From contig JALQPE010002608.1 of the NCBI GenBank assembly GCA_030407315.1, positions 1 through 64,000 of the forward strand: 64,000 bases of DNA, written 5' to 3'. Shown piece by piece: positions 1 to 64,000 of this stretch; position 1 is the first letter of the stretch; each line of letters opens with the position of its first letter. This DNA is from Asparagopsis taxiformis (Eukaryota > Rhodophyta > Florideophyceae > Bonnemaisoniales > Bonnemaisoniaceae). The translations under genes and the position numbers were made by a program. Below the pieces are notes generated by a model. The model was not told where the DNA came from and did no database searches. It saw only the letters and a list, made by a program, of their open reading frames with translations.

Positions 1-696
1 AAATTTCGGCGATCTGCTCCCAGGCCAATTGGGCATTGCAAAAATTTTTCTCTGCGAATTGGGCAAGATGCAACCTGAGGGTGAAAACACAATAACCTCA
101 GTTTACATTAATGTATGTCACACCAGGTCCTTCCAAACTCGCGCACGGGCACTCCAAAGACGAGTACACTGAACATCGCTAGCGACTCAGAAAACCAATT
201 GGCACTCGGCCATCACGCCATTTCAAGGTCGACTCACTCGGAGGATTTCGCCCTCAGTGAGCGCCCTGTCACTGATGGTGGGCCAACTCTCCTAACTTGC
301 GCGGAATGCGCCGACGCTAGCGTTACCAGGCGTCTCACAACATTCCGCCCGTAGTCATCTGAACAAGTGGCTGCGCAGGACAACGGTCGTCTTCCGACGT
401 TGGCGATATTTTTACGCTCGCCTCTTACACTATGGCCAGTTGTAATTATCCGGGTGATGCACGTGACCTTGGAACTCTCGACACGCGTGCGTGGATGGTC
501 GCACGACACCTCGACTTCCGTCCAGTGGGAATTCTATTGCCGGTTCAATGCGCGAGAGCGATTCTCACTCACCGGCTTGCCGGTAAAGATTGTCACTGCG
601 GCGATCGAGCCGCCTGACAAAGGCAATGACGTCTTGAAAGACAGCGTCAATTCGGATTGCGAATCCAGTTGAATTCGCATAATAGCGAAGGCTGTA
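1..696. other. No gene recognised; left flank of the giant transposon
   Basis: Only short overlapping reading frames are present, and none contains a recognisable motif. This is the sequence just outside the candidate left terminus at 697. I looked for the 5' part of the copia element that abuts the right terminus (20816 onward), because an insertion into that element would leave it here, and did not recognise it. Confidence 0.4.
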
Positions 697-743
697 CGTC
701 TGTGTTTTCGGAAGTGGTCGCGGACGTCCAGTCTCTCTAGTAC
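697..743 (+). repeat. Left terminal inverted repeat of the giant transposon
   Basis: It pairs with 20764-20810 on the opposite strand, with about 7 mismatches in 47 positions. It contains CGCGGACGTCC and CTCTAGTAC blocks that recur in the adjacent subterminal array, which suggests transposase binding sites. Confidence 0.65.
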
Positions 744-810
744 GGGTCCTAGTCGGCCCGAGATTTACTAGAACAAATGAACGTCCGCGTCCAAAAAAAA
801 ATTTTAGATG

Positions 811-990
811 CGGACGTCCACTTTCTCTAGTACATATGGCGGAACACTAGGGCCGACATCCACTTTCTCTAGTACGTTTGGCGGAATACTAGGACCCGAC
901 ATCCACTTTCTCTAGTACCTATGGCGGAATACTAGGGCTCGACATCAACTTTCTCTAGTACATACAGCTGAATCCTAGGACCCGACATCC
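811..990 (+). repeat. Left subterminal array, ~43-bp units
   Basis: Four consecutive units start near 811, 853, 896 and 939, and a fragment starts near 983. Each has a GACGTCC/GACATCC box, then ACTTTCTCTAGTAC, then GCGGAAYACTAGG or a variant. The same GGACGTCC and CTAGTA boxes occur in the terminus at 697-743 and in the right subterminal region. Tandem boxes next to a terminus are typical of transposase-binding subterminal repeats in CMC-type elements; that role is inferred here. Confidence 0.7.
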
Positions 991-1115
991 AGTATACAAT
1001 ATATCAGCGAAAACCGGGAGGGAAGAAATTACAGCGGATGGTAAATTCAGGGCCCATATCGGACCGTATTTTATTCTCTCATTTACGAAACTGCTGGTAT
1101 ACAATACGTCTCTCT

Positions 1116-1270
1116 AGAATAGGAAATACATATCTGGTCAGAATAGGAAATAAATACCCGGTTAGAATAGGAAATACGTATCCAGCCAGAATACGGAATA
1201 TGTATCCAGCAGAATACGGAATATGTATCCAGCCAGAATATGTATCCAGCCAGAATACAAATACCTGTCA
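1116..1270 (+). repeat. 24-bp tandem repeat, about 6-7 copies
   Basis: Units read AGAATANGGAAATANNTAT followed by a CCAGCC or CTGGTC tail, repeated every 24 bases. One 23-base unit and one shortened unit occur near the end. The short open frames across this array are by-products of the repeat. Confidence 0.8.
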
Positions 1271-2068
1271 GCATATCGTCGATCACCCATCTCCCTCACT
1301 ATCGCGTTCTCCCTACCATCCGAACGCCATGCACCACCATCCGCACATACTTCAAGAACCCTCACGACCTTGATTACAAAAAATCCGCTCCTTCCCAATT
1401 CCATCCCCGCTTTCCTCGACACCACCCCAGCCCATTAAATCATCAAGACATCAAACACGAACATGGTCAGCAAAATCTTACACCACTTGAAACCCACTCT
1501 CACTTCTATCGTATGCCCCAAAATATACACATACCAGAAACACCTCACAGCTTCATTCCCCATCTTCCTACATCCCTTCTTCACTCTCCTTGAGTCCTGC
1601 CGTTCCTGCTTCACCACTCCTGCATCACATACACAACATCGGAATCAACCACAACAGTCAGATTCAAAAGCAACGCTTACCACGCAGATATCCTAGAAAC
1701 TCCCTTACTTACCTCTCATCCATCCTACACACAATACAAACCATGATCCAAAAACCTTGCAATGAATAATCAAAGTCAGCAGTCCATATCTTCGCAAAAC
1801 AATCTTGGCACTCAATGAAACTTACCTTCCGTCATCAACATTCCTGCATCATCTACACAACATCGGAATCAACCACAACAGTCAGACTCAAAACCAACCT
1901 TCCCTCGCAGCATACTTTCAAAACTTCACGTACCTCTCTTCCATCCTCCGCAATACACACCATGAGTCAACAGGCTTCCAATGAAAAATATCGCATCAAC
2001 GGAAATAGTCAGACTCAAAACCCACGCTTCCTCAACGCATACCCTCGAGGGTAGAGGATGGAACGAAG
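1271..2068. other. Pyrimidine-rich, G-poor subterminal segment without a gene
   Basis: The + strand is strongly enriched in C and T/A and poor in G. A block around 1610-1690 (containing CATCGGAATCAACCACAACA) recurs near 1840-1920, and a looser copy sits near 1975-2045. The open frames are proline-, serine- and histidine-rich, as expected from composition alone, and no domain is visible. The right arm at 19530-20260 has the opposite strand bias. Confidence 0.6.
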
Positions 2069-2106
2069 GTACGTGCGCGAATCTTGATCAAGATTCGCGC
2101 ACGTAC
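2069..2106. repeat. Perfect 38-bp palindrome
   Basis: The 19-base arms starting GTACGTGCGCGAATCTTGA meet without a spacer at a central TGATCA. It lies between the left subterminal repeats and the transposase gene. It could form a cruciform or bind a dimeric protein. Confidence 0.9.
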
Positions 2107-2703
2107 AAAGCAAAGGCGGTCAAAGAATATCAGTCGGTGATGAGGGCGGAGTGGAGCCTGCGGCGTCGACCGGACAGCTTTCTGCGTCCGCTTAAGTCTT
2201 GCTGTGCATACTCGAAATCATCGCCGGCAGTGAGATTGAGTATGGCCCAAGCCATGGTCTCTGAATCCCCGAACAATGAGATCCGGATCGAGAACAACGA
2301 ATATAAACATATAATCATATATATGAGAATCCATTTGCTTTCCTTACATGATCCGTGGCATATCCGCTGTAAAGCACATTCAGATTCCACGAAGTTCGGA
2401 AATAAAAAAGTTTATTATTACAAATGAATTAATTGAAAATTCATCTCCCAGGGCGGTCGTTCGTCCTTCCATGCACACGTTGCCAGCACGCAATGTGATG
2501 TAACAGTTGGAAATGATTGAACTCTCGGTTAAATTCCACCGTTGGGATGTCAGCTGGAGTGAGCACAAAACTACTACCCACAAAACTACGAACACGTTAC
2601 ATTCCAAGTCTCGAAAGCACCACAAAAATAAAATTGGTCGCATCTGGACGGCACAGTCTCCCCTGTTCAGCTCGCAATCCTCCCTTTTGCGTCAAAACTC
2701 GAC
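2107..2703. other. Leader region of the transposase gene
   Basis: No gene or repeat was recognised between the palindrome and the transposase start codon. It presumably holds the promoter and 5' UTR, but no clear TATA box could be assigned. Confidence 0.4.
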
Positions 2704-5700
2704 ATGGAATGCAAGTATGAAGGGTGCTTCTACTACTGCGTAGATGCTTATGCGCTCGCGCTGCATGAGCGAACGTGTCGCTACCGTTTCAACCCCTCTC
2801 CCCAACATTTCAACAACGCTCGTGTCCCTGCCGTCACCCATGAGCCTGCTCGAAACGGCGACCATGATTCCCCGCAACCCAGCTCCCCAGACCCAGAATC
2901 TGGTCGTGCTTCCTCCAGCGACTCACCCTGTGACGCTCCACTGCCACCAACCTCAACCCCCTCCCGCGCAGACCTCCTCGTGCAATCCCTCGCCGCCAGT
3001 CTCACAACCCTCGAGTACAAGGCCGGCGCTGGCCGCGTGAGCGAAGTCATCACCATCCTACAAGACCCCGCATTCTCCCTAGAAAAGTTCAACAGCGCCG
3101 TTCGCACCGTAGAAGAATGTCGCCACGTTACCGCTTCCATGGTCGAAACACATTTCCGCACCGAAGGTTACAAGAGCCACATCATTCCAGACAAAACTGG
3201 TAAGTACTCGGCACAGCTGTACCTCCGCGACCCAGTCGACATGCTCCGCAGGCAGTTAGCACTGGCTAACGACCAAAATACTCTCTTCCACCCCTCCCCA
3301 CAGACCGCCCCAGACGGCACCGCAATATTTTCTCATCCCCTACACACAGAATTCGCGAAAACGCTGCACCAGGTTACTAGACAGCGCGTGCAGCTCTCGG
3401 AAGATCCACAGGTCGTATGGGCAGAGGAAAATGATCCCACACCTTCCTCCTTTGCCGGCCTCCTCCAAGTGTACTCCGACAAGAGCAGCACAAGCCTCAA
3501 GAGCTCCGCAATCGTCGCATACCCCATACACGTCACACTGCTCAACTTCTCCGCCCCCCTCCGTCGCCACTGCATCCGTACCGGCCTCACCATCGTCGGG
3601 TATCTTCCGTACATTGTTAACCCTTCGTCCAACGCCTTGTTCGGTGATGAAATGCCGACAACCTCTAGTTCTGCTAGTCGCGCTCGCAAAATTGATATTC
3701 TTCATAAAGCACTCGAAAAAGTGTTTTCGTCCCTATCCACCGCGTTCTCTTCCGGGTTCCCCTGCACAGACTCCACTGCAACTGCCCGCCAATGCTTTCC
3801 CATCCTAGCCAATTATTGCTGCGACTTTCCAGAGGCCAAAGAGCTGTCATGCACTCGCAACAGCACTACCACCACACATCCCTGCCACCGCTGCTACATC
3901 CCCGCCACTCAACTTGAATCCAGCGCGCCACACCAGCCCCGCTCCCTCGATGATACACGCTCTGCACGCCAAGAGAGCGCTCAGGAGCATACAACTGCTC
4001 CGCTCGAAGCTCTCTCCCTCCTCGAACAACACTCTGTCCTCGAATCGACCGCTCTTTTACCCACCAACAGTCCCCTAGACCCCTACAACATTTTCTCCTT
4101 CGAGCCTCTGCACAATCTCCACCTCGGCATCTCAAAGCTCATCAAACAGTGCATTGTCCACCGCCTCAGCTCCCCAGACCTCACCACCACCACTGCCTCC
4201 CATTCCGGGACACCTCGCACCTTCAAGAAGGTGAAAAAATCCATCCTCGCCGGCTCAAACAGCATTCTGTCCGCTATCGAACGCGACTACTACATCACCG
4301 GTCTTCATGTCGACTTCTCCAAGGGTGAGAAGGGCACCAATTTGAACGGCCTCTTCACGGAGGACGGCATACGCGGCATGCTCGCAGCCAAAGACTATCA
4401 CCATGTCGACATGGTGTTCCCTTTCATCGCAGCATTCATTGACACATGCTGTGACGAAGTAGAGACAGCCCCCCTCACTTCCATCTGCACGCAATACTCT
4501 GACCTCGTCGCATGGGTCATGAAACGCGGTCGCATCAAGCACTGGACTGCCGCCGAACTAGAAAGCCTCCAGAACTCCATTTCCTATTTCAAACAATCAA
4601 TGCTCTCCACCCTCGGCCCATTCCACACCACAGGTCTCAAAACTTTCAAGTTCCATCTTCTAGACCATCTTCCCGGTGACTTGCAGAGATATGGCGCCCT
4701 GGAACACATTGATGCAGGCCCCTACGAACACTCGCATCTTCTGTTCAAACAGAGTTATAGGAAAACCTCTCGAAGGCGCTCCACAGCCATGGAAGAGACT
4801 ATTCGCCACATGGAATTCTCCTTGGCCACTCCAACTGGTCACACCCCATCGAACACATTGGGAAACCCACGCATGATATCGCCCACAGACGGTGCAGTAC
4901 TCGTTCGCGACGGATTCACCGTTGCACTGCACGACTTTGCCTCCCTGCTGCCCGATGCAACCCTCCTCGTTGCAGATATCGACGGACAGCCCGATCCTGC
5001 CACTCTTTTGCCTCTGCACAACTCCTCGTTCCCGTCTGGCACCATAACGCTATTCCAGCAACTCGGTGACACAGCTGCACAAGCGTTCCTCACCCTCGCT
5101 AGACTGCGCGCCACGGCAGAAGGCCCTCCAATACATGACATGGACATTTCCGTCACCGTGGTAAAGTCCGCCTACGTCATGGGAGGGTACGTCCCAGATG
5201 CCGACGACTTTGACCCGCACAGTGGCATGCTTCGCCCCACAAACGTGTCGAGGCACAAGCAGCAGCGCGTCTTTGCAACTTCATCATTCGGCCCCGCAAA
5301 GAGATCGCAGTACTCCTTTGTCGTCATCTCCGGAACTGCCGATGACTACAGAACCATATGGGTAGGGCGCGTCCTGGCACTGGTACGCCTGCAGTCTCCA
5401 AACCTGTTTCAACCTGTAGAACTCGCTTTCGTTCAGTATATGACCTGCTTTGCCCCAAAAACCGCTGTGGAAAAATCACTTGGGTGCATTTGTTTAAAGT
5501 GGTCCACATGGGACCCGGACAACGGATCCGTTGACAGCAATGACACTGCATCCCACAGTGCAGGTGGTCCTTGGTTTGACCTCATTCCTGCATCTACTAT
5601 ATCTGGCACCGTGCACATCGTACGAAGTAACTTTCCAGTCAAGCCATTTACGAAACAAATGCACTGGTCGGACCACCGTTTCTATCTCAACCGCTTCTAC

Positions 5701-5745
5701 ACCAACACTGATTACCAGTTCACAGATGATAATGAAGAAGAATAA
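2704..5745 (+). CDS. Transposase, Plavaka/KDZ/CMC-like, with N-terminal zinc finger
   Basis: 1013 residues, uninterrupted. The N-terminus has a C2HC zinc-finger pattern (C3, C8, H21, C25), followed by a Pro/Ser-rich linker of about 90 residues. The catalytic half has landmarks shared with Plavaka, Zisupton/KDZ and CACTA transposases: a CHRC knuckle near residue 397, the block PLHNLHLGISK (H470, H473, G475), a helical segment, and a late KFHLLDH...EHIDAGPYEHSH block (E667) followed by a K/R-rich stretch. These families cut DNA at subterminal and terminal repeats with an RNase H-fold DDE/D core. The exact catalytic triad could not be assigned by eye. The gene is convergent with the coiled-coil gene, only 77 bp away. 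Inference: this is the mobility gene of the 20-kb element. The superfamily is less certain than the transposase call. Confidence 0.7.
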   Translation: MECKYEGCFYYCVDAYALALHERTCRYRFNPSPQHFNNARVPAVTHEPARNGDHDSPQPSSPDPESGRASSSDSPCDAPLPPTSTPSRADLLVQSLAASLTTLEYKAGAGRVSEVITILQDPAFSLEKFNSAVRTVEECRHVTASMVETHFRTEGYKSHIIPDKTGKYSAQLYLRDPVDMLRRQLALANDQNTLFHPSPQTAPDGTAIFSHPLHTEFAKTLHQVTRQRVQLSEDPQVVWAEENDPTPSSFAGLLQVYSDKSSTSLKSSAIVAYPIHVTLLNFSAPLRRHCIRTGLTIVGYLPYIVNPSSNALFGDEMPTTSSSASRARKIDILHKALEKVFSSLSTAFSSGFPCTDSTATARQCFPILANYCCDFPEAKELSCTRNSTTTTHPCHRCYIPATQLESSAPHQPRSLDDTRSARQESAQEHTTAPLEALSLLEQHSVLESTALLPTNSPLDPYNIFSFEPLHNLHLGISKLIKQCIVHRLSSPDLTTTTASHSGTPRTFKKVKKSILAGSNSILSAIERDYYITGLHVDFSKGEKGTNLNGLFTEDGIRGMLAAKDYHHVDMVFPFIAAFIDTCCDEVETAPLTSICTQYSDLVAWVMKRGRIKHWTAAELESLQNSISYFKQSMLSTLGPFHTTGLKTFKFHLLDHLPGDLQRYGALEHIDAGPYEHSHLLFKQSYRKTSRRRSTAMEETIRHMEFSLATPTGHTPSNTLGNPRMISPTDGAVLVRDGFTVALHDFASLLPDATLLVADIDGQPDPATLLPLHNSSFPSGTITLFQQLGDTAAQAFLTLARLRATAEGPPIHDMDISVTVVKSAYVMGGYVPDADDFDPHSGMLRPTNVSRHKQQRVFATSSFGPAKRSQYSFVVISGTADDYRTIWVGRVLALVRLQSPNLFQPVELAFVQYMTCFAPKTAVEKSLGCICLKWSTWDPDNGSVDSNDTASHSAGGPWFDLIPASTISGTVHIVRSNFPVKPFTKQMHWSDHRFYLNRFYTNTDYQFTDDNEEE

Positions 5746-5822
5746 ATCTAAATCGCAGCACTCTATTGATAATGTACTACATGATAAGCCTTCTAGTCAA
5801 CGTCACATTTACTGCACTAATT

Positions 5823-8107
5823 TCAACCATCCTCCATTACGCCAAAACCGTTATCAGCAGTGGCTGCATGGCGCCGCTCCATGCCCCCATACTGTGGGGC
5901 ATTGATTTCGACATTCAGGTTTGCACTCAGGTGTCCAGCATATGGGTCAACGACGAAAAGTTCTGCGCCAATTAGTCCTTGCGCAATCACACAATCCATT
6001 ACAGCACCGAGGTTTGACGTAATATGCGATTGAATCCAATCCTCGGACACTAGAACAAGTGATGAGCAGCGGTTTACATCATCAACGACATGAACAATTC
6101 CAGACCCCTCTCCGCTTTGCCACACTTCAACAGCCTCTCTCGTCACAGTACGGCTTGCAAACACATGCCGTGACTGTGCACTAGTCCGCTGTTCGCTCTC
6201 GACAACGTCCGTTTCTTCCCTTGCTTGCGAGCCTTGGAGACAAGACATGCAGTACACCACCATACCAACTAATTGCTGAAAAGCTACCCCCACATATTGA
6301 CTGTACCGCCTTGTAAACTCCTTCTGCCGTGCACCTCCTTTCCCCTTCGGTTCATCCAAACACTCCACAGTAGTCACTAGCCAAGCATCCAGGCGCGCCA
6401 GCGTTAGTATGCTCGTCTCTATGTCCATTACTTGTTCTGGTCGTATCGAATAACCCCTGAAGATGTCCAGCACATTCACAGCTACTCGGTTGTTAAACCA
6501 TGCATCACCATTCACTTCCATTTCGAAGCTGTCAGGAACCATGCCTTTGCTGTATCGCAGCTCTGAGAACGGTGCCGTTCGCCACCTCCCCATATCCAAA
6601 TCACCGTTGCTTTCCCGTTTCAAAAGCTTCTCAGACGCTTCGCGCTTTTGATCCTCTCGCTCGTCCATCTCAGCTCGCGTCGTCAGCATCGTGCATCTAG
6701 ACATTAATTTCGTGTACCCCAGCGAACCGAACAATCTGTCCCTCGCATTACGCTTCCGTGCACTCATCACGTCGGACAGTTTCTGCGTCACCTTCACTTT
6801 CAATTCCTTGCTCCCCGCCACAGCCTCTTGACAGCACACACGCTGCTCCTCATCGGAAAACACATCACACCACGGACTTTGACGCAGTACGTGTCGCACC
6901 AAGTCATTCAGCAGATCACTCTCGTCCCTGTACGAAGGTGTATACCACTGCAGATTCTTGATGATATAGCCCGGAGGGGTAGCAATATATCCTACACCGT
7001 TTTCGCTCCAAAGTGTCCCTTCTACCGGCTCTACCTCGATGGTACGTCCAGTCCAACGTCTCTGCGTTTGTTCCGCTATAGGGTCCAGCTCCATAGTCTC
7101 GTTCTTGCACCACTTTGTCAGGTTTTCCTCAACCGCCCTAAGAACTCCAAGGTATTTCACAGGAATGGCTTTCTGTATTTTCGACTTACCGCCACCGTGA
7201 TCACTGATTCTACCTGTTCTCGCAATTGCAGTAAGGCTGGCATTTTCCGCCTGCAGAGTCTTCACCTTAGCCTCCAACGCAACTATCTCCGTGGTGAGCG
7301 CCTTGTTTGCTATGTCCTGGCTAAACACTTTTTTTCCAGCTCCGCGATCTTCTTCTTCTGCGCATTGATGCGACTCGCCATTAAATCGATGGATTCCGGC
7401 GGATGCAACCTCTCTGCCCTCACCGTCCCCCCATCTCGCACGCTATCGGGATTATGATGTCCTCCATCGGCAATAGCCTGACGTCGCGGGGGCGTTACGC
7501 GCATATTTGGCACCAATGACAGTCTGTTGTGACGAGGCCCGCACTCCGGCTGCTCTCTCCCCTCAGTACCACCTGACCGCCGATGATAGTTGGCATCCTG
7601 TGAACGTTGCTCAGAAACAACATCCCTTGCCGCTATCCTCGGGTCCCTGACTGCATTACCTGCTGGGGCTGATGTACTCGGCATAGTTGGCGCAGTGGGG
7701 GTCACAGCCTCCAGTGTCTCGCGAACCCCCGGCTGGGACTCCGTCTGCAGCACCTCCGCATCTGCCAACCCGGGAGGAACTACCTTTGCCATAGCACTCT
7801 GCCGCAATTCCAACATGTTTTGAGCCACTATCATGTCATCATCATGATGTTCACTGTCCCTGCGAGCACGCTTGCCTCGGTCAAGCCCCATCTCTCTCCG
7901 CGCCGTTCCTCCTTCCTCACTTTCTCGCTGCGGATCCCCAGTTCTGCGCCGGTCCGTCTTGCGACTACCGGACCGCGGTTCAATGCTGCCGGTAGGCCCA
8001 GACCGCTTCTTCGCACGGGATTGTCGGGCACTCGATACAGCAGCTGCTGACCGGGTTTTCTGGAGGCCCGGAGGCTTTGGAGCTTTCTTCGCAATACGCG
8101 GCGGCAT
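5823..8107 (-). CDS. Coiled-coil/basic accessory protein, two frames joined by a possible -1 frameshift
   Basis: Two overlapping minus-strand frames make one logical protein of about 760 residues. The first (8107 to 7310, 265 aa) begins with a Lys/Arg-rich disordered region, suggesting DNA or RNA binding or nuclear import, and enters a coiled coil ending in KKKIAELEKK. The second (5823-7328, 501 aa) continues the heptad pattern (LTTEIVALEAKVKTLQAENA). It then has a globular part with conserved-looking Trp, Tyr and Cys residues and the stretch VTQKLSDVMSARKRNARD. The frames meet at a seven-A run, and re-reading one base joins them. I do not recognise the family. Its position, convergent with the transposase, suggests a transposition accessory or DNA-tethering factor. 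Alternatives are an A-run indel, an assembly error or transcriptional slippage. Confidence 0.65.
7328..7334 (-). promoter_or_regulatory. Candidate -1 ribosomal frameshift heptamer A_AAA_AAG
   Basis: In the phase of the upstream 265-aa frame the codons read GAA AAA AAG, so the heptamer A_AAA_AAG lies in canonical X_XXY_YYZ phase. A one-base backward slip leads directly into the 501-aa frame and continues the coiled coil. A downstream stimulatory structure was not evaluated. A simple A7/A8 length error would look the same. Confidence 0.45.
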
Positions 8108-8342
8108 AATGAAGCTTTCCCGAAAGCGATGGAACGATTGAGTTGCACGAGATACAAAAAAGATTGCTGTATAGTGTCGGTAACCACAACGGTCTGCGAT
8201 GAACGTTCAGGTCAGGTCAAGTACCGGAGAATACGCCAACAGCCCAGATTGTATACGGTAGGCAGTCATCAACAGTATTTAATGAGGTACAATTACAGCT
8301 GTCGAGCTAGGCCGCGAGCACCCCTATGTCCGGAAGACGTCC

Positions 8343-8540
8343 TGATTTGAATTAAAATTTGGGCTATTCTCAAAAACATGCACATGTGAACATGTTTTTG
8401 AGATGGGGGTGTGCCGTACGGCACAATCGACCCGCTGAAATCGATGTTTTTTGCAATATTTTTTCTGCCCTGAATTGTAGAATTTCTGGGCTGGACAGCA
8501 ATGCAACTGAGCTGGACATCCACCGGGCGTCCATTTCAAC
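8343..8540 (-). repeat. ~200-bp palindromic repeat, copy A (inverted)
   Basis: This is the reverse-oriented member of a six-copy family confined to the giant element. In the forward sense a unit holds a GGACGTCC-type box, CCCAGAAATTNTAAAATTTCGGGC, the 16-bp perfect palindrome TGTGCCGTACGGCACA, and a hairpin with CTCAAAAACATG/CATGTTTTTGAG arms. It ends near AATTCAAATCA. Copy A lies about 230 bp beyond the stop codon of the methyltransferase-SET gene, opposite in orientation to copy B upstream of that gene. Confidence 0.85.
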
Positions 8541-8766
8541 TTGGTCGTGTATTTTGCATCTGCACGCATAACAGCATCCAAGCAGTCAGGTTCACTGCTC
8601 GGACGAAGTGCACCTAGAGTGTGAACGATTGGTTTTTGACAGGCGAGTACTGCTCAATAGGTTTCACCCTGGACTAATGGTGGCTGGACATGCTGCATTA
8701 TATGATATACTTCAACTCTGGAACGTAGCTTTATTTGTAGTCGAAATGAAAACATCTTTCGTGACC

Positions 8767-11700
8767 CTAATTCCATGCTCTAAACGCTGTCCCATAATGA
8801 ACGTAGAGCTCCTGCCCTGGACGGATATCGCGGATTGCACGTACTACAATGATCTTCGGATTTTCTAGGTCCTTCGCCTTGAGCTTCTTCCCCGTCGAAC
8901 CGCTGCTGTAGTTCTCGACAAACTCGACGTTGGCCATCCGCCTGGTGTCTTCCGCCGGAGTGTCCTCACCTCGCAAATACCGCGGGTCGTTGATGAACTG
9001 CGCCGAACAGAACGGAGCCGGAACAATCCAAATTGGATGCTCGATGTTTTCGTCGTCCTCCGCTGTTGCATACAGCTTGATGGCATACATCAAGAATGTT
9101 TCCTTCGTTATCGCCATGTGACCCTCTCCGTACGCGAACCTCATCGACTCCTTGCTCATATCAGAGTACACAACAGTTCCGTAGTATGCACATACTTCGT
9201 CGCCAACATTAAATGTCTGTTCAGCGAAGAGCCCTCTTCCTGCATTTGGATGCTTAATCAGCGATGGTCGAACGCTCAATTTTTTCGCAACACAATCGTG
9301 TGCCCGCATCACGCGAGGGTTTTCAGTTTGCAACCAGCGGCGCAGGGAAGGTGGCCAATAATGTACCGGTTTTTCCATGTGCTCGTGCGACGCAATCGAC
9401 TCTGGGCACAGCTGCCAGAGGTACTGCCGAATATATTTCGGGAACCTCTGGTACAGGGGAAGGCCAGGTGGGGGTTCGATGATCCTGCGTTCCCTCTGTG
9501 TACGCATCGTGACAGAGGGGGACGCCAAGAACTTCTCAGCACTCTGTTTCGCTTCTGTCGTGACCCTCATGTCAGTGTTGTTTGAAAGAATTACACGTGA
9601 CATGACTGCACACAGCTTTGGAAGCGATCGTGCCACACACAATTTGTCCATGTCACTGCCGACGAAAACACGGTGCTCAGGCAAGCTCATAGCTGCTTTT
9701 CCCGTTGCGAAAGTGCCAGAGAATGGATCGACAACAATATCACCAGGCTGTGAATGCTGGCTGATCAACTCCATCATGAGAGCGACGCTCTTCTGCTCTG
9801 CACGAACTCTGACCGTAGCACCGGTTGTGCTCCTTGTTCGCCACACCATCTCATTCGAATCGATGGCGGGCATATTGATGGTGACGTTGCACCACGCCGG
9901 GTACGTGCCGTCCATGTATCCGTGGTTCCTATAGGCCACCATCTCGCTTCCGGTCTTGAACGGAACACCTCGCTTCCAGAAGTGGATAGCGACCTCTGCC
10001 ATGTTCATGCGTTGGTACCTCTTCCGCCCCGGCATTTGATAGAGGTGCCCAGGTAGTCGGACAAACAACAGAGGTACCTCGTCAACGAAGAAAACTGAAT
10101 TCCGAACGACGTCCTCCTCCTCCTCGTCCTCCTCCTCATCCGCACTTTCTTCGCCACTGTGCTGCGATGCTTCGGAGTCCGAATTCATGGACGTAACCTC
10201 TTCTTCATCCGACCCGTCATCACTGGCAGCAGCATCGGTTGGGCCTTCTGACTGCGGTCCTTTGTACGTTTCCAAGTAATGGAACCATTCGTAGAACTGC
10301 AAAACGGAGCAGAACACGATGCCGTGGCCACCGGGGCGCAACAGCTCGTCAAACACTTCGATGCTAGCCTGCATATCTTCTGCAGTTAGCCTGTCGTACG
10401 AAGAGTTGGAATCGTTCCTCTTACGACGAACATTGTAGGGCGGATCAGTCAGAATGAGCTGAACGTTGCCCGTGATGGGCACGTGTTCTCGGCTCTCGTC
10501 GGCACTGACCAAATCTTCGAAAGGGACGTCGTACACCCGGCAATACTGACTCATTTTCGAAAGAAAGTCCTTTGCGAGAGCCTGCCCTTCACTTTCCTGC
10601 TCTTCTGTCGCATGGGGTGACGGTGACGGGGGAGACGGCCCTTGGGCAGTAAGACTGGTCCTCCCAGGTCCAAGTTGAAGCCTGGTTGTGTGTCTTGTCG
10701 ACGGAACCAAACCTCTCCCTCCTGTGTTGCGACGAGTGGGAGTGTCATCAACCGGCTTGGGGACCTTTTCTGCGTCCGCGGCTTGTGGTGCCGGGCGGAG
10801 GACAGCCATAACGTCTTCGTCGAGGGTGTCAAAGTACGCTGGCAGCTTGTCCGGATTTCCGCTTGACAAGTATATTTCCAGCGCCCCCCAGCGGTCGGAC
10901 TCCGGCCAGGTGTACAGGTCCGGGTTGACGATAAGAAACTGCAACCGGTCGAAGAACTTCCTCACAAGGTCCCTAAATGCACTGTGCTGCGCACTGGTTC
11001 TTGTCTCTACTTTTCCACCATATCCATCAGGATGAGATAGGGGAGCTTTGTCGTGGTAGAGATCTAGCTTCTGCTCCATCGGTGCGAATAGACCTTCATC
11101 GAGCACGTCAAACCAATGCTCACTGCTGTCGAAAATGATGTACGGCGCCATCAACTCTTCGAAGCTGGAAAACTTTGCGGCGAAGGCCACATCGGTCCAA
11201 GCATGGTATAAAACTTGAACCACGTAACAAGCTCGATTAGTGCTTTTCCGATGGGCTGGGACGCGTGCGGCTTCGTTCCCCTCTTCGGCCGCGTCGCCTA
11301 TTCGGCGACGCGGCAGGTTCTTGTTGTGATTTCGGATGATAGACAACGCTTGGAAATACATCAATACCTCGAACGTTTCCGGTGGAGCAAGAACGAAGGC
11401 GCTTGGTTCCCCGCGCTGCGGCGCCTGTAGTGGCGAAGGAAGCATGTTACATCCAATAAGGAAGGTCTGCGGCACGATCCCAGAAAGGATGCAGTGCTCA
11501 ACCCATTGCCCGATACGCTCATCCTGTCTTGAAAACTCGGCAATCGGTAATGCCAGACGAACAATCTGCTTGGCTCGCTCAACGTTCATCTCTGCCATGA
11601 CGATTTCGGCAACATCCGCCTCGACTCCAGCATTCTTCGAACGACCGCTGAAGGCCATGCTGAGTCGACCTTGCAGCGCCGCAAATTGTTCTTCCGTGCC

Positions 11701-11964
11701 CTGCGCAACCCAAGCGCCAAGGTCCGCGTATGTGAAACCTCCCGGCTTGTCCGTCAAGTCTGCGAAACTTGAGTGGGCGAATAAATCCAGCAAGAGGCGG
11801 AGGAAGTCTTTGCCAGCGAGAGTAGTTTCGCGGGCGGCGCGACCTACGTTTCGACGTGTACCCATGTCACTAGAATCCTCCCAAGGGCTAGCGGGTTCGC
11901 GCAGAATTGGCACGGTTGCGTCGTCAACGATCGGATTGCTGTTGCGCCTGCGCTTATTCGTCAT
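8767..11964 (-). CDS. DNA amino-methyltransferase (beta class) fused to a SET domain
   Basis: 1065 residues, one open frame. Residues 1-480 are a helical region I do not recognise plus a Pro/Ser-rich linker. Motif IV (TDPPYN, D507-Y510) comes before the AdoMet-binding motif I (VVDPFSGT, D746-T751). This beta-class order, with DPPY rather than SPPW, favours N6-adenine over N4-cytosine. Between them lies a long Asp/Glu-rich insert in the target-recognition position. The C-terminus (about 895-1065) is SET-like: GRGLF (909-913), FIND (990-993, where many SET domains have NHS), ANVEF and ELYVHYG (1052-1058). Predicted role: methylation of DNA bases, coupled to lysine methylation or chromatin binding, in the nucleus. 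SET activity is uncertain because the NHxC motif is altered. The gene is divergent from the ParB-dioxygenase gene and bracketed by inverted ~200-bp repeats. This fusion is not one I know as an established family. Confidence 0.88.
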   Translation of the reverse strand: MTNKRRRNSNPIVDDATVPILREPASPWEDSSDMGTRRNVGRAARETTLAGKDFLRLLLDLFAHSSFADLTDKPGGFTYADLGAWVAQGTEEQFAALQGRLSMAFSGRSKNAGVEADVAEIVMAEMNVERAKQIVRLALPIAEFSRQDERIGQWVEHCILSGIVPQTFLIGCNMLPSPLQAPQRGEPSAFVLAPPETFEVLMYFQALSIIRNHNKNLPRRRIGDAAEEGNEAARVPAHRKSTNRACYVVQVLYHAWTDVAFAAKFSSFEELMAPYIIFDSSEHWFDVLDEGLFAPMEQKLDLYHDKAPLSHPDGYGGKVETRTSAQHSAFRDLVRKFFDRLQFLIVNPDLYTWPESDRWGALEIYLSSGNPDKLPAYFDTLDEDVMAVLRPAPQAADAEKVPKPVDDTPTRRNTGGRGLVPSTRHTTRLQLGPGRTSLTAQGPSPPSPSPHATEEQESEGQALAKDFLSKMSQYCRVYDVPFEDLVSADESREHVPITGNVQLILTDPPYNVRRKRNDSNSSYDRLTAEDMQASIEVFDELLRPGGHGIVFCSVLQFYEWFHYLETYKGPQSEGPTDAAASDDGSDEEEVTSMNSDSEASQHSGEESADEEEDEEEEDVVRNSVFFVDEVPLLFVRLPGHLYQMPGRKRYQRMNMAEVAIHFWKRGVPFKTGSEMVAYRNHGYMDGTYPAWCNVTINMPAIDSNEMVWRTRSTTGATVRVRAEQKSVALMMELISQHSQPGDIVVDPFSGTFATGKAAMSLPEHRVFVGSDMDKLCVARSLPKLCAVMSRVILSNNTDMRVTTEAKQSAEKFLASPSVTMRTQRERRIIEPPPGLPLYQRFPKYIRQYLWQLCPESIASHEHMEKPVHYWPPSLRRWLQTENPRVMRAHDCVAKKLSVRPSLIKHPNAGRGLFAEQTFNVGDEVCAYYGTVVYSDMSKESMRFAYGEGHMAITKETFLMYAIKLYATAEDDENIEHPIWIVPAPFCSAQFINDPRYLRGEDTPAEDTRRMANVEFVENYSSGSTGKKLKAKDLENPKIIVVRAIRDIRPGQELYVHYGTAFRAWN

Positions 11965-12309
11965 AATGGAATGAGTGGAAATTCGGTACAGGATGGCGAC
12001 CGCTCGGCGAGACAGTCAAATTTGACGACGTATCTCGTGACGTTTGCACTCTTTCGTGAGGAACACTGGTTGATATCGAACGGAACAGAGTATACGGGTA
12101 CACAGCACTGGAAAGGTCTTGAAACCCGTAACCGGTGTAGGTAATAAGTTGTGACGGATACGTGGTAGAGAAAAATTTTAAAAAGATTGTGATTCCCTGT
12201 CTTTGAGTGTTGTACTGCACGGCCGCCATGGCGGCTGTGACTGCAGTCACATAGGTTGTCACAGGTGCATCACGCTTACCAGGTGAGCGACATCCGGACG
12301 GCCACTGGA

Positions 12310-12492
12310 CATGGGGATGTCCAGCTCAGATGCATTGCTGGCCAGACCAGAAATTCTACAATTTCGGGCAGAAAAAATATTGCAAAAAACATCGATTTGG
12401 GCGGTCGATTGTGCCGTACGGCACATCCCCATCTCAAAAACATGTTCACATGTGCATGTTTTTGAGAATAGCCCAAATTTTAATTCAAATCA
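12310..12492 (+). repeat. ~200-bp palindromic repeat, copy B
   Basis: Forward copy about 350 bp upstream of the methyltransferase-SET start codon. It retains the central palindrome TGTGCCGTACGGCACA and the CTCAAAAACATG hairpin, and forms an inverted pair with copy A around that gene. Confidence 0.85.
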
Positions 12493-12880
12493 GGATGCAG
12501 ATATTCGTCTTCTAGCATTGTCAGAACACATTCGTATAACCACATTTGGAGAACCTGAGCCCAGAGCTATCGGTTTTGGCGGGAGCTAAGCCATATCTCA
12601 TATAATCAGTAACTACTTCCCGCCAGCTGAGTGGTGGAACCCCTGCTATTTCTACCAACGAGACATACGGGGTGTCAACTCGGCAATCGTATATGATTTG
12701 GGTGCTAAATTTATTCAAGAGACGAATGGGCTTCGAAAAGGAGCCCAACAACGTCTTCTTGTGATCCATGGGTATAGGACTATTCTATTCTTCTCCAGGC
12801 TTCCACCATAGCCTCCTCCACCTCCGTTAATGGAAAGAATATCCGAACCGCACCTCAACATGTTCTTCTTGTGATCCATG

Positions 12881-12923
12881 GGTACTGACATCTCACATGT
12901 TGAACATGTGAGATGTCAGTACC
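12881..12923. repeat. Perfect 43-nt hairpin with a single-base loop
   Basis: The 21-base arms start GGTACTGACATCTCACATGT and are separated by one G. It sits in the divergent spacer directly after one copy of a GTGATCCATG segment. The left arm replaces the sequence that follows the other copy, suggesting a fold-back insertion or local inversion-duplication. Confidence 0.9.
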
Positions 12924-13500
12924 GGAGAAGTTCTCCAGGCTTCCTCCGTAGCCACCTCCTCCACCTCCGTCTGTGGGAATCAACACAACATCACCACTGC
13001 GTCTTACCTCACATCCACATCTCTCCGGGATGAAAACGGACGGACGACATAGGGTTTGTAGACGTTTAGAATCTTTTTAGAAAAAAGTAAACGAAAGAGA
13101 ACTTCTCTTTCATTGAATGATATCTCGTCCCTGTCGCAATATGTTCCATTTTCAATTTCTCGGGTTGCACACCCATCATGGGTGATCAAGGCCTGGATCG
13201 AACCCTCCGAGGGTCTTCGATGGATAGGACAGATAGTGGAAGGCTTTTAAGCCTGTGACCAAGCGGCTATTGATTGGTTGGAGGAAGGAAATTACAGAGG
13301 AAATATAGCTGAGTACGGTGCTCGCGATAGCTGTTAGGTTAAAGTCAAATATGTTTTTCGATTATTTTTCGTACGGAAATGCCTTGGAAAAGACGATGCT
13401 TTGTCGTTCTCTTGGAGGGAGTCCGTTGCATTGCACTCAATTCGAGAGCATCGTCATGAAGGAGAGGATTCTTTCTGCTTGTTAGAATCGGTTTAGAGCA

Positions 13501-13671
13501 GATAGCTATTGCATTACTGGCCAGCCCAGAAATTGTAGAATTTCGGGCAGCAAAAATATTGTAAAAAACCTTGATTTCAGCGGTCGATTGTGCCGTACGG
13601 CACACCCCCATCTCAAAAACATGTTCACATGTGCATGTTTTTGAGAATAGCCCAAATTTTAATTCAAATCA
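13501..13671 (+). repeat. ~200-bp palindromic repeat, copy C
   Basis: Forward copy lacking the 5' GGACGTCC box but retaining the palindrome, the hairpin and the AATTCAAATCA end. With the following spacer and copy D it forms a block that recurs downstream of the ParB-dioxygenase gene. Confidence 0.85.
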
Positions 13672-13863
13672 TGGTGTCTAATTTGGCCACAACGGCCCCA
13701 GGAACCGGAGCCGCCGCCCCGAGCGGGGTCATCACTGGCTTCTGTAAGCACTAACTGTAAGGCTAAATGGCGTCTCACGAAGGGTCGATTTCAGGCTCAA
13801 TACGCCAGGGACAGGTCTTGGTCCTTGTTCCATCATGGTCCCGCCCCACTCTCTCACGACCAA

Positions 13864-14060
13864 CCTGAAATGGACGTCCGGTGGATGTCCAGCTCGATTG
13901 CACTGCTGGCCAGCCCAGAAATTCTAAAATTTCGGGCACAAAAAATTGTAAAAAATCAACGATTTGGGCGGGTCGATTGTGCCGTACGGCACACCCCCAT
14001 CTCAAAAACATGTTCACATGTGCATGTTTTTGAGAATAGCCCAAATTTTAACTCAAATCA
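13864..14060 (+). repeat. ~200-bp palindromic repeat, copy D
   Basis: Full-length forward copy starting CCTGAAATGGACGTCCGG, about 350 bp upstream of the ParB-dioxygenase start codon. Confidence 0.85.
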
Positions 14061-14409
14061 GGGTGTTCCCCGGATAAAGGGGTGCTCGCAGCCGCCCCAA
14101 AAGCCGCCTAGCTTGACAGCTGTAATTTTAACACATTACACATCAAGGACACTGCCTGCTTCACGCCACCTCGTCAGGTTTCGAGAGCCCGACTCGGGCC
14201 CGTTCCGAACGGACACTCACATCTCGATTGCCTCTCTTGCATTCCAGCGGTCACGATAGGTGTGTACCTAACAAAATTTCGGTTGTATTGTGTTATTATT
14301 TCCAGCGATTGGCGTTCACGACCATTCTTCAAGCAACGTGAAACCTACCATCCACATCACTCCAATACGTCAACGTCAACCATCTCTTTTCCTTTCCAAC
14401 TCAACAACC

Positions 14410-17400
14410 ATGGCGGATACGCATTTCAGCAGTTTGTTTTCAACGGTTTGCGGCGATCAAGTGAGCGCGTCAGCGGAGTCGCGCGGACTCAAGCGCGGCG
14501 TCGATGTCAATTTGTTTGCGGACGTGGACGGTGCGGCTGTGCATATTGGGACGGCTTCGGTGAGCACTGCTGGTGGCGATGTTGGCCTTCCGCGCACGCT
14601 GCACAACCACAAGCTGCCGGAAACCGACGAGGCGGACTATATCGTCGTGCGCAACATTGCGACTAAGGACAAGTTCAAGGACCTCCCGTTCCCGTACATG
14701 TTTGATGGCGCCGAGGGACCGCCGGAGACGATGGGTGGAGCATACGCCGCGGCGTTTTACCCTTGGGATACTCGGATGATGCGCCCCGCTGCGGAGGATG
14801 GCCCTAGCGACATTCGTACCCCTGCTGCAGCGTCAAACTTCAACGCAGCGACGAACCAGGCCAGCTCGGGACGGATGCCCAGTACCGGTCCGGCAGGCGA
14901 AATCACTGGTTCGGGGGGTACGAAGCATCCAGCACGCTCCGTCCCGGTTTCGGGAGGCACGAAGCGCCCTGCTCGCTCTGCAAGAGCCTCCAGTGGAGGC
15001 ACGAAGCACCCTGCTCGCTCCAACGTCACCGAAGCTACTACGCAGGACGTAACCGAGGTGGACGACGAACCGGAGGTGGCGGAAAGCATTCGTGAGCAGC
15101 AGGGGACGCAAATTACGGTGCCCAAGTTTGTGACGTCGGATTACGTCGGAGAAGGAGCGACTGTGTTGGTGAGGCAGCTAGTGGAACCGGCCGTGACCCT
15201 TCGGGATGTGAAAGAAGACCACGTGGAGGACCTGCGCAACAATATGTTGGCTGTGGGGTATGTGAGCTCTTCGCGTATCACTGTGACGGTGCTGAGGTCG
15301 CAGAACACGCATCTGCCCGCCGACACGCGTCTGTTCCAGAATGGCAAATTCCATGCCAATGCGAACGTGACCGTGATCGACGGACTGCATCGTCTCAATG
15401 CTATGCATAGCATTGCGGATGACTTCACGCGCCTCACCCGTATGCACAGAACCAAGCTGCCACAGGACGCAAACCGCTTGCGCTGGGTTACTCAGCCTCT
15501 GGATGTGTACTACCTTCGCCGCAAGGACGACAGTGATCTTCAGCCTCATGAGATCATCCACAAGAGTGCAGAGTCGAACCATACGACTGGGACGCAACTG
15601 ACGGAGCGCTCCCTGGTTCGAATCTTGTCGTCCATCCAGCAGTTCATCCGTACGATTGCTGTTGCAAATAACGTGGAAAACGCTGGCGACTTGCGTGAGT
15701 CTGATGTCATCCGAACATTGTTCGAGGCGCAGTTCATGGGGATGATGAATTCAACGAACACGGCCCGGCGGTGGACGCGTTTGGCTATAGCAACGCTGAA
15801 GCATCCTGTTCTCGACGAAGTGTTGCGTGAGCTGAACAATTCCGAGCGCCGCAACGAGATTGGGATAACGCACCTGGACCACAAGATAGTGCGCGAGTTG
15901 CTGGAAGAAAACTTTGTCTTCGTCTTGCGTGGTCTTTCGGAGTACTTGAACCCTGCTCATGGTGGACGTCCGGATGGACGCTTTGACGTGAACGACTTCT
16001 ATACATACGTCCGTCGCGTGACTGCAATAGCAAATTCTCTGTACGCTGCGTATGGGCGCCCAAAGAGTATTATGCGCAAGTCATTTCTGAGCACAGAGAT
16101 GGCAATTGGGTCGGTTAAGCAGCCGAAGGAGTTGCAATGGCATCTCACCAATGCCATTGCAATGTATAGAGGGGACGACCGGAGCAGTGAGGTTCGAATG
16201 CGACGGAGAACCACGCGTTTACAGGATTTGGAAACGAACTTGAAAGAGTTTTTCAATCCGACATTGAAGAAGAAGACTAAGGCTCGACGCAAACGCCGCC
16301 CTTCTGCTGCCAATGTGAGACTCACTCACAAGAAGCAGCGGAATGTCGAACATGAGCCTGCTTCGCATGGCATCCGCCGCCGTTCACAGCGACTTCGCTC
16401 GACGGGGAGCACACGCCTCGAGGAAGAAGAGCCGGTTGTGGTACAACAATCCGCCGGGGAAGAAGAGCAGGCCGTTGTTGATAAACCCACCGATCAACAA
16501 CAAGCCACTGCTTCCGGTGATGAGGTTGACGAAGACTCCGCCCGTTCCCCCGATTCTGCCGTTGAGATTGTCCCCCAAGATAACCAACGTGCTGGTGCGA
16601 CTCCCTCCAACCAAGAATCTGTCCATACCGCTTCGGACGAGGAAGACAAACAGGGTGCAGACGAGGGCCAAGTCGAAAGCAAGGGGGTCCGCGAAGTGAC
16701 AATTACACTCACTGTTCCGGAAGGAGTGGAAGTCGATGAAGACGGTTACATCGTTCGTGACTCTCCTTCTGAACACGACCTCCTGTTCGACGACCGTATG
16801 CCATCTCTTCCTGACGATTTCGAAGTCAAAGACCGAGCCGAAGGGCATCATCTGGCGCAGCGTCCCGCGGACGTCATCGCATCGGTGAGGGTTGGCTGTC
16901 TGCCCCCGATTGAGCTCAGGTTGTTATTGGAGAGTGTGGAAATCGATGAGGAGGGCAGAGAGGTGAGGTATTTGAAGCAAGTGGCGATGGACCCTGTGTT
17001 TGAGGGGCTGCATATTCCGGAACAACATCGGGCTCGTCATCTTGTTTTCGAGATCGACACCATCTATCCGATGTTTTTCGCAGCGTGGAAGATGGCTGCC
17101 AAGGCGATGTGTGAGCCTACATCGACGTTTCTACCCTCGAGGCTGGACTTCGCCCAGGTTGCGCGAATGTCTACAAGCTGGAAGGATTCGTATGAGGCCG
17201 GCACTGGTATGGCGTACTTCCACAATTGCCGAACGGAAATCAACGAGCGAGGGTATACGGTGATGCACAATTTCGCGGATGTAAGCTACCTCGATGCGTC
17301 GGACAAGTTCCCATTTGACTTGGGTCTCATGGAAGAAATTCCTAACCAGGAATTGTTTCGGTACTTCTTGGGAACATGGGAGGGGGAGCAGGTGCACAAG

Positions 17401-18261
17401 GACCCTGGGAACCGGCAGCTGTGGAGTCCCATTGTCAATACGGGGGACGATGAAACAGATGAGAAGAACCGGAATGAGGGGAGGGCTCGCTTCACGTCTA
17501 CGCGCCACTGCCTGGTTGACTATGCCGAGAACGATGAGACGCATATCGACCGGTTCAAGTTTGTGACGCGGCGAGCCCTGCTGGATGTGTGGTTGGGAAT
17601 CCTTGTCCGGCTGATAGGGCTGGAGGAGTGCGGTTTACCGGGAGAAAAACTTGTCATGCCGGCATCTGGGGGACGGTTTTTGATAACGGGAAAGGGGTGT
17701 CCTCGGCAGGTCCCACACAATGATTTCCCTGTTCCTCCTCGCGACCGCAAAGATCAACTTCCGGGTTACTTTGTTATTGCCAACGGAGATGACCCATTCC
17801 CTATCTGGGTGTGTCCAGGGTCCCACAAGTACGTCTTTTCCAAAGCGCTGGAATTAGATATGTACGCCAAGACGATGAAGCTGAAGAAGGTAATCGTTCC
17901 GCCACGTTCAGTCTTCATCGGTCACGGCCATGTACAACATGCCGGGGCAGGGCATGTCGACAGAGTTGTGTCACACACGACAACGAGGTATCACACGTAT
18001 TTCAGGAATGCGTCGTATCCGATTCCCGACAATGTTTCGTTTGGTTTCATCAGGCGGTTGGGATTCGAAGAAGAAGTAATCCCCAATGCTCCGCGCCGGT
18101 CTGCCAGGCAAAGTCAACCGGCACCTGTCAATGTTCGCCACAAGACAGTTGTTCCCATCCCGGTCAAGAAAGATCGTAGGCCGAAGACAGGGCAGCTCGG
18201 AATGATGCGGATGAAGACGACAGAACTCGCAAGAGGAGAACCCTCACACACGATGAACTAG
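14410..18261 (+). CDS. ParB-like domain protein fused to a 2-oxoglutarate/Fe(II) dioxygenase-like domain
   Basis: 1283 residues from the ATG in good context (ACCATGG, 14410). The frame is open from 14290. Residues 120-250 carry three degenerate Gly-Thr-Lys-basic repeats (SGGTKHPARS type). Residues 250-420 look like the ParB/Srx fold: an N-terminal arm (VTLRDVKEDHVEDLRNNM) and the signature VIDGLHRLNA (D324, G325, H327, R328). A helical region, an Arg/Lys segment and a long acidic linker follow. The C-terminal part (about 870-1250) has a dioxygenase-like double-stranded-helix pattern: an HND iron motif (H1103, D1105), a distal histidine in GHGHVQHAGAG (H1174 or H1177), and R1185 or R1193 for 2-oxoglutarate. 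Possible substrates are a modified base, a protein side chain or another molecule; the sequence does not decide. Known: ParB-like domains are often joined to DNA methylases in phages and bacteria, and here the methylase is the divergent neighbour. Confidence 0.72.
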   Translation: MADTHFSSLFSTVCGDQVSASAESRGLKRGVDVNLFADVDGAAVHIGTASVSTAGGDVGLPRTLHNHKLPETDEADYIVVRNIATKDKFKDLPFPYMFDGAEGPPETMGGAYAAAFYPWDTRMMRPAAEDGPSDIRTPAAASNFNAATNQASSGRMPSTGPAGEITGSGGTKHPARSVPVSGGTKRPARSARASSGGTKHPARSNVTEATTQDVTEVDDEPEVAESIREQQGTQITVPKFVTSDYVGEGATVLVRQLVEPAVTLRDVKEDHVEDLRNNMLAVGYVSSSRITVTVLRSQNTHLPADTRLFQNGKFHANANVTVIDGLHRLNAMHSIADDFTRLTRMHRTKLPQDANRLRWVTQPLDVYYLRRKDDSDLQPHEIIHKSAESNHTTGTQLTERSLVRILSSIQQFIRTIAVANNVENAGDLRESDVIRTLFEAQFMGMMNSTNTARRWTRLAIATLKHPVLDEVLRELNNSERRNEIGITHLDHKIVRELLEENFVFVLRGLSEYLNPAHGGRPDGRFDVNDFYTYVRRVTAIANSLYAAYGRPKSIMRKSFLSTEMAIGSVKQPKELQWHLTNAIAMYRGDDRSSEVRMRRRTTRLQDLETNLKEFFNPTLKKKTKARRKRRPSAANVRLTHKKQRNVEHEPASHGIRRRSQRLRSTGSTRLEEEEPVVVQQSAGEEEQAVVDKPTDQQQATASGDEVDEDSARSPDSAVEIVPQDNQRAGATPSNQESVHTASDEEDKQGADEGQVESKGVREVTITLTVPEGVEVDEDGYIVRDSPSEHDLLFDDRMPSLPDDFEVKDRAEGHHLAQRPADVIASVRVGCLPPIELRLLLESVEIDEEGREVRYLKQVAMDPVFEGLHIPEQHRARHLVFEIDTIYPMFFAAWKMAAKAMCEPTSTFLPSRLDFAQVARMSTSWKDSYEAGTGMAYFHNCRTEINERGYTVMHNFADVSYLDASDKFPFDLGLMEEIPNQELFRYFLGTWEGEQVHKDPGNRQLWSPIVNTGDDETDEKNRNEGRARFTSTRHCLVDYAENDETHIDRFKFVTRRALLDVWLGILVRLIGLEECGLPGEKLVMPASGGRFLITGKGCPRQVPHNDFPVPPRDRKDQLPGYFVIANGDDPFPIWVCPGSHKYVFSKALELDMYAKTMKLKKVIVPPRSVFIGHGHVQHAGAGHVDRVVSHTTTRYHTYFRNASYPIPDNVSFGFIRRLGFEEEVIPNAPRRSARQSQPAPVNVRHKTVVPIPVKKDRRPKTGQLGMMRMKTTELARGEPSHTMN

Positions 18262-18641
18262 TATCTTGAGCTATTCAACTCCACAGTTGCCGATAACGCC
18301 TATTCTGCCGGGAGATCCTGAATATAGTGAGGACGAAGAGGAAGAACAATTTTCCGACGGCTAGATAGCTTAACAACTACTACTTTGGTAAACAATTATC
18401 GAGAATATAATCATCTCCTTTATCACTTTCAATCTATGAACCTAGTATAATGTACTTCCGTTCCATGCTTTCAAACTAGATTGTCCATTCCCTCGTGGGT
18501 TGGAGCATGATTTCCAGGACGATTCCCTCACATCTCTAGACTCGATGGTCTATGCTAGAAATAGCAGAACAATTGGGTTTGTACGTGCTTCATCGCCTAC
18601 TTGCTTCCGGTAATGGGTGGACGTGCACGATACACGATCAA
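18262..18641. other. 3' region of the ParB-dioxygenase gene
   Basis: AT-rich and without a recognised gene. It presumably holds the 3' UTR and polyadenylation site. Confidence 0.35.
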
Positions 18642-18838
18642 CCTGAAATGGACGTCCGGTGGATGTCCAGCTCAGATGCATGCTGGCCAGCCCAGAAATT
18701 CTAAATTTCGGGCACAAAAAAATATTGCAAAAAACATCGATTTGGGCGGTCGATTGTGCCGTACGGCACACCCCCATCTCAAAAACATGTTCACATGTGC
18801 ATGTTTTTGAGAATAGCCCAAATTTTAATTCAAATCAT
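18642..18838 (+). repeat. ~200-bp palindromic repeat, copy E
   Basis: Full forward copy about 380 bp after the ParB-dioxygenase stop codon, with the GGACGTCC box, palindrome and hairpin intact. Confidence 0.85.
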
Positions 18839-19185
18839 GGTGTCTAATTTGGCCACAACGGCCCCAGGAACCGACCGCCGCCCCGATCGGGGGCTATCAC
18901 TGGCGTCTGTAAGCACCAACTGTAAGCCGGAACCGGCCGCCGCCCCGATGGGGTTGTCACTGGCTTCTATAAGCACCAACTGTAAGCCAAAATCGCGTCT
19001 CACGAAGGGTCGATTTCAGGCTCAACACGTCAGGGACAGGTCTTGGTCCTTGTTCCATCATGGTCCCGCCCCACTCTCTCACGACCAACCTGAAATGGAC
19101 GTCCGGTGGATGTCCAGCTCGATTGCACTGCTGGCCAGCCCAGAAATTCTAAAATTTCCGAAAAATCAATTTGGTGGCCCAGCAT
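18839..19185 (+). repeat. Duplicated spacer plus truncated repeat copy F
   Basis: After copy E the sequence ATGGTGTCTAATTTGGCCAC begins a spacer that also follows copy C (13672-13863). It leads into repeat copy F at about 19089, as the spacer at 13672 leads into copy D. Copy F loses its palindrome and hairpin after about 19160. Inside this spacer a ~60-bp segment (GTAAGCACCAACTGTAAGCC type) is tandemly doubled around 18870-18990. Confidence 0.8.
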
Positions 19186-19529
19186 CTCCTGTGCCGAAAA
19201 TTCCCGCACTCACTTCTGATATACTATATCGTAGTAGTAGTAGTCTAGACGTGTTTCGCACTTGTACGCATCAGGGAAGGCTGCACGGAAGGTTGAGACT
19301 ACGCTACTTGTGTACCGCGTCGTCTGAAATAGCGAGTAGTGTTTGTTGTATAGTTGTGGAGTATGCGTCTAGTGGTTTGTAAAGCTTGCAGAACGGGATA
19401 GGGATGTGGGTGGCCCTATTTTATGAATACATGAGTACCAATATTCAGGGTTGACAAAGCGGAAAGTCATAGGCTCATACATGTTTGAGATTGCATAGTG
19501 GAGAAAATATTTACATCGAAATTTACATG

Positions 19530-20260
19530 GAGCTGATGGAGGTTTTAAGGATGAGGTATGAGAGGAAGAAAATTCTTCTGTGGTATGAGGATGTGTTCTG
19601 TGGGGGATGCAATCTTGGGATGGTACAGGGGGAGGTGGAAATGTACGGAGTGCGGGTTTAGATTGGAGTGTGATTCGGAGAGGAGTGCCGACAAGCATAT
19701 TATGGGGATTGGGGAGACGCTGCGGGGTGTTGGGGTAGTGAGGGCGGAGGAGGTGTTTAGGTGGGACCGTAGGAGGGTGCGGTTGAAGGCGCCGAGAGGA
19801 GGGGGTTTTTAGGAAAGTGAGGAGAAAGAGGGGGAGGGGGTGGCGTCTGTTCTGGCTGTGGTGAGTGGGGATGTGATGGAGAAGAAGGGGGTTATTGTAT
19901 TTGGGGAGGGAGGGGAGTGGGAGGAAGGGTGCGAAGTGGGGGGTTGATATGTGTTTCAGAGCGGGGAGGTTTCTGGGGAGACGGCGGGGGAGCGGGAGCG
20001 TGGGCCGGTGGTGGTGGTGTATACGGTATCGAAGATGCGGATGGCGTGGGGGCATGGAGCAGCTGAGGGAGGGAGGGGTGGAGCAGGTCGGGTACGGGAT
20101 GGGGAGTGAGAGGTTTTGGAAGAGTAAGCTGCAGGGGAAGTTTGTGTAGAGGGCGAAGGAGAGGGGTTGAGGTAGAGGAGAGAGGGTATTGAAGAACAAT
20201 ACGTTGCAAAGGTGATGGGGGAGAGCATGGTCGAGGAGATAGGGGGTGTTTTTGCCCTAT
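19530..20260. other. Strongly G-rich, C-poor subterminal segment
   Basis: The + strand has many runs of GGG and GGGG with very few C residues. The 276-codon frame on the minus strand is Pro/His/Leu-rich and looks like a product of this bias. A short + frame at 19558-19812 includes a CTEC knuckle and could be a relic of a zinc-binding protein, but I cannot name it. The runs give G-quadruplex potential. Confidence 0.6.
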
Positions 20261-20504
20261 TCTGAGGTAGTATGAGGACTGGTTATACGAAATCTGTACG
20301 GTAGAGCAGAAAAGTAGGTATGGAATGGAGGTGTGCACCGTGGAAGCGGGGATAGGTAGCTGAAAATGCGTGCTAGAGTGGTATTGGGGGTGTTTGAGGT
20401 ACAGTACGGGGGAGGTGAGCACCAACTGGAAGGGGGTGTGAGCGAGAGGATGAAAAAATTAAAGACAAAATTTGAGTCGACCGACAAGGAAAAATAGAGT
20501 GGTC

Positions 20505-20763
20505 GCTGTGATGGATGCGGACATCCATGTCGAGCACGGCGGCAGAAATTTCTGGGGTCGAAATTTTTGAATTTCTGAACCGGCGCCCGTCCTAGGTGGA
20601 CATAGACATGGCGGAAGTCCATCCTGAGGGGGACATCCGTGGTACTAGAAACAATGAATGTCGCCCTAGTAATACTAGACGTACTAGACCACATGGACGT
20701 CCGGTTCTAGGCGGACATCCAAAAATACTGGAGAACATGGACGTCCGCCTAGTAATACTAGGT
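20505..20763 (-). repeat. Right subterminal repeats
   Basis: Contains several GGACATCC, GGACGTCC and TAGTAATACTAG boxes with irregular spacing, in opposite orientation to the left array at 811-990. A TTTCTGGG-type block near 20550 resembles part of the ~200-bp internal repeats. Confidence 0.65.
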
Positions 20764-20810
20764 GTACTAGAGGTTGTGGACGTCCGCGTCCATTTCCGAG
20801 AACACAGACG
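20764..20810 (-). repeat. Right terminal inverted repeat of the giant transposon
   Basis: Reverse complement of the left terminus with about 7 mismatches in 47. The outermost shared bases are CGTCTGTGTT. Copia-like sequence starts immediately beyond it. Confidence 0.65.
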
Positions 20811-22032
20811 CAAGCGTTGCAGCTAATCTCAGACTCTCGAAAGGACACCAATCAGTCCATCATCGTCACTTCCCACAGATCGTAAGACGGCAACTCCCAC
20901 AACAAACCTACCATCCGCCGGAAACATCACGAAAAGTTGACGATACGGCTCGCCACTTCTCTGAAAAACAGAAGTACAGTGGCATCCTTGGCGACAATCC
21001 TAGTCTTCCGGAAACAAAAAATGCCTACCTAACATACTGTCATGACAAAGGTTTTCCCCCTCAGAGAAAGTACAACATATCCATTATGTTTTACGTGGAC
21101 CTGCTTGGAAATTCTGGTCCTCGCACATCCGAGATGACCCCGCTATCACTCAAATAGGCTCCGTATTCGATTCCCTCACGAACAAATTCGATACTGCGAC
21201 TCCCCAGAAGCAGATTGACCATATCATATCGTCACTGTCGATGAAAGAAACTGTCCATAAGCTACAATGCGGAACTGTCCAAGCACTCGGACACATATAC
21301 AACGAAATAGACCGGCTCAACCCCCAAGGGACAAAATCAAAACGTGGTGAAGTTTTCAAAACTGAACAACTCCTCCACGTAGTAGATAACTTCGAGTGGG
21401 CCCAGAATGCTAAGAAACGAACTCTTGGAGAGAACTTATCATTCGCACAGATATACTCCGAGCTATCTAGTTCAGCTTTACTCTGGGAAGAGTCCCAGCG
21501 AAAGAAGGGTTTAGATACGTCTATCACTAGTGACCACAGTCACTTTGCCGACCATATGACTTCCATTCACTACGGTGCTAGGTATGCCAACCCGCACCAT
21601 AAGCGTCACACCCGAAACTCAAATTTCAAAAATCGCAACAAATCAGAAGTCACGTGCTACCGCTGTTATAAGAAGGGGCACTACGCATTCAACTGTCGAG
21701 AACAGAAACGCATAACTATGAACGACGCCGTGCGCAGCAGAATCCGAAACCAACATGAACATCCCGTTCAAGCTGCTGCCAAAATCCTCTTCGAGCTGAC
21801 TGAACAATACGATGAGCATGAAGCAACTGAGGAACACAATAAGGATGACATAGCAGATGACACCTTCAATGACTTCTTGTCAAGCTGTATATCGGACGAG
21901 AACAATGATGCACCGTTACCGTTTGGAAATATAATTCCTGAACACGAACAGAACTATCTATCCAAAATCTTCCATGTTAAAATACCATTCAGAATCTCAA
22001 ACGATATCTCACAATTCTATCCATGCATTTAA
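20774..22032 (+). pseudogene. Copia gag region with zinc knuckle
   Basis: Gag-like coding sequence in two pieces (to 21157, then 21241-22032). The second piece carries a CCHC zinc knuckle, CYRCYKKGHYAFNC, at about 21655-21700, which binds the element RNA in virus-like particles. The stop near 21155 and the frameshift near 22030 make it inactive as a single polyprotein. The first piece reads in-frame out of the giant-transposon terminus only by chance. Confidence 0.75.
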
Positions 22033-23394
22033 GGGAGCATTATTTGATACTGGAGCAGAAAAGACGGTCATTGGCGTAAACCAAGCCCGTGCCTATTGTA
22101 ATGAAGCAGGAATACCCTTCGAACCCTTCAAATCAAATTCAAAATTCTCTTTTGGAAACTACTCCACTTCCTCCATCGGATGGATGAACATTATACTTCC
22201 CACACCATCTGGATTCAGTACCATTAAAACTGACATCATCCCTCAAGATATACCACTTCTAATAGGCCTCGATTCACTGGATAAAAACAAATGGAACGTT
22301 CTTACCGTCGAGAATTCCCTTCAATCCGTCCCTGAAGGTTGGAATATACCTCTCCCACGTAAACTCGGACACATCTACATGACTTGGAAAATACAGTTTA
22401 AGAATTTTTTCTCCAAAGCCCAGTTGACACGAATTCATAAACACATGTTCCACCCCAGCTCCAAGAAGCTATATGAGTTTCTAAACAAAGCATCTCCAGA
22501 ACAAATGACGACCGAAACAAAATTGCTTATCGAAGATATTACAAAAAGTTGCCACCCTTGTCAATCTTTCGCACCGAAAGCCATCACTTTTCAAATCAGA
22601 GACAACGACAATGTCAGATTCAACCAGGAAATCAAATTAGACCTGATGTTTCTGGACAGCAAGCCTGTATTACACATAATCGACTCTGCAACCAACTTCA
22701 GCGTGGCAAGGTTCATCCCGAAACAAGACACAACCACAGTTTGGAACACTTTTCTACAAGCATGGGCTAACTGTTACATTGGATTCCCAGAAAGCATGCT
22801 CACGGACCAAGGATCAGTCTTCGTATCCAAAGAATGGACAACGTCATGTCATTCATCAAACATAGACCTTCGTCACACAGGGACAGAATCCCACACTCAC
22901 TAGGGAATGGAGAAACTTATCATGCTATGCTACGACGCATTTACAACAAAGTCAGACTTGAACACCCAGATTTCTCTCCCGAACTCATACTCTCGCTATC
23001 AACAAAAGCAATGAATGACACTGCAGGTCCCAATGGACTCGTGCCAACCCTTCTAGTATTCGGCGCCTTACCGAACATACCGCATATCAAACCACAGTCA
23101 AAGTCACAACAGGAAAGCCTTACAGCAATGAAGTCAGCAAGAAATGAATTTGCAAAAATAATCTCCTCTCAGAAATTAAATCGGGCTTTACGCAAAAAAC
23201 CCCCTCCTTCCACAGACTACGACATCAGTCCTGGAAATATGGTTTACGTATACCGAGAACGCTTTAAACAATGGACAGGTCCTCATATTGTCATTAGCAA
23301 CGACAGAAAACAGGTGCTGGTTGACCTCGGGGAAAGGCAAGGATCCCGACACTACAACATTTCAAGTGTCAAACCAGCACTACTACCTCCTTAA
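21974..23394 (+). pseudogene. Copia protease and integrase region
   Basis: Begins with an aspartic protease motif (FDTGAEKTVIG), followed by an integrase zinc domain (H...H...CHPC) and the catalytic core (KLDLMFL, then TDQGSVF). The core breaks by frameshift near 22900 and continues in a second frame at 22834-23394 through the integrase C-terminal part. The function would be polyprotein processing and cDNA insertion, but the breaks make it nonfunctional. Confidence 0.75.
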
Positions 23395-23396
23395 AA

Positions 23397-24924
23397 CACT
23401 CCGAATCGTCGAAGAACTTCTTCACTGAAATAGTAAACAAAGGGGACCCCCGCGAAAAATTTTTCGACGACGCGAAAAGAAAGGAAATTGAAGGACTCAT
23501 CAATCGCGGAACTTTCAAAATTGTACTCCAAGAAGATTTACCCGAAAATGCAAATATAATACCCTCTCGTTTTGTACTCGTCATCAAGAATGGCGAAAAC
23601 AACAAAGAAGTCCTCAAAGCTCGATTTGTCCTTGGAGGACATCGAGACAAAGAAAAAAGAACAATTGTTCATAATTCGACGACTCTGAAACAATCCTCAA
23701 TCAGAATTCTCCTCGCCATGGCAAGCATATTCGGCTTCAAAATATGGTCCACCGACATTAAACAGGCTTACCTACAGTCTGCATCTAAATTGAAGCGTGA
23801 CGTTTTCATCAAGCCAAACATCATGGAGTTGAATCACGGAGAACTTCTACAAGTTATAAACCCTCTCTATGGACTCACAGATGCTGGTGACTATTGGGGT
23901 GAAAAATTGCATTCCCACCATGTTAAAGACTTACGAATGAAGCAGACTACAGGAGATTTTTCATTGTTTTTCAAACATATCGGAAACAAACTCGTAGGAA
24001 TGTCTGGATCTTACGTTGATGACATAATTCGTTGCGGAACGAATAATTTGAACATTCATCACAACACATGACCGCTTCTACCTTTGACACCAAAAAGCCC
24101 GAGAGAAATTCTTTTACCTTCACTGGACTACAAGTTAAAGACGGAAATTACTCAAAATCCTTATCGCAATCAGAATATATCGGAAGACTTGAATTACTTA
24201 AATCCGATTGCTCTTTCGAAGACTTCCGATCCACGAGAGCAAAGTTGAACTGGCTAACGAACACTAGTCCGGACATAGCCTTCTCCGTTTCCAGATCTTC
24301 CGCCGTCACCTCGAATAAATTCCAGTCAAATCATATACGCGACATTAACCGCGTGATAAAACATTTGAAGAAAACGAAGTGTCGCTCTCTTCGCTTCCCA
24401 AAACTTGATCAAGATTCACTGCGTATCACAACATACTCAGACGCATCCTTCTCCAATAACGATGATAATTCGTCCCAAATCGGATTCATAATATTACTCT
24501 CAGACGCCACGAACAATTGCGCCATTCTGAGGTACTCTTCGTATAAATCCAGACGCATTGCCAGATCTTCTATGGCAGCTGAAACATTCGCTTTTGCTGA
24601 CGCATTCGACGCTTCATATGCAATCAAGTTTGATCTTGAAAAAGTGTTAAACAAAAGTATCCCTCGTCTCATGTTAACTGATTCTAAGGCTCTCTTCGAC
24701 GTCATTACAAGATCCAAATACACTACGGAAAAAGGCTAATGATATACATTGCAGCTGCACGTCAAGCCTACAACGAGAAAGAGATCAATAAAATTGCCTT
24801 GATCAAATCCGAGTTTAACCCTGCCGATGGTGTAACCAAACTTGCATGCAATGAAGCTCTAAAACAACTTTTGGAAACTCACAAGATCTCTCATCCCGTT
24901 GAACAATATGTGATCGAGCATTAA
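23397..24924 (+). pseudogene. Copia reverse transcriptase and RNase H region
   Basis: Copia-type reverse transcriptase: the KARFVLGGHRD block, STDIKQAYLQ with the first catalytic Asp, and the YVDD box (about 24013). A frame change near 24070 is followed by RNase H (TYSDASF, SRRIARSSMAAETFA, LTDSKAL) and a terminal piece at 24739-24924 after a stop near 24737. It is clearly homologous to Ty1/copia pol but fragmented. Confidence 0.8.
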
Positions 24925-24957
24925 TTGAACCGTCTTCGAACTTCCAGAGAAGGAAGT

Positions 24958-25300
24958 GTTCGTAGGCTACACTTGTTCGTAGGCTACACTATGTAGCCCA
25001 CACTATTCAATCTACATAAAAGGTAGGCTACAATATGAATCAATTTGTAGGTAACACTATATTCCGTTTCTAGTCACTCAGACCGAAATTCCTACACTAT
25101 GCTACCTATGTTTTGAATTCACTAGCCACCTAGGATTGTAGTTGTAGAAGCTAGAACTAGAATAAAAGGGCGACTTGCACCGGAGCCGAGGCAAGATCAA
25201 CCACCATCTTTACCATCAACAACCACCTCATCAACACGATCATCACCCAGCGCGAGTATTCGCGATACACCGGCGTACCGTGCGCCAATCAAAACCGAAC
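24958..25300 (+). repeat. Probable copia 3' LTR
   Basis: Starts TGTTCGTAGGCTACACT just after a polypurine tract. GTAGGCTACA-type boxes are repeated several times (24958-25050), and AATAAA occurs near 25160. The end coordinate is a guess, since no partner LTR is in the window. Confidence 0.45.
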
Positions 25301-25804
25301 ACTTGTCATTCTAATTTCGGGAATCGTTTTTCCCATCACTGGCGGGTCCAAATAAGAAGTACCACGCGACATGGACGTCTCGAGGTGATGATTCACGTTA
25401 CACGCTTCAATTGCATTTCAGGCATTTTATTTTCAAACTACCTTACTACGACTAGCTTCAGGAGAATCTTGGTACCTTGATAAGCGGTAGCATGTTCATG
25501 AACCGATTTTTTCTTGCTTCTCAAATAGTGAAAACCTCGACATGCAATCCTCAACAATGCTGGGATAACTCGTCAACATTGGCTGGGAGGGAACACTATA
25601 GTAAAATTCCTTCTCCTTATTGATCATAAGTTCCTGACTAACAATCATGGTACCTTATTCATGTACAGCTCTGCAGAACCTTCACTAACGAAAATACTTC
25701 AACCCCAGCACTTGCATTTCAAATGTCTTGACAATCCACTTCACCTATCAATGGCCTTTCTGTCGCTCCGCATCAGTGCTCATCGTTTCAGCTAGCCCCC
25801 AGAA
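25301..25804. other. Upstream region of the first cysteine-rich gene
   Basis: From about 25545 to the start codon this matches 52527-52769 upstream of the second cysteine-rich gene, with small differences, so the duplication includes the promoter. The sequence before 25545 is unassigned. Confidence 0.6.
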
Positions 25805-27709
25805 ATGTTCTCGACCTCCAACCGTACCATTTTCCACATCCTTTTGCCAATCCTCGTCCTGAGCTTCATCTCTCGTGCGGCAGGCAAAGCTTCATTGACG
25901 GGTGAAACAGCTTACAATGAGAATGTCAAACGCATAGTTTCAATGGTCAAGGCTCAGAAGATCAAAAATTTTCATTCGACCATTCGAAACTTCTATCCCG
26001 TTCCCACTCACCGTCAAACATTGCAACAATCCCAAATCGCTCTGTACGACCAAACTCGTTCTCGTCATCAGCGGACACCCATCAATGTACTTGATATTCA
26101 ACGCCAAATTTCAACCGGGCTCTCTGGTGAACTGTGCCGAACAGACACCGACTGTTCCTCTCCACGTCGTTGTATTGACGTCCAATCATCGACCCCATGC
26201 ACCGACTCATCAAGTTGTCTCTGTCTTCCAACAAACTCTTCAGACTTTGTTTGCCGCTGTGCGAATTTAAACTGTCTAGAAGGAGATGTATGTTCTGTGG
26301 TTGGTTCTGATACTGTGTGTGTATCACCAATGCGAGGTTATCCATTAATAGACTGTGGTGGTCCTGGAAACTTCACAGCACAAAGTTGTACAGAAGATAG
26401 TGACTGTGCTGGGTTGAGGAGGTGTATTTCGCGTATGCCAGCGGGTGCACCATGCTCGGGCTCCGATTGCCTTTGCATTCCTATCAAATCTGAAGATGTC
26501 GGATGTTCATGTCGCGACCCTCACTGTTTGGAAGGGGATGAGTGCAAGGATGTAGGGGAAAAATTTTCACTTTGTATTGGTGCCTCTGGTGACCTTCCAC
26601 CTATTGTATGTGACCGGGAGATGAAATTCACAGGGGAATCATGCAGGATTGATTCAGAGTGCACGGGGCCTCGCTTCTGTTTCGACGGTGATCTATCGCC
26701 ATGTTCCATCAATTCTTCAAACTGCATCTGTCGGCCTTCGGCCGAACGCGACATCGCTTGCGGATGCCCAGATACCCGATGCATTTTCGGTGATGTGTGT
26801 AGCGAGATTGAAGGAAACATGACAGCTTGTCGTTCATCGAATCTTGAACTCCCTCCTGTAATTTGCAACAACGGCATTGGGAAAGGACCTGGAGAGCGAT
26901 GTAGAACACAAAGCGAGTGCAAACTTTTTCATTCATGTTTGGATCTGAGTAATGATATCAGACCATGTGAAAATTCTACAGAATGCATCTGTGTGGAAGA
27001 TAACTTGGATGATCGCAGACAGTTCACTCAAGAACCATGTGAGGAAAACAAAGATTGCGCAGGATTGAGATCATGTCAAAACTCAGGTCCTTCTCCATGT
27101 GATGGTGGCAAAAACTGTACATGCTCTCCCGTAGACTTCGATGATTTGGACTGCTCTTGCGAAAATCCCAATTGCCTTGAGGGTGATATATGTGCATTTG
27201 ACGACAGGTCAACTTCCTGTGTCTCTGGAACGATTGGGCTTACAGAACTCAAGTGCCCGATTTCCCTTCCATTACCATCTGAATCAACTTCAGAAGTGGA
27301 CACTCCTGCTGCTGCAATAGATTCGTCACCCGAAGTAAGTCCTGAAACTACTGAAGCTCCTTCCCCGCAGAGCAATGTATGTGTCGATGCTCAGGCACTC
27401 TCAGATATGGGGAAACCTGGGCTAGTGTATCAGGAACATGTTTTAGCAAAGGTACTCTGTGATCAGTCTGGGAGCTGTGCTACCTCTGGGCATATGGTGG
27501 AATACATGGGGTCTGGAATGATGATGAAGTCGTATTGCATGATTGCAGGGTGTGTGGAACGGGTAATGGAGGTGAACAGCCCCAGATATCGAAAGGGGAT
27601 TCGTGTGCGTTCAAAGACGGCTGGACTAGAGTATACTGCTTTTGCTGCGCGGTATGGTAGTAGAGCTGAGGAAAGTTTATTTGCGGTTGCTATTCGGCGT
27701 GGACTATAA
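25805..27709 (+). CDS. Secreted cysteine-rich modular protein, copy 1
   Basis: 634 residues. The N-terminus is a signal peptide (hydrophobic core FHILLPILVLSFI, likely cleaved near residues 26-29), so the product enters the secretory pathway. After an ~80-residue spacer come five Cys-rich modules of about 70-85 residues starting near residue 108, each with the plan GExCRxxxxC...C...CxCxP...CxCxxxxCxxGDxC. They are probably disulfide-bonded in the extracellular matrix or at the cell surface. A Thr/Ser/Pro linker leads to a conserved-looking C-terminal domain (about 527-634) with CDQSGSCATSGHMVEY and VNSPRYRKGIRV. I recall similar C-terminal domains in proteins of red seaweeds but cannot name a function. 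It is paralogous to 52770-54671, with identity estimated by eye at about 90 percent. No intron is visible. Confidence 0.85.
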   Translation: MFSTSNRTIFHILLPILVLSFISRAAGKASLTGETAYNENVKRIVSMVKAQKIKNFHSTIRNFYPVPTHRQTLQQSQIALYDQTRSRHQRTPINVLDIQRQISTGLSGELCRTDTDCSSPRRCIDVQSSTPCTDSSSCLCLPTNSSDFVCRCANLNCLEGDVCSVVGSDTVCVSPMRGYPLIDCGGPGNFTAQSCTEDSDCAGLRRCISRMPAGAPCSGSDCLCIPIKSEDVGCSCRDPHCLEGDECKDVGEKFSLCIGASGDLPPIVCDREMKFTGESCRIDSECTGPRFCFDGDLSPCSINSSNCICRPSAERDIACGCPDTRCIFGDVCSEIEGNMTACRSSNLELPPVICNNGIGKGPGERCRTQSECKLFHSCLDLSNDIRPCENSTECICVEDNLDDRRQFTQEPCEENKDCAGLRSCQNSGPSPCDGGKNCTCSPVDFDDLDCSCENPNCLEGDICAFDDRSTSCVSGTIGLTELKCPISLPLPSESTSEVDTPAAAIDSSPEVSPETTEAPSPQSNVCVDAQALSDMGKPGLVYQEHVLAKVLCDQSGSCATSGHMVEYMGSGMMMKSYCMIAGCVERVMEVNSPRYRKGIRVRSKTAGLEYTAFAARYGSRAEESLFAVAIRRGL

Positions 27710-27939
27710 TTAAAAGAAAGAGTGAAAACTTCTACGAATGTCATGAATTTAGTCATTCATATGTTCAAGAGTACGTCTGTTTAATTGGGTGATTCTAAAT
27801 GGGAAACAAAGGCCCTTTCCACGCTGGCGCGTGTTTCGCGCGTGCGACACGTAGGCCTGTGCATGGCCCGTCTGGGGCGTGCGGTAACACACCTGTAAGC
27901 CATGCACGTCACTAATTCTACATCACAGATCTTGAAATA

Positions 27940-28079
27940 GACGATTTCTGGTGTTGCCATATGGGAATATATGGAAATTGCATGGAAATGTTTGTGGCGC
28001 ATTTTGCTCAGCAGGTGGTGCCAGTACGGAGCCGAGTTTTGGCATACGTACGCCTGGGGGGAACTGGGTTACGATCTTA
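27940..28079 (+). repeat. Left Harbinger terminal repeat, outer part
   Basis: Inverted match to 51799-51938. It is cut from its inner part (30930-31536) by the Tc1 insertion at a TA. The right terminus shows the uninterrupted order, ACGATCTTACAGCG. Confidence 0.85.
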
Positions 28080-28221
28080 CAGTGCGCGAAATTTTAATGT
28101 CACACCACTCATGACCATGGCAATTGCACTGATTCGTTCCGCTTCAACAAAGCACAGTGCATGGTTCCATTCCCCATAACGGTCAGAATACAATGCATGC
28201 AACGGATTCATTGCGGCGCCC

Positions 28222-29495
28222 TGTGGGATCCGTCCCGTATTGCGCTGCGAGCGGTCGCGGGAGGGACAATTCCAGGCGTCTGGAATGGGCGCCAGGAAGG
28301 GTCGCTTAAGCGGTACGCTCGAGAGCGTGAGTGGGTGCTCGATAGGGAATCAGCCGCGAAGAGCCGCGTTGGGAATCAATGGCCGCGGTGACGTGGCAAG
28401 GCAATTGTCGCCCAAGGGCGAATGGGCGCGTGCCGCCTTGCATTGGCACCGGGCCACATTGCTTGCGCGGGACCCTTCGGCGAGCGTGCAACGTGTAGCG
28501 ATATAGGCGCGATTAGTCACACACGTGTGCGAGCGGGAGGATTCTCCCGTTACAGTTGTGCACGTGTATGTTACGGCTAGCCGTTTCTATTAGTTTACAC
28601 GTAGCAACGTAGCAGCTTACTCTGTAAGGCCCCTGGGCCGCATAAACACCCCCACAAGGTCCATTGGACGCCGGACCGGGACCATTGGTCCTGGTCCGGT
28701 CCCGGCAGTCTCGTTGACCATTTAAGGTCAACGGATTGACCACTAAGCTACAATAAAGGTAGATCGTCTCGGTTCCAAATCTTTCGACCGTGGTCGTTTA
28801 ACATACAACTAAACGGCGGCGGCAGTTCCCTTACCGGATACCCGCTGCTCCGCTTCGATCTCCAATTGGGGATCGCTCGCACATTTCCCCAATTGCCCGC
28901 CGCGAGCCTCCTCCGGCGGGAGTGCACGTGGATTGCCCTAGGGCATTTCGTCTCCACGGTAGTGGAGAACCTTCCCGCTTCTTTTAACGCCGCTAGGCGA
29001 CCGGGAGGGGCCTTCCGCCCACCGGGACAAGGCTACCGGCTGGGAGTGCTGTCGGTTGGCACCCCCAGCCGGTCAACCGAAGCCAACGCCCGCAGGCTTT
29101 TCAAACGGTCCCGACCGCTGCCGTCAGTGGTATCACAGTTGCGGAATACGTCGTGTGAAAACCACGCGTGGAGGCGACCACAATCCCCGCGGGGATCCAT
29201 CGCGCTAAGTGCCTAGTTAACCCTTGAGTGGGTTGAGGACGGCCACGGCCGATAGATCCCTCCGGCAGGTTAGATCCAGCCGTCCCGGACCCCGCTCTAC
29301 CCCCGCTACCGGGTTGGGAGACAGGTGTCCGGGCTCCGAGGGATCGATCCACCCGACACCGCCCTCGGGCTACTAGGATCGCACGAGGCGTCAACCTCGT
29401 GGAATCGGCGCTCTCACTCGTGAGTTCGAAGCCTTATCCCTATCCTCTAATCCTCCTCGGAGGTATAATCCATCTACAAGGGCTAAGGTCCTACA
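28222..29495. mobile_element. Solo LTR (1274 bp) inside the Tc1 left terminal repeat
   Basis: Begins TGTGGGATCC, ends GTCCTACA, and is flanked by the 5-bp duplication CGCCC (28217-28221 and 29496-29500). The unbroken right Tc1 repeat gives the pre-insertion sequence. TG...CA ends with a 5-bp duplication and no internal genes identify a solo LTR left by LTR-LTR recombination. It is GC-rich and has AATAAA near 28752. Confidence 0.9.
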
Positions 29496-29692
29496 CGCCC
29501 CTCATTATCCATCTATGTGCCAATATTGGTGCGAAATTTTATTGTCGGCGCGAAATCTTATACAGACACAAACCATTGTGGATCCTAAAGCTCACCAAAA
29601 TGTCAGCTTCAACCTCCTAAACTTTGCACATATAATGCTTGCACTGTTTCCTTTGGAATCCAACTGTTGCAATAGCATTACGAAAACCCCAA

Positions 29693-30688
29693 ATGCCGCG
29701 TGGGCGTCAACTGAATGATGCTGAGAAGGCTGCAATAGTGGCTCACCATCACCACGGAATGAGCCATGGTGAGATTGCATCTGAGATTGGACGCTGCAGG
29801 AGTACCGTGCAAAAGTTTTTAGCCCGTCCGAAAGTATCTCAACAACGCAAATGGGTGGCTAGGAACAAAAAGGTGACCGATGCTGCTAAAAGAGCTTAAT
29901 TACGTGAAGCTTGTAAGGGTGAAATGAGTGCTGCCGAACTGAAAAAACATTTCAAACTGGACATAGGCGTGCGAAGAGTCCAGCAGATACTAAGCGCGGT
30001 ACCATACTTGAGGTACGAGAGAATGAAAAAGGCCTGCTTCATGCTTAAAAGACATAAAGAAATGAGGCTAGAATGGGCAAGGCATCATTTGGAGTCGGGT
30101 ACAGTTTGGCGTCGACACATCTTCACAGATGAAAAAAAGTTTAATCTTGACGGCCCTGATGGCCTAGCATGCTACTGGCATGACTTGAGGAAGGAGCCTG
30201 CGATATTTTCGAAGCGACAGCAGGGAGGGAAATCTCTGATGATTTGGGGAGCAGTTTCTTACAAAGATTTGTCTGACCTTGACATTTTAGACGGTAATGT
30301 AGACTCTGCACGGTATTGCCAAACACTTAACGAAACTCTCCTACCCTTTGCACGGAAGCATCATCAAAATAATTGGAAGTTGGTTCATGATGGTGCTAGT
30401 GTCCACAGGTCAAATGAGACAAAACGTTGGCTTTCGGATAATGATGTGGATGTATTGGAGTGGCCAGCAAAAAGTCCAGACCTCAATATCATTGAAAATG
30501 TTTGGGGTATTCTTGTAAGGAAGGTTTACGCCGGATGCAGGCAGTTCAATGGGCTTCGCGAGCTCGCAGATGCAATCTTAGAGGCATGGAATGAGATAGA
30601 AGTATCAACGGTAAGAAAACTATACGATTCTATTCCCAAACGTCTTCTTGGTGTGATAGAAAACAAGGGTGGGCCTACAAAGTACTAG
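29693..30688 (+). pseudogene. Tc1-type transposase (DD34E) with one in-frame stop
   Basis: 332 codons from ATG 29693. The N-terminus is a paired-type helix-turn-helix (LNDAEKAAIVAHHHHGMSHG, then IGRCRSTVQKFL). The catalytic core has all three acidic residues: D146 in FTDEKKF, D233 in VHDGAS and E268 in SPDLNIIEN. The 34 residues between the last two are the Tc1 spacing DD34E. A single TAA at codon 69 separates the DNA-binding part from the core in the same frame; otherwise the gene is open. It is therefore a recently inactivated copy, unless the stop is read through. The enzyme would cut and paste the element at TA sites. Confidence 0.9.
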
Positions 30689-30929
30689 TCACACTATAAA
30701 CATTCTTCGAAATATGCTGTCTGTATAAGATTTCGCGCCGACAATAAAATTTCGCACCAATATTGGCACATAGATGGATAATGAGGGGCGCCGCAATGAA
30801 TCCGTTGCATGCATTTTATTCTGACCGTTATGGGGAAGGGAACCATGCACTGTGCTTTGTTGAAGCGGAACGAATCAGTGCAATTGCCATGGTCATGAGT
30901 GGTGTGACATTAAAATTTCGCGCACTGTA

Positions 30930-31536
30930 CAGCGTAAATGTTAGGGCTAGAGAAGTAGAAGTTTTGCTCGAAAGTTTAATTGTGTGACGTAACGGCCTCG
31001 CTCCTAGTAACGCGCTGTGGTAAAAGACAGTTGTCCCCGAATCGAGATCCTGAGATATGCTGCTGCACTGCGCGAGATTTTGCACTCATCAATCTCATTT
31101 GGCTGTCGTTGCATGCGAACGCCAAGACAGATGAAAAGCTGCGGCCTCAGCTTAGCTGCAAGCAATTAATCAATTTCGAAAGGCAGTCAGTTGAAGTGAG
31201 ATATGCCTTTGCAACTAGCACTGCCTGCTTGTCCAACACTCCGAGAAGCCATGGTTGTGAAATTCATCGAAGATGACGTTTGGTGTGCGCCGTGCAGAAC
31301 GCAAACCTAACGTCATCTGCGATTAATTTGTAATCCTTTGCAAATCGTACCGTTGCTCTCTATATTCTGGGCAGTGGTTCTACAGCAGTGCAGGTATTCT
31401 TCATCGGAATGAATGCAGTTCCGTGAGAATAGCAACACATCGTGGGATATTCTATAAAATGAATGAACAGAAGTGTCATCAGTGCTATAAATCACCCTTA
31501 TGCAGATGGGTGATAGCATGGTTGTATGGATGCGCG
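30930..31536 (+). repeat. Left Harbinger terminal repeat, inner part
   Basis: Inverted match to 51663-51798 plus 39085-39555. It contains an internal hairpin, GATGACGTTTGG versus CCTAACGTCATC. The segment CTGCTGCACTGCGCGAG here is the uninterrupted form of the gypsy insertion site. Confidence 0.85.
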
Positions 31537-31721
31537 TTTGGAAAGGGTAGAATGAGGGAGAATCCAGATGAACCCATAATTTTCAATAGCACATAGGAAC
31601 ATGTTTACAAATACACTTTCAGATCCCGAATCCAATACAGCGCTCGTTATTCGGAAAGTTATAAGAGGCAAGCGAATGGAAGAGAAGAATATCTGGTTGT
31701 AGAGGGTACCATTGAATTGCG

Positions 31722-33242
31722 TTGGAGGGGACTGAAAGGAAGGCGTGGATTGACATGTACATGCTAATGACGGTGAAGGAGATGGAAAACTATGGAAAAC
31801 GCCAAATTAAGGTTTCTGACTTGGTAAACGAAGAACCTGGAGGACAGATTGAAAGTGAAGGACATTCGTATTGTACCAATCCTGTAGTACTGAATGAATC
31901 AAGAGGAAAGAAAACTGTTCAATATGCGGGATACTATGGTGAACCATATTTGTTTATGGATGAAGAAGTGCTGGACAATACTAATGATGGAATTGTATCT
32001 GTCAGGCAACCGAACCGACTCCATTGTCCACAAACGGAAGCATTAGACCAAATTGTGTTGCTCGTAAGCAGTCTCAGTGAATCTACAGCTGCAAACAGGA
32101 CTGTAAATTCAACTATACATTGTGCAGATGCTGGAGCTGTGATTCCAAGGGAAGCAGAAGAGGTTTTGGTTGTAAACGACGAAAGCGGTGTGGAATCGCT
32201 ACGAACCGTTGGAAATAAGCAGAAGCGTAAAAAACAGCGGCGTTTCAGCACAGAATTGGATGTTATACTTATGGAGGAAGTGTTGCACCAGAAAGCACAT
32301 GTCGCAAACCGTGGAAGAGCCATTGCTGCATTTGAGGGAGTGGCAAAAAGCCTCAATGGATCTGAGCTGTTCAGAGAGACTATCAAGGAAGACCTCGAGA
32401 TGAGGTCAAGCTTCAGAGGTAGAAACCGAAATAGAAGACTGGAAATGTGGAAAACGGATACAACTCATTGCAGAGATAGGTTTAATAACAACATGTCTCG
32501 CTTCGAGAAAGGAGATAACCCGGTAGACAGCGACGATTTAACGATTGAAAAATATCTCAGTTTGTGCAGCAAAATACGAGATGATATCAACCAGAAAAAG
32601 GCGGAAAGGAAAGACAGGCAGGAACGGGAAGAGAGGTGTCGAGAAGAGGTTGAAGCTGGAGGCTCAGAAGTTTGTGCAATGGCGATAACGAGACGCTCGC
32701 AGGCTGTCCAAAACATGATGGCACGGGACCATTCAATCGGAGAGCATTCTGCCGGCCCTCCAAGTCAAGAAATAATTGTCGACAATGAGGTCGATATAAC
32801 TCGCCGAAGAGGATTGAAACGGGGAAGGGAACAAGACGAGTTTTCCTCACTGTTCATAAGTATGGAAAACTTCCAAGCAAACCAATTGAGACTGTCAACA
32901 ATACAAGACGAGAGAGATGCAAAGAGACTCTCAATGGAAGCTGAAAATAACATAGCGGAAAGACAATATCGTGAGGACCGGCTGGCGCATGAAAGGGACA
33001 TCCTGCAGTTCGAGAGAGCAAAACATGAATCGCAGCAACAAAGTGGCAAGAAATCAGAAGCAGAAATAGATCTAGAATATAAGAAAATAGAGCTAGAGAA
33101 AGAGAAGCTTGCAGCACATGTAGCTCAGCAAAAAGCTGAACCTGACGAGAGAAAGCTGAGAGCTGCTGCTCAGGCAGCGCGAGAAGCTGCGGATGCCGAA
33201 GATCGTAAGGCCTTCCGAGATATCCTTATGCGCAAGCTGTAG
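31722..33242 (+). CDS. Myb/SANT-like DNA-binding accessory protein of the Harbinger element
   Basis: 506 residues, open. Residues 1-165 show no recognised domain. About 170-270 is a Lys/Arg-rich helical domain of the Myb/SANT-like type used by PIF/Harbinger accessory proteins: RRFSTELDVILMEEVL, GRAIAAFEGVAKSLN, RSSFRGRNR, then a DRFNNNM block. Such proteins bind subterminal DNA and import the transposase into the nucleus. A Glu/Lys/Arg-rich coiled coil fills about 385-506 and may support oligomerisation or transposase contact. It lies just inside the left terminal repeat and points toward the transposase, which is on the opposite strand. The family call rests on motif pattern and context. Confidence 0.7.
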   Translation: MEGTERKAWIDMYMLMTVKEMENYGKRQIKVSDLVNEEPGGQIESEGHSYCTNPVVLNESRGKKTVQYAGYYGEPYLFMDEEVLDNTNDGIVSVRQPNRLHCPQTEALDQIVLLVSSLSESTAANRTVNSTIHCADAGAVIPREAEEVLVVNDESGVESLRTVGNKQKRKKQRRFSTELDVILMEEVLHQKAHVANRGRAIAAFEGVAKSLNGSELFRETIKEDLEMRSSFRGRNRNRRLEMWKTDTTHCRDRFNNNMSRFEKGDNPVDSDDLTIEKYLSLCSKIRDDINQKKAERKDRQEREERCREEVEAGGSEVCAMAITRRSQAVQNMMARDHSIGEHSAGPPSQEIIVDNEVDITRRRGLKRGREQDEFSSLFISMENFQANQLRLSTIQDERDAKRLSMEAENNIAERQYREDRLAHERDILQFERAKHESQQQSGKKSEAEIDLEYKKIELEKEKLAAHVAQQKAEPDERKLRAAAQAAREAADAEDRKAFRDILMRKL

Positions 33243-33671
33243 GCTTAATGAAGGTTTTTTGGATTTCTTACATCGCATCTACCGTTTAGATCCCTTCGAT
33301 ACCTAAATAAACCCTTCTTGGAACCACCCTTCATCAGCATGTTTTGATTTCTCTTGTCATGACTGTAGTTCCTGGATGTAATTCCATTCAAACGCAGAAA
33401 ACGAACCAACTTCAGGCTTATGTTTTGTGAAATGCCATAACTTATACTTATAGCAGATAGATAAAATATTGAGTTTGGATCTGTATTCAAGAGGGGAAGG
33501 GAAGCTCACATACAAATTCATAAACCTGAAAGATGTTGAACTCAGCTAGAAGCGTATCCATCCAGTTTTTTTCCATACTAAACGCACTACGTTAAAGCTG
33601 TAAAAACATGTCGCGCAGTGATGAACGAAATCGGCAGTGCTTCATTGCGCCTCTCCTCATCATCCAGGTCG
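33243..33671. other. Spacer inside the Harbinger element
   Basis: No gene or repeat was recognised between the Myb/SANT-like gene and the captured V-ATPase fragment. Confidence 0.4.
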
Positions 33672-34997
33672 TCACGGACATTTACACTCCTGCAATAGGT
33701 GAACAAATTCAAATGAAAAGAGTGTTGAAGATACCCGTGTCTCGTTTAACTTTTTCACGCCATGACAAATCTGTTGACCAACATCTCGGAGAATGTCGAG
33801 TCTGTGAGAAGAACTGGAATACATGATTGCCTCAAGGTCATTTAGAAGATTTTTGCATTTGTTGAAAGCAGCCATCTGGCTTGCATGATCCTCTGGGACA
33901 GAGTAGCGGTTCGCATTGAACGCGTCACAAATCTTTGCTACTTTCATTCTGACCGCAGAACCGGAGAAGAAGACCATGAACACGCTCTTTTCAGTCTCCT
34001 CTTTGGTATCGGGATCAATAAGTTTCTCGTCGACATCGGCATAACGCACAATACAATTCCTGTGAGTTGCTCGGAACAGAATGTGCTCAAATTCGGAAAT
34101 TTTCCCTTGAGATAGTACCTGTAAAGAAAGACAGGAGGCTTGACTGGCTACGCTTCGTTTGATGTATACCTATTCCGGCACCAAAGGCAGACGGAGATGC
34201 ATCAGCATAGTCATCTACAACAATGGTAGGAGTATCTGATAGCGCAGATATCTTGTTCATCACATCTGAAATGAGTCCAGAACCGGGAACTTTCGTTGTA
34301 GCAGAGTTAGGAAGCGAAGGATCTTGAATTTGCGGAGCAGATCGGAAGAACTCTGCAGTACGCTCTAGGACACAGCGCAACTCAACGGTTTCGTTGTACT
34401 GGGAGGTAAGGGCTTCAGTGTTCCCGTTCATTTCTACCAAAGAATGCTCAAGACTTGCGAGGTGTGCATTAAGATCGTCAAGACGGAAAGTAGGCATGTT
34501 GCCTGGAGCATTTCAGGAAGAGGGGGCCTGAATTAAATTGGGGGTTCGGTCAATCTCTGATATGATGAAGCGGATGACACGCAGCATGTCATCACAGCGG
34601 CGAACATTATCGGAGAAGGTACGCTGAAATGAAGATTGATTTTCATTGAGGTCTTTGAATTGTCACAGGCCAAGCTCCCCAAGTTCATCAACAGTGTCGT
34701 GGGCTGCAGCGCGATCGAAATAGAGACGAACCAGAGTTATATATTCTGAGCGGAAGAGAGAACCGATCCTAGCTGTGCGTTGGCGACTAAATGAGGCGAA
34801 GGAATTCTTGCGAGAAAGCTTTTTTTTGGCTGATTACCGTCGCCATCGGTAAGTGATGAGAGGCGGAGGCCAGAGTTTGCTCGTCTGCCCAAAGAGGCCA
34901 AAGTTGTATATGGATCGCGCATTGTACCGGCAGTGGCCACCGCCGGGTTGCTGCTTCGGCGCCTCGTCTTGGGTATTAGCTCTGGCACTGTGGCCAA
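33672..34997 (-). pseudogene. Captured V-ATPase subunit a fragment (N-terminal part)
   Basis: Read on the minus strand, this segment has successive V-ATPase V0 subunit a landmarks in order, in changing frames: GSLFRSEYITLVRLYFDRAAAH, DELGELGL then QFKDLNENQSSFQRTF, RRCDDMLRVIRF, the MPTFRLDDLNAHLASLEHSL block, FFTGTISREN, then FEHILFRATHRN and the KSVFMVFFSGSA...KICDAFNANRY block. Frameshifts occur near 34785 and 34085, and stops near 34670 and 34510. Everything after the N-terminal cytosolic domain, including all membrane helices, is missing. In the cell, subunit a anchors the proton pump and forms the proton half-channels. This copy cannot do that and is a transduplicated relic inside the transposon. 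Confidence 0.85.
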
Positions 34998-35215
34998 AGA
35001 AGGACTGGGAGACTGAGCGCTTGGAGTGGACTGATAAGAAATGTGAAGAAGGATTAGCGGTTAGGCATGTAGCTATCTTAAGTTGCGGATAGGTACAACG
35101 CAGCAGCGATTATGTGGTTGTACCAATCTGTGTGGTGAATATGAGAATAACGTGACGAAGATATTGTCAGGCGTGACGGATCCAGAACTGAGCTGATCCG
35201 GTCACGGTCGGTATC
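34998..35215. promoter_or_regulatory. Captured intergenic region between divergent V-ATPase a and VPS13 starts
   Basis: About 220 bp lie between the 5' ends of the two captured, divergently oriented gene fragments. The host locus presumably has these genes head to head, so this would be its bidirectional promoter. That is inference; no promoter motif was assigned. Confidence 0.4.
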
Positions 35216-36934
35216 AGCTTTCGTGGGCGTCTGGCGCGGAGCTCTCGAACTCACTCATTTGTGCCTCCGTCCGGATGCACTGGCCGTTCTGTTCGAAACG
35301 CTAGGTCTCGATCTTCCCATCACCGTAACTGCAGGGTACATCGGGATTCTACGCCTTGAAGTGCCGTGGAAGACTTAGCGCTCTGCTCCTGCACGCATTT
35401 TTATGCATGACGTCACTGTCGTCGCTTCCCCAGTCACTGACGGTGACCAGACCGCCCTTGAACTTCGTGAGCGTCGCCTCAAAGCAGCAAAGCTCGCCAC
35501 AGATGGAGCTGTCCGTGATGCAAAGTCCTCTGTGCGCTCGGCTGATTCCTCCGATCCTTCCACTGCTGCTGATGATACCGCATTCTATGCCAATGACGCG
35601 CTACCAACTTCTAGTCGTGTCGCCCGTTGGGGCTGGCGATTCACATGCAGGGTGGTCACCGAAATTGTCGACAATATTCAAATCGACGTCGAAAATGTCG
35701 TCATTCAATACGAAGATGCAAGTAGCGTCCGAGACAGGCCTTATACTGCGACCCTTGGAATGGATTCTCTTCGTGTATATTCTACAAATCATCTCTGGAA
35801 ACCAGTTTTCATTGAAGATTCATCCTCTCCAATTGTACATAAAGTACTTTATATGCGTGGCTAGGTTTTAAACTGGGAGCCGGGAAATTCTAGTAATGAT
35901 TTAAAGTCATGGATTCTTGACCCAAATTCGACAAGAAGAAGAGGTCAATGGGCTGGTCTCGTTCGAGAATGTTCCCGACAAGCTATTGAACCAATGGACG
36001 GTGAATTGCGACTTGCCATTACTAAAAGCCCTGCATTGGCATATGCTTTGCCTGGAAGAGATGAAAAGCTCAAAGCCCTCAAGCATCTTCCCCGTGTACA
36101 GATGGACCTCCACTTCCCAGATGTCAAAATTGTTCTGGACGACTTTCAATACCATACTCTTTTATCCACTATCATGTATTTATCTGATATCAACCGCAAG
36201 GTACGTCCTAAAACGGCCACACGTCGATGTTTTTGGGCTTTGGATCGCCTGCTTCCTCGTTTCAAGCAATGCCTAGAAGCTGCCTTGCGATTTAATGCAG
36301 AAGGGATGCGAAAACACCGCGAAACACGCGATGCTTATGTTGCAGCAAGAAATGTTGTTGTTGCTGCGCGACGTAATAGTTTAGCGGAACCTGCTGCCGA
36401 GGCTGCAATTGTAGAAAAATTTGAGACAGAACTTCTTTTCCAGGATATGTTTCTTTTCCGGGATCTTGCTGACCGCAAACTTAACAACAAGGCACCTTTC
36501 ACCAATACGGCAGCTGCAAGTTCATCAAAATTTCGGTCTCTGTTCACTCGGGCTACCCGACAAGATGCGGAAACACCTGTATCGATCACAAATGAACATC
36601 CCGATGACACTGCTGCGCAGCGTACGGGAAGTCAAGAAGACGTCAGTGCGCTTGTTCCAGATATACCATCTCGTCCTCAGCAACGAATTACAATGGATTT
36701 GTAATCAAATTTTGCATCATCAGCGCTCCCTGAACAAACCAAACGCGTGCCCGAACTTCATTCGGGCCAGGCGCTGGGAAAGTCATCCACTAATTCTGAA
36801 AGCAGTAACGAGGATGAGGTTGTTCCCAACTTTCGAATGGGATTCCTGCCGGGTAGAGGATCAATAGAGCTGAAGGAAGGCAAACAATTTGAGTATAGCG
36901 GTATTGTGATCCGATCCATCAAACCTATGAAATG
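35216..36934 (+). pseudogene. Captured VPS13 (chorein) N-terminal fragment
   Basis: The + strand has VPS13 N-terminal landmarks in order: VWRGALELTHLCLRPDAL, LGLDLPITVTAGYIGILRL and VPWKT; then, after a one-base frameshift near 35380, SAPARIFMHDVTVV. The VTEIVDNIQIDVENVVIQYED block and SLRVYSTNHLW follow (35403-35864). After another break comes the frame at 35994-36704 with LHFPDVKIVLDDFQYHTLL and RPKTATRRCFWAL. VPS13 is a very long bridge-like lipid-transfer protein, and only its first few hundred residues are here. The breaks make it a pseudogene. It is divergent from the V-ATPase fragment, so both probably came from one captured host segment. Confidence 0.82.
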
Positions 36935-37034
36935 AATCGAAAGTAAAATTTCATCATGGACGTCAGATTGTGATGCTAGAGCTTTACATTTTCACTATGT
37001 TTCCATTAGTTTTGTCTACCAGCACAGATTTGTA

Positions 37035-39000
37035 CTAATCACTCATCGAAATGTACTCTTCTATGGTGGGGGGGCTACAATCGAAGTATAGACTTGTTTG
37101 TGATCCATATATGCAGGTATGGAAGTTAGTCAAAACACATGCACATATGTACCAAAGTCCAACCGGAGACATTCCCACTCGCAATTTGCGCGGATAGTCT
37201 AAATGCGTGAAGTATTTCTTCACTTCATGAAACGCCCATTCTACAGTTATGCGCGCGGAAGCCATTCTTTTGTTGAATAGTGCTTCCTCCTCAAAGATAT
37301 ATGGCTGCCGAATGTGGTGCAATTTATGCCGCTAACGCGAACGCGGGTTGAGGCGATATCGACGAGTTGAGTCCGCGTGCATCCGCGCTGAGTTAGTTAG
37401 TAAGCGAGCGTACGCGTGGCGAACTGATTACGTGTCACGGTGCACCTGCGCGAACGCGTGCGATTGCGAACCCGGCGCCACGTGTAGCGATTTCGACGAA
37501 TTTCCCTTTATTTCCCCTTTTTGGGTTTTTTATGACGAAAGTCTTTTTCCCAAATATTTCCCTTTTTGCGTGCGAGCGAGCGGCCGCCGGCCGGCCACGG
37601 TAGGACAGCCTGTCCTTTAGTAGTTAGCTATTAGTGGTCGTTCAGCTTCGCACCTTACCAATAAACAGTCAGCATCTTCGCAGCTACGAGTTAAGCGTTT
37701 AGCGAATCGCGAGGACCGATTGCGTTACAACGTTGCGTGCGGGTTGCTCACGATCGCCGACGTTCGCGTGCGCGCTGCGCATAAACCGATCGTCGAACCG
37801 CGTCGCACCGCGATAGCGCGCGTTGCGTCGCACGCCACCAGGCTAGGGATTTACGACCCCTGTGTGGATCGCGTTGCGCTCGAGTTTACTCGGTGATCTC
37901 ACCCTGAGATCACGGCTTGCGCCGGCCCGCGAATCCCGTGTTGCGATCGTTCCCTACGCGTTCCGCCGTTGTACCACCCGTTCGCCAGCGCGACCGAGCG
38001 ACGCGCGAACGCAAGTTCAACCAGCGCGTTACGGTTCACCTCGCCCTGACACGGCTGCAATTCTAGAACTCCTTTAGCGATCGCCACCCCGGCTGGTCCT
38101 ACACCGAAATCCTACCATCATATAAGGCCTCAAAACGTATGCTGAATCCGCATAAACATAGAATTGCCTTCCATGCACCATAAGCGATTGCTGAAGACTA
38201 TGTTCAAGTTCTGAATTGCGAAACAGAATAATATCATGACGGCGGCCTTCGATAGGACCAAATACGTTGAAAATAAGCCCATCTGGAAGCGTCATCGCTT
38301 GAAATTTAATACAATTTCGTCGTTTGTGGCCATTGTAAGTTTCTCTTTGCATGCTTCCCTTCGGCCTCGATATGTATATGTTAGTGGCATCTATAAAACC
38401 CACGCAGCTATCTAGTGGTGCCCCAGATTCATGAACCTTTGAAGCATACATATTATTTCTTTCCTGTATGAACGAAGAACAGAACGAGGTCACCAAAGTT
38501 TTGAATTCTTCATGAAATAGTTCCAGAGCAAAGTAGAATATCTCACATAGCGCTGTAGAAGATCTATGAAACTCTTTCTCGAGATCTCTCCAAATGCAAG
38601 GTGAGCTGAGACGTCGGAGCAGCAAACAGAATGCCTCTGTTCCAGTGGCTTTGGCTTTGTACTCCCCTCTCTCCGTTTTCAGAATAATTCCCTGCCAGCC
38701 CATTGCATATAGAATCCTGTTCAACTCCACCTTTCCAAATCTGAACCTTCGCAAGCATTCGAAGTCGTCAAGCTCATGTAAGTCGAATCTTCCAGCATAT
38801 ATTTTTGCCTTCCGCTCAAGACGGAGCATGTAATCAGAGTATTCTTCTGCAGCTGCCTTCAACATCATTGCCGAAATCATAGGCGCTTTCATGACACTAC
38901 ATGTTGTTACGGCCAAAAGGCAGGTCCCCGTCTTCGTTCTCGAACGGGAAACGGTATGTTGTCTTTGTGTACGAACTCGGGTCATTTTTTGATAGAACAC
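37035..39000 (-). pseudogene. Harbinger DDE_4-type transposase split by a solo LTR
   Basis: The frame from 39000 to 38109 and that from 37312 to 37035 join exactly in phase (389 codons) when the 791-bp LTR and one copy of its target duplication are removed. The first part contains GFIDATNIYISRPKG, the GHKRRNCIKFQAMTLPDG block, GRRHDIILFRNS and YADSAYVLRPY. The second contains FNKRMASARITVEWAFHEVKKYF and YGSQTS. These are the conserved blocks of the PIF/Harbinger nuclease, which cleaves the terminal repeats. The gene was intact when the LTR element landed, so loss of function came later. Confidence 0.9.
37313..38103. mobile_element. Solo LTR (791 bp) inside the Harbinger transposase gene
   Basis: Begins TGTGGTGC, ends GGTCCTACA, and is flanked by the duplication CCGAA (37308-37312 and 38104-38108). 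The sequence is rich in CG dinucleotides and has no coding motifs. It differs from the solo LTR at 28222 and from the gypsy LTRs, so it represents a third LTR family. Confidence 0.9.
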
Positions 39001-39084
39001 TTTTCTTCCCCGTGTTCATCAACTGCTCTTTCGTTCACGACCAGGGTCTTCATTTCCAAACATTTATACCCAATGTATCCCAAC

Positions 39085-39555
39085 CGCGCATCCATACAAC
39101 CATGCTATCACCCATCTGCATAAGGGTGATTTATAGCACTGATGACACTTCTGCTCATTCATTTTATAGAATATCCCACGATGTGTTGCTATTCTCACGG
39201 AACTGCATTCATTCCGATGAAGAATACCTGCACTGCTGTAGAACCACTGCCCAGAATATAGAGAGCAACGGTACGATTTGCAAAGGATTACAAATTAATC
39301 GCAGATGACGTTAGGTTTGCGTTCTGCACGGCGCACACCAAACGTCATCTTCGATGAATTTCACAACCATGGCTTCTCGGAGTGCTGGACAAGCAGGCAG
39401 TGCTAGTTGCAAATGCATGTCTCACTTCAACTGACTGCCTTTCGAAATTGATTAATTGCTTGCAGCTAAGCTGAGGCCGCAGCTTTTCATCTGTCTTGGC
39501 GTTCGCATGCAACGACAGCCAAATGAGATTGATGAGTGCAAAATCTCGCGCAGTG
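39085..39555 (-). repeat. Right Harbinger terminal repeat, inner part
   Basis: Inverted match to the left terminus (31536 back to about 31066). It is cut by the gypsy element at CAGTG and continues at 51663. Confidence 0.85.
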
Positions 39556-40212
39556 TGTAGTAGGTAGAAAATCCGCAAAGCGGCAAAACCACCCTACAGG
39601 TGTCCCGAGTTTCGGTAGCGTGGTAGAGCAAGCGAATCTTGCGTCAACCGCCAATGGCGAGTATACCACGAATGGTCTTCCGGTAATGCCGGGTGAAGGA
39701 TGGGGGTGCTCACGCACGGAGTGCGTATTGATGGAGCAGAAAGACGTAACCCGTCGAGCTGTATAGCTAAAGCTAATTCGTCCTAGAAGGATAGAAAAGA
39801 GCGATGCAAACACTGTTCAGTGGAGTCGTAAATTCCACGTGAGTTTACGTTACCTCTAAAAGGTTAAGCACTCTGGCTAATCCAGAGGCGTTTTATACTA
39901 GTCTAAGTTACTGTAAACATTTAGGGTAGGTAGACAGTTAGGAATAAATATCCTTATCACCAATCAGATCCCTGATTATGGTGACTGCGGAAGCCCGCGA
40001 GATCACCAACTGTTAGTGTTACAGTGTAAAGTTAGCTGAGTCAGCTTAGTTAAAATTTGCCCCTTGTGGGGTCTTTAATTGTCCCAGTGGGTCCATTCCC
40101 TTGACTTGGGCGAGATACAGCGAGGCTGTTTCTATTGGTCAGTCCCGACCCGGGGTCATCCAATAGGATGTTGACACGACCCCACCAGGGCAGACCACCG
40201 CGTGGTATGACA
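39556..40212 (-). repeat. Gypsy LTR (3' in sense orientation)
   Basis: 657 bp, TGTAGTAGG...GGTATGACA. Its partner at 50998-51657 is 3 bp longer because of one small insertion. Confidence 0.95.
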
Positions 40213-40224
40213 TCGCCCCCTCCT
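40213..40224 (-). other. Polypurine tract
   Basis: The minus-strand sequence AGGAGGGGGCGA lies immediately before the 3' LTR, the position expected for the plus-strand primer of reverse transcription. Confidence 0.7.
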
Positions 40225-40688
40225 AAGCCAATTGTCGTCCCGACAATTCCAAAAATCTACTGATTTTAAATTCCCAAATTATTTCCACCGCCGTGGCCGG
40301 CCAACCGGATAAAAATTTTGACCGCCAAAATTTGGCTGATATTTACCCGTGCACACGGTTCCACTCCCGAGCGTCCCTCATCATCTGAGTAACGACCTTT
40401 CAGGTTTGCGTCCTTTCACCGGCTTTGCCGTGTTGTCCAACCTTGTTCTCCCTCCGGTCCTGCCGGTTTGCGAAGCGATCTCGCCTGGCGATTCAAGTCT
40501 TGTGCCTCGCTGAGGTTTGCGCGCGTGATACGCGATTTTTCTTGCGTTAAGGGTAATACCCGCCTTGCGTTCTTCCGCGGCGTCCCTTCGGGATTCAAGC
40601 AAGACCTCACGCCTGTGGCGACCGTACGACTTGTCTGTTGCGTTGCTTCTGACTCCAGTGGAGTATTTAAGGACTGCTGTTACTCAGC
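40225..40688. other. Gypsy 3' non-coding region
   Basis: No domain is visible. If the antisense ORF is expressed, its promoter and leader would lie here, just inside the LTR. Confidence 0.4.
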
Positions 40689-43600
40689 ATGGTCGATCGC
40701 ATTAACAGCCCGACAGGCAACATGCCAACACGTTCTACGCGGGCGGCTTCCCGCCGTCCAACCACCCGCCATCAGGCGTCGCGCGCACCTTCGACTCCAA
40801 CCCCGGCGACGCCGACAACTAACCCTTCCGCTTCCGCTGCTGGCGTTCCAGCTTCTTCTTCTCAACCACCGGATTCCGGTTCAACCTGCGAAGTTCGCAG
40901 GCTAAACCCTCTACAGGGACTGGTCAAGAACAGGCGAAGACACCTTCGGCCGCTCACCGTCCGCCGAGTCCCTCACCTGAGGTTACGCCTCGTAAAGACA
41001 ATCCCGGTAAACCGGTTGTGCTGCCTTCGGTAGTTCCGCCCCCAAGTGACCCTCATCCTGAGGTAGAAGAAGTCGAAGTTCAACGGGATACCCCGCGTTC
41101 ACCGCCATCGGACAAGCAAGGGACTCCCCAGCCTTCGCGCCGCACGCCGGAACCGGCAGAAATTATCGTTGACGCTGCTGTGGCTTCGCAGCCCAGTTCG
41201 ACCCCCGCAACCTCTGCCGCTCCTGCTGTCACAGGCCGTTACATCGTTCCCCGTCCATCGGAGTATCCGGATCCTTATGCGAAACCTCGCTCGTCCACAC
41301 GGAATCCCGTTACGGCTGAGCCGGTTAAGTCCAAGAATCCTTATGAGGACTTATACAGCCGTAATCGGCAATTCATCATCGATGCGCGAAACCGCAAGGC
41401 GGCCGAAGAAGCGGGTCGCGGGCTGGTTGCCAGCAATTCGACGCGAGCCGCGTATGGGTCCGGTGGATATAAGACGGTGCAACCGCAAGGAAGACAAGGT
41501 CAGTTGGTAGATCCGTACCAAAAACCAGCTCCTGCTGTTACGGCTGCGCCGACTTATTCATCGCCCAAGCGGGTTCCGGCTCCTTCCGCCGATTGGCGTC
41601 GCGAAGGCGAATTTTATCCTTCGAATGCTTCGGAGCTCATGGTCTTTGACTCACATGAGTTGCCTTTTTCAAGGTATTTGAGAGCTCCGTGGGAGTATTA
41701 CCCTTTTGCACGCCTGCCCCTACGGGAGTTTTTAAGCGAGGACGTTACCGACTTGCGTCGAGACCTCCGTCTCATGGCAGGTGTTAAACACCGTGATACT
41801 CATGCGCTGCATAACAGCTGGTCGGCTTATGCCCAATTGCCGTCGTGTCGGCCGATGCGACATTTCCGTGTACCACACACGTTGCTGTGCGACCGTACCT
41901 TTCTTCTTCACCCAGGCGATGCCTTGTACGTTGAGCGGATGAACCGTCGATTGTTCGAGTCACACTCGGATCAAGGGAGCGTTCCCGACTTACCTATCGT
42001 TAGGTCAAGATGGTTTGCGTATCCGCCCCGCCCGGATACCGGTATGTTGGAACATCACATGCGTGTACACGCGCGTCACCTAGCCCGGACTACCGGTTTG
42101 CAAGTGTCGTCACTTGACTACCGAGTGTTCGGTTACCGAGCTAATCGGAGCATAGACCATCGCCCTGCGAACTTGGTGGTACCTACAGCAGAGCTGAATT
42201 CGACGTTGGAAGATCCCCGATGGGAAGGCGAGAACTCACCGCCCTTGTGTTTGCCCATTGGGGATACACCAGCGATGCTGTATTTCCACAGTGTGGTAGA
42301 GGCGGATCCCCGTCCTTGGGTGAAGCCTCGGTATTTGGACTATGTCCTGTTAGAGCGAGAGCTCATGATTGGTTTGGAATTGGCTCGTCTCGTAGAGACT
42401 AGAGGGTTCCTCCCGGTATTGGCCAAACACTTGGCAGAGTCGGCTATCACGACGTGGAAGACATTCCATGAGATGCCGTTATCACCGGTTGTACCGAAGA
42501 CGCGTAGCGTAGATGTGAAGGTTATCATCGACCTCCTCGAGGCTTCTTACAAGACCACCGATGGTATAGAGGAGATTGCTTGTACAATCGAAGGCGTTGC
42601 GCCCGAGAAGATCTTCCTTTACTCGCATCCGAGTTTGCCCTTCAAACCGGCGAAGGCCGCGGCGTATACTACCCGGGACGGGACTGTGGTTGAGACTCCT
42701 CCGTTTCGTCGGGACGGTGAATTTGCCGAGGACGGCTATCTTACGGTCGACCCGCCAAGTTACTCCGACGGAGATTTGGAGGACTACATGTACAAACCCG
42801 AACGGGAGATGCACGTTCCACGCCCTGGGCGTTCGACACCTGCTGGTCATTATCGTCCAGCCGATTCCGGCGTCTCTCCTCATCCAACTGCTCCTGTAGA
42901 GCCAGCTTCTTACGAAGCGATGGAACCCCCGGCAGTTGTCCCTCCACCAGCCCCACTGGATCTTTCTCGCTCTACCCGTCCGGGTCTTCCGGCTTCTACG
43001 GCAGCGCCGTTTCTGTCACCAGACCGTCAATCCGGTCAGTCACTCGAGGATGACGGTACGGTCGGTCGTGCTACCGCTCGCGCGGATGTTCTTGGATCCA
43101 GTTTGTCTGCGGCGCAGTTATTATCGGTTACGAATGTGCGCCAATTGGCGGATAGTCTTGGTGATGGCCAACTTTCGTCGGTGTTTCATCCACGGGATGA
43201 CGGTTACCCCGTTCGCAATGCGTTGGATACTTTGGCGTTAACGTGTGTCACGTTGGGTACTCGGTACAAGGAAAGTCGCGAGCGACGGGATGCTGCAGTA
43301 ACGCGCTATCGCGCAGAGCGTACAGGTCGCCGCTTAGCGGAAGAGAAGGTGTCAAAATTGGAAAAGGACTTAACTGCGAGGCAGAAGACGTTCGATGAAC
43401 TAGTGACAAGAGTCCGAGAGCTTGAGGAAGAATTGCGCTTAGCGCGTAGGCGCATACCGCATGAGCGGGGTAGGGATACGACACAAGCCCTGGAGACTCC
43501 AGCTAGTATTCAACCTCGAGGAGGGATATCCGGTCGTCGTCGGGATCGTTCTCCCGCTGAGCGCGACGATGGTCGAAATGTCCGCCCCCGGCGCGCTTCT

Positions 43601-43906
43601 CCAGTTAACACGACTCCGCCGTTGCTTCAGCGCATCGAAGCACGGGATCCCGTGAGGGAGGAGTCTCCGGATATGTCCGATGAGGTGGTCACTAATTCTC
43701 CGACGGTATCGGTTCCTTCAGTCCCTGCTGTGCCTCATCATCGCCCACCGGCTCGTTTAACCACTTCCCGTCGGGATGCTGGACGCATTCGTCCTCGCGA
43801 CACTCGTCGTTCTACGGCTCAACATCCGACCAACCGGTCATTGAGGCCAACCTCTTCCTACCCTTCGCATCAGCGCCCCCGTCCCTCCGACAACTTCCGA
43901 CGTTAG
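40689..43906 (+). CDS. Large antisense ORF in the 3' part of the gypsy element
   Basis: A frame of about 1030 codons is open from 40823 to 43906. The preceding frame starts at ATG 40689 (MVDRINSPTGNMPTRSTR) and would join it after one frame change near 40890, giving about 1070 residues. The first ~230 residues are Pro/Ser/Thr-rich and basic. A globular-looking middle (roughly 230-600 of the 962-aa frame) has many aromatic residues (LRAPWEYYPFARLP, RSRWFAYPP). A coiled coil follows near 765-830 (EEKVSKLEKDLTARQ, LEEELRLARRR), then an Arg/Pro-rich tail. No known domain was recognised. It is antisense to the element, between pol and the 3' LTR. Antisense accessory ORFs at this place are known in plant Tat/Ogre-type elements; homology to those is not shown. 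Length and composition argue against chance. Confidence 0.6.
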
Positions 43907-44237
43907 ACGTCTTACTTCCGTAACCGGGTTTACCTTCTTATACGCATTTGCGTTTCACTCTCATGTTAGATCGTTCATCCATGCGCCGTGTGCGGCTTTG
44001 TCATGTCTCCCATTAAAATTTGGAATGTTTTTGTTGTTTTTATGGAATTTTTCGTCCGCCGATTGGCTTCATATTTCTACCGCTCGCGGTTTTTGTTATT
44101 TGGCCAACCCGACGGGTGCTGTTCGTGGGGTCTTACCGGCTCAACCTTGTGGTCATTAGCGGTGACGCCGCGATCACTAGCCGTTCCTACTGACGCTCTT
44201 GCGTACAACAGCTTCGCTGTGGGGCAGCTCTGCCGTT

Positions 44238-44460
44238 CTACTTACCACGCCTTTTGGCCGTTCGTCGTTTAGACGTTTTCTTACCCGCTTGGCGGTCAAC
44301 TTTCCGGAAGTACCGAGATATTTGCTCGTCTGGCACGTTGTGCCGTTGCGTCCACGTAGGGTCACGATACCCGTACCACTTCACGAGGAACCATTCCTCC
44401 TGATCGTCGTCGACGACATAATCGATCAAGTCGTCTATGGCGAATTCCTGTTCCTCAGGT
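44238..44460 (-). pseudogene. Chromodomain of the gypsy integrase, out of frame
   Basis: The minus frame reads through a chromodomain pattern: IDYVVDDDQEEWFLVKWYGY, then a Trp in DPTWTQRHNVPDE and a basic tail. Chromodomains at integrase C-termini direct chromoviruses to histone-marked chromatin. The frame is open upstream to about 44460 but differs from the 191-aa frame before it (44435-45010) and from pol, so one or two frame changes separate it from the integrase. Confidence 0.75.
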
Positions 44461-45010
44461 GGTCCCAGGTTGTGGGAGACAGTTCCCGGTTCGGGTATAA
44501 CCTCTTGGCTCGACGAGCGTCGTCTGCTTCCGGTGTTGGCCGTGTCCCCGCAGGGTTTATCGGCTCAGCCGAAGTGGCTTCTTGGGATATTTCCATGCCG
44601 TGTGGTCGGCTTATTCTTGTTTGTCGACGAGAGCGACTATTCTTCTTCGGACTTGTTCCGGTTGGTGCCTTATGGGTTGATCGGCGTAGCCGGGAGAACG
44701 TCTTGTTGGCGTCTTGGGAAGCAGGTTCCTGCATTGTGTCAAGAGTTTCATCCTCGGCGAGGTCAATTTGAGTGGTCATTGGCTGTGAAGCAGCATTGTT
44801 ATTACGACGTATGTCAGCCTGGGCCCCCTCCTCAAAGACGGTTCGTCTCGGACCGATACTCGGTGTGTTAGTTACGGAATTACCTTCAACCGCGGGGCGG
44901 GATGACAAAGGCTTGGTTACAGGGTGACCTGGGGGTTGTCCGGTGTGAAGAGGTACGCGCTGCGGACCTGATGTCTCGCGACGTAGTCGTTCTTCCGCCA
45001 TAGTCGGCAC
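44435..45010 (-). pseudogene. Out-of-frame integrase-to-chromodomain linker
   Basis: 191 codons of Ser/Thr/Arg/Pro-rich sequence overlap the end of pol by about 90 bases in another frame and end just before the chromodomain. It probably formed the linker between integrase and chromodomain before small indels, or it is expressed by frameshifting. No domain was recognised. Confidence 0.5.
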
Positions 45011-48000
45011 CGTGTTGGCGGCTTGATCGTCGGTTCTTGCCGCAGGTACGGGTGCTCCGTTAAAGTTAACCGTGAGTGCGGTATTTCCTGTTCAGGTTGT
45101 GGCGCATACGTCACGCGGTCGTGGCTAACTTGTTCGACAAGTCCATCACGTTCAATATGGACGGTACGCCTACCGGCTTTAGCAACCTTAAAAGGTCCTT
45201 GCGCCAGTGGCGTCAACTTGTTTCGTTCCCGTACTTCGGGGTTGTCAAGGTAGACGTAATCACCCTCCTGAAGGAGTCGTTTGGTCTTCCGGATCCTTCG
45301 GTCAAAGTCCCGTTTATAACGCGCTTGCGTGGCTTGTAGCCGTTGACCGGACTTCTCAATCGCGTGAGCAATCCGTTGCAGGAAATCCTGTTTCAAGAAA
45401 GCGTCCGGTTTTTGCCGTGATCTCGTCGAGTGATGAAGGGAGTAAGGTGGTGGGGGTCGACTTAGGATAAGGTCAAAGGGTGTCGTCCCTGTCGTGCGAT
45501 GCACGTGCGTATTATACGCGTAAGTCAACGCTGGTGCGTATACATCCCAGTCATTCTGGTTCTCATTTACGTAGTTGCGTAACATGTTCAACAACGTACG
45601 GTTATACCGTTCTACCTGACCGTTGGTCTGAGGGTGGTAGGTTGTTGTGAACAAGTTCTTTGTTCCAAGTTGCAGGCAAACAGCCTGAAAAAGTTTGGAA
45701 GCAAACTGAGGTCCATTATCGGAAAGCAACGTCCTAGGGGGACCGTACTTGAAAACCCAGTGGGTGCAGAAGGCAACAGCCACATGGTAAGCAGTGATAC
45801 TGCGTAATGGTACAACCTGAGTAAGCTTCGTGAAGCGACAGGTAATTACTAAAAGGTGAAGGTTACCCTTCTTCGTTTTAGGCAACGGGCCTAATAAGTC
45901 TATAGAGACTTCTTCCAGCGGTGCTGAAGCTGGGAATAGTTTCAATGTGTTTGCGTGTCTACGCAACTTGAGGCGGTTCTTGGCGCAAGCCTGACAACGT
46001 TCAACCGTAGCGGTTATATCCGCGGCCATGGCAGGCCAATAATACGAGAGACGCATAGTCTCATACATACGGTTTTGTCCGGGGTGACCCGCGAGTACGT
46101 CGTGATGACACATCTTCAACAGGCGGGGCCTGAGTGTTCTTGGTACAACCACTTGGTGGGAATTGTCCAGATTGGATTTACGTCGCAAGACACCTTGGTC
46201 ATCTTCAAAGAAGACAGTGTCAGACTTCTGACTTGCCAATACTTGTTGACAAAAGTCATCAGAGCGTTGCTCCTCAATCCACTCGTTGAGTGTTATCGGT
46301 TCGGAACCCTCTGTCTGAGGGTGTGTCGTTAGGACAGCTGGGTTTATTCCCGTTAGGGATTTGTCAGTGTAATTCCGCGCGATGAGCACATCAAAGAACC
46401 AAGGGTTCATCTCTTCTGTAACAGGTACTTCCTGGGTAAGGTCATACGCGAAGAGTGTGGGAATTTCGTCATCCACCGGATGTGGGTCTAACCCTTCTGT
46501 TTCAACACGCGATAACGCGTCTGGTACTTGGTGAACCCTACCGGGGCGATAGACTATGGTGTAGTCAAACTCTGAAAGGCGGAGTCGCCAACGGCAAAGG
46601 CGCCCGGATGGGTCGGTGATGTTCATCAACCAACGCAACGCGTTATGATCGGATCGTACCACAAACTTTGTTTGCTCAAGGTATGGTCTGAGGGTAGTGA
46701 CTGCCCATACTACAGCGAGACACTCGCGCTCTGTCGGAGAATATCCCCGTTCGGGTTTGGTTAAGGTCCGCGACCAGTATCCTACAGGACGATAGTCGTC
46801 GTCATCCTGCTGTTGCAACAGCGCACACCCTATCTGATACGCAGAAGCGTCCGTGTCTACGATGTAGGGTTTACCCACTCTTGGCAGAGCCAATATTGGT
46901 GGTTGCACCAAGGATTCCTTGAGTTGTTCAAACGCGTGGCGTTGTTCCTCTGTTGGAGGCATTGAACCGAAGCTCGGTAGGTTTTCCTTAGTCAACATCG
47001 CGTTGAGGGGGTGGGAGATATCCGCGTACCCCTTCACGAAACGGCGGAAGACCCCGCAGCTCCCGAGGAAAGAACGCATTTGCGTAGGTGTGGTCGGAAA
47101 AGTTGCTTTCGCAATAGCGTCCGTTGCCGTTTGGGCGACCGCTAGCTTACCTGGCATAACCACATGTCCAAGGTAATCTACCTTCGCTTCGAAGAAGTGG
47201 CACTTGGCCAGTTTTAGGGTTACCCCTGCCTTCCTCAACAGTGTGAGTACCTGATCCACCTGATGAAGGTGTTCTTCCTCACTCCGTGAGAAGACGATGA
47301 CGTCGTCAAGATAGATGAGACAAGTTTGCCAGCGTACGCTGCTTAAGATAATATCGATAGCACGTTGGAACGTGGCGGGCGCATTCTTCAGCCCGAAGGG
47401 CAATCGTTTAAATCGATATGTTCCAAGGTGCGACGTAAAGGCCGTCTTATCCCGATCCTCGGAGGCAACGGGAATCTGCCAATAACCCGAGTTACAGTCG
47501 AGCGTGGTGAACACGCGTGCATCTCCTAAGGAGTCTATACAATCGTCCATACGAGGCAACGGATAAGCGTCCGATATTGTGATATCGTTGAGACGGCGGT
47601 AGTCAACGCAAAAGCGTAGCTTACCATCCTTCTTGGGTACCAAGACAACTGGGCTAGCCCACTCAGAATTCGAGGGTTCGATGACCCCTTTCTCTAGCAT
47701 GGAGATGATCTCCTTACTTGCTAGCTCCCTTCTCAAGGGTCCCATCCGGTATGGTTGCTGTCGACGAGGTCGACTTCCTTCGATTACATCGATCCGATGC
47801 TCGGTTGCTTTAATGTCTCCAAGAGACCCGTCCCACATGGACTCATGCTGCGATAGCATCGCTATAATTTTCTCCTTCAACTGCGGTTGCTGAAGGTGTT
47901 CCAAGGATACATCCTCCCGCCATTGCGGATTCTCTTTCTCCTTGGTTCCCGTCGCCGGGTTGGTCAGACTGATGATACGGTCTGTACCGGAAGAGGATAA

Positions 48001-48930
48001 CTCACTGGGGAGCTTTCGATCGGCTGTGCCGGGTGCTCGACGAGCAATACCAACAACCGTCCCCTTCGGGAGGTATCTCTCTGCTGACCCAAAATTCGTT
48101 AGAATAACAGTGAAGACTGTTCGAGGAATGATTTCGGCAATGCCGTTCGGCATTGAGATCCGCTGTCGGTGGAAAAGTTTTCCCTTCGCCTCGAGGAGGC
48201 TTAGTCCGCCCCCAGCACAGACAACCGATGCGGTTACTTGACTCATGGGGGGAAGGGTGATTTCTCTTGCTAGCCGGATCCGGTTGGACTGGTGGTCCAA
48301 ATCAGTACCCTGCGTAGGGCTTGACTCATGTACATAGCAAGAAGAAGGAGAGTTGTTCATTTTACTCACATTCTGCATAAGCAGTATGGCTATCGAGCCA
48401 CCATCATGCACATCAATGCGCTGAGCGCGGCATCGAATTGCCTCTACATGCGAGTTCATGATACCTGTTCCCAGGATAACTGGTACTGCCAGCTTAGGGG
48501 CTACAAAGAATTCTGCGTCCAGAAGCTTTCGGCCTAGCTGTATTAGCAGCTTGACTCTTCCTGTTATCCTGAGAGGATTACCATTGGCGTCTGCCAGTTG
48601 AGGGATATTCCCGGTCTGCGCGGCATAGGCCTTCCATCCCTTAGGTAAGGTTGATTCTTGGACGACCGAAGGACCGGAACCGGTGTCCATAACCATACGC
48701 ATGGGCGTTAGAAGTGTCTCGGAAATTCCGATCGAACCTAAAACCACGTAGTGGGCTGCCTTCAAGAGACATGCAGCCTTTGGCTGAGAGGGGAGGGGAT
48801 AAGGGTATCCCCGGTTGGTGTCTGGGTAGGACGGTTCAACCGTTTTGGTTTCTTCGTTCCACCCTGTGGAGGTGTAGATGGTGCGATATCCACCCCACAG
48901 CGAAGCTGTTCCACCCCCTGGCGGGAGCGC
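44917..48930 (-). CDS. Gypsy pol: protease, reverse transcriptase, RNase H, integrase
   Basis: The frame is open from about 48930, just after the gag stop, to 44917. A methionine-like start counted at 48765 gives 1282 residues, and numbering here uses that. Protease: VMDTGSG (D27). Reverse transcriptase: FCVDYRRLN, VFTTLDCNSGYWQI and the YLDDVIVF active site. RNase H: YIVDTDASAYQIG. Integrase: HHCC zinc domain (HHDVLAGH...CQAC), DDE core with SIDLLGPLP, LSDNGPQF and HPQTNGQVERYNR, then a GPFKV beta-rich tail. The order RT-RNase H-integrase is Ty3/gypsy. It lies in a different frame from gag, so pol expression needs frameshifting or reinitiation. It processes polyprotein, copies RNA and inserts cDNA. 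Confidence 0.93.
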   Translation of the reverse strand, partial: ALPPGGGTASLWGGYRTIYTSTGWNEETKTVEPSYPDTNRGYPYPLPSQPKAACLLKAAHYVVLGSIGISETLLTPMRMVMDTGSGPSVVQESTLPKGWKAYAAQTGNIPQLADANGNPLRITGRVKLLIQLGRKLLDAEFFVAPKLAVPVILGTGIMNSHVEAIRCRAQRIDVHDGGSIAILLMQNVSKMNNSPSSCYVHESSPTQGTDLDHQSNRIRLAREITLPPMSQVTASVVCAGGGLSLLEAKGKLFHRQRISMPNGIAEIIPRTVFTVILTNFGSAERYLPKGTVVGIARRAPGTADRKLPSELSSSGTDRIISLTNPATGTKEKENPQWREDVSLEHLQQPQLKEKIIAMLSQHESMWDGSLGDIKATEHRIDVIEGSRPRRQQPYRMGPLRRELASKEIISMLEKGVIEPSNSEWASPVVLVPKKDGKLRFCVDYRRLNDITISDAYPLPRMDDCIDSLGDARVFTTLDCNSGYWQIPVASEDRDKTAFTSHLGTYRFKRLPFGLKNAPATFQRAIDIILSSVRWQTCLIYLDDVIVFSRSEEEHLHQVDQVLTLLRKAGVTLKLAKCHFFEAKVDYLGHVVMPGKLAVAQTATDAIAKATFPTTPTQMRSFLGSCGVFRRFVKGYADISHPLNAMLTKENLPSFGSMPPTEEQRHAFEQLKESLVQPPILALPRVGKPYIVDTDASAYQIGCALLQQQDDDDYRPVGYWSRTLTKPERGYSPTERECLAVVWAVTTLRPYLEQTKFVVRSDHNALRWLMNITDPSGRLCRWRLRLSEFDYTIVYRPGRVHQVPDALSRVETEGLDPHPVDDEIPTLFAYDLTQEVPVTEEMNPWFFDVLIARNYTDKSLTGINPAVLTTHPQTEGSEPITLNEWIEEQRSDDFCQQVLASQKSDTVFFEDDQGVLRRKSNLDNSHQVVVPRTLRPRLLKMCHHDVLAGHPGQNRMYETMRLSYYWPAMAADITATVERCQACAKNRLKLRRHANTLKLFPASAPLEEVSIDLLGPLPKTKKGNLHLLVITCRFTKLTQVVPLRSITAYHVAVAFCTHWVFKYGPPRTLLSDNGPQFASKLFQAVCLQLGTKNLFTTTYHPQTNGQVERYNRTLLNMLRNYVNENQNDWDVYAPALTYAYNTHVHRTTGTTPFDLILSRPPPPYSLHHSTRSRQKPDAFLKQDFLQRIAHAIEKSGQRLQATQARYKRDFDRRIRKTKRLLQEGDYVYLDNPEVRERNKLTPLAQGPFKVAKAGRRTVHIERDGLVEQVSHDRVTYAPQPEQEIPHSRLTLTEHPYLRQEPTIKPPTRCRLWRKNDYVARHQVRSAYLFTPDNPQVTL

Positions 48931-48949
48931 GACACCTCACTCCCCCCGG

Positions 48950-50881
48950 TTAGTTTTCCGACGAAGTGTCGGATGTTTCATCTGAAGATGCTAGAGCATC
49001 AACTGCGGTTTCTTCCGAACGAGAAGGACCAATACTCCGTTGCAATCCGGAAGCAAGATTTGTTTGTTCAACGACGTTGTCGTCCTCGGCAAACGCGACC
49101 ATTCGCGGAAACGGTTTCTGCCGTTGGAGAACTGTTTTAGCAGGGACCTGCTTCTTCTTGAACTTGTCGAATTGCCGTTGCTGTCGGCGCATGACTTGTT
49201 CCGGCTCTTGCTGGTATGCATAGTTCGCGAAAGCGAAATACATTCCCACGGAACGGGAGAGGTACGGGCATGTGTACAGCACGTGACCGGGTTGCCGGCA
49301 TCCGGAGCAGCGCCAATTGACCGCTCCCTTCGGGATCATGGATTCGGCAAGACTCACATGTTCCTCTGTGAGGGGCGGTACCTCCATCGGCGGTGTCTCC
49401 GCGTTCGGTCCCACGGTCAGTGGTTGTAACGTCTGCGACGTAGACATTTCTCTCCTCATTCCGAGGTCTTCATTAGCCATGGTAGCTAATAACGCTTTGC
49501 GTTTCCTTTCGGCAAGCTCCCTACTAGGGTACATCTTGGGCTTAGCCGTGTCGGCTGTGGTGGCTCTTAAGGAATCTCCGAGTCCTTTAGCCAAATTGCG
49601 TACCGCAAGGAAGTCTTCGCCGTCTCGGCCAACAGTCACCTTAACGGTGTCTTTTACCCCCGGGCGTAGCCCTTTGAGGTAATAGTTTACCAAGTCTCTC
49701 TCAGAGAAAACATTAGCACACAACAGTGCGGCCTCTTGCAGTCTATCGGCGTATTCTGCCTCATCTTCGTGAGGTTCTTGTTTAATACGCGTGACCGCGT
49801 CGTAGGCGTCAGCCAAAACTGTATCCGTTGCATAACGAGAAAGTAAAGCATGGACGGCCTGTGGCCACGTTATCTGCTGGTGCAGTTGATTTAGCAACTT
49901 CCTTTTCCGAGATTCGGACGCGATGAATCGTTGCGCATCTCCTTCAAGGAAATAACGTAGCAACTTTGTTGCTATTCCTTCTGATACTCCGCAGGAGTCA
50001 CAAGCATCTTGGTACTCCGCAAGGAATCGAAGTATATCGATGGGTTGCGTTCCATCGAACGGCGTCAAGGACGCATTGAAGTTCCGGATCTTTTCTGTTA
50101 TCTCGTAGAGACTTCTACTCTTTCCGTTCGGAGCTTCTGTCGATGACGACTTGTCTTGTAACCGGTAATACCGGTAGGATACTACACGATCGAACGCGGG
50201 TTCGCGGGCTCTTAAAGGAGTTGAGCCTGGTTCCAGGGGTCCTTCTTCTGTTTCGAATGGATTCGAAGGTGTATCACCAAACCCAAAGACTGGGTCACCC
50301 ACGTTGGGATTTCGACTTGGTACCGGACGGGCGAGAGACTCGCTGAGTAAATCCACTCGATCAGATAAACGTCTGGTGACGTCAACGACCTTGTCGAGCT
50401 TCTCGGCTTCCACAGCTACGCTGTTCTCGGCAGTGCCGTCTTGTTGATTCCACAGCCCTTGGTGCTGATGATCGGAAGAAGAACTAGCGTAGTTTCTCCT
50501 TTGTAGGTCGGTGACCTTCTTCTCAAGCCGGATAACCCGTTGTAGAAAATCCACACGGATAGACTTCCACGTCCCCGAGAAGACTTCTACTTCTTTCTCA
50601 TCTACCACTTCGTGGCAAATGGCTTTCAGCTTGGGTGCAAGCAAATCAATCGTGTTATCCACGAGAGTTGAGACGAGATCGCCGTGTCTATCATCGAGGG
50701 TGTCCTCAACAGCTTGGCTGATCTCGTCGCGCATCTCTTTCAATTTATCATTGAGAATCTTGTCTGCATGTTCATGCATAAGTCGGAAGACTCCTTCCTC
50801 AGTGACGAATTCTTCGTTTGAACCTCCCCCGATAGGGCCTGACTCGGAGTCAGAATGTTCCGGAGACTTGTCCGATGGCAT
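48950..50881 (-). CDS. Gypsy gag
   Basis: 643 residues. An acidic N-terminus and coiled coil precede a capsid-like helical region (FDGTQPIDILRFLAEYQ, then YADRLQEAALLCANVFSE), typical of Ty3/gypsy gag. A single CCHC zinc knuckle (CSGCRQPGHVLYTC) lies near the C-terminus and would bind genomic RNA. It forms the virus-like particle. The stop is about 16 bases before the pol frame opens. Confidence 0.88.
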   Translation of the reverse strand: MPSDKSPEHSDSESGPIGGGSNEEFVTEEGVFRLMHEHADKILNDKLKEMRDEISQAVEDTLDDRHGDLVSTLVDNTIDLLAPKLKAICHEVVDEKEVEVFSGTWKSIRVDFLQRVIRLEKKVTDLQRRNYASSSSDHQHQGLWNQQDGTAENSVAVEAEKLDKVVDVTRRLSDRVDLLSESLARPVPSRNPNVGDPVFGFGDTPSNPFETEEGPLEPGSTPLRAREPAFDRVVSYRYYRLQDKSSSTEAPNGKSRSLYEITEKIRNFNASLTPFDGTQPIDILRFLAEYQDACDSCGVSEGIATKLLRYFLEGDAQRFIASESRKRKLLNQLHQQITWPQAVHALLSRYATDTVLADAYDAVTRIKQEPHEDEAEYADRLQEAALLCANVFSERDLVNYYLKGLRPGVKDTVKVTVGRDGEDFLAVRNLAKGLGDSLRATTADTAKPKMYPSRELAERKRKALLATMANEDLGMRREMSTSQTLQPLTVGPNAETPPMEVPPLTEEHVSLAESMIPKGAVNWRCSGCRQPGHVLYTCPYLSRSVGMYFAFANYAYQQEPEQVMRRQQRQFDKFKKKQVPAKTVLQRQKPFPRMVAFAEDDNVVEQTNLASGLQRSIGPSRSEETAVDALASSDETSDTSSEN

Positions 50882-50978
50882 TACTTCTACCCTTGCTCAA
50901 TGAGCTCACGTCTCACGACGAGTTTACTCTTCTTGAGTGGTTTCGGTGTGTCGCCGGTCGGCTAAGATTTCGGTAAGA

Positions 50979-50996
50979 TTCTAGGTCGAGAGACCA
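50979..50996 (-). other. Primer-binding site
   Basis: One base inside the 5' LTR the minus strand reads TGGTCTCTCGACCTAGAA. The initial TGG complements the CCA end of a tRNA; the tRNA identity was not determined. Confidence 0.6.
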
Positions 50997-50997
50997 A

Positions 50998-51657
50998 TGT
51001 AGTAGGTAGAAAATCCGCAAAGCGGCAAAACCACCCTACAGGTGTCCCGAGTTTCGGTAGCGTGGTAGAGCAAGCGAATCTTGCGTCAACCGCCAATGGC
51101 GAGTATACCACGAATGGTCTTCCGGTAATGCCGGGTGAAGGATGGGGGTGCTCACGCACGGAGTGCGTATTGATGGAGCAGAAAGACGTAACCCGTCGAG
51201 CTGTATAGCTAAAGCTAATTCGTCCTAGAAGGATAGAAAAGAGCGATGCAAACACTGTTCAGTGGAGTCGTAAATTCCACGTGAGTTTACGTTACCTCTA
51301 AAAGGTTAAGCACTCTGGCTAATCCAGAGGCGTTTTATACTAGTCTAAGTTACTGTAAACAGTTAGGGTAGCTAGACAGTTAGGAATAAATATCCTTATG
51401 TGCACCAATCAGATCCCTGATTATGGTGACTGCGGAAGCCCGCGAGATCACCAACTGTTAGTGTTACAGTGTAAAGTTAGCTGAGTCAGCTTAGTTAAAA
51501 TTTGCCCCTTGTGGGGTCTTTAATTGTCCCAGTGGGTCCATTCCCTTGACTTGGGCGAGATACAGCGAGGCTGTTTCTATTGGTCAGTCCCGACCCGGGG
51601 TCATCCAATAGGATGTTTACACGACCCCACCAGGGCAGACCACCGCGTGGTATGACA
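50998..51657 (-). repeat. Gypsy LTR (5' in sense orientation)
   Basis: 660 bp, nearly identical to 39556-40212. It should contain the element promoter on the minus strand. Confidence 0.95.
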
Positions 51658-51662
51658 CAGTG

Positions 51663-51938
51663 CAGCAGCATATCTCAGGATCTCGATTCGGGGACAACTG
51701 TCTTTTACCACAGCGCGTTACTAGGAGCGAGGCCGTTACGTCACACAATTAAACTTTCGAGCAAAACTTCTACTTCTCTAGCCTTAACATTTACGCTGTA
51801 AGATCGTAACCCAGTTCCCCCCAGGCGTACGTATGCCAAAACTCGGCTCCGTACTGGCACCGCCTGCTGAGCAAAATGCGCCACAAACATTTCCATGCAA
51901 TTTCCATATATTCCCATATGGCAACACCAGAAATCGTC
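51663..51938 (-). repeat. Right Harbinger terminal repeat, outer part
   Basis: Continues the right terminus after the gypsy insertion. Bases 51799-51938 match 27940-28079 inverted, and the join CGCTGTAAGATCG shows the uninterrupted order of the terminus. Confidence 0.88.
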
Positions 51939-52189
51939 TAATGTATGTCTAGTGTTTGATTCACAATGGCGCCACTGCGCTGTGAAATTGCGGTTTCCGA
52001 CTTGGGCCTTTCGATTGCGAAAGAATGACACAGACAATGCAGCCACGATAATCACGACCTATGTAGCTGCACAGGTATCTGGGCCACTTCGAAGCAGAAA
52101 ATGATTGAGGGGAGTGATGAAATAGATAGAAGGTTGATGTGAAACATCCTGCGTGGCTGCCCGCAGCGTATGTCATCTGAACGCTGTAT
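51939..52189. other. Spacer between the original tandem genes
   Basis: No gene was recognised. Before the Harbinger insertion this joined 27710-27939. Confidence 0.4.
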
Positions 52190-52510
52190 ACGGCTACATC
52201 CGAACACGATCTCGTTCAGATACGAGCTCATATCCCAGAGTCGAGATTTCGAGACAACTGTCTTTCACTTGACGCGTTACGAGTGCACGAAGAACCGTGA
52301 CTCTTCTACTTGAGCATTGAAATCACCGTAACACAATTGCTAAAACCATTCATGCGATTTGTCTTTACTGTAAGGTATTGTGCATGCTCTATTGGCAGCG
52401 TGTGAAAACACGGGCTCGGTGCAAGCACTGCTCTCTCTGCCCGGCCATGCGCACATAACGCTCATGGCATTTCCGTATATTACCATATGGGAACTCCAGA
52501 ATTTGTCTAG
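52190..52510 (-). repeat. Diverged solo Harbinger terminus or MITE-like relic
   Basis: It resembles the outer ~280 bp of the Harbinger right terminus, in the same orientation, with many substitutions. Shared blocks include GACAACTGTCTTT, a GACGCGTTAC-like block and TATTACCATATGGGAACTCCAGAA, ending TTTGTCTA. It lies about 260 bp upstream of the second cysteine-rich gene. Confidence 0.65.
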
Positions 52511-52769
52511 TGAGAAATTAATGTTTGGATAACTCGTCAACATTGGCTGGGAAGGAACTCCATAGTGACATTTCTTCTCCTTACAGAAACAGAAGTTCCT
52601 GACTAACAATCATCCCACCGGATTCATGTACAGCTCTGCAGAACCTTCACTAACGAAAATACTTCAACCCCAGCACTTGCATTTCAAATGTCTTGACAAT
52701 CCACTTCACCTATCAATGGCCTTTCTATCGCTCCGCCTCCGTGCTCATCGTATCAGCTAGAACCCAGAA

Positions 52770-54671
52770 ATGTTCTCGACCTCCAACCGTACCATTTTCC
52801 ACATCCTTTTGCCAATCCTCATCCTGAGCTTCATCTCTCGCGCGGCATGCAAAGCTTCATTGACGGGTGAAACAGCTTACAATGAGAATGTCAAACGCAT
52901 AGTTTCAATGGTCAAGGCTCAGAAGATCAAAAATTTTCATTCGACCATTCGAAACTTCTATCCCGTTCCCACTCACAGTCAAACATTGCAACAATCCCAA
53001 ATCGCTCTGTACGACCAAACTCGTTCAAGTCATCAGCGGACACCCATCAATGTACTTGATATTCAACGCCAAATTTCAACCGGGCTCTCTGGTGAACTGT
53101 GCCGAACAGACACCGACTGTTCCTCTCCACGTCGTTGTATTGACGTCCAATCATCGACCCCATGCACCAGCTCATCAGGTTGTCTCTGTCTTCCAACGAA
53201 CTCTTCGGATTTCATTTGCAGCTGTACGAATTTGAACTGTCTAGAAGGAGATGTATGTTCTGTGGTTGGTTCTGATACTGTGTGTGTATCACCAATGCGA
53301 GATTATCCATTAATAGACTGTGGTGGTCCAGGAAACTTCACATTACAAAGTTGCAGTGAAGATAGTGACTGTGCTGGGTTGAGGAGGTGTTTTTCGCGTA
53401 TTGCGGATGGGCCATGCTCGGGCTCGGATTGCATATGCTTTCCTACGGAAACGCAAAATATCGAATGTTCATGTCGCAACCCAGACTGTTTGGAAGGGGA
53501 TGAGTGCAAAGATGTAGGAGAAAATTTTTCGCATTGTATTGGTGCCTCTGCTGTTGTTCCACCTATTGCATGTGACCGGGAGATGAAATTCACGGGGGAA
53601 TCATGCAGGATTGATTCAGAGTGCACGGGGCCTCGCTTCTGTTTCGACGATGATCTATCGCCATGTTCCATCAATTCTTCAAGCTGCATCTGTCGACCTG
53701 CAGCCGAACGCGACATCGCTTGCGGATGCCCAGATACCCGATGTATTTTCGGTGATGTGTGCAGCGAAGTTGAAGGAAATATGACAGCTTGTCGTTCATC
53801 GAATCTTGAACTCCCTCCTGTCATTTGCAACAACGGCATTGGGAAAGGACCTGGAGAGCGATGTAGAACACAAAGTGAGTGCAAACCTTTCCATTCATGT
53901 TTGGATCTGAGTAATGATATCAGACCATGTGAAAATTCTACAGAATGCATCTGTGTGGAAGATAACGTGGATGATCGCAGACAGTTCACTCTTGAATCAT
54001 GTGAGGAAAACAAAGATTGTGCAGGATTGAGATCATGTCAAAACCCAGATGCTTCTCCTTGTGATGGTGGCAAAAACTGTATATGCTCTCCCGTAGACAG
54101 TAATGATCTGTTTTGTTCTTGCGAAAATCCTAACTGCCTTGAGGGTGATATATGTATATCAACCGACAGGACAACTGCCTGTGTCTTTGGAACGACGGAG
54201 CTTCCAGAACTTGAGTGCCCGATTTCCCTTCCATTACCATCTGAATCAACTTCAGAAGTGGACACTTCTGCTGCTGCAAGAGATCCGTCACCCGAAATAA
54301 GTCCTGAAACTACAGCATCTCCTTCCCCGCAGAGCAATGTATGTATCGATGCTCGGGCACTCTCAGATTTGGCGAAACCTGAGCTAGTGTATCAGGAACA
54401 TGTTTTAGCAAAGGTACTCTGTGATCAGTCTGGGAGCTGTGCTACCTCTGGGCATATGGTGGAATACATGGGGTCTGGAATGATGATGAAGTCGTATTGC
54501 ATGATTGCAGGGTGTGTGGAACGGGTAATGGAGGTGAACAGCCCCAGATATCGAAAGGGAATTCGTGTGCGTTCGAAGACGGCTGGGCTAGAGTATACTG
54601 CTTTTGCTGCGCGGTATGGTAGTAGAGGTGAGGAAAGTTTGTTAGCGGCTGCTATTCGGTTTAGGCTATAA
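52770..54671 (+). CDS. Secreted cysteine-rich modular protein, copy 2
   Basis: 633 residues. It has the same layout as the gene at 25805: signal peptide, five Cys-rich modules, Thr/Ser/Pro linker and conserved C-terminal domain. The first 110 residues, module 1, modules 3-4 and the C-terminal domain are almost identical to copy 1. Module 2 (ADGPCSGSDCICFPTETQNI) and the end of module 5 (STDRTTACVFGTTELPEL) differ most, though every cysteine is kept. Homology extends about 240 bp upstream of the start codon. This suggests a tandem duplication followed by divergence in ligand-facing modules, with conversion elsewhere. Likely extracellular; function unknown. Confidence 0.85.
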   Translation: MFSTSNRTIFHILLPILILSFISRAACKASLTGETAYNENVKRIVSMVKAQKIKNFHSTIRNFYPVPTHSQTLQQSQIALYDQTRSSHQRTPINVLDIQRQISTGLSGELCRTDTDCSSPRRCIDVQSSTPCTSSSGCLCLPTNSSDFICSCTNLNCLEGDVCSVVGSDTVCVSPMRDYPLIDCGGPGNFTLQSCSEDSDCAGLRRCFSRIADGPCSGSDCICFPTETQNIECSCRNPDCLEGDECKDVGENFSHCIGASAVVPPIACDREMKFTGESCRIDSECTGPRFCFDDDLSPCSINSSSCICRPAAERDIACGCPDTRCIFGDVCSEVEGNMTACRSSNLELPPVICNNGIGKGPGERCRTQSECKPFHSCLDLSNDIRPCENSTECICVEDNVDDRRQFTLESCEENKDCAGLRSCQNPDASPCDGGKNCICSPVDSNDLFCSCENPNCLEGDICISTDRTTACVFGTTELPELECPISLPLPSESTSEVDTSAAARDPSPEISPETTASPSPQSNVCIDARALSDLAKPELVYQEHVLAKVLCDQSGSCATSGHMVEYMGSGMMMKSYCMIAGCVERVMEVNSPRYRKGIRVRSKTAGLEYTAFAARYGSRGEESLLAAAIRFRL

Positions 54672-55302
54672 TTAATTAAGTTGAACTAAAATGACCAATG
54701 TGTTTGAGTGTGATCATGCTCGTTTGTGTTCTTGCAACGGAGCCGGATTCGGTCAAGATGTGCAACATTTCCTCTGCACCGCCAATAGATGCTTATGGCA
54801 GGTGTCCCAAGATTACCGAAGTAGAAATCAACAGGACTCCGTAAGGTCTGCCATCAGGCCAAATGGCGTCTATCAGGATTTCGTTGAGTAGAAAGCCGTT
54901 ACAGAAACAGCACATGCATAAGTCGCTCGCGAGACGGTACTAAATTAATTTGCAGCGTTACACGATTATTATGAGTAACTTGTGTCAAGTTGCCTTACGG
55001 AGAAAGTTCCCCCTACAGAGAACTGGGCACATCCAATCATCACTGCAACGTGGTTCTTCGCCTTACAGTCACTGTAAGACATTACAGTAAAGAATTGGGC
55101 CAAGTGTTCATCTACTATTGGACAGTTATTGGTATACATCTCAATGCTATGTGGGCGGGACGGTGCCACGTCACAATTTCTGTAGAGGAGCAAACAAGTC
55201 ACCCACAGCGCGCGCGACATCCAGAAGAGCCACTGTACGCTCTTCGTTTGTCCCTACAAGCCCTACTCCCATCAACCGCACCCGGTCGCATTCCCGTCCG
55301 TC
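54672..55302. other. Intergenic region before the NB-ARC gene
   Basis: Only short frames, none with a recognised domain. It presumably contains the promoter of the receptor-like gene. Confidence 0.4.
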
Positions 55303-58300
55303 ATGAAACGCAATGCTAGAATTGCCGCCCGCCGCGCTAAACAGCCTTCCGTACTCTCGGCTCCACGCCAAACAACTCCCGAGCTCGACTTTTCTCCCAA
55401 GTCGTCGTCTCCCGAAAGCGCCGCCAAATCAGCCCTGCTCTCCGACGACCCTCGCAAAAATGCCATTGCTCTCGTCGGTATGGGCGGCACCGGTAAGACC
55501 ACCATCCTTCGTGCGCTTGCAAGACGCCCCGAAATATGGGCTAAATTCTCCGACGGTGTCTGGTTCGTTCAGCTTGGTCATGATGTCACCTTGCAGTCAT
55601 TCCTCATTCAAATCCAAACACTCGTCAAATACGCCTTCCCCGATTTTCTGCAACAGTTTGAAGAGCTGGCTACTGTTAAGGATACACATGATACTTTGGT
55701 CAATAATCTCACCGAATTGATGGCCGACAAGCGACTTCTCATTCTCTTCGATGACGTGTGGGATACAAATGAGAGTTTTGAACTCGTTCGTGCCATGTAC
55801 ATGTCTGTGCAACAAATAGATGGCAACTCTTTTAAAATTATCACTTCTACAAGGAGTTGGGAGATTGGACGCGCTCCATACCATGATGAATCGATTGCTG
55901 TAAGACCAGAATATTCCAGTGCTGAAAAAGTTCGTAGAATTCTCTTCCGTCACGCTTGTATTGATTACCGCAAGCTGACAACTCTCTCACCCAAAAATAG
56001 CCGAGCGCTCAATTGCATACTTGATACGTGTGCTGGCCTACCGCTAGCAATCGGTGTTGCTGGCTCCTCAATTCGGGGCATGATGGATTCGTGTATTGAC
56101 GTATCTGACCAGGACGTTTTCGTTGAATACTGGGAGTGCCTCGAGACAAATGTTTCACAACTGGGCACAACTGCAATTAACAATTACAAAGGCTTGTTTG
56201 CATCACTTCAGTCTAGTCTACAGATTATGGCAAACCTTTGGAAATGTAAGCGTATTTCGATTGATGCCATGTTCCGTTCTCTGTGTATCCTGAAAAAGCA
56301 GATGGTTCTGCCTTTGAGAGTAGCAGAAAAGCTGTGGGATGTGTCACCGCAGATTGCGTTGGAGGGCGTGCTGCTACTTTCGCGAAAGAGCGTGGCATCG
56401 CTGGAGCGCAGTGAAAGAGGACGTATCGAGGGACTGCGGTTACACGATGTGGTACATGACCTCAGTGTGCAGATGGCTCAAGGTGAAGAGGGTGTCCAAG
56501 TATGGCATGATAAGTTGCTGAATGGTTTCCGTAAGTGCAAAACTACGTCTGCAAGGGCAAGAAAGAAACAAAAATCTTCTGATACACAGTGGTGGAGTCT
56601 GAGCTATGACAATTATTTCACTACCAATGTCATATGGCATATGATCGCCGCTGGACGTGCAACAGATGCGTTACAGTTGCTCACGGACTACCGGTGGATA
56701 CAGAAGATGAATGAAGGTAAAGATTGCGTTCCGTTTCAAAAGATCATTTCCGACATGCGGACTCTGAGAGAATACTTGAAGCAGCAGGATGGGATTGATG
56801 TCGAAAATAATGTTGCACATGATATCGAACTGATTATGAAGACAATGCTGTTGTGCAGGTCGCCGTACTGTATCGAGCACCGAAGGCAATGCACATTCCA
56901 ATTGCAAGGGCGATTAGCTGCATTGAAAAGTGATTCGCTTGTTGTGAAGAGGTTACTATGGAGTATTGAACAATATGCAAGGCGCCCTTGGGCTCGGGCA
57001 GGGCCTGGTGTGCTGCGAAGTGTGAAGAGCGGCTTGAACCGTGTTCTGTATCTGCAGAACATAGTAGTATGCATGACTATGGGATTGAACGAAGATGAGT
57101 TGGTAGTTGGAGGAGAGCATGGAGTGTTGTGGGTGGCAAGCACAACTGATGGATCAACAAAATACATATTTCATGGAAAGCACGACGGAGAAATTGTTGA
57201 TGTGTGTACAGATAGAGACCAAGGATTAATCTATTCTTGCGGTGAAGATGGAAGAGTTATGTTATGGCAAGATTATCAGCGTGTACATTTTCTCCAAGTC
57301 GACATATTAGAAGAAGAAGAGATTATCTGTTCGATGCAGGTGCTACTTCAACAACAAATCGTTGCCCTTGGTACTAATAGAGGACGACTGATACTACTCG
57401 AAATCGCAAGCGGAAAGAGCAAGGCTGTAAACGGGCATAGTGACATGGTCACATCACTAGCAGCGGGGCAGAGTGAAGACCTCTTCTTATGTTCTGGTTC
57501 ATGGAACGGTACTATTCGCTTATGGAACGCACGTACGTCCAAACCAAGAGGTAGTTTGGCAGATTGCCATACACGCAAAGTGAATTGTTGGTCGTTAAGT
57601 AGTGATGAGAGTTTCATCGCACTGGGATCTCATGATGGCACTATTCGCCTATGGGATGTGTCTGAACAACGCCAGGTATGGCAATCCTCATCAGGGCATA
57701 AGGGAAGTGTGATATTTGTCACGTTTAATTCCAATGGCCAATTGTTATATTCCGGCGACTTGGGCGGCACAATTTGTGTCTGGAAGTTGAGAAGCGGTGA
57801 CGCTGAAGTCCACTTGATGCACACCATGCACCATGCGCTAATGAGAAGTGTAGCATCGCTTCTAGTCGGGTATAACAGTTCAGAAATTTTTGCATTGTCT
57901 GAATTTTCCAATCAAGTGTATGTCTGGGACGCAAAAGAGAGAAGTGACGACAGCAACGACGATACTGACAGCGGGGGTTTTTTAAGCGATGTGAAAATGT
58001 TCGCAATATCTGAAGACGAGACAACAATGGCAACCTGGAATGAACAACTGAAACGCATCGAAATTCGAAGTATGTCTGATGTGAACAACAATATCGATAA
58101 CGTTTTAACAAGCTTCCAACTGCCACGAGATCAACATCCGCCCATTGGTAGCATGATCGTTTCAAACAAACACGTTGTTGCATACTGTTGGGATCGAAAG
58201 TGCGAGGTGCATGTTGTCGATATGCGCAGCGGAAAGGAACTGCCCACATTCTCCGAACTAGAACAATGGGCTTGCTCCTTGTCCGGAGATTACTCTAGGC

Positions 58301-59445
58301 ATTTAAAGAACATGTCATTTATTTCAGATGGAAGTTACATCAAGGCCACAGCTGTCTCTTACAGCGATCTGAATACCAACGAAGGCACAGAGAATCTGCT
58401 GTCGTGGGATATCTCTACAGGAGAACAGGTGCATGTTCCATCAATCTCCTCTGACATTTCATCATTGAGCAGCATGGATGACATTCAAGTCGACTCCGGT
58501 AACTATCCTGCTACGAACTCAACACCACAGCTAATTAGTGAACAGCACGATATTCTTGGTTTCTCGAGCGATGTACAATATAAGGACGATGCTACAAACT
58601 TCACCATCGCATCAACCGAGCACCAACTTTCGCACACGCACTACTGTGGTACCACTTCTAGGTTGTGGTTTTCACGGAGATCTGGCGGTTTAGAACACAT
58701 TGCTCTGATTGAACACCGGACTCAACTAACACAGTGTAGCGAGCCACGTCTGCCAGAGCTCGTGCATCCGATGACGGCTCAGTCGCAGCTTACGAATGCC
58801 TCAAGCAGTGTAGATGAATGCGGCGATGAAGTTTACGACGTTTTCATCAGTCATGCTGGTCACGACAAATGGCCCATCGCTAATCCATTGTGCAAGGCCC
58901 TGGTAGCAAAGGGCTTGAAGGTGTTCTTTGACAACACGGAACTGCGTCCCGGACAGAACGCATCGCAAAAGATGAATCAGGCCATGAAGACGGCTAAAAT
59001 CGCGCTTGTGATACTTTCGCCACAGTTTGCAGCTCGTCATTGGACAACAAAAGAATTGCTGTGTTTCATAGAGCGTTTCCGGCGAGAAGGTGAACGAGGT
59101 ATGGTTATTATACCAGTGTTCTATCGATTGAGTCTAGAGGATTGTAGGAAGAACAATTGTTTGGAGTTGTTGAACATGACGGACGAGAATGGGGAGAAGA
59201 TATTTGAGAAGGAAAAGTTTGGCGAATTGATCGCAGGAAACAGTAAGTTGATTTCGGACGTGCTGGATGCGCTTGAATTGTTACGGGGCATTACCGGAAT
59301 CGAGAACTTGGAGAAGGCGACAAACAAGTCAGGCGATGTCGAGAAGGAGAAGCGGGAAAATTTGATTTTAAGGATTGTCGACGCGATTGTTAGTGCGAAG
59401 AAACGATTAGATGACGGAACAGCTGCCGGTCCTGGTGATTCATAG
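55303..59445 (+). CDS. NB-ARC / WD40 / TIR STAND protein (NLR-like receptor)
   Basis: 1380 residues, single open frame. A basic, Pro/Ser-rich N-terminus is followed directly by an NB-ARC ATPase: P-loop GMGGTGKTT (59-67, K65), kinase-2 LLILFDDVWD (D150, D151), sensor KIITSTR, GLPLAI (245-250) and an MHD-like LHDVVHD (380-386). A helical region follows, then WD40 repeats from about 585 to 1090 (GTIRLWN, GTIRLWD and GTICVWK repeat ends). The C-terminus is a TIR domain (1178 to about 1330) with YDVFISHAG, FFDNTELRPG and the putative catalytic Glu E1251 in HWTTKELL. Known: NB-ARC/WD40 is the APAF1 layout, and TIR domains can cleave NAD+ in immune signalling. Inference: a cytosolic sensor in which ligand binding by WD40 drives NB-ARC oligomerisation and clusters TIR. 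The domain order is the reverse of plant TIR-NB-LRR proteins. Confidence 0.92.
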   Translation: MKRNARIAARRAKQPSVLSAPRQTTPELDFSPKSSSPESAAKSALLSDDPRKNAIALVGMGGTGKTTILRALARRPEIWAKFSDGVWFVQLGHDVTLQSFLIQIQTLVKYAFPDFLQQFEELATVKDTHDTLVNNLTELMADKRLLILFDDVWDTNESFELVRAMYMSVQQIDGNSFKIITSTRSWEIGRAPYHDESIAVRPEYSSAEKVRRILFRHACIDYRKLTTLSPKNSRALNCILDTCAGLPLAIGVAGSSIRGMMDSCIDVSDQDVFVEYWECLETNVSQLGTTAINNYKGLFASLQSSLQIMANLWKCKRISIDAMFRSLCILKKQMVLPLRVAEKLWDVSPQIALEGVLLLSRKSVASLERSERGRIEGLRLHDVVHDLSVQMAQGEEGVQVWHDKLLNGFRKCKTTSARARKKQKSSDTQWWSLSYDNYFTTNVIWHMIAAGRATDALQLLTDYRWIQKMNEGKDCVPFQKIISDMRTLREYLKQQDGIDVENNVAHDIELIMKTMLLCRSPYCIEHRRQCTFQLQGRLAALKSDSLVVKRLLWSIEQYARRPWARAGPGVLRSVKSGLNRVLYLQNIVVCMTMGLNEDELVVGGEHGVLWVASTTDGSTKYIFHGKHDGEIVDVCTDRDQGLIYSCGEDGRVMLWQDYQRVHFLQVDILEEEEIICSMQVLLQQQIVALGTNRGRLILLEIASGKSKAVNGHSDMVTSLAAGQSEDLFLCSGSWNGTIRLWNARTSKPRGSLADCHTRKVNCWSLSSDESFIALGSHDGTIRLWDVSEQRQVWQSSSGHKGSVIFVTFNSNGQLLYSGDLGGTICVWKLRSGDAEVHLMHTMHHALMRSVASLLVGYNSSEIFALSEFSNQVYVWDAKERSDDSNDDTDSGGFLSDVKMFAISEDETTMATWNEQLKRIEIRSMSDVNNNIDNVLTSFQLPRDQHPPIGSMIVSNKHVVAYCWDRKCEVHVVDMRSGKELPTFSELEQWACSLSGDYSRHLKNMSFISDGSYIKATAVSYSDLNTNEGTENLLSWDISTGEQVHVPSISSDISSLSSMDDIQVDSGNYPATNSTPQLISEQHDILGFSSDVQYKDDATNFTIASTEHQLSHTHYCGTTSRLWFSRRSGGLEHIALIEHRTQLTQCSEPRLPELVHPMTAQSQLTNASSSVDECGDEVYDVFISHAGHDKWPIANPLCKALVAKGLKVFFDNTELRPGQNASQKMNQAMKTAKIALVILSPQFAARHWTTKELLCFIERFRREGERGMVIIPVFYRLSLEDCRKNNCLELLNMTDENGEKIFEKEKFGELIAGNSKLISDVLDALELLRGITGIENLEKATNKSGDVEKEKRENLILRIVDAIVSAKKRLDDGTAAGPGDS

Positions 59446-60310
59446 AGCTGTAAGATGAAAACACGTTGTATAGTAATGTACTTGATTTGTAACAGATGTA
59501 TATGCGATAAATATGATTCTTGTACAATGAAGAGGACAAAGAGTCCTGAAGTGCACAGCGTTCCGTGGGAAAGATTGAATCATGGATGTGTGATCTCCAG
59601 CGCAACGATTGGTAATAGAACGCGCGAGCGCAGGGTGCAGTCAATAGCGAAAGCGCATATCGTGGTCGATACTGCATGCCATACCGGTGACCATTGTGAA
59701 GTGATTTGTTCAGGGACGATTGGTTAGGAACGACGGCGGTTAGGAATAAGAAGATGGCAGCGATAGGAAATAGCCGAAAGTTGAGGTTGGAATTGTCCGC
59801 AAGAACTGTGAGGTACTGAGGGTGGTCAAAGTTTCAATCCCGCTGCGATGGCTCTTGGTCATGCCAAACATTCTGAGATTGCACGGATAGCAACGGTGGA
59901 GGCTACAGAACGCACTAACAAATCCACCAATTCGATGCAAATCCCTCCAGTTAGACGCATCCAGAGAAAAATGAATTTATCCGCCCGAACAATTTCCACG
60001 CCTTTTTCCATGCCAGCTTGCACCGCCGCAACTTGAACGTTCCTTCGCTGACGACCTACGGCGTTGCATGTGATCCATCTGCTGTGGCATGCTGCATCTT
60101 TACTCCCCACAGGAAGAATCAGTACATCACACAGAGAGAAGCTTCACTATGATCCCTTCTTCGAGACTTGAAAAAAAATTGCTGATCGCGGTATTTATTT
60201 CACAGTAAGCACATGCACCGACATGTTGCGCAGTGGCATGTCTACATTACTTAAATTATCTACAACATCTATTCTTCCGCCAGTACTAACGGAAAGTTGC
60301 AGTCCATCAA
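59446..60310. other. Intergenic region
   Basis: Only short frames without recognisable motifs. It should contain the 3' ends of the flanking convergent genes. Confidence 0.4.
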
Positions 60311-60664
60311 TTAAAACAGCGGCGAGAAGATGATCTTCAACTGTTCGATGATTCCCTTGCCGGTCATCGCCTCAGTCACAACGCCAATGAAGAAGCCCAT
60401 CATGGCAGCCCGTCCATTGAGCTGTTCAGCGAATGGGAAGTAGTCGCGCTCAGCACTCTGTGCGGCCACCTGCTTGGCGGCGCGGTTCTCCTGAGTACGC
60501 TTGAACGGGGTCTCCGCTGGGGTTTCGGGCGTCGGGCGCTTTGCCTGTGCGACGATGATCGACTTCCTGGACACGGTTGGACGTGCTCTGCAGATTGTGG
60601 AGGTACCATGCAGGGCGGATGCGGAGCTGGAGAATGTTGCTAGGGTGGGTACGAAGGCCGACAT
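60311..60664 (-). CDS. Plastid-targeted one-helix (HLIP/OHP-like) light-harvesting-like protein
   Basis: 117 residues. The first ~40 residues are rich in Ser/Thr/Ala/Arg with few acidic residues, as in a chloroplast transit peptide. The mature part ends in the chlorophyll-binding one-helix motif: AEQLNGRAAMMGFF (E and N/R pigment-ligand pattern), then the membrane helix to TGKGIIEQL. High-light-inducible and one-helix proteins are thylakoid proteins that bind chlorophyll and carotenoid, protecting photosystem assembly and repair. Length and motif fit the family. It is nuclear-type here because it has a transit peptide and transposon-rich surroundings. It is the clearest sign that the organism is photosynthetic. 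Confidence 0.88.
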   Translation of the reverse strand: MSAFVPTLATFSSSASALHGTSTICRARPTVSRKSIIVAQAKRPTPETPAETPFKRTQENRAAKQVAAQSAERDYFPFAEQLNGRAAMMGFFIGVVTEAMTGKGIIEQLKIIFSPLF

Positions 60665-60762
60665 TTTGTGTTTGGACGGTGAAGTTTTGAGAGATGAAGT
60701 CTTGAGGGTTGTAGCTGAGTGAGTGCGTGGGTAGAGACGGTGAGGGGGTGGCTGGGTCTAGA

Positions 60763-60770
60763 CTTATATA
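60763..60770 (-). promoter_or_regulatory. TATA-like box of the one-helix protein gene
   Basis: The minus strand reads TATATAAG about 99 bp before the ATG at 60664, a spacing suitable for a core promoter with a short 5' UTR. It was found by inspection only. Confidence 0.4.
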
Positions 60771-60771
60771 C

Positions 60772-62080
60772 AGTTGCTGGGAGGGTGGTGGGGTATGGGA
60801 TCGGGTCATGTAAAGTTTGATCCTGCATCGGCGATCGCAGAATGGAATTGTGTAGGTGCGGCAATGAAAGTCGACACGGAATAACTGCTGTAGAGACCAG
60901 AAACTGGGCAGCTGCTGGTCAGATGGACAAGATGATGGGAATGTGAGCTAGAGTAGATGGAGATGAGCGGTAGGATGAGTGATTGTATGTTGTATGTACA
61001 CGGGTGGCAAAATTGTCAACAATGTGAAATGGGGATGTGGGAAAATGTTGGGGCCGGTTGCGAATTCAGATATCATCTGCAGACCACAAGATTTGATTTC
61101 TGGCACGCGATTCGCCACGCGCGATCTGCTCCGTGGCGTTCATCCGCCTCCGTGCGGTCAGCGATTTCGGCAACCGTTGCGTTCACCGGCGTATTTTGTT
61201 ATATTTTAATTGAATTTCGGACATGTCGGAAATCCCTTTCTGGAACAGAATCTGCCCAACCTCCCAACTGGTAGTTGTATATGTCCGTCGCCTACGCGTC
61301 GTGCTGTGCATTGGCTTCTAGCCACAGCTCGATAAATTTGTGTCGCTCTGCGAGTTACCAAAATTTCTCCCGCTGCAGTTAATACGTTATGACTCTCCTC
61401 GTTGGCACCCCCTGACATGTCATGTCGTTGACGTTACGAATCTTCTGGATTTCCTCTAATACAATTGCCTCAGTATTTCCACAGCTTTTGTCCGCTCAGA
61501 GCAACTAGACGCGCACATGTTCGTACTACGCCTCCCTACACAAACATGCTTGCAATGCTATCACCCAGAAGCTAGGCAGATTTCGTAGTCCTGGCAATAC
61601 CATGCCAACGTTCTGGCTGCGTCAGCCGGGAAAATCTACAGATAGAGCTGAAAACACACTAGATTGGGTTGAGCATACATTATTCGGTGTTTTGTGGAGT
61701 ATGCATGTGTTGAAGGTCGACAGAATTCTAGATCGTCACAAAGTGCGGCGCAATACAAGTATATCTGCAACAGAAGTTCGTCGTTGATAAACGTGAGTTC
61801 CCCATAGAATCTAGGTGACTAACTCAACATTGATGTGCCTAACGAGCAAGAATTCAGACCGGGTGATTGTATAGCAACACTAGGAACGAGCGTCAACAAG
61901 ATTAACCTGTGAAAGTACCGTGTCGGCAACTAGCTGTTGTGCATTGAACAAATAGAGACCGGTTTGGGGGCAATCTCGGCAACTAGTCAGTCATACCGAA
62001 TGCTAGCCAACAACTACATGTTGCAATCACCAATGAGAGGGTAGGGCAAAGATACTTGTATTTACTTATTATAAGCCAAG
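60772..62080. other. Intergenic region without recognised genes
   Basis: Several short frames, none with a domain I recognise. Confidence 0.35.
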
Positions 62081-62099
62081 GTTCGGCTATAGTATCGAC

Positions 62100-63560
62100 G
62101 TACTTGAGAACCCGTTGAAGAATCAGATTGTCACACAGTGTGAACTGTTTGGCGCTGAGCAGTGATGAGAGGCTACTCGCACCGGAATTCATAATTTGCA
62201 TCATTCTGTTCCTTTGTATGGAAATCTTGGACAGAGTGTGAAGTGGGTTACATTCAGTCTAGATGGCCATCTGTTGTATTCGGGCGACTCGAGTTGCAGA
62301 AATTTGTGTCTGGAGGTGAACTCGTGGTGTCTAGGAGATACCACTTGCCCTATTTCGGTGAACAATTCGTAGTAGCTCACTTTTTCGAGAAACTCGAATC
62401 GAAGATATGTGCGGTGCGCGGTCATGCGCGCCGTGCTCAATGACGGTAAAGATAGTACAAGATGCCTCCGAGTGAACGAATTCGCATTTTCTGCAGATGA
62501 GGCAACAGTGGTGACATGTAGGAGTAAAATGTATCCGACGTGATTTCCGGGGTGTCCAGTAACGTTAAGTTGAAGAGTATAAAGCTAAATCTTGATAGTT
62601 TCAATAACAGAGTAGCAATGTGAAACGTTCGCAATGCTACTCTTTTGTTTCTAAAGTGTACCGTGCACGGTTTTCACATACACAGTGAATAGGAGATGCA
62701 CGCAATTTCCAAAGTAGAGCAATCGGCTCTTTCCCTGCCGTAGAAAACGTTGCGCCAAACGGGAAAGTTGCGTGTCCCCTGGGACGGAAGTTTCACTATT
62801 ACCACCCCCAACCTTGCTGCGTTTCGTCTCCGGGAAAGTAAGAAGAACGCATATCACACGGCACGTGTATGAATTCTGGAAGCCCACTAACAGTGAGATG
62901 CACGAGCAGAGCATGGCAAGACAGGCTTCACTACTACAACAAACTGAAGGAAGCTCAAACACGCCTACGACACCTTCATCAGCCACGCTGGTCCGGATAA
63001 AGGGGTCATCACGTATACGATTTGCGATGGCACTAGGCTGAAAGTATTCTTCGACAAAATTGTACTGCAACCCGGGCAGAATGCGTCACAGAAGATGAAT
63101 CATGCGATGAAGACGGCGAGGTAGCGCATGTGATAAGATCGCCTCAATTTGCGGCTTGGAATCTGAGTGATGGAGGCTGTGAAGCGTCGAGGAGTAATCG
63201 CGAAGAGGTGGAGAACGCGGTGTGATCATCATCCCAGTGTTCTACCGACTGAGTTTGGAAGACTGTAGATGTGGTTTTTCAACTTGACGCGAGTGACAAA
63301 CGTGGAGGAGCGGGGATGTCCGAGAAGGGTTCGGGATGTGACCGTTATCTGCCAGGTGATTTCAGATATGCTTGAAGCACTTGGACTGCTGTGGGGCATG
63401 ACTGAGATTGAAAACTGGGAGGGGCCACGAAAGATTGAGAAGATTATCGGCGCGATTTTTGGAGGGAAGATGAGGGTGGATGGCGATGGAATGGCAGCCC
63501 TAGTGGCTTGCAGGCCTGAACTTGAGTTGTGTGTAGGGCGGACGCTGTGATGCCGTATTG
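62100..63560 (+). pseudogene. Decayed paralogue of the NB-ARC/WD40/TIR gene
   Basis: Pieces match the receptor gene in order but not in frame. The WD40 segment near 62130-62180 parallels 57565-57615, and 62230-62320 parallels the GHKGSVIFVTFNSNGQLLYSG repeat. A TIR segment at 62960-63120 reads AYDTFISHAGPDKG, then LKVFFDKIVLQPGQNASQKM and MNHAMKTAR before stops. A further TIR remnant (HPSVLPTEFGRL-like frame, PVFYRLSLEDC equivalent) lies near 63230, and an end region at 63350-63500 parallels 59250-59410. The NB-ARC part was not found. It is broken by many stops, frameshifts and deletions. Confidence 0.8.
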
Positions 63561-64000
63561 AGAACAAAAAGAGGGGGGCATACAGACCGGTTGAATAGAA
63601 AGGGGATGTACAAAGGGTATTCTTGGATTGTTCGGTTCAAGTCACGGAAGGCCAGTGGTTGAATTGCTCGTTTCAGAAGGTCATCGCCACTGAGCCGGTC
63701 CGGGAATGACACAAACGGGGATTGAAAGAAAATGCAGCGGTGAGAATCTGCACGTACATCTCTTCCGATTGCAGCGCATGCGATGAGTTTCATTGCGTTG
63801 TAATCGAAAAAAATGTGCGTGATGATCGTAAACGTCATACGAAAATGGATATCTTCACGCGGGTTGGGACGAAGAAAAGAGATAGGTCAGTATGCATCAC
63901 GACCTGAACATTATCAAGCAGTCTGTCGCGAAGAAGGCAGCGGCGAATGGGTGCTGTGAAAATGTTGCACGTTCCATCACGCGCGCGGAATCACGCGAGC
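63561..64000. other. No gene recognised at the window end
   Basis: Short frames only. A gene continuing beyond the window cannot be excluded. Confidence 0.35.

Follow-up and report, generated by a model that had tools for sequence, protein, structure and literature searches.

Red algae have been described to possess giant elements of the EnSpm type that carry several accessory genes, and the giant transposons of Bostrychia moritziana (Petroll et al. 2025, doi 10.1016/j.cub.2025.04.044) are cited in the same context (PMC12477816, available passages). As described in these passages, the red-algal giant Plavaka/EnSpm-type transposons have their giant size, red-algal host and accessory genes in common with the element of Asparagopsis taxiformis analyzed here. 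Sola1-1_Ec32 of Ectocarpus, a DNA transposon of 21.5 kb, encodes an accessory protein of 1,104 aa in which a ParB-like region is combined with an N4/N6 DNA methyltransferase (MTase), and it has been proposed that the ParB–MTase proteins of algal transposons bind the DNA of their own element and modify it (PMC12477816, available passages). An initial annotation of the DNA had described a transposon with both a putative writer and a putative eraser/oxidase, each fused to a further domain, as an unfamiliar system, which is too strong given these published accessory proteins. Sola1-1_Ec32 nevertheless differs, as it belongs to another transposase superfamily and has ParB and MTase in one protein, whereas the A. 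taxiformis element has two separate proteins, one combining the ParB-like region with an oxygenase and the other the MTase with a SET domain.

The fungal TET/JBP DNA transposons, including PlavakaB, share a CMCT-motif Plavaka transposase, 2–3-bp target duplications and an adjoining oxygenase with the A. taxiformis element (PMC12730594, available passages). However, the oxygenase here is of another type on present evidence, the termini are CG...CG and not TGT..ACA or CATCA..TGATG, and a DNA MTase–SET fusion is not mentioned in those passages. A transposon-carried SET histone methyltransferase, as here, occurs in the oomycete HarbingerS and MuDR families, again with no DNA MTase fusion mentioned in the same passages (PMC12730594). 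The bdelloid rotifer N4CMT (PMC8885841, available passages; PDB entry: 8s9m) has a bacterial-type amino-MTase fold in a eukaryote, as is also predicted here, but in the A. taxiformis protein the DPPY motif and the closer CcrM match point to adenine N6, and a SET domain is fused. When compared with the giant algal transposons in print, of which the Bostrychia elements are known from the citing passages, the MTase–SET and ParB-like/oxygenase fusions and the conserved palindromes appear to be new.

The element, its ends and its copies

The window, which is the whole stretch of 64,000 nt analyzed (A. taxiformis contig JALQPE010002608.1), contains a giant DNA transposon of about 20 kb at 697..20810. 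Its ends and its transposase gene are as follows.

697..743, + strand: left TIR, 5'-CGTCTGTG..., 40/47 bp complementary to the right end
20764..20810, − strand: right TIR, ...CACAGACG-3', 40/47 positions complementary to the left end
720..1000, + strand: left subterminal array, CTAGTAC five times, with GGACGTCC/GACATCC motifs
20480..20790, − strand: right subterminal array, mirror image, GTACTAG three times, with GGACGTCC/GGACATCC
2632..5745, + strand: gene 1, Plavaka-type transposase (Pfam), first Met at 2704

The matched termini and the mirror-image arrays, both proposed in the initial annotation, are confirmed. The left-end 33-mer has 1,228 exact matches in the 141-Mb assembly and the right-end 33-mer 1,183 (controls, 0), and CTAGTA/TACTAG occurs 15 times in the outer 404 + 411 bp, as compared with a mean of 0.37 and a maximum of 4 in 2,000 mononucleotide shuffles. 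Elsewhere, this motif is found three times in the 19.3-kb interior of the element and 10 times in the 43.9 kb outside it. The family has about a thousand copies in the genome, and its share of the assembly is estimated to be at most 13–15% if all copies are full length. The transposase, MTase–SET and ParB-like/oxygenase genes are at the expected places in all five 20–21-kb elements probed (15/15 probes). Within this genome, the paired termini recur and genes 1, 3 and 4 are linked to them and to one another, contrary to the refuting outcome named in the initial annotation. Many gene places listed in the assembly are without a partner at the expected distance. When the relatives of the transposase (n = 11) and of the MTase–SET protein (n = 57) are compared, the lengths of their longest contigs do not coincide, which gives no sign of a cross-species linkage of the two genes.

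Target duplications, which had been suggested as a check, are seen in 14 of 19 paired ends (2 bp in 13, 3 bp in one, none in the other five; a 20th pair was left out as mis-paired), as is characteristic of Plavaka (CMCT) elements; the window copy, flanked by TA and CA, has no matching duplication. Empty sites, another such check, are found for two elements, C20 (AT) and C102 (TAA); for the insertion in the window, none of the loci compared matched an empty allele. The copies are nearly identical, with 10/16 variant sites being synonymous; the gene 3 and gene 4 copies scored are the best protein matches, which biases both this comparison and the count of intact genes. Two elements of 10–12 kb that were examined have no matching genes, and these shorter partners have their ends and internal palindromes in common with the ~20-kb family.

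The transposase had been annotated as Plavaka/KDZ-like. The first half of this assignment stands, as ORF1 matches the Pfam family Plavaka (PF18759; E 2.9e-24, 86.3 bits, cut-off 26.3), which is also present in 11/11 transposase relatives found. Residues D283, C418-x2-C421, H675-x3-H679 and E699 are invariant in nine aligned rows (the window protein and 8/11 relatives), and the candidate second catalytic D (in YCCDFPE) is N in one aligned row (P0077). KDZ membership is ruled out by the Plavaka transposase and the 2–3-bp duplications: according to the available passages of PMC12730594, Zisupton (KDZ: Kyakuja/Dileera/Zisupton) makes 8-bp target duplications, and Plavaka is grouped with EnSpm/CACTA (CMCT) and has no sequence similarity to KDZ. 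With the termini CGTCTGTG..CACAGACG, the element is assigned neither to the PlavakaA (TGT..ACA) nor to the PlavakaB (CATCA..TGATG) subgroup (termini from the same passages of PMC12730594). The family is shown to be a ~20-kb DNA transposon with a Plavaka-type (CMCT) transposase, the copies of which have spread recently.

Genes 2 to 4 and their predicted products

The other three genes and their domains are as follows.

5823..8206, − strand: gene 2, accessory ORFs of coiled-coil type, first Met at 8107, divided between two overlapping frames in the window copy
8767..12015, − strand: gene 3, DNA MTase–SET fusion, first Met at 11964
9589..10557, − strand: beta-class amino-MTase domain of gene 3, DPPYN motif, CcrM-like modelled fold
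8791..9240, − strand: SET domain of gene 3, NDPRY...ANV and ELYVHYG
14272..18261, + strand: gene 4, ParB-like/2OG-Fe(II) oxygenase-type protein, first Met at 14410
15085..15591, + strand: ParB-like region of gene 4 (weak assignment), VDGLHRxxA motif
17086..18030, + strand: oxygenase domain of gene 4, H1149-x-D1151, modelled fold like AsqJ/KanJ

The proposed MTase–SET fusion is supported by two Pfam matches of ORF3, to N6_N4_Mtase (PF01555, 3.1e-15) and to SET (PF00856, 1e-6, 29.5 bits, cut-off 22.4), and the whole protein matches MTase families in NCBIfam and PHROGs. DPP is invariant in the aligned rows, and the residue that follows it is not fixed, being F in two rows and Q in P0012; DPPY favours adenine N6, and SPPY is the cytosine N4 motif. 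The MTase part is modelled like N6-adenine MTases, with a CcrM-like fold, and with PF01555 and the DPP[YF]-type motif it is classified on this model as a beta-class N6-adenine DNA MTase, the N6 product being predicted. In eukaryotes, 6mA as an active mark has been shown for MT-A70 enzymes and is not known for this MTase class. By its PF00856 match and the conserved N1009 and Y1074 (invariant in 18/18 rows), the C-terminal part belongs to the SET lysine methyltransferase class, with predicted activity; NHS is usual in SET domains at the position of NDP here, and the PDB sequences that match this domain best do so weakly and are of different kinds (KMT5A, E 0.27; KMT2, E 0.5). The 57 database relatives comprise one at 99% identity and nearly all others at 25–37%; both domains are annotated in 23 of them, and the catalytic residues are kept in the 17 that were aligned. 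The protein matches at least 41 loci in viral contigs, and among the matches listed only MTase segments aligned, 40 within query residues 623–830 and one at 518–573, so that none of these is a SET fusion.

The gene 4 frame encodes 1,329 aa in the window and 1,364 aa in 27/34 other scored copies, and 32/34 of these align only up to residue 1320. ORF4 has no Pfam family above the cut-off, the whole protein matches nothing in NCBIfam and PHROGs, and neither the protein nor its profile has a sequence match in the PDB at E 10. Of the ParB–dioxygenase fusion initially proposed, the oxygenase-type domain (HxD...H) stands and the ParB part is weak. In the low-confidence model of gene 4 (mean pLDDT 54), the oxygenase fold matches listed are small-molecule 2OG oxygenases, which we take to be PhyH-type; the list is filled by this one fold, so that the absence of TET/JBP and ParB from it speaks against neither. 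DGxHRxxA is invariant in six gene 4-family rows, and the ParB-like phrog_1033 matches 3/6 members (best E 0.011) and phrog_3264 a single one; a better score (0.0016) is reached by phrog_36987, a family of unknown function. This region has no ParB match in Pfam (best match AFG1_ATPase, 0.0051, in one member) and no ParB among its six weak sequence matches in the PDB, so that the ParB assignment is weak. HxD is kept in the seven relatives of gene 4, one row ending ahead of the second His; neither a viral origin nor a further relative was confirmed among eight pattern stretches in viral contigs or among nine in prokaryote genome contigs. For P0028, an MTase–SET relative, and P0063, a relative of the ParB-like/oxygenase protein, the longest contigs have the same length (15,726 bases), which is suggestive of a single contig but not proof of one.

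Gene 2 departs from the initial description of four genes that are all long and open: the ORFs are long, but its frame is broken in 27/30 gene 3 loci, the window's own included (commonest stops after 265 or 134 aa), and ORF2 has no Pfam family above the cut-off. In the window, the frame from Met 8107 (− strand) stops after 265 aa and continues in the overlapping frame 7442..5823. The frame is open in 3/30 loci (L041, L050 and L057) to the end of the stretch covered, which is not the whole gene, and C250 has a break in the downstream frame as well. The frame-broken copies counted are copies with an intact gene 3. Either gene 2 is not needed in each copy, or it is supplied in trans, or the gene is misread (introns).

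The palindromes and the possible roles of the accessory proteins

An exact 36-bp palindrome is repeated within the element, with the copies in grouped orientation.

8368..8403, − strand: palindrome copy 1
12432..12467, + strand: palindrome copy 2
13611..13646, + strand: palindrome copy 3
14000..14035, + strand: palindrome copy 4
18777..18812, + strand: palindrome copy 5

The rest of the window has no exact copies of it; one of the gene-less elements has four, and the assembly has 7,333. Besides this palindrome and the CTAGTAC arrays, there is a second palindrome, GTGCCGTACGGCAC. Instead of serving for docking, the palindromes may belong to promoters or terminators.

With somewhat better than even confidence, we explain these data by a recently spread Plavaka-type family whose accessory proteins would act on the chromatin of the element itself. 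The transposase would recognize the TIRs and the subterminal CTAGTAC arrays and move the element with 2–3-bp duplications. In the likeliest form, the palindromic modules would be bound by the ParB-like/oxygenase protein or by the gene 2 product, and the MTase–SET protein would write N6-methyladenine into the DNA close by and a lysine mark onto adjacent nucleosomes. The joint effect of these proteins would be to keep the copies expressed and accessible, or to tell them apart from host DNA, and the element may in this way mark or protect its own copies. The oxygenase would more probably alter or remove a mark on a protein or on an N-methylated base, or make a modified base, than oxidize 5mC. A more specific version of this explanation, in which the palindromes kept without genes are putative docking sites at which the proteins write 6mA and a histone lysine mark that the oxygenase edits, is possible but on balance improbable.

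It is possible, though on balance improbable, that the proteins serve against silencing, in line with the evasion considered in the initial annotation, by removal of a host silencing mark, the oxygenase demethylating DNA bases or histones and the MTase–SET protein competing with host marking. The fungal transposons with TET/JBP oxygenases are thought to act so, and SET genes occur in oomycete transposons (PMC12730594, available passages); the gene-less C20 element also has a mild CpG depletion (observed/expected 0.85; TpG 1.23). However, silencing by 5mC is doubtful, as no C5-cytosine MTase (PF00145) is found in the assembly by a search that was positive in 10/14 control genomes (all prokaryotes), and CpG observed/expected is 0.97 in the window element and 1.03 to its right. 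These observations and the small-molecule 2OG fold matches listed make a role of gene 4 as a 5mC eraser unlikely, and the TET/JBP background invoked in the initial annotation does not carry over to it; removal of histone or N-methyl marks is possible.

It is rather unlikely that genes 2–4 are plain captured cargo, riding with the transposase and open only through a very recent burst. Nearly identical copies would need little selection for open frames, gene 2 is already broken in most copies, and the two 10–12-kb elements, which have none of the genes, have spread all the same, presumably helped in trans. Nevertheless, the distant relatives of both fusion proteins and the residues kept in them point to long-lived fusions, which argues against passive cargo. 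A segregation or copy-organizing system (parS/ParB-like clustering, with the marks secondary) is very improbable in spite of the exact, multiple and grouped palindromes and the ParB-like motif, as integrated copies do not need a partition system and no ParA-like family is seen in the 7/10 element ORFs of ≥200 aa that were scanned.

Petroll et al. reportedly attribute genome expansion to one lineage of giant Plavaka elements; if those elements have MTase–SET fusions, ParB–oxygenase fusions or palindromes, the A. taxiformis element would be a further member of that lineage. The near-identical copies and gene-less partners make needs in cis and in trans directly testable, and the palindrome count gives a new and concrete prediction of where marks should lie. 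If the domains act as suggested, one transposon would carry writers for both DNA and histones, an editor and the address sites that go with them, and its success could be read as a natural experiment on how an element escapes control. If self-addressed marking is true, a single epigenetic programme encoded by the element would govern about a thousand dispersed copies, in a host where no enzyme for cytosine methylation is detected.

Element ends, copy number and target sites

The 47-bp termini of the window element, which are complementary at 40 of 47 positions, recur elsewhere in the genome, as the proposal of the initial annotation requires. In the assembly containing the window (141.5 Mb, 3,156 contigs), the 33-bp left-end pattern has 1,228 exact matches and the 33-bp right-end pattern has 1,183, with none for either reversed control. 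The subterminal CTAGTAC/GTACTAG arrays cluster at the element ends. It is close to certain that the element belongs to a giant Plavaka-type transposon family. Full-length elements at 900 to 1,050 copies would occupy 18 to 21 Mb, or 13 to 15% of the assembly, which is an upper estimate. Identical flanks at an element end are also observed on different contigs (C2479 at 135692 and the window at 697; C2177, C2178 and C2481), as would be expected if some contigs are allelic or duplicated, and the counts of ends and copies may therefore be inflated.

The 189 termini listed on contigs up to C193 give 26 pairs of a left and a right end that are neighbours and face inward; two additional pairs have same-type ends. 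The spans of the 26 pairs are 10.0 to 12.0 kb (14 pairs), 14.2 and 15.6 kb (two), 20.0 to 22.5 kb (six) and 26 to 40 kb (four), but these classes do not reflect true proportions, because contigs break and complete pairs are biased to short elements.

When the flank pairs of 19 elements are compared, identical 2-bp flanks are seen in 13 pairs (4e-12 if the match probability is 1 in 16), a 3-bp duplication in one (C102) and no duplication in five; a twentieth pair (C104) was excluded because its ends had been wrongly paired. A target-site duplication is thus found for the family in part, but not for the window copy, which is flanked by TA and CA. The search of joined flanks against the available sequences of the element copies and the window gives two clear empty sites, both within other copies of the element. 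The C20 element is inserted in gene 2, with duplication of AT (uninterrupted counterpart at window 6329-6446, 96.7%), and the C102 element is inserted in gene 4, with duplication of TAA (counterpart at window 15809-15925, 96.7%). The candidate empty site of C117 is imprecise. That of C164 aligns at 80%, and its right side is without a real match.

Linkage and intactness of the genes

Probes of 400 bases, taken at the expected places of gene 1 (transposase), gene 3 (DNA methyltransferase–SET fusion) and gene 4 (ParB-like/oxygenase-type protein) in five of the six 20.0 to 22.5-kb pairs, matched these genes in 15 of 15 cases, with identities of 96.8 to 100%. The sixth pair (C138) may be chimeric or nested, since its listed match to gene 3 has the opposite orientation to that expected. 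Two more copies are collinear with window 3333-8769 (99.2%) and 3255-8769 (99.8%). Across the genome, 36-mer matches with at most 2 mismatches number 1,044 for gene 1, 954 for gene 3 and 909 for gene 4, with controls at 0.

On the listed contigs, a left end lies 1.5 to 5 kb outside gene 1 in 52 of 81 places (wrong strand, 1/81; wrong side, 0/81), and a right end lies beside gene 4 in 33 of 50 (controls, 2/50 and 0/50). Gene 1 is upstream of gene 3 in 36 of 81 gene 3 places (controls counted from gene 1, 0/100 and 0/100), and gene 4 is downstream of it in 23 of 81 (controls, 0/81 and 2/81). On the same contigs, a left end accompanies gene 3 in 17 of 61 places and a right end in 12 of 61, and gene 1 lies inside 52 of 91 left ends and gene 4 inside 33 of 100 right ends. 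The proposed co-occurrence of genes and termini therefore holds for genes 1, 3 and 4 in the five probed elements, but many listed places are without a partner, to which contig breaks, gene-less elements, internal deletions, the exact-end requirement and the limited length of the match lists can contribute. Candidate internal deletions are C12:302749-318378 and C113, in which genes 1 and 3 are present and gene 4 is not among the listed matches between the ends.

The genes had been described as all long and open, which agrees with the best-match copies of genes 3 and 4, but not with gene 2. For gene 3, all 43 scored places are full length and free of stops; for gene 4, all 35 are free of stops too and span 1,320 or more of the 1,329 residues (window included in both). 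These places are the best ones out of 4,142 and 4,674 initial candidates, respectively. The 30 gene 3 loci include that of the window itself and 27 that differ from it by 1 to 7 of 3,249 nt; the two with an indel were left out of the nucleotide comparison. Among the 16 variant sites, 10 are synonymous and 6 are non-synonymous (28% synonymous expected by our weighting; P 0.004), an excess that shares the selection bias of the best-match loci. Gene 4 of the window (14272-18261) diverges after residue 1320 from 32 of the 34 other scored copies. Gene 2 (window 8107-5823, minus strand; loci L037-L066), read from the first Met, is open to the end of the available stretch in three of 30 loci and stops earlier in 27, with recurrent stop points at 265 aa (13/30) and 134 aa (9/30). 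These could be shared inherited breaks or introns outside the gene model; gene 2 may be decaying, may be supplied in trans or may have another structure.

Gene-less elements and the 36-bp palindromes

Two of the 14 elements in the 10 to 12-kb size class, C20 and C157 (the latter read in part), seem to be non-autonomous. In C20:597-10640, the left ~2.8 kb (91% in the initial 1.3 kb, then about 75%) and the right ~1.85 kb (93%) match the window element, and no frame exceeds 212 aa. With tblastn, the four element proteins have no match at 1e-3 in C20:597-10640 or in the 6-kb middle of the 10.1-kb C157 element.

The ~95-bp intergenic repeats of the element contain GTGCCGTACGGCAC and a 36-bp palindrome, which has five exact copies in the window element; the rest of the window has none, even when as many as 5 mismatches are allowed. 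The C20 element has four exact copies and no diverged instance. In the ungapped comparison of these nine palindromes, conservation drops to 40 to 76% per 12-bp block farther than ~40 bp upstream and 60 bp downstream, a drop to which small indels add. Exact palindromes are also found in the 30 gene 3 loci (61) and in the middle of the C157 element (two); genome-wide there are 7,333 matches, with a control of 0. C20, C12:264414-275483, C14 and C11 carry 4, 6, 6 and 7 palindromes, respectively, with no gene 1, 3 or 4 k-mer among the listed matches inside, the sequence having been read for C20 only; the 15.6-kb C12 element has 3. The palindromes of C11, C12:264414-275483 and C14 form a group on the minus strand and then one on the plus strand. 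The retention of the palindromes while the genes are lost suggests a cis role, though they might be leftover promoters.

Genomic surroundings and the putative chromatin proteins

Other features of the window are:
21046-24739, plus strand: cascade of overlapping 207 to 328-aa frames, adjoining the element on the right
44917-50896, minus strand: Ty3-type retrotransposon frames (gag, RT/RNaseH/integrase)
55186-59445, plus strand: NLR-like ORF of 1,419 aa (NB-ARC, WD40 repeats, C-terminal TIR domain)

The frames adjoining the element resemble either a long gene that has been broken up or a further mobile element. No direct LTR pair for the Ty3-type frames is detected within 42501-53000 at E 1e-10. 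The predicted domain order of the 1,419-aa ORF is that of an NLR-like immune receptor. In the same assembly (G000), C469 is a plastid contig of 224,060 bases bearing phycobilisome genes; two other contigs have a single further match each. Two phycobilisome genes of C469 have identical scores and are 177,170 bases apart, so C469 may represent a ~177-kb circle that is continued past its closing point. The best PDB matches of its two allophycocyanin genes are 5tjf, 5y6p, 6kgx and 1kn1, chains that presumably come from red algae. A red-algal host is therefore very probable, as the initial annotation had assumed.

In the titles, abstract starts and passages of the literature searched, neither a methyltransferase–SET nor a ParB–oxygenase fusion in a transposon is found. 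In the parts consulted, PMC11244446 describes Plavaka-flanked giant repeats in Amoebidium, and PMC12730594 treats Plavaka and TET/JBP. As far as follows from their domains only, the accessory proteins would act on the element's own chromatin. Passages of PMC12695648 report that in many eukaryotes 6mA, which is written there by MT-A70 enzymes, goes along with permissive chromatin. Since there is little sign of 5mC, a reading centred on 6mA fits better than erasure of 5mC.
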